From the NCBI RefSeq assembly GCF_007644045.2, contig NZ_VMDW02000026.1, forward strand, positions 1 to 35,709: 35,709 nt of DNA, read 5' to 3'. Shown piece after piece: positions 1 through 35,709 of this stretch (positions within the stretch are counted from its first letter, which is position 1; the number at the start of each line of letters is the position of its first letter). The position numbers were made by a program, and so were the translations under genes. Under the pieces are notes generated by a model. That model saw only the letters and a list, made by a program, of their open reading frames with translations, was not told the DNA's origin and searched no databases. Source of the DNA: Vogesella urethralis. GTDB taxonomy: Bacteria > Pseudomonadota > Gammaproteobacteria > Burkholderiales > Chromobacteriaceae.

Positions 1-3000
1 CAACGTGGCCGGCAGCGACCTGGCCGCCGACGCCGACAAGGTGATCGACGCCAAAGTGACCACCACCGATGCGGCTGGCAACAGCACCACCGCCACCGAC
101 ACCGAGGGTTACAAGGTAGATACCACTGCACCGTCGCTGGTGATTACCTCGAACGATGGCACTTTGTCGCCGGGTGAAACCGTGGCGCTGACCTTTACCT
201 TCAGCGAGGCTGTTACTGGCTTCACGGCCAGCGATGTCGCCATCACCGGTGGTACGTTGAATGCTGCAACCCTGGCTACGTCTGATGGTGGTAAGACCTG
301 GACCGCTACCATGACGCAGAGCGGCACGGCCCAGCCGGTGGTGACGGTGAGCAATGGCAGCTATACCGATCTGGCTGGTAACGCCGGTACGGGTAACAGC
401 CTGACGCTGAACAATGCGCCGGATGCGATCGACGACAAGTACGTGATGACGACGCTGACCAGCAAGTACTGGGGGTACCGAGAAGGAACAGACGGTGCCA
501 ACCTGACGTCGATTGCGCAGGTAGAGACGTTTGCCAAGAATAATGTCGCAACCGCGACATTCCAGACTAATGCGCTGAATTTCGGTGAAACCGCTATCAG
601 CAATAACCTGGGTACCACCGGCAACCTGACAACCTTCCTGGGTAGCAGTGGCAGTAATCTGCAAACGACGGCCAACTACACGACAACCTCGGATGCCATC
701 GTGCAGATGACGGGCAAGATCAATCTGGCCCCGGGCACCTATAACTTCCGGGTCTATGCGGATGATGGCTTTGTGATCCGTATTAATGGTCAGGAAGTAG
801 GCAAGTTTGACGGCATTCAGTCGCCGACCTCGCGCGAGTTCGCCAGCTTTACCATTACCCAGGGTGGCGAGCAGAACATCGAGATCTTCTACTGGGATCA
901 AGGTGGTAATGCCGTATTTAAGGCAGAGCTGCGTCCGGAGGGCGGGGCTTATCAGGTGCTGGCTGTCAATTCGCAGTATGGCAGTGGCCCGCTGATCACG
1001 ATGGAAGACACCGCGCTGACTATCGAGCCGGCCAGCTTGCTGGGTAATGACAAAGACCAGAACGGCGATACGCTGCAGATCTTGTCGGTACAGAACCCCA
1101 CCAATGGCACGGTAGCGCTGGTGAACGGCAAGGTGGTGTTCACGCCTGCGGCCAACTACAACGGCGATGCCACCTTCACCTACACCGTGTCGGACGGCAA
1201 GGGCGGTACCGATACCGCCACTGTTACCGTCAAGGTCAACCCGGTAGCTGATGCGCCGGTGGTAACTTCAACTACGGCTACCGTGTCGGAGGAAGGCCTG
1301 GCCGGTGGTCTGGCAGACAGTAGTGGCAATCCGGCCGACACCACCAATAGCAAGACGGCAACCGGTACCCTGTCGATCATGGATGCGGATGGCGACGCTA
1401 TCAGCAGCGTGGTGCTGACAGCACCGACCACAGCACTGACCAGTGGTGGCCAAACCGTCACCTGGAGCGGTAGCAACACCAATACCCTGACTGCAACAGC
1501 TGGCGGCCAGACCGTAGCGACCATTACTATCGATAACAGTGGCAAATACAGCGTGAACCTGTTGAAGCCGGTAGACCACCCGAGCGGCAATGGTGAAAAC
1601 ACGCTGTCACTGAGCGTAGGTGTGAAAGCGACTGCGGGTACCCAGTCCACCACTGGCACCTTGACGGTGGTGGTGGAAGATGATGCCGCGGTAGCCAGCA
1701 ACACATCCGTGATGGCCAAGGTGACCAACGTGGACAGCAACGTCCTGCTGATTCTGGACACTTCCGGCAGTATGGCCTGGGATGGCGCGGGTAATGCACA
1801 GGGAAGTGCCAACTACTCCGGCCCTTCGCGCCTGGCAATGATGCAGGAGGCGGTACGTAGCATGCTGGACCAGTACGACGCGCTGGGCGACGTGATGGTG
1901 CGGATCGTGACGTTTGCCAGCGATGGTACGCCACAGGATGCAGGTTGGGTAACGGTGGCGCGCGCCAAGCAGATCGTGAGTGGCCTGACGGCATCGGGTG
2001 GTACCGATTACGATGCCGCACTTGCCGCAGCACGTACCGCCTTTGCCTCTAGCGGCAAACTGGTCGGGGCACAAAACGTGTCTTACTTCCTGTCGGATGG
2101 CGAACCTACCGAAGACAACGGTACGGGCAGCAACGGTATTACCGGAAGCGAAGTGACGAGCTGGACCAACTTCCTGACCACCAATAAGATCAACTCCATG
2201 TCTTATGGTATGGGCTCGGGCTCGGGCAGCTTCAAAACCCAACTGGACCCGATTGCTTACAACGGCAATACCGTGACCGAGAAGGATGCCATTACCGTTA
2301 GCGACATCAGCCAACTGCCACCTATCCTGCGCGACTCGGTGGTGCCGCCGCAGACAGGCTCCTTACTCTCCAGCCTGAACGCCGGCTTTGGTGGTGATGG
2401 TGGTTATGTGAAAGTGCTGACCATCGATGGCACTACCTACACTTATGACCCGTCCGGTACCGGTGCCGTCAGCGTGGTGGGGACGAACCGCAGTACGTTT
2501 GATACAACGGACAACTCGCTGACTTTGTCTACCTTACTGGGGGGCAAGCTGGTGATTAACCTGGATACCGGCAGCTACAGCTATATTGCTTCGGTATTGA
2601 ACACCACCGTCAAAACGGAAAGCATCGTGTTCACCGTGTCTGACAAAGATGGCGATACGGCTGTGGCGAATCTGGCTATCCAGGTAGTGCCGCCCGCTCA
2701 ACTGGCCGGTTATGGCGGGAATGACCAGATTACCGTCGCCAATGGCGAGTCGGGCAATGGCCTGACGGTGAACCTGCAGCTGGGTGGCTACTTGCTGGCC
2801 GATGGTACTGGCGTAGCTGCCAAAAATACCAGCGTGACCACCAGTGGTATCGACCAGATCATCGATAGTGGTGCCGGTAACGACTATGTCGAGTCTGGTG
2901 CGGGTAACGACTTGGTATTCCTGGGGGATTCCGGCAATAACAAGCACCCGGTCACCGGTGTCTTGCCAACCCAGGCGGACATCTTGGCAACCAACCTGAT

Positions 3001-3637
3001 GCAGCTGGACGATAACAGCCTGTTGCTGACGGACAAGACGCTGAGCAGCGTGGCGCGTCAGACATCGTCCACCAATACCGCGTCGGCTGCAGAATGGGCT
3101 GATCTGGCGCATAGCGGCTCGGGTAACGATACGGTCTACGGCCAAGGTGGGGTTGACCTTATCTATGGCGGTGCTGATAACGACACGCTGGATGGCGGCG
3201 ACGGTGCTGATGGCCTGCGTGGCGGTGCGGGTGACGATCTGCTGATTGGTGGTAAAGGTAACGATGTACTGCGTGGTGACCTGGGTATCGATACTTTCCA
3301 GTGGAGCCTGGCCGACAAAGGTACCGCGGGCAGCCCGGCACAAGACACCATCCTCGACTTCAAGACCGGTGTGGGGGGCGACATCCTGGATCTGCGTGAT
3401 CTGCTGCAAGGCGAGAACAGCAGTAACCTCAGCCAGTACCTGCATTTCACCGCCAGCGGTAACGATACGCTGGTGCAGATCAGCAGCAGTGGTGCCTTCA
3501 ACAGCACGGCCAGCAATGCCGGCACGGTAACCGACCAGACTATCCTGCTGAAGGATGTGCAGATGAGCAGTCTGGGCAGTACCGACCAGCAGGTGATTAC
3601 CGAGCTGCTGAAGAACAACCTGAAGACCGATCTGTAA
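1..3637 (+). CDS. Giant RTX adhesin, 3' part (LapA/BapA-type type I secretion substrate)
   Basis: Partial gene: the frame is open at the left edge and about 1,211 codons remain. Domains in order (residues of the fragment): the end of a bacterial Ig-like repeat (about 1-140, with the repeat linker DTTAPSLVI), a PA14-like domain (about 150-320), a cadherin/VCBS-like domain (about 333-415, ending YTVSDGKGGTDTATVTV), a second VCBS-like region, and a von Willebrand A domain (about 575-780). The VWA domain has a complete MIDAS: DTSGSM near 585, then GGTDYD and LSDGEPT. Glycine/aspartate RTX nonapeptides follow (GAGNDYVESG, GGADNDTLDGG, GGAGDDLLIGG, about 950-1095). The C-terminal TILDFKTGVGGDILDLRDLL segment is typical of type I secretion signals. 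The role is inferred to be surface attachment and biofilm formation, with Ca2+ folding the RTX repeats outside the cell. The N-terminal retention module and the LapG cleavage site would lie upstream of the window. The lapG and lapD genes at 13.8-16.4 kb are its likely regulators. Confidence 0.9.
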   Translation, partial: NVAGSDLAADADKVIDAKVTTTDAAGNSTTATDTEGYKVDTTAPSLVITSNDGTLSPGETVALTFTFSEAVTGFTASDVAITGGTLNAATLATSDGGKTWTATMTQSGTAQPVVTVSNGSYTDLAGNAGTGNSLTLNNAPDAIDDKYVMTTLTSKYWGYREGTDGANLTSIAQVETFAKNNVATATFQTNALNFGETAISNNLGTTGNLTTFLGSSGSNLQTTANYTTTSDAIVQMTGKINLAPGTYNFRVYADDGFVIRINGQEVGKFDGIQSPTSREFASFTITQGGEQNIEIFYWDQGGNAVFKAELRPEGGAYQVLAVNSQYGSGPLITMEDTALTIEPASLLGNDKDQNGDTLQILSVQNPTNGTVALVNGKVVFTPAANYNGDATFTYTVSDGKGGTDTATVTVKVNPVADAPVVTSTTATVSEEGLAGGLADSSGNPADTTNSKTATGTLSIMDADGDAISSVVLTAPTTALTSGGQTVTWSGSNTNTLTATAGGQTVATITIDNSGKYSVNLLKPVDHPSGNGENTLSLSVGVKATAGTQSTTGTLTVVVEDDAAVASNTSVMAKVTNVDSNVLLILDTSGSMAWDGAGNAQGSANYSGPSRLAMMQEAVRSMLDQYDALGDVMVRIVTFASDGTPQDAGWVTVARAKQIVSGLTASGGTDYDAALAAARTAFASSGKLVGAQNVSYFLSDGEPTEDNGTGSNGITGSEVTSWTNFLTTNKINSMSYGMGSGSGSFKTQLDPIAYNGNTVTEKDAITVSDISQLPPILRDSVVPPQTGSLLSSLNAGFGGDGGYVKVLTIDGTTYTYDPSGTGAVSVVGTNRSTFDTTDNSLTLSTLLGGKLVINLDTGSYSYIASVLNTTVKTESIVFTVSDKDGDTAVANLAIQVVPPAQLAGYGGNDQITVANGESGNGLTVNLQLGGYLLADGTGVAAKNTSVTTSGIDQIIDSGAGNDYVESGAGNDLVFLGDSGNNKHPVTGVLPTQADILATNLMQLDDNSLLLTDKTLSSVARQTSSTNTASAAEWADLAHSGSGNDTVYGQGGVDLIYGGADNDTLDGGDGADGLRGGAGDDLLIGGKGNDVLRGDLGIDTFQWSLADKGTAGSPAQDTILDFKTGVGGDILDLRDLLQGENSSNLSQYLHFTASGNDTLVQISSSGAFNSTASNAGTVTDQTILLKDVQMSSLGSTDQQVITELLKNNLKTDL

Positions 3638-3659
3638 ACCGCACGCCGGTAAACGTCAC

Positions 3660-3698
3660 AACCTCCTGTCTGCCTGCCGGCAGCCAGGAGGTTTTTTT
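3660..3698 (+). terminator. Intrinsic terminator of the adhesin gene
   Basis: A perfect 9-bp outer stem (AACCTCCTG with CAGGAGGTT) and a 5-bp inner stem (CTGCC with GGCAG) are followed by a run of seven T. It begins 23 bp after the adhesin stop codon. Confidence 0.9.
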
Positions 3699-3714
3699 AT
3701 TGAATAGCGTAGTG

Positions 3715-3751
3715 CACCGGCAAGTGTGTCAATCACCACACCAAGCCGGTG
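3715..3751. promoter_or_regulatory. Imperfect dyad upstream of the EAL gene
   Basis: CACCGGC (3715-3721) pairs with GCCGGTG (3745-3751), and inside them TGTG (3725-3728) pairs with CACA (3737-3740). There is no T-run, so this is not a standard terminator. A possible -10 hexamer TATACT follows at about 3779-3784. It could be an operator for the phosphodiesterase gene, but the sequence alone does not prove this. Confidence 0.3.
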
Positions 3752-3812
3752 TGCTTCGATATAGTGGAACGGCAATTGCTATACTGCCCCTATCCTTTTC
3801 CGGAGTAACGCT

Positions 3813-5003
3813 GTGGAGAACTTACCGATGCGGGATGGCCTGACGCTGGGCTCCCATTTCCAGCCCATTTACAGCCTGGCCCACCGCCGTACTGTGGGTA
3901 TGGAGGCGCTGCTGCGCGCCGCCGAACAGGGCAATGCGCTGAGTCCGCCGCAGGTATACGAGCGTTACATCCGCCGCGACGAGCGGGCGGCAATGGACCT
4001 GGCCGTGGTGCGGGCCCATTGCGCGCAGTTCCTGGCCATGAACGGTGGCCAGCGCTGGCTGTTTCTGAATATCGATGCGGTGACGCTGGCCGATCTGAGC
4101 TACGTGCAGCAACTGCAGCAGATCATTGCAGAATCCGGCATTCCGCCGCAGCTGATCGTGCTGGAGGTGCTAGAACAGGCGCTGGAGCTGGACGCCGGTT
4201 TGCTGGAAGGCGTGGCGTTGCTGCGCGAGCAGGGCTGCCTGCTGGCGATCGATGATTTTGGTGTCGGCCACTCCAACCTGGACCGTGTCTGCAGCCTGGA
4301 GCCGGACTTCATCAAGTTTGACCGCCACTTGCTGCGTAGTGCCGTCAACCAGCAGCGCACGCGCACCTTGTTGTCGCGTCTGGTGCGATTGATGCACGAA
4401 ATTGGTGCATTGGTAGTGGTGGAGGGGGTGGAGAGCGAATCCGACGTGGTGGTGGCGCTGGACTCCGGCTGCGACCTGGTGCAGGGCTACTACGTGGCCC
4501 GCCCGGCGGCAGTGCCGGACCGCGACGAGCAGATTACCCCGCGGCTGGACGCCAAGTGGGACGAGCTGATGAACCGCGAGCTGCTGCGCCGCAAGCTGAA
4601 CCGCCGCCAACTGGAGCTATCGCGCCAGGCCTTTGTGCAGACCGCCATCGCGCTGATGCAGGGCAACGAGTTCAGGTTGGCCGCACAGCCGATGCTGAAC
4701 CTGCCGGACGTGATCCGCTGCTTCCTGCTGGATCAGGAAGGGCGCCAGCTGGGCCGTAACCTGAACGTGCGCGAACTGTCCGAGGCGGATCAGTTGCGCT
4801 TTGCGCCGCTGGAAGATACGACCGGCGCGGTGTGGTCGCGTCGCAGTTACTTCCAGCACGCCATCGACCAACCCGGCGTGCTGTACATGAGCGAGCCCTA
4901 CCTGTCGATGACGGACACCCGCACCTGCGTCACGCTGTCGATGGCGATCGAGATCGACGAGCAGATGCACGTGCTGTGTTCGGATGTGATGTTGCCCAAG
5001 TAG
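3813..5003 (+). CDS. EAL-domain c-di-GMP phosphodiesterase with C-terminal sensor-like domain
   Basis: 396 aa, cytoplasmic, no membrane segment seen. The EAL domain (about 12-240) keeps the catalytic signatures: EALLR near residue 31, the Asn of FLNID, the Glu of LEVLE, IDDFG near 145, the Lys of FIKFD, VVEGVE near 204 and QGYY near 225. It should therefore hydrolyse c-di-GMP to pGpG. There is no GGDEF domain. The C-terminal part (about 275-390) contains WSRRSYFQHA and SEPYLSMTDTRTCVTLS, which look like a PDC/Cache-type fold as in YkuI-like EAL proteins, so activity may respond to a ligand. The GTG start at 3813 is chosen because GGAG lies 7 bp upstream; the ATG at 3828 is the alternative. 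Its position just after the adhesin gene suggests it lowers c-di-GMP in the circuit that LapD senses; that link is inference. Confidence 0.85.
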   Translation: MENLPMRDGLTLGSHFQPIYSLAHRRTVGMEALLRAAEQGNALSPPQVYERYIRRDERAAMDLAVVRAHCAQFLAMNGGQRWLFLNIDAVTLADLSYVQQLQQIIAESGIPPQLIVLEVLEQALELDAGLLEGVALLREQGCLLAIDDFGVGHSNLDRVCSLEPDFIKFDRHLLRSAVNQQRTRTLLSRLVRLMHEIGALVVVEGVESESDVVVALDSGCDLVQGYYVARPAAVPDRDEQITPRLDAKWDELMNRELLRRKLNRRQLELSRQAFVQTAIALMQGNEFRLAAQPMLNLPDVIRCFLLDQEGRQLGRNLNVRELSEADQLRFAPLEDTTGAVWSRRSYFQHAIDQPGVLYMSEPYLSMTDTRTCVTLSMAIEIDEQMHVLCSDVMLPK

Positions 5004-5020
5004 TGGCGGCCGCTGGCCAG

Positions 5021-5062
5021 CACAAAAAAGCCCTGACCGTGTGGTGCCAGGGCTTTTTTGTG
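5021..5062. terminator. Bidirectional terminator between convergent genes
   Basis: A perfect 15-bp inverted repeat, CACAAAAAAGCCCTG with CAGGGCTTTTTTGTG and a 12-nt loop, carries an A-run on one side and a T-run on the other. It can end transcription both of the EAL gene and of the dolP operon on the other strand. Confidence 0.92.
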
Positions 5063-5073
5063 TGCCACGCGCC

Positions 5074-5649
5074 TTATTGGGCGGGTGCAGGATCGAACAG
5101 GGTGACGACTTGGCGAACGCCAGCGGTACGGGCGGCAACCTGGGCGGCGGCTTCGCCTTCGGCATCGCTGACCAGGCCCAGCAAGTAGACCACGCTGCGT
5201 TCGGTGACGACCTTGATGGCATTGGGCGGGTAGCCCTGGCCTTCCAGCAGCCGGGTGCGTACTTTGGTGGTGAGCCAGGTGTCATTGTTGCGGTTGGCCA
5301 GCGTGCTGGCCGGAGCGACCACCAGGTGGTTGTAGACGCGGCGTACATTCGGAATGCCGCGTACTGCCAGCTCGATGGCTTCCTTCTGCGCCTCGTCCAC
5401 CGCCTCTCCCGTCAGCAGCACGGCGCGGTTATAGCTGGTGGCATTGACGTGGCTGCCGGCAAAACGCTCGGCCAGCTGTTTTACCGCCTTCAGCTCGATG
5501 CCCTGGTCTTCCACGTAGGTACCGCTGGTGCGGCGGTCGGTGGCCACCATGGCGCTGGCGGCAACACCGCCGGCTACCAGCGGGAAGCAGGCGCTCAGGT
5601 TGGCCGCAAGCAGGGTGGCCACGGTGAGGCCGATCAGGCGGGATGTCAT
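5074..5649 (-). CDS. dolP: BON-domain outer-membrane lipoprotein, DolP/YraP-like
   Basis: 191 aa. A signal peptide ends in a lipobox, LSAC, with the acylated Cys at residue 21. Two BON domains follow (about 45-115 and 122-190), containing AVLLTGEAVDEAQ and SVVYLLGLVSDAEG, the usual BON beta-hairpin pattern. In E. coli, DolP is an outer-membrane lipoprotein that binds anionic phospholipid and supports envelope integrity. It is the last gene of the minus-strand cluster. Its ATG directly abuts the diaA stop codon (TAA then ATG), and its Shine-Dalgarno sequence GGAGG lies inside the end of diaA, so translational coupling is likely. The gene order matches E. coli yraM-yraN-diaA-yraP, which supports the name. 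Confidence 0.88.
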   Translation of the reverse strand: MTSRLIGLTVATLLAANLSACFPLVAGGVAASAMVATDRRTSGTYVEDQGIELKAVKQLAERFAGSHVNATSYNRAVLLTGEAVDEAQKEAIELAVRGIPNVRRVYNHLVVAPASTLANRNNDTWLTTKVRTRLLEGQGYPPNAIKVVTERSVVYLLGLVSDAEGEAAAQVAARTAGVRQVVTLFDPAPAQ

Positions 5650-6240
5650 TTAGTCTCCTCCCAGAAGCATGTAGTCGATGGCATCGCACAGCGCGTGGAT
5701 GACCAGCAAATGGATTTCCTGGATACGGGCGGCACGGGTAACCGGCACGTTGAGGTGCAGGTCTTCCGGTGACAGGATTTCAGCCACCTGGCCACCGTCG
5801 TTGCCGGTCAGGGCAATCACACCCATGCCGCGCTCGTGGGCGGCGTAAATGGCCTCGACGATATTGGCCGAATTACCCGAATTGCTGATCACCAGCAGCA
5901 GGTCGTTATGGTGGCCGATGGCCCGCACCTGTTTGGAGTAGATCAGGTCGAATTCGTAGTTGTTCCCGATCGCGGTCAGGGCAGGGCTATCGTTGGACAG
6001 TGACAGCGCGGCCAGGCCCGGGCGTTCTTTTTCGAAATGCCCCAGCATATTGGTGACGAAGTGGTGGCCCACGGCAGCACCGCCGCCATTGCCGCAGCAC
6101 AGGATCTTGCCTTCGTTCATCAGGCTGGCCACCAGTTTTTCGGCAGCCACCGCAATGGCGGGGGCCAGTTCGTCCATGACCAGCTGCTGCATCGCGATGC
6201 TTTCGCGGAAGTGCCCGCTGGCGCGATCAATCAAATCCAT
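5650..6240 (-). CDS. diaA: SIS-domain protein, DiaA-like DnaA-associating factor
   Basis: 196 aa, a single SIS domain (about 30-190) with CCGNGGGAAVGHHF and VISNSGNS as sugar-phosphate-binding loops. Such proteins are often annotated as phosphoheptose isomerase GmhA. However, the Glu that binds zinc in GmhA (HFAEE) is replaced here (HFVTN), and the surrounding sequence (KILCCGNG, ERPGL, YSKQVRA, RIQEIHLL) is closer to DiaA. DiaA in E. coli binds DnaA and promotes timely replication initiation. The operon position between yraN and dolP also fits DiaA. The start at 6240 is chosen because AAGGA precedes it; a longer frame from 6258 has no ribosome binding site. The isomerase reading cannot be excluded. 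Confidence 0.8.
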   Translation of the reverse strand: MDLIDRASGHFRESIAMQQLVMDELAPAIAVAAEKLVASLMNEGKILCCGNGGGAAVGHHFVTNMLGHFEKERPGLAALSLSNDSPALTAIGNNYEFDLIYSKQVRAIGHHNDLLLVISNSGNSANIVEAIYAAHERGMGVIALTGNDGGQVAEILSPEDLHLNVPVTRAARIQEIHLLVIHALCDAIDYMLLGGD

Positions 6241-6271
6241 CGTCCATCCTTGTTGCATGGCCAGCCGGTGG

Positions 6272-6610
6272 CTAGCTGATGATGTTCTTTAACCAGACGG
6301 GCGGCGCGTCGCCGTCAAACAGTACCGCGTCGAAGCGGCAGCGCGCCCGGGTACCGTGCTGGCTGAGGTAAAGGTTGGCCGCCGCTTGCAGCTTGCGGCA
6401 TTTGTCCGGCCCGATGCTGGCGGCCGCACCGCCAAAGCGGCTGCTGCGCCGCGCCCGCACCTCGACAAAAACCAGCCACGTACCGTCCTGCATGATCAGG
6501 TCGATTTCGCCGAAGCGGCAGTGCCAGTTGCGGGTATGCAGGCGCAGCCCTTGTTGCTGCAGATAGTGGCAGGCTTGTGTTTCGAAGTCACTGCCACTCT
6601 CTCGACTCAT
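6272..6610 (-). CDS. yraN: UPF0102 family protein YraN
   Basis: 112 aa from the ATG at 6610 (a GTG codon sits just before it). It shows the UPF0102 pattern: GSDFETQACHYLQQQGLRL at the N-terminus, then NWHCRFGEIDLIMQD and LVFVEVRAR. GEIDLI plus VEVRAR match the D-ExK-like core of the Holliday-junction resolvase-like endonuclease fold, in which the acidic residues are the metal ligands. No specific function is established. The start codon overlaps the lpoA stop (TGATG), which implies coupled translation in the lpoA-yraN-diaA-dolP operon. Confidence 0.88.
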   Translation of the reverse strand: MSRESGSDFETQACHYLQQQGLRLHTRNWHCRFGEIDLIMQDGTWLVFVEVRARRSSRFGGAAASIGPDKCRKLQAAANLYLSQHGTRARCRFDAVLFDGDAPPVWLKNIIS

Positions 6611-7743
6611 CACTCGGCCCCGATGATGCTGCCGGGCAATTCACGCTGCACGACCCAGCCCTTGCCAATACGCAGGTCGCCACTGACGCCACCCAGGCGG
6701 ATTTGTGCCGGGTTCTTGCTGCTGGCCAGCGCCAGGCCCAGGCGGTAGGCGTCGATACCCAGCGCGTACAAGCGCTCGGTAGCCTTGTTCATCGGCGTTG
6801 CCGGGCGGGCAATCTGCCGGGTTTCCGGATGGTTGGGAATCAGGAACCACGGCATGTCCACCAGACGCACACCATTCAGTACCGGGCTAGGGTTGCGTAC
6901 ATTGGCCAGCGAGGTAGCGTAAGCTGGCATCTCGGCGGCCAGCAGGGCGCGGGTGGCTTCTACTTCTTTGGTGTCCAGCGCCAGGAAAACGCTGTCACTG
7001 GCTGCCAGTCCGGTTTGCAAACGGGCACCATCCGGGGTGGAAACATCCAGCTCGCGTGCCGGTTGCTTGCTCTTACCGCGCCATTCTTCGGCAAAGGCCT
7101 GGCGCAGGCGCTGCGACAGATTGTCCTTGTTGAACAGCACCAGCGGCTGCTGGCGGCCGTCGTCGCGCATCATGCGGGCAATCTGCTGCGCTTCGGTTTC
7201 CACCGCAACAGACAGGCTCCACACCTTGCTGCCGGCCGGCGGTGCCTTGTCCAGCGTGTTGAGTACCAGCGTTGGCAGTTTGCTGCTGGCTGCCAAGTTG
7301 GCCGCGCCCTGGCGCGTGAGTGGCCCGATGATGAAGCCTGCCCCCTGGCCAAGCAGCTGCTGGTATGCCTGGCTGGTCTGGCTATCGTCCTCCATTGCCG
7401 CCACACTGGTTTCCGCGCTGCCATCGGCCGCGGCGGCCGCGTCAAAGCCGGCTTTTACCACTTGGGCGGCTTCACCGAATTGGGGTGAGTTCAGCGGCAA
7501 CATCAGGCCCAGATGCACGCGAGGCTTGTTGCCTGCCTGCTGGGGGACTGAAACCGTCTTGTTGGCCGGCAACGGGCTGGCTTGCGCGGCAGGGGCGCTG
7601 CGGGCCGGGCTGCCCGCCGAAAGGGGGGACTGATTTTGCTGAAGTATGTAGCCCGGCGATTGGGCAATCGCTACACTGGCCGCCATTAAGACGGCAGAGC
7701 CGGACAACCAGGGAGCCAAAACGTGCAGACAGCGCTTGATCAC
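6610..7743 (-). CDS. lpoA: Penicillin-binding protein activator, LpoA/LppC family (short form)
   Basis: 377 aa. An N-terminal hydrophobic signal (about 9-27) is followed by a Pro/Ala/Ser-rich linker, and then a periplasmic-binding-protein-like domain begins near 75 with [33 protein letters not shown] follows around 135. In enterobacteria LpoA is an outer-membrane lipoprotein that activates PBP1A through its C-terminal domain and has a TPR-like N-terminal domain. Here the TPR-like part is absent and there is no lipobox Cys (the only early Cys, at residue 5, precedes the hydrophobic core), so the protein is either secreted or anchored by its signal segment. The start is a GTG at 7743 without a convincing ribosome binding site. 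It lies inside the 5' end of the divergent rsmI frame. Confidence 0.82.
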
Positions 7744-8616
7744 TTGATGAATTCTGCTCGGGAAACTTTTGTCGACAGGGCATTATATGTGGTGGCCACG
7801 CCCATTGGAAACCTGGCGGATGTGACCGTGCGTGCCATTGCCGGGTTCCACGCAGCCGACATCATTCTGGCGGAAGATACCCGGGTTACCGGTAGCCTGC
7901 TCTCGGCCTACGGTATCAGCAAAAAGCTGGTGAGCCTACGCGAGCACAACGAGCGCGAAATGGCGGCCAACGTGATCCGCTGGATCGAAGAGGGCAAGAT
8001 CGTGCTACAGGTGTCCGACGCCGGTACGCCGGGTATTTCCGACCCCGGTGCACGGCTGGCGCAGGCGGTGTGGGCTGTCGGCTTGCGCGTGGTACCGGTG
8101 GTGGGCGCTTCAGCGGTGATCGGGGCCCTGTCTGCTTGCGGGTTGGATACCGGCCGCTTCCTGTTCAATGGCTTTCTGCCACCCAAGAGCGCGGCGCGGT
8201 GCAAGACCCTGCAGCAATGGGCGCAGGCCGATTACGCCGTGGTGTGCTACGAGGCGCCACACCGCATTCTGGACTGTGTGGCTGATGTGGTGGCTACGCT
8301 GGGCGCCAATCGCCCGGTGGTACTGGCCCGTGAGCTCACCAAAACGTTCGAGACCTTTCTGCGCCTGCCGGCCGGCGAGTTGCTGGCGCGTATCCAGGCC
8401 GATAGCAACCAGCAGCGCGGTGAGTGCGTGCTGGTGATCGATGCCGCACCGCAGGAAGAGGCCGCTGGCGAGTTGCCCGCGCCTGCCATAGCGCTCCTGA
8501 CCGAACTGGTGGCTGCACTACCGACCAAACAGGCGGCCGGCATCGTGGCCGCACACTACGATCTGAATAAGAAACAGCTGTACGACATGGCTTTGCAACT
8601 GAAACAAGCACAATGA
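7723..8616 (+). CDS. rsmI: 16S rRNA (cytidine(1402)-2'-O)-methyltransferase
   Basis: 297 aa, tetrapyrrole-methylase fold. The diagnostic N-terminus [20 protein letters not shown] is followed by [31 protein letters not shown] and FNGFLPPKS. RsmI uses SAM to 2'-O-methylate C1402 of 16S rRNA in the decoding centre, together with RsmH. The GTG at 7723 is preferred because GGGAG lies 7 bp before it; an ATG at 7747 would also give a complete domain but lacks a ribosome binding site. With the GTG start the gene overlaps the divergent lpoA by 21 bp, start to start. rsmI divergent from lpoA is a conserved arrangement. Confidence 0.92.
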
Positions 8617-8666
8617 TGTTTACAATCGGGTGCCGGGCCTCTATACTCCGACACCTGAATTTTCTC

Positions 8667-8751
8667 GCCCGGGTGGCGAAATTGGTAGACGCAGGGGACT
8701 CAAAATCCCCCGCCGCAAGGCGTGCCGGTTCGAGTCCGGCCCCGGGCACCA
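8667..8751 (+). tRNA. tRNA-Leu (anticodon CAA)
   Basis: 85 nt including an encoded CCA. The acceptor stem GCCCGGG (8667-8673) pairs with CCCGGGC (8741-8747), with discriminator A and CCA at 8749-8751. The anticodon stem GGGGA/TCCCC encloses the loop CTCAAAA, placing CAA at 8701-8703. A long variable arm (GCCGCAAGGCG region) and the T-arm GGTTCGAGTCC are typical of leucine tRNAs. It reads UUG codons. Confidence 0.97.
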
Positions 8752-8785
8752 CGAGAAAGTCCAGCAACATTCCAAGCAGTCTATG

Positions 8786-8819
8786 AAACCCGCACAGCAC
8801 AAAGCTCTGCGGGTTTTTT
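8786..8819 (+). terminator. Terminator after tRNA-Leu
   Basis: AAACCCGCA pairs with TGCGGGTTT around a 13-nt loop, followed by a T-run. It lies 35 bp after the tRNA 3' end. Confidence 0.88.
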
Positions 8820-9071
8820 GTTGCCTGCTGCTTATTGTCATGCGAATTGCGCATGGCTGTATTTGATGCTTTTGGTCTATTTGTTATGGTTTTCTCTGCT
8901 GGAATGCATCAGGTGACGGCAGTGTTTCACTGCATAAGATCAGCTTATTGGCAGAAAAATCATGGGTTTATGTTGTCCTTGCCTTTTTATATTCTGATGA
9001 GATAGTGAAAGCACGGCACGCATTAATACCAACTTATTGAATGCGGTAGCTGAGGTAGGTGTGGAGAATCG
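8820..9071. other. AT-rich intergenic stretch without a supported gene
   Basis: About 250 bp, clearly richer in A/T than the flanking genes. No reading frame here has both a plausible start signal and recognisable protein sequence. Two small perfect dyads are visible: CATGCG-aattg-CGCATG (8839-8855) and GCAGTG-ttt-CACTGC (8919-8933). It probably carries the promoter of the TatD-family gene. As it follows a tRNA 3' end it could hold an old insertion scar, but no tRNA-end duplication was seen. Confidence 0.5.
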
Positions 9072-9854
9072 ATGAATTTTATTGATAGCCATTTGCACCT
9101 GGATGCCCCCGAGTTTGCTGCGGATGCCGAACTACGCTGGCAGCGCGCCCGGCAGGCCGGTGTTGGCCATGCCATTGTGCCCGCCGTGAGCGCAGCCACG
9201 TTTGACGCGGCGCTGGCGATAGGGCGGCGATTGGGGCTGGATGTAGCGCTGGGTTTGCACCCCCTGTTCCTGGCCAGTCACTGTGATGATGACCTGTTGC
9301 TGCTGGAGCAGTATCTGGCGCGGGGAGAGGCGGTGGCCGTGGGGGAGTGCGGGCTGGATTTTTATGTGCCGGATCTGGACCCGCAGCGACAGGAGGCCTT
9401 GCTGCTGGCGCAGCTCAAGCTGGCTCGCCGTTACGATCTGCCGGTCATCCTGCATGTGCGTCGCTCGCAGGATCGTGTGCTGAAGTGCTTGCGTCAGGTA
9501 CGCGTACGCGGCGGTATTGCCCATGCCTTCAATGGTAGCGAGCAGCAAGCCCAAGCATTTATCGACCTGGGTTTCTGCCTGGGTTTTGGTGGCGCCATGA
9601 CCTACCAGGGGTCGCAACGCATCCGGCGCCTGGCGGCCACGCTGCCACTTTCGGCGCTAGTGCTGGAAACGGATGGGCCGGATATCCCGCCAGAGTGGGC
9701 GCAGGGGCAGGTGAATGGCCCGGAAAACCTGCCCCGTATTGCCGAGTGCCTGGCCACGCTGCGGCAGATGCCGTTGGCGGCGTTGGCAGAGGCGACCAGC
9801 AACAATGTTCGACGGGTGATACCCGGCGTCAATACTGCGGCAGGTTGGCCGTAA
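9072..9854 (+). CDS. TatD-family metal-dependent hydrolase (putative deoxyribonuclease)
   Basis: 260 aa, TIM-barrel. The metal-binding motifs are all present: DSHLHLD at 5-11, VGECGLDFY near 95, VILHVR near 127, GIAHAFNG near 152 and LETDGPDIPP near 202. TatD-family enzymes act as Mg2+-dependent DNases or on related phosphoester substrates; the natural substrate cannot be read from sequence. ATG at 9072 follows GGTGTGGAGAATCG, which offers a GGAG ribosome binding site. The HxH-E-H-H-D set predicts an active enzyme. The gene stands alone, 52 bp before a chemoreceptor gene. Confidence 0.88.
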   Translation: MNFIDSHLHLDAPEFAADAELRWQRARQAGVGHAIVPAVSAATFDAALAIGRRLGLDVALGLHPLFLASHCDDDLLLLEQYLARGEAVAVGECGLDFYVPDLDPQRQEALLLAQLKLARRYDLPVILHVRRSQDRVLKCLRQVRVRGGIAHAFNGSEQQAQAFIDLGFCLGFGGAMTYQGSQRIRRLAATLPLSALVLETDGPDIPPEWAQGQVNGPENLPRIAECLATLRQMPLAALAEATSNNVRRVIPGVNTAAGWP

Positions 9855-9906
9855 GCCCGGTGTCGGTCACCGGCAGGCACGCTTGTGCAAAATAAGGGGA
9901 AGATAG

Positions 9907-11535
9907 ATGAAGAATGTGAGCCTGATTACCCGCTTGGGGCTGGGGTTCGGTTTCATGCTGCTGATCATGCTGCTGATCTCGGCCAGCGGTTTGCTGGCGG
10001 TACGGCAAGCGGATGGCAGCCTGACGGAGCTGGTCAATCGTAGCCTGGTTTTTAGCGATCACATCCAGGATGTGCGTGCTGAGGTGGGCAACTTGCGCCG
10101 TTACGAAAAAGACCTGTTCCTGAACATGCAAAGCGTGGAGAAGCGTAAAGAGTACCTGGAAAAGTGGCAAGGCAGTGCTGCCAAAGTGCAGCAGCGGTTG
10201 ACGGCTGCCTCGGCGCTTGGCGATGCGGACGACACCACAGCAATCCAGGCATTGACCACGGCCATGACCAACTATGAGTCGGGTTTGCGTCAGGTGTTGG
10301 CGCAGATCGAGGCCGGGGCGTTACAAACGCCGCAAGATGCCAACAAGGCGCTAGAGCCGGTGAAGGAATCGGTACGCAGCATGGAAGGCGCCACCAAGAA
10401 GCTGGTGGAGAAGGCGGCCTCTCAGGCGGTGGCCCAGCAGCAGGGGGTGCAGGCCAGAATGGCGTCGGCCAGCGTGACGATGTGGAGTCTCAGTGCACTG
10501 GCCTTGTTGGTGGGCAGTGTGGCGGGGGGGCTGATTGCGCTTTCCATCCGACAGCCGCTTAACCAGATAACCCGCCTTGCCGAGCAACTGGCGCAGACGC
10601 GCGACCTGACGGTGACCATGCCGGACTTTGGCAATAACGAGGTTGGCCGCACGGCCAAGGCGCTGGACCATCTGATTGCGACGGTGCGTGAACTGATACG
10701 TGAGTCGCATCAACATTCGGCACGCCTGGTGGTGGCATCGGAGCAGTTGTCGCTGACGAGCCAATCTATTCATGATGCGGCGGTTAACCAGTCCAATGCC
10801 GCGGCGGCCAGCGCTGCCGCCGTGGAGCAATTGACTGTCAGCGTGAGTGTGATGGCGGATAATGCGCAGGGGGTGCAAGACCAGGCGCGTCAGACGTCGG
10901 ACGAGGCGCAATCTGGCAGCGACATGTCTGTAGCAGCCGCCAGTCAGATCCAGGATATTGCCAGCAGCATTGCTGAAACGTCGAAAACCATCGATAGCCT
11001 GAATCAGCGCTCGGATGAGATTGGCACCATCGTCAATGTGATACGGGATATTGCCGATCAGACCAATCTGTTGGCGCTGAATGCAGCGATCGAAGCGGCA
11101 CGCGCAGGCGAGAGTGGACGCGGTTTTGCCGTGGTAGCCGATGAGGTCCGCAAGCTGGCCGAGCGTACCAGCCAGGCTACAACGGAAATCTCGACCCGCA
11201 TTGCCGGCGTGCAGCGCGATACGCAGCAGGCTTACCAGAATATGCAGCAGGCCAGCAATCTGGTATCGAGTGGTGTAGAAGGAACGCAGAAAGTCTCGCA
11301 GTCATTGCACCGTATTTACGAGTCGTCGCGTGAGTCGCAAAGCAAGGTAGTAGACATGGCCGGTGCGATTCAGGAGCAGCGAATCGCCAGCCATGATATT
11401 GCCCAGAACATGGAGCAGATCGCGCAGATGAATGACCAGACGCGGCTGACCGTGGCGCAGGCTTCCGAGTTGGCCGCTCAGCTGAAACAGCAGTCCCAGG
11501 AGTTGGATGGCAGTATTACCCGCTTCCGGGTATAG
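9907..11535 (+). CDS. Methyl-accepting chemotaxis protein
   Basis: 542 aa with the standard layout: TM1 (about 9-31), a periplasmic helical-bundle sensor (about 32-188, 4HB-MCP-like, with [12 protein letters not shown] near its start), TM2 (about 190-213), HAMP (about 214-266) and a signalling domain. The hairpin tip, starting near residue 384, reads [20 protein letters not shown] followed by [17 protein letters not shown], and would contact CheA and CheW. No C-terminal NWETF-like pentapeptide for CheR is present. The ligand is unknown. AAGGGGA upstream of the ATG is a good ribosome binding site. It is probably monocistronic, ending at the terminator shared with the convergent TolC-like gene. 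Confidence 0.93.
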
Positions 11536-11593
11536 CGTGGGATGCTGCCAAACGGGGCAGCATGGCAGGCCGCAGCGTACCGTAGGCATCAAT

Positions 11594-11638
11594 AAAACAC
11601 ATCGCCCCGGCCTTGTTCAGGTCGGGGCGGTGTGTTTT
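11594..11638. terminator. Bidirectional terminator between chemoreceptor and TolC-OmpA genes
   Basis: AAAACACATCGCCCCG (11594-11609) pairs with CGGGGCGGTGTGTTTT (11623-11638) with one G-T wobble. A-run and T-run flanks suit both converging genes. Confidence 0.88.
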
Positions 11639-11650
11639 CAGGTGAAGGAT

Positions 11651-13633
11651 TTACTTGACGGTGCCGGGTTGGGTGGCCGGAGGGGTACGGCGAATCAGCG
11701 GGTTGGCCGATGCCGGTGCTGCGGGTTTGGCTGTTGGCAGCACGCTGGCTTTGTTGGCCGGCGGCAGTAGCAGGGCCGGTTTGGCAGCTGGGGCAGCAGG
11801 TTTAATGCTGGCCATGTCGTGCAGAACTACGGCAACACGACGGTTCAGCGGGTCGTTGGCGGCTTTGCCAGGTAGCGGCTGGATATCGCCGCGACCGATG
11901 CTGTCCAGACGGCTACCATCGACGCCCTTGGCAACCAGATAGTCGTGCACGCTTTTCGCCCGTTGTTGCGACAGGGTCAGGTTGAGTGCCGGGTTGCCGG
12001 TGCTGTCGGTATGCCCTTCGATCAGGAAGCGCTTCTGGGCCATCTGCGGCATGCGCAGCGTCGTCGCCAATTGATCCAGCATCGGCAGGCTTTCGCTGCG
12101 GATGGCCGCAGAGTTCAGGTCAAATTGCACCTGCATGTTGACGGTAACGTCACGCGAGCCCAGTGCCGGCGCGCTATTGGCAGTGAGCGCAGGAAGTTCG
12201 GCTGCAGTGTCAGCGCTGGTATTGAAGGAGCGGGCGGCAATCTTGCTGGTATCCAGCGGTGTGGGGGCCACGTAGCTGGTGGGGCAGCTGGGTGCATTCA
12301 GATCCGCATCCTTGTTGCTGTCTTCATCCTTGGGCTGTAGCTGCATGGTTTCCATCAGACGGCCGGACTCGCCCAGTACGCGGTAAACGGCGAGTTGCTG
12401 GTTCAGTTCGGCATTGAGCAGTTCGCGACGGGCTTCGAACAGCTCGTTTTCGCTATCCAGCATGTCCAGCAGTGTGCGCTGGCCGATATCGAACTGCTTA
12501 CGGTAGGCGTCGCGTGCTTTTTCGGTAGAGAGCTGGTGCTGGCGCAATGATTCCAGCTGGCCGCCAATGCGAACGGTATCGTTGTAGGCAATGGACACCT
12601 GCTGTCGCATGTCGCGGCACGCCTTGACGCCGAGTGCTTCCGCTTCGTCACGACGTTCGGTTGCCGACGCGAGGCGTGCCCGGTCCGCGCCACCGCGATA
12701 CAGGTTCATGCTCAGCACCAGCTCGATGGCTTGCTCATCGGTTCGGCCTTTCACGCCATCCTTGTTGTGTGTGCCAGACTTGTTGGCACGCAGGTCCAGG
12801 GTGGGGGAGAACGCGCCGCGGCGGACGTCGATTTCCGCTTCTGCGGCACGGTAGAAGGCCCTGGCCGCTTGCAGGCTGGGGTTGCGGCGGTCAGCCAGGA
12901 CCATGACATCGTTTGCTGGCGGTACCAGGGAAAGATTGAGGCCTGGCAGCTTCAGTTCGTTGGGCGGCGCATCGCCGGTAATGCGGGCATAACGTGCCGA
13001 AACGTCATTGAGATTGGACAGTTCGTTAACCAGGTTCGATTCGGCCAGCGCCAGACGGCCTGCGATCTGTTCCAGATCGACGCGGCGGCCAACCCCTTGG
13101 GTGACGCGCTGCAGGATCTGTTCGTAGATGCCTTTGTGAATGGCGTAGTTTTCTTCTGCAATACCAACCAGTTTGCTGTAGCGCACGACGTCCATGAAAG
13201 CGCGCACCGCTTCCAGGCCTTGCTGTTCGGCCGTGGCGAGGTATTCGTAGTATCGGGCCCGGCTGGTATAGTCGAGCTGTTTAACTTGGTTGGTCGTGAT
13301 GAAGCCATTGAAGACGTTCTGGTTCACGGCGACCGAGTAACCGCGGCGGGTGAAATCTTGTTTGCTAATGCTGCCGGTGCTGGTGGGCGTTTTGTTGTTT
13401 TCTCGCGCGACGGCGTAGTTAAGATCGACGCTTGGCAGGAAACCTGCACGCGCGACGCCTTGTTCTTCTACGCTGGAGCGAAAGGTGTGCCACTTCATGC
13501 GTACTTCCGCATTGTTCTTGAGAGTCTGTTCGACGGCGTCTTTCAGTTCCAGTGCGTGGCTAGTCAGCGGCATCGACAGCGCCAGCAGTGCTGCCAGCGT
13601 GGAACCAGTGATGCGTTTTGAGCGGAAGTTCAT
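11651..13633 (-). CDS. TolC-family outer-membrane channel fused to an OmpA peptidoglycan-binding domain
   Basis: 660 aa. A signal peptide (about 1-27, ending SHA) leads into a TolC/OEP channel (about 28-420) containing LKDAVEQTLKNNAEVR, and GRRVDLEQIAGRLALAESNL and FDIGQRTLLDMLDSENELF, hallmarks of type I secretion outer-membrane proteins. After a linker with two Cys comes an OmpA C-terminal domain (about 495-610) with VQFDLNSAAIR, EGHTDSTGNPALNLTLSQQR and NRRVAV, the peptidoglycan-binding pattern. A Pro/Ala-rich tail ends the protein. Typical TolC proteins are about 450 aa and lack this domain. The role is inferred as export of the RTX adhesin, with the OmpA part anchoring the channel to the cell wall. 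In other bpf/lap-type loci a separate OmpA gene sits beside the TolC gene. It is divergent from lapG; GAGG precedes the ATG. Confidence 0.9.
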   Translation of the reverse strand: MNFRSKRITGSTLAALLALSMPLTSHALELKDAVEQTLKNNAEVRMKWHTFRSSVEEQGVARAGFLPSVDLNYAVARENNKTPTSTGSISKQDFTRRGYSVAVNQNVFNGFITTNQVKQLDYTSRARYYEYLATAEQQGLEAVRAFMDVVRYSKLVGIAEENYAIHKGIYEQILQRVTQGVGRRVDLEQIAGRLALAESNLVNELSNLNDVSARYARITGDAPPNELKLPGLNLSLVPPANDVMVLADRRNPSLQAARAFYRAAEAEIDVRRGAFSPTLDLRANKSGTHNKDGVKGRTDEQAIELVLSMNLYRGGADRARLASATERRDEAEALGVKACRDMRQQVSIAYNDTVRIGGQLESLRQHQLSTEKARDAYRKQFDIGQRTLLDMLDSENELFEARRELLNAELNQQLAVYRVLGESGRLMETMQLQPKDEDSNKDADLNAPSCPTSYVAPTPLDTSKIAARSFNTSADTAAELPALTANSAPALGSRDVTVNMQVQFDLNSAAIRSESLPMLDQLATTLRMPQMAQKRFLIEGHTDSTGNPALNLTLSQQRAKSVHDYLVAKGVDGSRLDSIGRGDIQPLPGKAANDPLNRRVAVVLHDMASIKPAAPAAKPALLLPPANKASVLPTAKPAAPASANPLIRRTPPATQPGTVK

Positions 13634-13812
13634 GAGAGCCTCGTTGAATACAGTGAATAGTGACTGGTGTATTGTTAAGTGTTGTTTCTAAGTATTTTAA
13701 ATAAAAGCTTTATGTTGTGTATTGTCGGAAGTGCTTGTACCTGTGTCAAGTTAAACGTAGCAAATCGTAGCGGCTTGCTATAGGCTTGTTGCATTGCAAG
13801 ACAGGAGCATGA
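13634..13812. promoter_or_regulatory. AT-rich divergent promoter region (TolC-OmpA / lapG)
   Basis: 179 bp between divergent start codons, with a markedly A/T-rich core (about 13665-13725). It must hold promoters for both directions. A small dyad TTGC-att-GCAA lies at about 13790-13800, just before the lapG ribosome binding site AGGAG. No hexamer pair stands out enough to call a promoter. Confidence 0.5.
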
Positions 13813-14499
13813 ATGGTCAGTTGCCGTGACAGGTTCAAGACAGCGCTGCGGCTATGCCGGCGGCGCCTGGGACCGTATGCCTTACTACTGTTGGCCGCGC
13901 TGGCGGTGGCAGAGCTGCCGCTCGACCGTGTGCAGCAGTTGTATGGCGGGCAGGCGGTACGGATTTATCGGGACTGGCAGCAATTGCTTTTGGCCCAGCG
14001 TCGAGAAAGCAATGAGCTCAACCAGTTACGCGATGTCAATCAGTTCTTTAATCAGCGCTATCAGTTTGTTGATGATGTCGACTTGTGGAAGCAGGCTGAC
14101 TACTGGGCAACACCGCTTGAAAGCATGGCGCGAGGGGCGGGTGACTGTGAAGACTTCACCATTGCCAAATACTTTACCCTGCGCGAGTTAGGCGTGGCAC
14201 CGCAGAAGCTGCGTCTTACCTACGTCAAGGCCAGGATTGGTGGCCCGGCCAGTACCGTGACCCAAGCCCACATGGTGTTGGCGTATTATGCAGATCCTGC
14301 GGCAGAGCCGTTGATTCTGGATAACCTGATCGGCACCATCCGTCCCGCGTCCCAGCGCAGTGATTTGCAGCCGGTGTTCAGCTTCAATGCGGACGGTATC
14401 TGGGTGGGGGGCGGGCCAAGCCCGAATTCCAGTGTAGACCGCCTTACCCGCTGGCGGCAGTTGATCGACAAAATGAAAGCCGAAGGCTTTATCTCCTGA
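13813..14499 (+). CDS. lapG: LapG-type periplasmic transglutaminase-like cysteine protease
   Basis: 228 aa. A signal/TM segment (about 21-36, YALLLLAALAVAE) precedes a BTLCP domain. The catalytic triad is visible: Cys in GAGDCEDF (near 114), His in TQAHMVLAYY (near 156) and Asp in ILDNLIG (near 174); the family WATP motif is at about 98. In Pseudomonas, LapG clips the N-terminal region of the giant adhesin LapA in the periplasm and releases it from the cell surface when LapD is not bound to c-di-GMP; it needs Ca2+. The start is ATG 13813 with AGGAG 5 bp upstream; a nearby ATG at 13809 is in another frame and soon stops. lapD follows 8 bp after the stop. Confidence 0.92.
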   Translation: MVSCRDRFKTALRLCRRRLGPYALLLLAALAVAELPLDRVQQLYGGQAVRIYRDWQQLLLAQRRESNELNQLRDVNQFFNQRYQFVDDVDLWKQADYWATPLESMARGAGDCEDFTIAKYFTLRELGVAPQKLRLTYVKARIGGPASTVTQAHMVLAYYADPAAEPLILDNLIGTIRPASQRSDLQPVFSFNADGIWVGGGPSPNSSVDRLTRWRQLIDKMKAEGFIS

Positions 14500-14507
14500 G
14501 AGTTGCC

Positions 14508-16421
14508 ATGAAACGCGTTTCCCTCATCCAGCAATTATGGATCCTGGTTATTGCAGCTGTGGTACTGGCTGCCGCAGGCAGCCTGACGGCCAACCTGTTT
14601 AATGCCCGTGATTACATGCAGCAGCAGTTGGCCGCGCAGAGTGCCGATGCGGCCAACTCGCTGGCGCTGCTGATTACCCAGAACAAAGCCGACCCGGTGA
14701 TGGGCGAGACCCTGATCAATGCCGCATTCGACCAAGGGCATTTCCGGCGTGTGCAGTGGGTGAATGCCAAGGGGCAGCCGCTGGTACAGCGGGTGAATGC
14801 CCAGAAAATCGGCAACGCACCGCCCTGGTTCCAGCAGGTATTTACGTTGGCACCTTCGCCAGCCAGGGCAATGGTCAGTAGCGGCTGGATGCAGGCCGGC
14901 TACGTTGAAGTGGAAAGCGAAGCCGGTTATGCCTACGACGCCTTGTGGCGTGGTGCGTTGAATGTGTCGTTCTGGGTGCTGTTGGCGGGGCTGGTGGTGG
15001 GCGGGGTCGGCTCGATCGGCGTCGGTACCATTCGCCGGCAATTGCTGGCCGTGGTCAATCAGGCCAAGTCCATCACCCAGCGCCGCTTTGTCACCATCCC
15101 CGAGCCGCAGGGCCCGGAGATGGGCAGGCTGGCGCAGGCAATGAACGCCATGGTGATGCGGGTAAAAGCCATGTTCGAAGAAGAGGCTGCGCGGCTGGAG
15201 GCCCTGCGTCGCGAGATCAACTTCGACAAGGTAACCGGGCTGGCCAATCGTGGTTTTTTCATGGGCCGTCTGGGCGCAGAGCTGGCCGAGCGCGACAAGC
15301 AGGGGCGAACTTTGCTGTTGATGCGCATTGATGGGCTGGCCGAGCTGAATGCCCGCCTGGGCCGCCCGCTAACCGACGAGATGCTGGCGCAGTTTGGGGC
15401 GCGCATGCGTGATACCGAACGCTTCGGTGCCGACAGCATGGCGTCCCGCCTCAATGGCGCAGACTTCGCCTTGTTGCTGGCCAGTGCGCAGGCGGAATTG
15501 CCGCGGCTGGAGGCCGTGCAGACCGAGCTGGTGGCCATGCTGGGCAGTTTCGCTTCGCAAGAAGTTGGCTTGGCCATGGCGGCAACCGATATCCGCGATG
15601 GCGATACCATCCGCGATGTGATGTCCCGCCTGGATAATGCACTGGCGCTGTCCGAGGCGGCAGGGGGCGTGCGGGTGGCGTTTGCCGACGAGCAAGTCAG
15701 CAAACCGCAAGCCATCACCGCCGACGGCTGGGCGGGGCTGCTGGACGACGCTGTGGCGGCCGGTCGCCTGAAACTGGTGCGTTTTGCCGTGCGTAATGCC
15801 GCGGGTGGCATGTTGCATGAGGAAGCACCGCTACGTTTGCAGCATGCTGATGAGTGGTTGCCTGCCGGCCAGTTCATGCCGATGGCCATTCGTACCCGCC
15901 GCGTGGCGGCGCTGGATCTGGCAGCCGTGGCGCTGGCCCTGGAGCAGTTGGCCGCCGACCCGGCGTGCCCGGGTATTGCCGTAAACCTGGCGGCCGAGTC
16001 GCTGGAAGACGAACACTATGTGCGCAGTCTGGTGGCGCTGATTCGTGGTCAGCGCGTGGCGGCCGCGCGCTTGTGGCTGGAAATGGCGGAAGTCGGCATC
16101 GTGCCGCGCTTCGAACGCTTCCGTACCCTGTGCCTGGCCTTGGCCGACTTGCCGTGCAAGGTGGGTATCGAACACTTTGGCCGTCAGTTCAGCTTGATTG
16201 GTCAGCTGCATGATCTGGGCATCGACTACCTGAAGATCGATGGTAGCTTTGTGCAGCAGATCGATACCGAAGCCGGTAATCAAGCCTTCCTGCGCGGGGT
16301 GTGCAATATTGCGCACAACATCGGCCTGGGCGTGGTGGCAGAAGGGGTGCGTACTGATGCCGAGCAGGAAGTGCTGCTGTCGCTTGGCTTCGATGGCCTG
16401 ACCGGGCCGGGGGTCAAATAA
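14508..16421 (+). CDS. lapD: LapD-type inner-membrane c-di-GMP receptor with degenerate GGDEF-EAL domains
   Basis: 637 aa. TM1 (about 8-28), a periplasmic LapD/MoxY-like module (about 29-148), TM2 (about 149-173), HAMP (about 174-225), GGDEF (about 236-390) and EAL (about 400-632). The GGDEF signature is NGADF near 315 and the EAL motif reads EAP near 438, so both enzymatic activities are probably lost, as in known LapD. The EAL fold remains (YLKIDGSFVQQI, VVAEGV), suited to binding rather than cleaving c-di-GMP. In the known system, c-di-GMP-bound LapD sequesters LapG at its periplasmic face. The gene is co-transcribed with lapG (8-bp gap) and ends at a strong terminator, so lapG-lapD form a two-gene unit. 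Confidence 0.92.
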   Translation: MKRVSLIQQLWILVIAAVVLAAAGSLTANLFNARDYMQQQLAAQSADAANSLALLITQNKADPVMGETLINAAFDQGHFRRVQWVNAKGQPLVQRVNAQKIGNAPPWFQQVFTLAPSPARAMVSSGWMQAGYVEVESEAGYAYDALWRGALNVSFWVLLAGLVVGGVGSIGVGTIRRQLLAVVNQAKSITQRRFVTIPEPQGPEMGRLAQAMNAMVMRVKAMFEEEAARLEALRREINFDKVTGLANRGFFMGRLGAELAERDKQGRTLLLMRIDGLAELNARLGRPLTDEMLAQFGARMRDTERFGADSMASRLNGADFALLLASAQAELPRLEAVQTELVAMLGSFASQEVGLAMAATDIRDGDTIRDVMSRLDNALALSEAAGGVRVAFADEQVSKPQAITADGWAGLLDDAVAAGRLKLVRFAVRNAAGGMLHEEAPLRLQHADEWLPAGQFMPMAIRTRRVAALDLAAVALALEQLAADPACPGIAVNLAAESLEDEHYVRSLVALIRGQRVAAARLWLEMAEVGIVPRFERFRTLCLALADLPCKVGIEHFGRQFSLIGQLHDLGIDYLKIDGSFVQQIDTEAGNQAFLRGVCNIAHNIGLGVVAEGVRTDAEQEVLLSLGFDGLTGPGVK

Positions 16422-16440
16422 GGTTTGCCAGTAGCGTGCA

Positions 16441-16467
16441 AAAGCGGGGGCGTGCCCCCGCTTTTTT
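16441..16467 (+). terminator. Terminator of the lapG-lapD unit
   Basis: AAAGCGGGGGC and GCCCCCGCTTT form a near-continuous GC-rich stem with a tiny loop, followed by six T. It starts 20 bp after the lapD stop. Confidence 0.92.
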
Positions 16468-16495
16468 CATGCCGGGTGTGAGTAACACCGGGGCG

Positions 16496-16506
16496 GGTTG
16501 GCCGCA
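16496..16506 (+). repeat. Intergenic copy of the GGTTGGCCGCA repeat
   Basis: Exact copy of an 11-mer found at least 11 times in the window. It lies between the lapD terminator and the convergent Tim44-gene terminator and is not part of either stem. See the repeat finding for the full list. Confidence 0.7.
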
Positions 16507-16590
16507 AGGGAGTGATCGTGTGCCGGTAGGCGCTGGTGCCGCACTGCGTGCTGCTGAGCCTGCCGGGCTGCGGGCGCGCGCATCGGCAAC

Positions 16591-16619
16591 AAAAAGCCCG
16601 CTTGCAGGGCAAGCGGGCT
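16591..16619 (-). terminator. Terminator of the Tim44-domain gene
   Basis: On the minus strand AGCCCGCTTGC pairs with GCAAGCGGGCT around a 3-nt loop and runs into five T. It lies 35 bp after the stop codon at 16654. Confidence 0.9.
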
Positions 16620-16653
16620 AGGTATGTAGCGCGACAGGATAGCGCTGTGTAGG

Positions 16654-17538
16654 TCAGTTCTGCTGGATGCCGGCCACTAGCCATTTGCCGTTGGCGTCGT
16701 CCTTCACGTAGTGCCAGGTTTCGCTGAAGGCAACGGCCGGGGCGCCCACGCTCTCGCTCACCATGCCGTGGAAGCGCACGCTGGCGATCATGCGGCTGTT
16801 TTCCACGGTGGCTTCTACGACTTGGCAGTCCAGCTGCGGGAAGTCGGCAGGTTCAGTATTGGCCGCAATATCGTCTTTCAGCGAACTGTACAGATCCGGC
16901 GTCATGTATTTGCGTACTTCTTCCAGGCTGTCAGCCGAGTTCAGGTTTTGCAGATGCAGGAAGGTTGCCTTGGCCTGGCGCAGGAAGTGCGGGGCCTCGG
17001 TGCCGTCCGGCAGGCGTTGCAGCGACATCGGCGGCGGGGTAATGCCACCACCACCGAAGGCCGGCTGCTGGCCGGCACCGATCGGCGGGATGCCACCGGC
17101 CGGAGCCGGCTGGAAGTGGGTCGGCTGGGTTTGCAGCGGCGGGGCGCGGCGAGCAGCTTGCTGACCGGCAGCGCGGCGACGCAGGAAGGCCAACAGCGCC
17201 AAGCCTGCCAGCGAGCCACCAATCACGGCCAGCCACGGGAAGCCACCGTCGTCATCGCCCATGGCCGAACCCAGCAGATAGCCGGCAGCGGCACCAGCGG
17301 CACCGGCAGCGACCATGCCGCCTACGCCAGAGCCCTTCTGTTGCGGGGCGACCTGGCCGGGCGCCTGCGTCGGGCCTTTGCTCGGTACGGCTTGTTGCTG
17401 GTTAAAGCTCTGGGTGGGGGCGGCGCGCTGCATGCCGGCGCTTTTGCCTTTGCCGACACGGGCCGCTTCGGCCAGCGGCGAAGCCAGCACGGCAATGAGG
17501 GAGAGGGCCAGAAAGGACGTCTTCGCTCGGGAAATCAT
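16654..17538 (-). CDS. Tim44-like domain membrane protein
   Basis: 294 aa. A signal peptide (about 1-25, ending LAEA) is followed by a Gln/Pro-rich low-complexity stretch, a glycine/alanine-rich hydrophobic segment (about 73-93) and a second TM (GGFPWLAVIGGSLAGLALLAF, about 98-118) ending in RRR. The C-terminal half (about 175-294) is a Tim44-like domain: FLRQAKATFLHLQNLNSAD, LEEVRKYMTPDLY and SETWHYVKDDANGKWLVAG. Bacterial members of this family are of uncertain function; the domain binds membranes in mitochondrial Tim44 and resembles MlaC/NTF2-like folds. GGAGA precedes the ATG. It stands as a separate unit downstream of trmO, with its own terminator. Confidence 0.85.
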   Translation of the reverse strand: MISRAKTSFLALSLIAVLASPLAEAARVGKGKSAGMQRAAPTQSFNQQQAVPSKGPTQAPGQVAPQQKGSGVGGMVAAGAAGAAAGYLLGSAMGDDDGGFPWLAVIGGSLAGLALLAFLRRRAAGQQAARRAPPLQTQPTHFQPAPAGGIPPIGAGQQPAFGGGGITPPPMSLQRLPDGTEAPHFLRQAKATFLHLQNLNSADSLEEVRKYMTPDLYSSLKDDIAANTEPADFPQLDCQVVEATVENSRMIASVRFHGMVSESVGAPAVAFSETWHYVKDDANGKWLVAGIQQN

Positions 17539-17605
17539 GGTTTAAGTCTCCGTAGGTGTGCTGGCACTGTTGGCCAGCTGCAGTTTCGACTTGGCGAAAC
17601 GTGGC

Positions 17606-18307
17606 TTAGTTCTGGGCGGGTGTGATTATTTCAAGTACGCAGGCTAGTTGGCCCTGCACGGTAAAGCGTACGTCGCAGTCCGCCAGGCGGATGCCGTATA
17701 CGCGTGCCGGGTCGTCCTGGTAGGCAGGGCGCGGGTCTTGTGCCAGCACCTCGTCGATCAGTGCGGCCAACCATGACGGTGCCTGCGGCCAGGCGTGCAG
17801 ATCGGCTAGTGCCTTGGGTTGCCATTGCACCGACAGCTGCGGTGGGGGGCCGTCGACAAAGCCGCCGCGCGCCTCGGGCTTGGCTTCCACAAACGGAATG
17901 TACGGCTTGATGTCCAGCACCGGGGTGCCGTCCAGCAGGTCGGCACCGCCCAGATGCAGGGTGACGCCGTCGCGGGTGTCGATGTCTTTCAGTGCTACCA
18001 GCGACAGGCCCAAACCGTTGGGGCGATGGGTGGCACGGCTGGCAAACACGCCCACCTTGCTGTTGCCGCCCAGCCGCGGCGGGCGTACCAGCGGCTGCCA
18101 GCCGCGGGCCAGGGTTTCGTGGAAGACGAAGGTAAGCCAGACGTGCGAGAACGCGTCCAGGCCGCGCACGCAGTCGGGCTGGTTGTAGGGCGGGTGCAGG
18201 ACAAGGCTGACCGGTGCCGACGGCGCTAGCGCCGGCTGGCGCGGGATGCCGAATTTTTCCTGGTACGGCGAACGGATGGTGCCGATAGGTTCGAGGGTGT
18301 AGTGCAT
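17606..18307 (-). CDS. trmO: tRNA (N6-threonylcarbamoyladenosine(37)-N6)-methyltransferase TrmO
   Basis: 233 aa. The N-terminal TrmO/TsaA beta-barrel carries YTLEPIGTIRSPYQEKFGIP, LDAFSHVWLTFVFH and RATHRPNGLGLSLV, all family signatures. The C-terminal part (VDGPPPQLSVQW and the terminal VRFTVQGQLACVLEI) is the normal TrmO C-domain. TrmO methylates t6A at position 37 of a tRNA-Thr using SAM. On the minus strand a -10-like TACAAT lies about 13 nt before the ATG, so the leader may be very short. The upstream neighbour is an OlsB-like gene ending at 18378, separated by an inverted repeat. Confidence 0.93.
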   Translation of the reverse strand: MHYTLEPIGTIRSPYQEKFGIPRQPALAPSAPVSLVLHPPYNQPDCVRGLDAFSHVWLTFVFHETLARGWQPLVRPPRLGGNSKVGVFASRATHRPNGLGLSLVALKDIDTRDGVTLHLGGADLLDGTPVLDIKPYIPFVEAKPEARGGFVDGPPPQLSVQWQPKALADLHAWPQAPSWLAALIDEVLAQDPRPAYQDDPARVYGIRLADCDVRFTVQGQLACVLEIITPAQN

Positions 18308-18323
18308 GCCCCGATTGTAGCGA

Positions 18324-18355
18324 AAGGTTGGCCGCAGCGGCTTGCGGCCAACCTT
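18324..18355. repeat. Perfect inverted pair of the GGTTGGCCGCA repeat, terminator-like
   Basis: AAGGTTGGCCGCA (18324-18336) and TGCGGCCAACCTT (18343-18355) form a perfect 13-bp stem with loop GCGGCT. It sits 22 bp after the OlsB-like gene stop on the minus strand, with only a short T-run (TTT) following. It is built from two copies of the window-wide 11-mer in opposite orientation, as seen for inverted DNA-uptake sequences that act as terminators in Neisseria. Confidence 0.8.
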
Positions 18356-18377
18356 GGGCGGGACGGGCCGGGAGAGG

Positions 18378-19127
18378 TCAGCCCGCGAAGTGACGCTGAT
18401 GACGCAGGTCCAGCCTGTTCATCGGCAACAGCATGAAGAAGTCGGCGCAGTTGAAGTCCGGGTCCCACGCCGGCTCGCCGCATACCCAGGCCCCGGCGCG
18501 CAGGTAGCCCTTGATCAGCGGCGGTACCGGCACCTGGGTGTCGTCCTGCACTTCGCCCAGCGGCAGCGCCAGGTGCGGGGTGACGCGCCATTCGGCCGGG
18601 CACAGGTGCTTGTGTTCCAGCATGCGGTACAGGCTGACGGCCTGATGGCCGCCGTCCGCCAGGCTGACGCTGGCGCAGCCGGCCAGATAACGGCCACCTT
18701 GCTGGCGCACATAATCGGCCAGCCCGGCCCACAGCAGGGCGATGACGGCGCCGCGGCGGTAATCTTTGTGCACGCAAGAGCGGCCGATCTCGATGATGCC
18801 GTCGCGGATGCCGGCCAGCCGGCTCAGGTCGAATTCGTGTTCCGAATACAGGCTGGGCAGCTGCCGTGCCTTGTGCGGTGGCAGCATGCGGTAGGTGCCC
18901 ACCAGTTTGCCGGTTTGGTTGTCTTCCACGATCAGGTGGTCGCAGTACGGGTCGTACTCGTCACGGTCGATGCCGTCTTCGGCCGAGGCCAGCTGGGCGC
19001 CCATTTCCTTGGCAAACACCTGGTAACGCAGCTTCTGTGCGCGGCGGATGTCGCGGGCACTGTGGGCGACGCGGACACTGAGTTTGGCGGCGGGTGCCAG
19101 TTGGGCGGTGTCGAGACCTTGCTGCAT
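18378..19127 (-). CDS. GNAT-family N-acyltransferase, OlsB-like
   Basis: 249 aa. The OlsB/hemolysin-type acetyltransferase_5 pattern is clear: RAQKLRYQVFAKEMGA (about 30-45), DPYCDHLIVEDNQTGKLVG, GTYRMLPPHKA, ELSRLCV-type block IIEIGRSCVHKDYRRGAVI (about 113-131) and GRYLAGCASVSL. OlsB transfers a 3-hydroxyacyl chain from ACP to ornithine, the first step of ornithine-lipid synthesis. No OlsA-like PlsC acyltransferase gene lies next to it, so the exact acceptor is not proven. GGAG precedes the ATG at 19127. Its terminator is the inverted repeat at 18324-18355. Confidence 0.82.
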   Translation of the reverse strand: MQQGLDTAQLAPAAKLSVRVAHSARDIRRAQKLRYQVFAKEMGAQLASAEDGIDRDEYDPYCDHLIVEDNQTGKLVGTYRMLPPHKARQLPSLYSEHEFDLSRLAGIRDGIIEIGRSCVHKDYRRGAVIALLWAGLADYVRQQGGRYLAGCASVSLADGGHQAVSLYRMLEHKHLCPAEWRVTPHLALPLGEVQDDTQVPVPPLIKGYLRAGAWVCGEPAWDPDFNCADFFMLLPMNRLDLRHQRHFAG

Positions 19128-19259
19128 CGTACGCTCCGGAAACGGTGGGGATGCGTCGATGCTAGGCAGCTGCGTTGACAGCAGCGTGACGCTGCGGTGG
19201 CGCTGTCATGACGGCTGTTTGAAATCCGCGTGACAGCCAGGGTCATTAAAATCAACAAC

Positions 19260-19287
19260 TTACAAAATCGGCGTTTTAACGTACAAT
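19260..19287 (+). promoter_or_regulatory. Likely promoter of mnmG
   Basis: TTACAA (19260-19265) and TACAAT (19282-19287) are spaced 16 bp in an AT-rich stretch, 39 bp before the mnmG ATG. Moderate match to sigma70 consensus. Confidence 0.5.
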
Positions 19288-19325
19288 ACCCGGTTTTGTT
19301 TGACCGATCTTTTCGCGAAAGACCT

Positions 19326-21218
<1,893 letters not shown>

Positions 21219-21235
21219 TCCGGTTTTTGCTGCAC

Positions 21236-21275
21236 TGCGCTCCGGAGTTGCCACTTCGGGGCGCATTTGTTTTTG
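21236..21275 (+). terminator. Probable terminator after mnmG
   Basis: TGCGCTCCGGAG (21236-21247) pairs over 12 bp with CTTCGGGGCGCA (21254-21265), allowing two G-T wobbles, and TTTGTTTTT follows. It begins 17 bp after the mnmG stop. A -10-like TACAAT at about 21284 may start rsmG transcription. Confidence 0.75.
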
Positions 21276-21323
21276 ATACCCGTTACAATCGGGGCAGTTT
21301 ACTCAATTCCTATCGCCATCATC

Positions 21324-21953
21324 ATGACGCACCGCGCTGAACTCACCCAAGGCCTGGCCGCCATCGGCCTGGCGCTGACCGATGCCCAGATCGACCTGCT
21401 GGAAGGCTACCTGGGCCTGCTGGCCAAGTGGAACCAGACTTACAATCTCACCGCTATCCGCGACATGGATCGCATGGTGAGCTACCACCTGCTGGACAGC
21501 CTGACCCTGGTGCCGCAGCTGGACGGCGGTAGCCGCTTGCTGGACGTGGGTTCCGGTGGCGGCATGCCCGGCATCCCCACCGCCATCGCCCGCCCGGACA
21601 TGAAGGTGGTGGTGCTGGACGCTAACCACAAGAAAACCACTTTCCTGCGCCAGGCGGTCATCGAGCTGAAGCTGGACAACGTGGAAGTGATCACCGACCG
21701 CGTGGAAGCCTACCAGCCGGCCGAGAAATTTGACCGTATCACCAGCCGTGCATTCTCCGAGCTGGCCGAGTTCGTCAAACTGTCGCGCCACTTGCTGGCC
21801 GACGGCGGCCAGTTTGTCGCCATGAAGGGCGTGTACCCGTTCGAGGAAATCGCCCAGCTGCCGGCCGACTTTGCCGTCGCGGAAGTGAAGAAACTGGACG
21901 TGCCCGGCCTGGACGCCGAGCAGCGTCACCTGGTGCGCGTGGTCGCCAAATGA
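21324..21953 (+). CDS. rsmG: 16S rRNA (guanine(527)-N7)-methyltransferase RsmG (GidB)
   Basis: 209 aa from ATG 21324. Family motifs: LLAKWNQTYNLTAIRD (about 35-50), HLLDSLTLVPQL, the SAM-binding LLDVGSGGGMPGIPTAI (about 72-88), RITSRAFSEL and AMKGVYPFEEI. RsmG methylates G527 of 16S rRNA. A longer frame from 21267 covers the spacer after mnmG and is unlikely. The stop overlaps the parA start (ATGA), so rsmG and parA are translationally coupled. Confidence 0.95.
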   Translation: MTHRAELTQGLAAIGLALTDAQIDLLEGYLGLLAKWNQTYNLTAIRDMDRMVSYHLLDSLTLVPQLDGGSRLLDVGSGGGMPGIPTAIARPDMKVVVLDANHKKTTFLRQAVIELKLDNVEVITDRVEAYQPAEKFDRITSRAFSELAEFVKLSRHLLADGGQFVAMKGVYPFEEIAQLPADFAVAEVKKLDVPGLDAEQRHLVRVVAK

Positions 21954-22741
21954 CAGCGCGCATCATTGCGGTAGCCAACCAGAAAGGCGGCGTCGGCAAG
22001 ACCACCACCGTGGTCAACCTGGCGGCCGGTCTGGTAGAGCAGGGGAGGCGGGTGCTGATTGTCGACCTCGATCCGCAAGGCAATGCCACCATGGGCAGCG
22101 GCATCGACAAGACCACGCTGCAGCGCTCGGTGTACCACGTGCTGATGGGCGAACACAGCATTGAGGAAGTGCGCCAGCCGGCGAAAGAAGGCGGCTATGA
22201 CGTGCTGCCGGCCAACCGCGACCTGTCGGCCGCCGAGATCGAACTGGTGCAGGAGCTGGCGCGCGAAGCCCGCCTGAAGAACGCGCTGGAGCTGGTGTCT
22301 GGCGAGTACGACTACGTACTGATCGACAGCCCGCCGTCGCTGAACCTGCTCACCCTGAATGGCCTGGTGGCCGCGCAGGGCGTGCTGATTCCGATGGTGT
22401 GCGAGTACTACGCGCTGGAAGGGCTGACCGACCTGGTGAACACCTTGCGCAAGGTGCGCGCCGCGGTGAACCCGCGCATCGAGATCATGGGCCTGCTGCG
22501 CACCATGTTCGACGCCCGCAGCAACCTGTCGCAGCAGGTGTCCGAGCAGCTGGCGCGCCACTTTGGCGGCAAGGTGTTCGACACCGTGGTGCCACGTAAT
22601 ATCCGCCTGGCCGAAGCGCCCAGCCACGGCCTGCCCGGCATCATCTACGACCGTACCGCCCGAGGCTCGCAAGCCTACCTAACCCTGGCTGCCGAACTGA
22701 TCGGCCGTCTGGAACCGCAAACTGCAAGTACCGAGCAATAA
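21950..22741 (+). CDS. parA: Chromosome partitioning ATPase ParA (Soj)
   Basis: 263 aa, deviant Walker-A P-loop KGGVGKTTTVVNLAAGL near 12-28, then VDLDPQGNATMGSGID and IDSPPSLNLLTLNGL, typical of chromosomal ParA. ParA binds DNA in its ATP form and works with ParB bound at parS to segregate the origin region. parB follows after one base. No full parS consensus (TGTTTCACGTGAAACA) was found in the window by eye. Confidence 0.96.
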   Translation: MTARIIAVANQKGGVGKTTTVVNLAAGLVEQGRRVLIVDLDPQGNATMGSGIDKTTLQRSVYHVLMGEHSIEEVRQPAKEGGYDVLPANRDLSAAEIELVQELAREARLKNALELVSGEYDYVLIDSPPSLNLLTLNGLVAAQGVLIPMVCEYYALEGLTDLVNTLRKVRAAVNPRIEIMGLLRTMFDARSNLSQQVSEQLARHFGGKVFDTVVPRNIRLAEAPSHGLPGIIYDRTARGSQAYLTLAAELIGRLEPQTASTEQ

Positions 22742-22742
22742 C

Positions 22743-23603
22743 ATGGCCAAACTCAAAGGACTCGGGCGCGGCCTGGACGCGCTCCTCTCCACCGTCGAGG
22801 CAGACAACGAACGCCTGACCACGCTGCCGGTCGGCAGCATCCGCCCTGGCCGTTACCAGCCACGCAGCCATATGGACGAAGCCGCGCTGGCCGAGTTGGC
22901 CGCGTCCATCAAGTCGCAAGGCCTGATCCAGCCTGTGGTGGTGCGCGAGATCGGTCTGGGTGATTACGAACTGATCGCCGGCGAACGTCGCTGGCGCGCC
23001 AGCCAGCTGGCGGGCCTGGCCGAGATTCCGGCTGTGGTGCGCAGCGTAGCCGACCAATCGGCGTTGGCGATGGGGTTGATCGAGAACATTCAGCGCCAGC
23101 AACTGGACCCGCTGGAAGAGGCGCGCGGCATCAAGCGCCTGATCGAAGAATTCGGCCTGACCCATGAAGCCGCGGCCGAAGCACTGGGCCGCTCGCGCAG
23201 CGCCATCAGCAACCTGCTGCGTCTGCTGGCGTTGCCTGAGCCGTTGCAACAGATGCTGCACGAAGGTCAACTGGAAATGGGGCATGCCCGTGCGCTGCTG
23301 CCGTTGCCAGTGCTGGAGCAGATGACGCTAGCGCAGGCTGTGGTAGCGGAACAACTGTCGGTGCGCGAAGTCGAGCAGCGCGTACAGGCGCTGGCCGCGC
23401 CCAAGGTTGGCCGCAAAGCGGCGGCTGCCCAGGTGAAAGATGCCGATATCGATCGCCTGGCTAACCTGCTGTCAGACAAGCTGGGCATGACGGTCAGCTT
23501 CCGTCATGGTAATAAAGGCAAGGGCAAGTTGATCATCGATTATGCAAGCCTGGACGAGCTGGACGGGCTGCTGGAAAAACTGCAAGCAAAATCAACTGGC
23601 TGA
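22743..23603 (+). CDS. parB: Chromosome partitioning protein ParB (Spo0J)
   Basis: 286 aa. Residues 1-12 give KLKGLGRGLDALL, the family N-terminus. The CTPase/nuclease-like domain holds IRPGRYQPRSHMDEAALAEL and ELIAGERRWRASQLAG (about 77-92), and ENIQRQQLDPLEEARG (about 113-128). A helix-turn-helix (LTHEAAAEALGRSRSAISN, about 138-156) should recognise parS. The C-terminal part carries the dimerisation domain. ParB loads on parS and slides as a CTP clamp. It is the last gene before the atp promoter. Confidence 0.96.
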   Translation: MAKLKGLGRGLDALLSTVEADNERLTTLPVGSIRPGRYQPRSHMDEAALAELAASIKSQGLIQPVVVREIGLGDYELIAGERRWRASQLAGLAEIPAVVRSVADQSALAMGLIENIQRQQLDPLEEARGIKRLIEEFGLTHEAAAEALGRSRSAISNLLRLLALPEPLQQMLHEGQLEMGHARALLPLPVLEQMTLAQAVVAEQLSVREVEQRVQALAAPKVGRKAAAAQVKDADIDRLANLLSDKLGMTVSFRHGNKGKGKLIIDYASLDELDGLLEKLQAKSTG

Positions 23604-23639
23604 GCGGTCAGCGGGTGATATCCAGCTGACGTGGCGAAG

Positions 23640-23669
23640 TTGACGCTTTCGTCAGCCCAAGCCTATAAT
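23640..23669 (+). promoter_or_regulatory. Sigma70-type promoter of the ATP synthase operon
   Basis: TTGACG (23640-23645) and a perfect TATAAT (23664-23669) with an 18-bp spacer. The predicted transcript starts about 15-20 nt before atpI. It lies in the 90-bp gap after parB and is the best promoter match in the window. Confidence 0.85.
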
Positions 23670-23693
23670 CGATCGATTTTTTAAGTGCCGTAC

Positions 23694-24056
23694 ATGAATA
23701 ATCCGGACGCCAAACGCGTAATTCGACTGCAGGTGAGGTTAACCCTGCTGGCCGTGGTGATCAGCATGCTGGTCGCTGGCGCGACAATCAACGTTCCGGT
23801 GTCGGCACTGATCGGCGGCTTGTGTGCCATCTTGCCGGCACTGGCCTACGTACGCATCGCCGGATCGATGCAAAGGGTTTCACCTGCAGAATTGATGCGG
23901 GCGCATTACAAGGCAGAGGCAGTCAAGTTTGTACTGACACTTCTGTTATTTGGTGGTGCTCTCGCTTTTTTCAAGGATTTGTCAGTGGCGGGTCTGTTTG
24001 GTGGCTACATAGCCGCCACTTCCGCCTACTGGTTCGGGCTTCTGATTAAAAATTGA
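23694..24056 (+). CDS. atpI: ATP synthase subunit I
   Basis: 120 aa, four hydrophobic segments (about 12-30, 35-55, 75-92, 97-115). AtpI helps assembly of the c-ring and may act in Mg2+ handling; it is the usual first gene of atp operons. The start is ambiguous: ATG 23694, or GTG 23685 three codons earlier; neither has a strong ribosome binding site. atpB starts 9 bp after the stop. Confidence 0.85.
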   Translation: MNNPDAKRVIRLQVRLTLLAVVISMLVAGATINVPVSALIGGLCAILPALAYVRIAGSMQRVSPAELMRAHYKAEAVKFVLTLLLFGGALAFFKDLSVAGLFGGYIAATSAYWFGLLIKN

Positions 24057-24878
<822 letters not shown>

Positions 24879-24941
24879 GTTTAAAAAGTTTTTTCGTACC
24901 TTTTCTCAAACCATCCTTGCATTAGTCTTTAGGAGATTTAA

Positions 24942-25229
<288 letters not shown>

Positions 25230-25279
25230 TTTTTAAGCGAAAACGGTTGTTGTCGTAACCACACTGGAGGAAAACAAGC

Positions 25280-25750
25280 GTGGAATTCAACGTAACACTA
25301 CTGGGCCAGGCGATCACCTTCGCTATCCTGGTATGGTTCACCATGAAGTTTGTTTGGCCTCCGCTTACCAACATGATGGAAGAGCGTGCCAAGCGTATTG
25401 CTGATGGCTTGGCCGCTGCAGAACGTGGCAAGCAGGATCTGGAAGCAGCTGAAAAGCGTGTTGCTGACGAACTTCGTCAGGCCAAACAACAAGCTACCGA
25501 GCTGATCCTGGCCGCTGAAAAGCGCGCCAACCAGATCGTGGAAGAAGCCAAGGACGCCGCTCGCACCGAAGGTGCCAAGCTGGTAGCCGAAGCCAAATCC
25601 CAGATCGATCAGGAAGTGTTGCGTGCCAAGGAAGCCCTGCGCGAGCAGGTAGCTGGTCTGGCCGTAGCCGGCGCAGAGAAGATCCTGCGCAAAGAGATCG
25701 ACGCTGCCAAGCACGCTGATCTGTTAGCCTCCATCAAAGCGGAGTTTTAA
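25280..25750 (+). CDS. atpF: ATP synthase F0 subunit b
   Basis: 156 aa, start GTG at 25280 with GGAGG 9 bp upstream. One N-terminal membrane helix (about 5-25, [20 protein letters not shown]) then a long charged coiled coil to the C-terminus that forms the peripheral stalk as a dimer. Conserved [18 protein letters not shown] follows the membrane segment. Confidence 0.96.
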
Positions 25751-25757
25751 TTAACTC

Positions 25758-26294
25758 ATGGCAGAACTCATTACCGTAGCAAGGCCCTATGCCGAAGCGG
25801 TATACAGCCTTGCCACCGAGCAGCAGTCTCAAGCCAAGTGGTCTGACGCGCTCGCGTGGCTGGCTGCCATGGTGGCGAACCCGGACGTGGCGCAAGTCGT
25901 CACCAACCCGAAACATACCGCTCAAGAGATTGAGGCGTTGTTTGTGGACGTACTGGGCGACAAGGCCAACGATGACGTGAAGAAATTCATCGTTACCCTT
26001 ATCGAAAACCGTCGTCTGACGCTGCTGCCGCAGATTGCCGAACAGTTTGAAGCCCTCAAGGCCCGTGCAGAAGGTGTACTGGACGCAGTAGTCGAGTCCG
26101 CCTACACCCTGGATGACGCCCAGCAAGCCGACCTGATCGCCACGCTTACCAAGAAATACGGCAAGACCGTACGGATTGAAGTGCGTGTAGTCCCCGAGCT
26201 GATCGGTGGCGTGCGAGTACTGGTTGGTGACGACGTGATCGACGCGTCGGTGAGCGGCAAGCTGCAGGCAATGGCAGCCAGCCTCAAGAATTAG
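25758..26294 (+). CDS. atpH: ATP synthase F1 subunit delta
   Basis: 178 aa. [12 protein letters not shown] at the N-terminus and the C-terminal [20 protein letters not shown] and [18 protein letters not shown] are family signatures. Delta links the peripheral stalk to the alpha3beta3 head. Starts 7 bp after atpF. Confidence 0.96.
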
Positions 26295-26302
26295 GAGAGA
26301 TC

Positions 26303-27844
26303 ATGCAGTTGAACCCCTCTGAAATCAGCGATCTGATCAAGGCGAAGATTCAGAACCTGGCTGAAGGTGCCGAGACCCGTACCAAAGGTACTGTGATCTC
26401 CGTAACCGACGGTATCGTTCGTATCCACGGCCTGACAGACGTGATGCAGGGTGAAATGCTCGAGTTCTCGGGCAACACCTTTGGCCTGGCCATGAACCTG
26501 GAGCGTGACTCCGTAGGTGCCGTGATCCTGGGCGAGTACGAGCACATCTCCGAAGGTCAGGAAGTGAAGTGCACCGGCCGCATTCTGGAAGTGCCGGTAG
26601 GTCGCGAACTGGTTGGCCGCGTGGTAAACGCGCTGGGTCAGCCGATCGATGGCAAAGGCCCGATCAATGCGTCCGCTGCTTCCCCGATCGAAAAGATTGC
26701 TCCGGGCGTAATTGCCCGTCAATCCGTATCGCAACCGATGCAAACCGGCCTGAAGTCGATCGACTCCATGGTACCGGTTGGCCGCGGCCAGCGTGAACTG
26801 ATCATTGGCGACCGTCAGACTGGTAAAACCGCCGTGGCACTGGATGCCATCGTGAACCAGAAAGGCACCGGCGTTATTTGTATCTACGTAGCCGTAGGTC
26901 AGAAAGCGTCCTCCATCGCCAACGTAGTGCGCAAACTGGAAGAGCACGGCGCAATGGGTCACACCATCGTGGTTGCTGCTACCGCTTCCGAAGCTGCCGC
27001 ACTGCAGTTCATCGCACCGTACTCCGGCTGCGCGATGGGCGAATACTTCCGCGACATCGGTGAAGATGCGCTGATCGTATACGATGACCTGTCCAAACAG
27101 GCCGTTGCCTACCGTCAGATCTCCCTGCTGCTGCGCCGCCCGCCGGGCCGCGAAGCTTACCCGGGCGACGTATTCTACCTGCACTCCCGTCTGCTGGAAC
27201 GCGCTTCCCGCATCAACGCGGATGAAGTAGAAAAGCTGACTGGTGGCGCCGTGAAAGGCAAAACCGGCTCGCTGACCGCTCTGCCGATCATCGAAACCCA
27301 AGCTGGTGACGTTTCCGCTTTCGTTCCGACCAACGTAATTTCCATTACCGACGGTCAGATCTTCCTGGAAACCGATCTGTTCAACGCTGGTATCCGTCCT
27401 GCTATTAACGCAGGTATTTCGGTATCCCGCGTGGGTGGCGCTGCGCAAACCAAGGTCATCAAGAAACTGGGCGGTGGTATCCGTCTGGCTCTGGCCCAGT
27501 ACCGCGAACTGGCTGCGTTCTCGCAGTTTGCTTCCGATCTGGACGAGGCGACCCGCAAGCAGCTGCAACACGGTGAAGTGGTTACCGAGCTGATGAAGCA
27601 GAAACAGTTCTCGACCCTGTCTACCGCCGAAATGGCGCTGACCCTGTGGTCCGTGAACAAGGGTTACTACGAAGACGTACCGGTCAAGAAAGCCCTGGCT
27701 TTCGAAGCTGCTTTCCTGGCTTACGTTCGCGCTAATCACGCCGACGTACTGACCGCGACCGACGCTTCTGGTGATCTGTCTGCCGACAACGAAAAAGTAC
27801 TGGCCAAGGCGATCGAATCGTTCAAGGCTGGCTACAGCTTCTAA
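26303..27844 (+). CDS. atpA: ATP synthase F1 subunit alpha
   Basis: 513 aa, the standard length. P-loop [13 protein letters not shown] at about 169-181, the catalytic-site arginine finger in [13 protein letters not shown] (about 370), and the alpha-type N-terminus [19 protein letters not shown]. Non-catalytic nucleotide-binding subunit of the head. AGGAGAG precedes the ATG. Two near-copies of the 10-mer GGTTGGCCGC (26611, 26776) lie within it. Confidence 0.97.
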
Positions 27845-27887
27845 TCTGAGTCTTTCGGATACCTCGAGTTAAAGAAAGGTTCAGGAT

Positions 27888-28754
27888 ATGGCAGTCGGTA
27901 AAGAGATTCTCACCAAGATCCGAAGCGTGCAGAACACGCAGAAGATCACCCGCGCTATGCAAATGGTGTCGACCTCCAAGATGCGCAAAACGCAAGAGCG
28001 TATGCGCGCTGCCCGTCCTTACGCCGACAAGGTGCGTGCTGTCATGGCGCACCTGGCTTCGGCCAATACGGATCTGGAGCACCCACTGCTTGCCCGTCGC
28101 AGCGAAATCAAGCGCGCCGGCATTATCGTGGTGACCTCGGACAAAGGCCTGTGCGGTGGCTTGAACGCCAACGTGCTGAAGCGCTTTTACGCCAAGGTCA
28201 ACGAGCTGCAAGCGCAAGGCGTCCAAGTGGAAGCCTGCGCCCTGGGCCAAAAAGGCCTGGCAGCATGCCAGCGTACCAAGATTAACGTGGTGGCAAGTGC
28301 GGTTCATCTGGGCGACGTGCCCAAGATGGAAAAACTGATCGGCCCGCTTACAGTACTGCTGAACAAGTACGCTGAAGGCGAACTGGATGCGGTTTACATC
28401 GTGTACTCCCGCTTCATCAATACGATGAAACAGGAGCCGGCGCTGGAACAGCTGCTGCCGCTGACCGAAGAACACATGGTGGTAGAACACGCCCATTCGT
28501 GGGATTACGTGTACGAGCCGAGTGCTTCCAACGTCATGGAGTTCCTGGTCAAGCGTTACCTCGAATCTGTTGTGTACCAAGCGGTAGCCGAGAACATGGC
28601 TTCCGAACAAGCCGCCCGTATGGTGGCGATGAAGGCCGCAACCGATAACGCAGGTAACGCCATCAAGCAGCTGCGTCTTGTGTACAACAAGTCGCGTCAG
28701 GCAGCGATTACCAAAGAGCTGTCCGAGATCGTGGCCGGTGCCGCAGCGGTTTAA
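27888..28754 (+). CDS. atpG: ATP synthase F1 subunit gamma
   Basis: 288 aa. N-terminus [20 protein letters not shown] with MQMVSTSKM next, a central [16 protein letters not shown], and C-terminal [20 protein letters not shown] with [18 protein letters not shown]: the rotor shaft coiled coil and its family signature. It is 43 bp after atpA. Confidence 0.97.
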
Positions 28755-28787
28755 CCGTCGCAGGACTGTAAAAGTTTATTGAGTTAG

Positions 28788-30191
<1,404 letters not shown>

Positions 30192-30206
30192 TCAAGGAGA
30201 CGGCTC

Positions 30207-30629
30207 ATGGCCAAGATGCATGTGGAAGTGGTCAGCACCGAACAGCAGATTTACGCTGGCGAAGCGGAGTTCCTCGTGGCTCCGGCAGCGGAAGGCGAGA
30301 TCGGTGTCTACCCGCGTCACGTGCCGCTTCTGACCCGTATCAACCCCGGCGTACTGCGTCTGACAGTGCCGGGTTCCAAGGACGAGGTTCTGGTGGCGGT
30401 GTCCGGTGGCATGATGGAAGTGCAACCGACCCACATCACCGTTCTGGCTGATACGGCGATCCGCGGTGAGGATCTGGACGAAGCTCGCGCCAACGAGGCC
30501 AAACGTGCTGCCGAGGATGCCCTCAAGCACGCTACCGACGACCTGGACACGGCAAAGGCCCACGCAGCGCTGGCTGCCGCCATTGCCCAGCTCAAGGCGC
30601 TGGAATACCTCCGCAAGCGCGTGCACTAA
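30207..30629 (+). CDS. atpC: ATP synthase F1 subunit epsilon
   Basis: 140 aa. N-terminal beta-sandwich with VEVVSTEQQIYAGEAEFLVA and GEIGVYPRHVPLLTRINPG, then a C-terminal helical hairpin (about 90-138) that can inhibit ATP hydrolysis. Strong AAGGAGA ribosome binding site. Last gene of the operon. Confidence 0.96.
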   Translation: MAKMHVEVVSTEQQIYAGEAEFLVAPAAEGEIGVYPRHVPLLTRINPGVLRLTVPGSKDEVLVAVSGGMMEVQPTHITVLADTAIRGEDLDEARANEAKRAAEDALKHATDDLDTAKAHAALAAAIAQLKALEYLRKRVH

Positions 30630-30654
30630 GCACACGACGGTGTGTTGAAAACAA

Positions 30655-30684
30655 AAGGCTGCCACGAAAGTGGTGGCCTTTTTC
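30655..30684 (+). terminator. Terminator of the atp operon
   Basis: AAGGCTGCCAC (30655-30665), a GAAA tetraloop and GTGGTGGCCTT (30670-30680) form an 11-bp stem with two wobbles, followed by TTTCTTTG. It starts 25 bp after atpC. Confidence 0.88.
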
Positions 30685-30740
30685 TTTGCTTTTTGATGGC
30701 ATAATTCGGGCTTACCTGCACGAATCTCTGGTCAAATTTT

Positions 30741-32105
30741 ATGGAATCTCTAAGCGTAGTCATTCTGGCGGCCGGCAAGGGCAAGCGTATGTACTCGGCC
30801 CTGCCCAAGGTGCTGCACCCCATCGGCGGCCAACCCATGCTGGCCCGCGTCATCGACACCGCCCGCCAGCTGAACCCGGGCAAACTGGTGGTGGTATACG
30901 GCCACGGTGGCGACCTGGTGCGCGAACGCATTACCGATGCCGACGTGGAGTGGGCATTGCAAGCCGAGCAACTGGGGACCGGCCACGCACTGAAGATGGC
31001 GTTGCCGCACCTGCCCAAGGTTGGCCGCACCTTGGTGCTGTACGGCGACGTGCCGTTGACTACGCTGGAGACCCTGCAACAGCTGCTGGATGCGGCACAG
31101 CAAGGCATCAGCCTGCTGACTGACGTGCTGGCCGACGCCAGCGGCTACGGCCGCATCGTACGTAACGAGGCCGGCGAAATTGTGGCCATCGTCGAAGACA
31201 AAGACTGTAACGCCGAGCAGAAAGCCATCCGCGAAATCAACACCGGCATGATGGTGCTGCCCAACGACAGACTGGAAGGCTGGCTGGGCGAGCTGCGCAA
31301 CGGCAATGCGCAAGGCGAGTACTACCTGACCGACGTGATCGAGCTGGCGGTTCGTAACGGCCTGGCCGTGCCGGGCGTTACCGTGGGCGCCAGCTGGGAA
31401 GCCGCTGGCGTCAACAACAAGGTGCAACTGGCCGAGCTGGAACGCCAGTTGCAGCTGAACCAGGCGCGTGCGCTGCTGACCGCCGGCGTGATGCTGGCCG
31501 ACCCGGCACGCATCGATATCCGCGGCCAACTGCAGCACGGCATGGATGTCAGCATCGACGTCGGCTGCGTGTTCGAAGGCCAAGTTACCCTGGGCGATAA
31601 CGTGGAGATTGGTGCCTACTGCGTGCTGAAAAACGTGCAGGTCGCCGCGGGTACCCGCATTGCGCCGTACTCGCATCTGGAAGACGCCGTGGTGGGTGAA
31701 GCCTGCCGCATCGGGCCGTACGCTCGTCTGCGCCCGGGCGCCGAGTTGGCCGCACACGTGCACGTGGGCAACTTTGTCGAGATCAAGAAAGCCACCGTGG
31801 GCGAAGGCTCCAAGGTTAACCACCTCACCTACATCGGCGACGCCCAGATCGGCAGCAAGGTGAACGTGGGCGCCGGTTCGGTGACCTGCAACTACGATGG
31901 CGTCAACAAGTTCAAGACCGTCATCGGCGATAACGTGTTTGTTGGCTCCGGCACCCTGATGGTGGCGCCGGTGACGCTGGAAGAGGGCGCCACCATTGGC
32001 GCCGGTTCGGTCGTTACCAAGACCGCCCCGGCTGGCCAGCTGACCGTGGCGCGCGCCAAACAGCTTACTGTGGCTGGCTGGCAGCGCCCGCAAAAGCTCA
32101 AGTAA
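30741..32105 (+). CDS. glmU: Bifunctional GlmU: GlcN-1-P acetyltransferase / GlcNAc-1-P uridyltransferase
   Basis: 454 aa. The N-terminal nucleotidyltransferase begins VVILAAGKGKRMYSALPKVL (about 6-25), with QLGTGHALKMAL, YGDVPLTTLETLQ and EINTGMMVLPN. The C-terminal left-handed beta-helix (about 250-454) holds hexapeptide repeats, KKATVGEGSKVNHLTYIGDA with its catalytic His (near 361), and CNYDGVNKFKT. GlmU makes UDP-GlcNAc for peptidoglycan and LPS. No good ribosome binding site precedes the ATG; a CATAAT -10-like element lies about 40 bp upstream. It is upstream of glmR and glmS, which supply the glucosamine-6-phosphate for the same pathway. Confidence 0.96.
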   Translation: MESLSVVILAAGKGKRMYSALPKVLHPIGGQPMLARVIDTARQLNPGKLVVVYGHGGDLVRERITDADVEWALQAEQLGTGHALKMALPHLPKVGRTLVLYGDVPLTTLETLQQLLDAAQQGISLLTDVLADASGYGRIVRNEAGEIVAIVEDKDCNAEQKAIREINTGMMVLPNDRLEGWLGELRNGNAQGEYYLTDVIELAVRNGLAVPGVTVGASWEAAGVNNKVQLAELERQLQLNQARALLTAGVMLADPARIDIRGQLQHGMDVSIDVGCVFEGQVTLGDNVEIGAYCVLKNVQVAAGTRIAPYSHLEDAVVGEACRIGPYARLRPGAELAAHVHVGNFVEIKKATVGEGSKVNHLTYIGDAQIGSKVNVGAGSVTCNYDGVNKFKTVIGDNVFVGSGTLMVAPVTLEEGATIGAGSVVTKTAPAGQLTVARAKQLTVAGWQRPQKLK

Positions 32106-32122
32106 GCGAGCCCGAATCCACC

Positions 32123-32146
32123 ACCCCGCTGCGGCGGGGTTTTTTT
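32123..32146 (+). terminator. Terminator of glmU
   Basis: ACCCCGC, loop TGCG, GCGGGGT, then six further T. It separates glmU from the glmR-glmS unit. Confidence 0.93.
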
Positions 32147-32175
32147 ATGCCAATTACAACTTGTCAGCCGGAATC

Positions 32176-32211
32176 TTTCGCGATAGTATCGCGAAACTTT
32201 CGGAACGAAAG
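32176..32211. promoter_or_regulatory. Palindromic operator upstream of glmR
   Basis: A perfect 9-bp dyad, TTTCGCGAT-agt-ATCGCGAAA (32176-32196), lies 23 bp before the glmR start. CTTTCG occurs at 32175 and 32198, and its complement CGAAAG at 32206-32211. DeoR-family regulators commonly bind sites with repeated CTTTCG/TTTCG units, so autoregulation of glmR-glmS is a reasonable inference. Confidence 0.65.
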
Positions 32212-32219
32212 ATAAATGC

Positions 32220-32993
32220 ATGACCAAAAGAAACACGCAGCAGCGCCGTCACGCGATTGTGGCGCTGGTGCAAGAGCGGGGTGAAGTCAGCGTCGACGAG
32301 TTGACGCAGCGCTTTGCCACCTCGGAAGTCACCATCCGCAAAGACCTGGCGCTGCTGGAAACCGGCGGCCTGCTGCTGCGTCGCTACGGCGGTGCGGTGT
32401 CCTTGCCCAGCGAAATGGTGGCCGAACCCGACCCGCAACAGGTTTCGGTACGAAAGATGGCGATCGCGCGTGCGGCGGCCAACCGGCTGCGCGATCACAA
32501 CCGCGTCATCATCGACAGCGGCACCACCACCCGCAGCATGATTCCGCTGCTGGGCAGCAAGCGCGGCCTGGTGGTAATGACCAATTCGCTGAACGTGGCC
32601 GGTGCGCTGCGCGAGCTGGAAAACGAGCCCACGCTGCTGATGACCGGCGGCACCTGGGACCCGCATTCCGAGTCGTTCCAGGGCCAGATCGCCGAGCAGG
32701 TACTGCGTTCGTACGACTTCGACCAGCTGTTCATCGGTGCCGACGGCATCGACCTGGCACGCGGCACCACCACCTTCAACGAGCTGGTGGGGCTGTCGCG
32801 GGTAATGGCCGACGTGGCCCGCGAAGTGATCGTGATGGTGGAATCGGAAAAAATCGGCCGGCGTATTCCCAATCTGGAGCTGCCCTGGAGCAGCATCCAT
32901 ACGCTGGTAACAGACGACGCCCTGGCCGACGACGCCAGGGCCCAGATAGAAGCCCGGGGCATTACCGTGATCTGCGCCCCGCTGGCAGACTGA
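32220..32993 (+). CDS. glmR: DeoR-family transcriptional regulator, GlmR-like
   Basis: 257 aa. N-terminal DeoR winged helix (about 6-60): [36 protein letters not shown] and LRRYGGAV. The C-terminal DeoR sensor domain (about 75-240), of the ribose-isomerase-like fold, has [16 protein letters not shown] near 97 and [17 protein letters not shown] near 172; it senses phosphorylated sugars in this family. A DeoR gene between glmU and glmS is known in Pseudomonas as glmR, where it affects GlmS expression, and the context here is the same. It is 22 bp upstream of glmS, so the two are probably co-transcribed, and the palindrome at 32176-32196 is its candidate operator. The effector is not readable from sequence. 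Confidence 0.85.
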
Positions 32994-33015
32994 GTTTGAC
33001 TCAAGGAGACGCAGC

Positions 33016-34845
33016 ATGTGTGGCATCGTCGGGGGCATCGCCCAGCGCAATATCGTTCCGGTACTGGTAGAAGGCCTGAAGCGCCTGGAATACCGCGGTT
33101 ATGACTCGTCCGGCATTGCCGTGCACATGGGTAACGATATTACCCGCGTGCGCCGTGTTGGCCGCGTGGCCGAAATGGAAGCCGCAGCGCTGGCTGAGCA
33201 GGTAGAAGGCCAGCTCGGCATCGGTCACACCCGCTGGGCCACCCACGGCGGCGTTACCGAATACAACGCCCACCCGCACGTGTCGAACGGCCTGATCGCC
33301 GTGGTGCACAACGGCATCATCGAAAACCACGAAGAAAAGCGCGAAGCCCTGAAAGCCGCCGGCTACACGTTTGAATCGCAGACCGACACCGAAGTGATCG
33401 CCCACCTGGTACACCAGTACTACGTGGCAGAAAAAGACCTGTTCCGCGCCGTGCACCGCGCCACTCGCGAGCTGACCGGCGCCTACGCCATCGGCGTCAT
33501 CGCGCTGGACCGCCCCGACGAACTGGTGTGCGCGCGCATGGGCTGCCCGCTGCTGGTGGGCCTGGGCGAAGGCGAAAACTTTATCGCCTCCGACGTTTCC
33601 GCCGTGCTGTCGGCCACCCGTCGCGTCATCTTCCTGGAAGAAGGCGACATCGGCCACCTCACCCGTAGCAGCGTGAAGCTGATCGACAAGGACGACCAGC
33701 CGGTAGAACGCAAAGTGCACGTGTCCGACGTGTCGCTGGCGTCGTTGGAACTGGGCCCGTACAGCCACTTCATGCAGAAAGAAATCCACGAACAGCCGAA
33801 AGCGCTGTCCGACACCATCGAAGTGGTGCTGGACGACGGCTTCGTCCCCGAGCTGTTCGGGCCGGCTGCGGCCAACGTGCTGCCGCAACTGAGTGGCGTG
33901 AAGATCCTGGCCTGCGGCACCAGCTACTACGCCGGCCTCACCGCCAAATACTGGATAGAAAGCATCGCCGGCGTGGTGTGCGACGTGGAAATCGCCAGCG
34001 AATACCGCTACCGCGACGCCTACGCCGACCCGAACCACCTGGTGGTGACCATCTCGCAGTCCGGCGAAACGCTGGACACCATGGAAGCGCTGAAATACGC
34101 CAAGAGCCTGGGCCACCAGTACGCGCTGTCTATCTGCAACGTACGCGAATCCGCCATCCCGCGCGCGTCCGAACTGGTGTTCTACACCCGCGCCGGCGCC
34201 GAAATCGGCGTGGCCTCCACCAAGGCCTTCACCACCCAGCTGGTCAGCCTGTTTGCGCTGGCGGTCACGCTGGGCAAGGTACGCGGCCGCGTCAGTGCCG
34301 AGCAAGAGGCACAGTACCTGGACGAGTTGCGCCACCTGCCGGGCAGCGTGCAGCACGCACTGAACCTGGAGCCGCAGATCAAAGCCTGGAGCAGCCAGTT
34401 TGCCGCCAAGAACGACGCGCTGTTCCTCGGCCGTGGCCTGCATTACCCCATCGCGCTGGAAGGCGCGCTGAAGCTGAAGGAAATTTCCTACATCCACGCC
34501 GAAGCCTACCCGGCCGGCGAACTGAAGCACGGCCCGCTGGCGCTGGTAGACGAAAACATGCCGGTAGTGGTGATTGCCCCCAACGACGTGCTGCTGGAAA
34601 AAGTGAAATCCAACATGCAGGAAGTGCGCGCCCGTGGCGGCGAACTGTTCGTGTTTGCCGACGCCGACAGCCACTTTGTCGATTCCGACGGCGTACACGT
34701 CATCCGCACCCCGCGCCACGTGGGAGTGCTCAGCCCCATCGTGCACTCCATTCCGGTACAGATCCTGGCCTACCACGTCGCCCTGGCGCGTGGTACCGAC
34801 GTGGACAAACCGCGCAACCTGGCCAAATCGGTCACCGTGGAATAA
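33016..34845 (+). CDS. glmS: Glutamine-fructose-6-phosphate aminotransferase (isomerizing)
   Basis: 609 aa, the normal length. N-terminal class II amidotransferase with nucleophile Cys2 (MCGIVGG), [12 protein letters not shown] and VHNGIIEN. Two SIS domains follow (from about 285 and 455), with [35 protein letters not shown] and [13 protein letters not shown]. The protein ends in the highly conserved [10 protein letters not shown]. GlmS makes glucosamine-6-phosphate from fructose-6-phosphate and glutamine, the entry step to UDP-GlcNAc. CAAGGAGA precedes the ATG. There is no room for a glmS ribozyme in the 22-bp gap. Its 3' end is the target recognised by TnsD of Tn7. Confidence 0.98.
34784..34845 (+). 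other. attTn7-type recognition sequence in the glmS 3' end
   Basis: The last codons of glmS encode [17 protein letters not shown], nearly the same as in E. coli, where this DNA is bound by TnsD and Tn7 inserts about 25 bp past the stop. Here that canonical position (about 34870) falls in an intact terminator stem and shows no transposon end. Confidence 0.6.
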
Positions 34846-34856
34846 GGTTGGCCGCA
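34846..34856 (+). repeat. Copy of the GGTTGGCCGCA repeat directly after glmS
   Basis: Exact 11-mer beginning immediately after the glmS stop codon (TAA) and before the terminator stem. One of at least 11 exact copies in the window. Confidence 0.7.
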
Positions 34857-34863
34857 GGTAGCT

Positions 34864-34897
34864 AAAAACAAAACCCGCATAAGCGGGTTTTGTTTTT
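34864..34897. terminator. Terminator of glmS
   Basis: A perfect 15-bp inverted repeat, AAAAACAAAACCCGC with GCGGGTTTTGTTTTT, loop ATAA. It can act in both directions and is undisturbed by the transposon insertion downstream. Confidence 0.93.
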
Positions 34898-34911
34898 GAT
34901 GGGTAATCACG

Positions 34912-35216
34912 TCAGCGATACGCTACTTGTGACAGAACGACCTTGCTGGTCTTGTCAAAACCATGTTTGGTTAAGCGCCAGCGCAGGTTCCAGAGCGCAG
35001 CCAGTTGGTCTTTGCCTGGCACTTTCGGGCCAACGGTAATACTGCTATTGGTGGTGAACAAAAAAGGATTGGTCTCAATATACAAGCGGCCCGGTATCCG
35101 TTCATCGCTGCGAATACGGGAGTCATTCAATGGAAGCATACGTACTGCCCGCACTTCATGTTCATTGGCGTACTGCTCGTCCTTATACAGGTAAAGTAAT
35201 TCGGGCAGCATGCTGG
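34912..35216 (-). pseudogene. C-terminal remnant of a DUF2971-like protein
   Basis: About 100 codons, reading toward glmS and ending TGA. The recognisable part begins within a codon or two of the transposon boundary: LLYLYKDEQYANEHEVRAVR resembles the FKxxxYxxExEvR motif of DUF2971 proteins, and SITVGPKVPGKDQL with the terminal VVLSQVAYR resembles their IGPK...YR end. Full members are roughly 250-300 aa, so the N-terminal half or more is missing. Beyond 35217 the same frame continues to 35262 only through the transposon end repeats (IVLCQKLLLLH), which is not protein-like. Function is unknown. The rest of the gene may lie on the far side of the element, outside the window. Family assignment rests on a few motifs. 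Confidence 0.6.
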
Positions 35217-35282
35217 TGTGGAGCAACAATAGTTTTTGACACAAAACAATATAATTTGACACAAACTAATATAATTTGACAC
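35217..35282. repeat. Right end of a Tn7-like transposon: terminus plus three TnsB-type sites
   Basis: TGTGGAGC (35217-35224) resembles the Tn7 terminus TGTGGGCG. It is followed without gap by three direct repeats at exactly 20-bp spacing: 35225-35242 (AACAATAGTTTTTGACAC), 35245-35262 (AACAATATAATTTGACAC) and 35265-35282 (ACTAATATAATTTGACAC). Tn7 ends also have 8 bp and then 22-bp TnsB sites, closely packed at the right end. tnsA starts about 50 bp further in, as in Tn7. GCTGG (35212-35216) is the candidate 5-bp target duplication, which cannot be checked without the other end. Confidence 0.82.
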
Positions 35283-35334
35283 AACTAGCCCCCTCCCTAT
35301 ACTTCCAGTGAGTTACAAGTTTCTGGAGAGTGTA

Positions 35335-35670
35335 GTGAGGGGGCGTCGTTTTAAGACTCAGGCCGACATTGATCGGTACGTTGAACAGGGCTATGGCCAA
35401 GGTGAGGGGCAAAGCTACAAGCCATGGCTTCGGGTGCAGGATGTGCCTTCCTGTGGCCGTTCTCACAAGGTGGCGGGGAGCAAAGTTGATCGAACCCATC
35501 ATCTTCTATCCGACGTTGAGTATGCTTACTTCTTGACTCTGGAGTTCTCCGAGCGAGTCATTGATATCCGCGAGCAATACCCCGTCTTTCCCGTTGCAGA
35601 GGCACAGGACATCGCTGCAAGTCTAGGCATCAAGCGACGTCCCCCCAATCTCAGTAGCACTACGCTTTAG
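35335..35670 (+). pseudogene. tnsA: TnsA endonuclease, N-terminal part, prematurely ended
   Basis: About 111 codons from GTG 35335, with GGAGAG just upstream; an in-frame GTG at 35308 lacks a ribosome binding site. It aligns from memory with Tn7 TnsA: GYGQGEGQSYKPWLRVQDVP, SCGRSHKV, RTHHLLSDVEYAYFLTLEF and VIDIREQYPVFP. The Glu of LSDVE corresponds to catalytic Glu63 of Tn7 TnsA. TnsA cuts the 5' ends of the element and works with TnsB. Tn7 TnsA is 273 aa; here similarity stops after SLGIKRR, and a TAG ends the frame at 35670 before the TTDFL block with the second catalytic Asp. The other frames do not restore that block in the remaining 39 bases. Either the gene is broken or the window edge falls within a rearrangement. 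Confidence 0.8.
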
Positions 35671-35709
35671 AGTCCAAGGCTAATTTACCTGATTTCTCCG
35701 CCAGTAATT

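Follow-up and report, generated by a model that had tools for sequence, protein, structure and literature searches.

The window, by which we mean the whole 35,709-nt stretch of Vogesella urethralis DNA analysed here, carries one short word in and between many of its genes. The 11-mer GGTTGGCCGCA occurs there in 11 exact copies. A first-pass annotation had located this repeat, and all 11 positions and strands were confirmed, as were the A preceding 9 of the 11 copies and the estimate that well under one copy should be expected (mean of 0.05, maximum of 1, in 100 dinucleotide shuffles). On the plus strand, the 12-mer AGGTTGGCCGCA lies within an EAL-domain gene (3813-5003; copy at 4674..4685), an ORF without a Pfam family at E 1e-5 (5041-5772; copy at 5597..5608), a chemoreceptor gene (MCP, 9907-11535; copy at 10640..10651), mnmG (20674..20685), parB (23404..23415) and a gene with glmU-type domains (30741-32105; copy at 31018..31029). 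The first base of a further plus-strand copy (34845..34856) is also the final stop-codon base of a gene encoding glmS-type domains (33016-34845), and GGGTTGGCCGCA (16495..16506, plus strand) lies 3' of a LapD/GGDEF/EAL gene whose end is at 16421. The copy TGGTTGGCCGCA (17762..17773, minus strand) had been placed antisense in dolP; the gene is in fact trmO (17606-18307, minus strand), and the copy lies in it in sense orientation. Between trmO and a GNAT gene, two copies face each other (left arm 18325..18336, plus strand; right arm 18343..18354, minus strand). This inverted pair is present at 18325-18354 as annotated; a simple terminator scan did not list it, and it is not followed by a T5 run on either side.

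The core 10-mer, GTTGGCCGCA, has 15 copies in the window, comprising the 11 exact 11-mers and four others: three with other upstream bases (1147..1156 and 14648..14657, minus strand; 31745..31754, plus strand) and one within ACGTTGGCCGCA (33867..33876, minus strand). All seven copies previously claimed for the shorter GGTTGGCCGC were also found, and each is a variant relaxed at position +10: GTTGGCCGCC at 6372..6383 and 19903..19914 (plus strand) and at 13084..13095, 30825..30836 and 32474..32485 (minus strand), and GTTGGCCGCG at 26610..26621 and 26775..26786 (both plus strand). These seven belong to the repeat in V. urethralis, because +10 is the only relaxed position of the word in this genome (434 kb). 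Counts there were A 181, C 90, G 76 and T 11 (expected 7.2, 13.6, 9.0 and 6.6, respectively).

Across the 4.03-Mb V. urethralis genome (G000), we counted 680 copies of AGGTTGGCCGCA (338 plus, 342 minus; backward control 0) and 1871 copies of the core (backward control 14). The 12-mer was present in 13/13 Vogesella genomes (680-1095 copies) versus 0-15 copies in 48 non-Vogesella genomes. Core density in Vogesella was ~460-710 copies per Mb, about two thousand per genome, with backward controls of 0 for the 12-mer and 4-14 for the 10-mer across the 13 genomes. Against the fifth-order Markov background that the first-pass annotation had proposed, the word was in far excess: 400 kb of the closed genome G001 held 274 copies of the core versus 13.2 expected, a figure inflated because the model was trained on motif-bearing DNA, and versus 5.3 expected at order 4. 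The repeat unit is a sharp 10-mer after a semi-conserved A and G. Each of 30 one-mismatch variants occurred 0-14 times in the same 400 kb versus 274 exact copies, and the variant with T at +7 was rare in both genomes (4 versus 274 exact in G001; 3 versus 181 exact in G000). Upstream, A at -2 reached 0.54-0.57 and G at -1 reached 0.54-0.62 in G001 and G000, and the flanks in G001 held at most 0.15 bit per base beyond -3 to +11. Core density in G001 tracked GC over 20 bins of 20 kb (Spearman 0.84). One low-density bin (L253), examined as a candidate mobile island, contained ordinary genes, with no phage or integrase family among the nine ORFs scanned.

Comparison with related genera, as proposed earlier, revealed three dialects in the family that share a CCG core and differ at the last two bases: CA in 13 genomes (Vogesella; 1871-2895 copies), AA in 8 genomes (183-2168 copies) and AG in 2 genomes (G024 and G015; 1590 and 1940 copies). 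Each of the ten genomes from other genera thus has a dialect distinct from that of Vogesella, GTTGGCCGAA or GTTGGCCGAG (183-2168 copies). These dialects beyond Vogesella are new in this analysis; one of them may already figure as an unexplained 10-mer in Table S1D of PMC3630211, which lists 10-mers over-represented in Chromobacterium, Laribacter, Lutiella and Pseudogulbenkiania. At a single site in mnmG (window 20674..20685), 11/13 Vogesella genomes had the CA core, and another dialect stood in its place in three genomes, each from a different non-Vogesella genus (AG in G024, AA in G014 and G021). No clear excess of the word was found in 38/61 family genomes, and no comparable repeat was found in the word-free DNA scanned (280 kb of G035, 180 kb of G030 and 220 kb of g8). 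The strongest 10-mers of G035 were weak (CAGCGCCAGC, 70 versus 20.8; CAGCCGCTCG, 25 versus 3.2), and those of G030 were words of repeated tRNA-like type. Order-wide, GTTGGCCGMR had at most 223 copies in 386 genomes outside the family and 1304-3107 copies in the 8 word-bearing genomes of the same sample. A mild excess of GTTGGCCGMR was seen in G123 and G288, both outside the family.

These properties resemble those of the DNA uptake sequences (DUS) of Neisseriaceae, which likewise consist of a 10-mer core preceded by two semi-conserved bases, are present in very many copies, differ in dialect by lineage, are accompanied by a ComP homologue and occur partly as inverted pairs. Eight DUS dialects are described, with CTG common to all (PMC3630211), and no base of this CTG can be changed (PMC12061091); the family of Vogesella instead has CCG at +6 to +8. 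The A at +10 of the Neisseriaceae DUS is present in the CA and AA dialects, is replaced by G in the AG dialect and is relaxed in G000. Abundance in N. meningitidis is ~1900 copies of the DUS 10-mer per genome (PMC3630211). In a word comparison with the DUS dialects other than wadDUS, AGGTTGGCCGAA matched AG-simDUS and AG-mucDUS at 9/12 positions (shuffle p 0.004-0.005), and the Vogesella word and the family AG word matched described DUS at 8/12 (p 0.015-0.028). The earlier impression of an AG-type look unlike any described dialect is borne out, and the word is one of several family dialects. The uptake signal sequence of Pasteurellaceae is a 9-mer core with AT-rich flanks. It too is a short over-represented uptake word, but its letters are unrelated to those of the Vogesella word, whose flanks carry little information.

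We consider it very probable from sequence comparison that GTTGGCCGCA, preferably after AG, serves as the DNA uptake sequence of Vogesella and is read by a ComP-type minor pilin. The word family as a whole most likely reflects a ComP-type uptake system outside the CTG-core Neisseriaceae dialects. The DUS-like reading offered by the first-pass annotation is supported by the Markov excess and the family dialects, and by the use of all six readings and the lack of polarity described below.

Genes for PilQ, ComEC and a ComP-like pilin (L199; comP of G000 at C46:60833-61255) are all present in G000. The pilin matched PDB entries 2nba (E 6e-7; listed as a prepilin-type protein and presumably ComP of N. 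subflava), 2m3k ('Minor pilin ComP', 2e-5) and 5hz7 ('ComP', 3.9e-5), in alignments that span only ~40 residues and among which the second-ranked match is a non-ComP geopilin; these matches concern the G000 pilin only. Its PDB alignments include the alpha1-beta1 signature ENAxxxExFYxxxGxxKxxxTxWPxLP. PilQ (466.6 bits) is encoded on the same contig, ~2.2 kb from L199, and ComEC scored 334.8 bits versus a cut-off of 190. No comP was found at E 1e-3 in the named Vogesella loci L031-L144, and no ComP model was among the NCBIfam matches. As described in PMC4906244 and PMC12061091, Neisseria ComP has a soluble part similar in length to that of the family pilin, together with a DD region, four Cys and two disulfides. 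The family pilin instead has 2 Cys beyond residue 24 of the aligned segment in 44/46 sequences (3 in G001 and G017), and therefore lacks a DD region held together by two disulfides. It has a conserved NTD loop.

A ComP-like pilin was extracted from 23/23 word-bearing genomes and also from at least 23/38 genomes without the word, and therefore the pilin alone does not predict the word. The Lys of the alpha1-beta1 stretch was found in 21/23 pilins with the word versus 0/23 without it, and the Thr of the NTD loop in 20/23 versus 0/23, in columns that were picked from many and with statistics that ignore kinship. We propose that the type IV pilus would carry a ComP-type minor pilin that binds the word in extracellular double-stranded DNA, that the pilus would draw the bound DNA through PilQ, and that one strand would enter via ComEC and then recombine. 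Because word-bearing DNA would be taken up more often, copies would build up on either strand, within genes as well as in intergenic DNA, and sister genera would have drifted to their own dialects. No report of natural transformation in Vogesella was found in literature titles or abstract openings.

It is unlikely, in our judgement, that the word is a genuine uptake sequence but is bound by some pilin other than the ComP-like protein. Such a receptor could be sought among the 17 N-methyl pilin matches in G000, and the ComP-like pilin has no second disulfide and occurs in word-free genomes too. However, its loop residues accompany the word even within genus g6, where G017, which has the word, reads NTDAG and the five extracted sisters, which do not, read NARAD.

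A regulatory or structural element with no uptake role, such as a terminator stem, a REP/BIME or a nucleoid-protein site, is very improbable. With a rough gene caller, 97/274 core copies in G001 were intergenic versus 65 expected, and 21 of the 274 had opposite-strand neighbours within 60 bp; a scan for exact inverted pairs returned at least 114 stretches. Yet 170/274 copies lay within called genes and used all six readings, most copies were unpaired, and genus-specific dialect switches are not expected of terminators. Chi and KOPS are also short over-represented oligomers, and they are strand-polar along replichores. The first-pass annotation had left room for such a Chi-like or replication-polar motif, and the plus strand does hold 9/11 exact window copies of GGTTGGCCGCA. 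By GC skew, though, leading- and lagging-strand copies of the core did not differ significantly: 129 and 145, respectively, across 400 kb of G001 (p=0.36), and 97 and 84 across 434 kb of G000 (p=0.37). With the 12-mer balanced genome-wide and the core without leading or lagging bias, the plus-strand excess is a local feature of the window. Opposite-strand pairs and dialects that vary at the last two bases likewise make it barely credible that the word is a replication-linked polar signal for a recombination or segregation protein. There is a negligible chance that compositional or codon-pair bias in GC-rich genomes is the cause, as the GC tracking in G001 is set against near-empty backward controls, 274 copies versus 5.3 expected, relatives of similar GC without the word and genic copies in all six readings, so that no codon pair accounts for the word and protein coding does not explain it, as the annotation had held. 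With neither replication polarity nor a single reading, the Chi-like and codon explanations fail.

Earlier work on DUS included five genomes whose genera we take to belong to the family of Vogesella. No obvious DUS is noted for these five in PMC3630211, where the origin of DUS is inferred to postdate the split from Chromobacterium. We give roughly even credence to an older origin, in which ComP-type word recognition would predate the split of Neisseriaceae from the Vogesella family. In the Vogesella family, recognition would then rest on a GTTGGCCG-NN word with CCG as its core and on a ComP that lacks the DD staple, and the last two bases would be the dialect code (CA, AA or AG, with a relaxed last base in G000). 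The word would have been lost about five times (in g6 except G017, in two lineages of g7, in g8 and in g9) while at least 23/38 word-free genomes kept the ComP-like pilin, and K59 and the NTD loop would come and go with the word.

The Vogesella word has a different core and lies outside the group for which DUS-type tags were described. With a second dialect family of this kind, the reading of DNA by ComP can be compared across existing lineages: between G017 and the other members of g6, among the different dialects found at a single site, and in one species where a position is relaxed. Swaps between environmental species could then test ComP specificity, and we predict that the 23 word-bearing species would be naturally transformable and would prefer their own DNA.

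The first-pass annotation had proposed that an 11-mer recurring across the window is a DNA-uptake-type repeat. All eleven exact copies of GGTTGGCCGCA were recovered, nine on the plus strand (4675, 5598, 10641, 16496, 18326, 20675, 23405, 31019 and 34846) and two on the minus strand (17762-17772 and 18343-18353), against a mean of 0.05 in 100 shuffles; the shorter copies it had claimed were likewise confirmed, and the repeat in the window stands as a fact of sequence. One gene label changed: the gene around the copy at 17762 (17606-18307), first named dolP, is TrmO by Pfam match. The genome containing the window (G000; 4,028,666 bases in 157 contigs, the window being contig C83) holds 680 copies of the 12-mer AGGTTGGCCGCA, 338 forward and 342 reverse, and none of its backward control. 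We surveyed 61 genomes (13 Vogesella, 24 of the same family and 24 from other families of the order) and found 680-1095 copies in every Vogesella and 0-15 in the 48 others. Inverted pairs of the 12-mer form at least 114 stretches in named-species genomes, and their hosts among the 80 matches listed are Vogesella species, 'Beta proteobacterium L13' or pond 'Neisseriaceae' MAGs.

We then examined the repeated unit in 400 kb of a closed Vogesella genome (G001), where the 10-mer GTTGGCCGCA was observed 274 times versus 5.3 expected (order 4), an excess that survived an order-5 background (13.2 expected, from a model trained on DNA that itself bears the motif). Its 30 one-mismatch words had 0-14 copies each (75 in total). 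Before the core the preferred bases are A (positions -3 and -2) and G (position -1), the same layout as the Neisseria DNA uptake sequence (DUS), a 10-mer preceded by two semi-conserved bases. In 434 kb of G000, a sample that includes the window, nine core positions were about as sharp as in G001 but the last, +10, was relaxed, with counts of 181 for A, 90 for C, 76 for G and 11 for T; by subtraction between counts, GTTGGCCGCG has 623 copies in G000 versus 161-269 in five other Vogesella.

A replication-polar motif, for which the plus-strand skew in the window had left room, is contradicted by 129 leading versus 145 lagging copies in G001 and 97 versus 84 in G000. A codon-pair origin of the repeat was also rejected, since core copies in called genes show no single reading (by frame, sense 45/14/31 and antisense 36/12/32). 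Placement was 170 copies inside called genes, 7 overlapping and 97 intergenic versus 65 expected, an intergenic surplus that is rough because our gene calls span 76% of the DNA and are likely to have missed some genes. Two low-GC 20-kb bins of G001 (0.58-0.59; L253 and L254, at 3.40 and 3.60 Mb) contained 3 and 5 core copies versus a bin mean of 13.7; L253 holds ordinary genes.

A k-mer scan (80-120 kb per genus) found the same word with a different ending in five of nine other genera. Across all 61 genomes from the family itself, GTTGGCCGCA (CA dialect) numbers 1871-2895 in 13/13 Vogesella and 8-58 in the other 48; GTTGGCCGAA (AA dialect) numbers 183-2168 in eight genomes (G013, G022, G029, G014, G023, G016, G017 and G021) and 8-78 in the remaining 53; and GTTGGCCGAG (AG dialect) reaches 1940 in G024, 1590 in G015 and 165 in G023, and does not exceed 92 in the 58 others. 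This gives 23 carriers and 38 genomes without clear excess (9/10, 19/19, 6/6 and 4/4 in genera g6, g7, g8 and g9), the cut-off being our choice and G029 (183 copies) the weakest genome counted as a carrier. The lone g6 carrier, G017 (1368 AA copies), offers a natural with/without set within one genus. G023 combines 579 AA with 165 AG copies, and G029, whose genome is 84% complete, has just 183 AA copies; a change of dialect or decay may be under way in both. Position +1 seems relaxed in samples from G014 and G016 (L153-L156, L161-L164), with 16 one-mismatch versus 26 exact words and 9 versus 26, respectively. Two of the six g8 genomes show a slight excess over backward controls, G027 (AA 62, AG 92 versus 13 and 21) and G036 (AA 45, AG 85 versus 11 and 17), possibly relics. 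Beyond the family, none of 386 genomes had the word at such counts (maximum 223); GTTGGCCGMR had 82 and 139 copies in G123 and G288 versus 16 and 31 for backward controls.

With mnmG aligned across 50 genomes, the site of the window copy at 20675 reads GTTGGCCGCA in 11 of 13 Vogesella and CTTGGCCGCA in the other two; the AG genome G024 has GTTGGCCGAG there, and the AA genomes G014 and G021 have GTTGGCCGAA. The exact word is absent at this site from the seven other dialect genomes, G015 having CTTGGCCGAA, and from 27/27 non-carriers. GGCCG is already favoured by the local MnmG protein sequence, so convergence at this site is easy; still, the word's ending tracks genus.

G000 has 17 N-methyl pilin matches, 16 of them above cut-off; one, the pilin at C46:60833-61255, aligns best in the PDB with 2nba, an entry described there as a prepilin-type protein, which we take to be the DUS receptor ComP of N. 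subflava. Geopilin ranks second, and 2m3k and 5hz7, both listed as ComP, third and fourth; the ComP alignments span just ~40 residues. The DD region of Neisseria ComP, the part with two disulfides, is lacking in the pilin here. PilQ lies ~2.2 kb away, and ComEC is present in the genome. At this locus (L199, C46:57414-61255) the comP-like gene and the end of a FimT-like gene overlap, close to pilQ and aroB; in several relatives (L219, L276-L279) the comP-like gene comes after a gene ending RRLAWREL, perhaps a minor-pilin operon.

Some pilin match was found in 61/61 family genomes, and a ComP-like sequence was extracted from 46 (23/23 carriers and 23/38 non-carriers). The 15 others comprise G027, whose divergent pilin was filtered out, G070, whose stretch contained another pilin, and 13 genomes left out of the set, including all four of g9, whose listed matches cover the N-terminus only. 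In G005 segment numbering (another Vogesella), Lys at 59 (21/23), Thr at 92 (20/23) and Lys/Arg at 90 (19/23) mark carriers versus 0/23 non-carriers in each case, these being the best of many columns with kinship ignored. An independent within-genus contrast is provided by g6, with NTDAG in G017 versus NARAD in the five sisters extracted; at position 59, G017 has Thr like its sisters, not Lys. G000, with its relaxed +10, has NTDPD, alone among the 13 Vogesella.

In a literature whose scope excludes preprints and most subscription journals, neither the Vogesella 12-mer in either orientation nor the three core dialects as whole words were found; the 10-mer GGTTGGCCGC does appear in 17 papers, apparently on other subjects, and papers pairing Vogesella with DNA uptake, natural transformation or competence concern other subjects by title and abstract opening. 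The described Neisseriaceae dialects share a CTG core, which this word lacks; by its core and by the DD region the system is outside that set. AG-simDUS and AG-mucDUS nevertheless match the AA dialect at 9/12 positions (p 0.004-0.005, letter shuffles) and the CA and AG words at 8/12 (p 0.015-0.028), a similarity that hints at common descent with the Neisseria DUS. PMC3630211 concludes that DUS arose once the lineage had separated from C. violaceum, a species in which its BLAST search found no ComP. In the present set, G035 of g7 has a ComP-like pilin but not the word.

On two MnmG trees, which have no outgroup and several backbone nodes with support of 9-60, word presence required 4 changes versus a shuffled mean of 17, and a single gain with midpoint rooting implied 5 losses. 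Together, the word behaves like a DUS and, on sequence evidence, is most likely one in function; because its eight-base core is identical in all carriers, our preferred reading is that it was lost repeatedly from one ancestral system, rather than gained.
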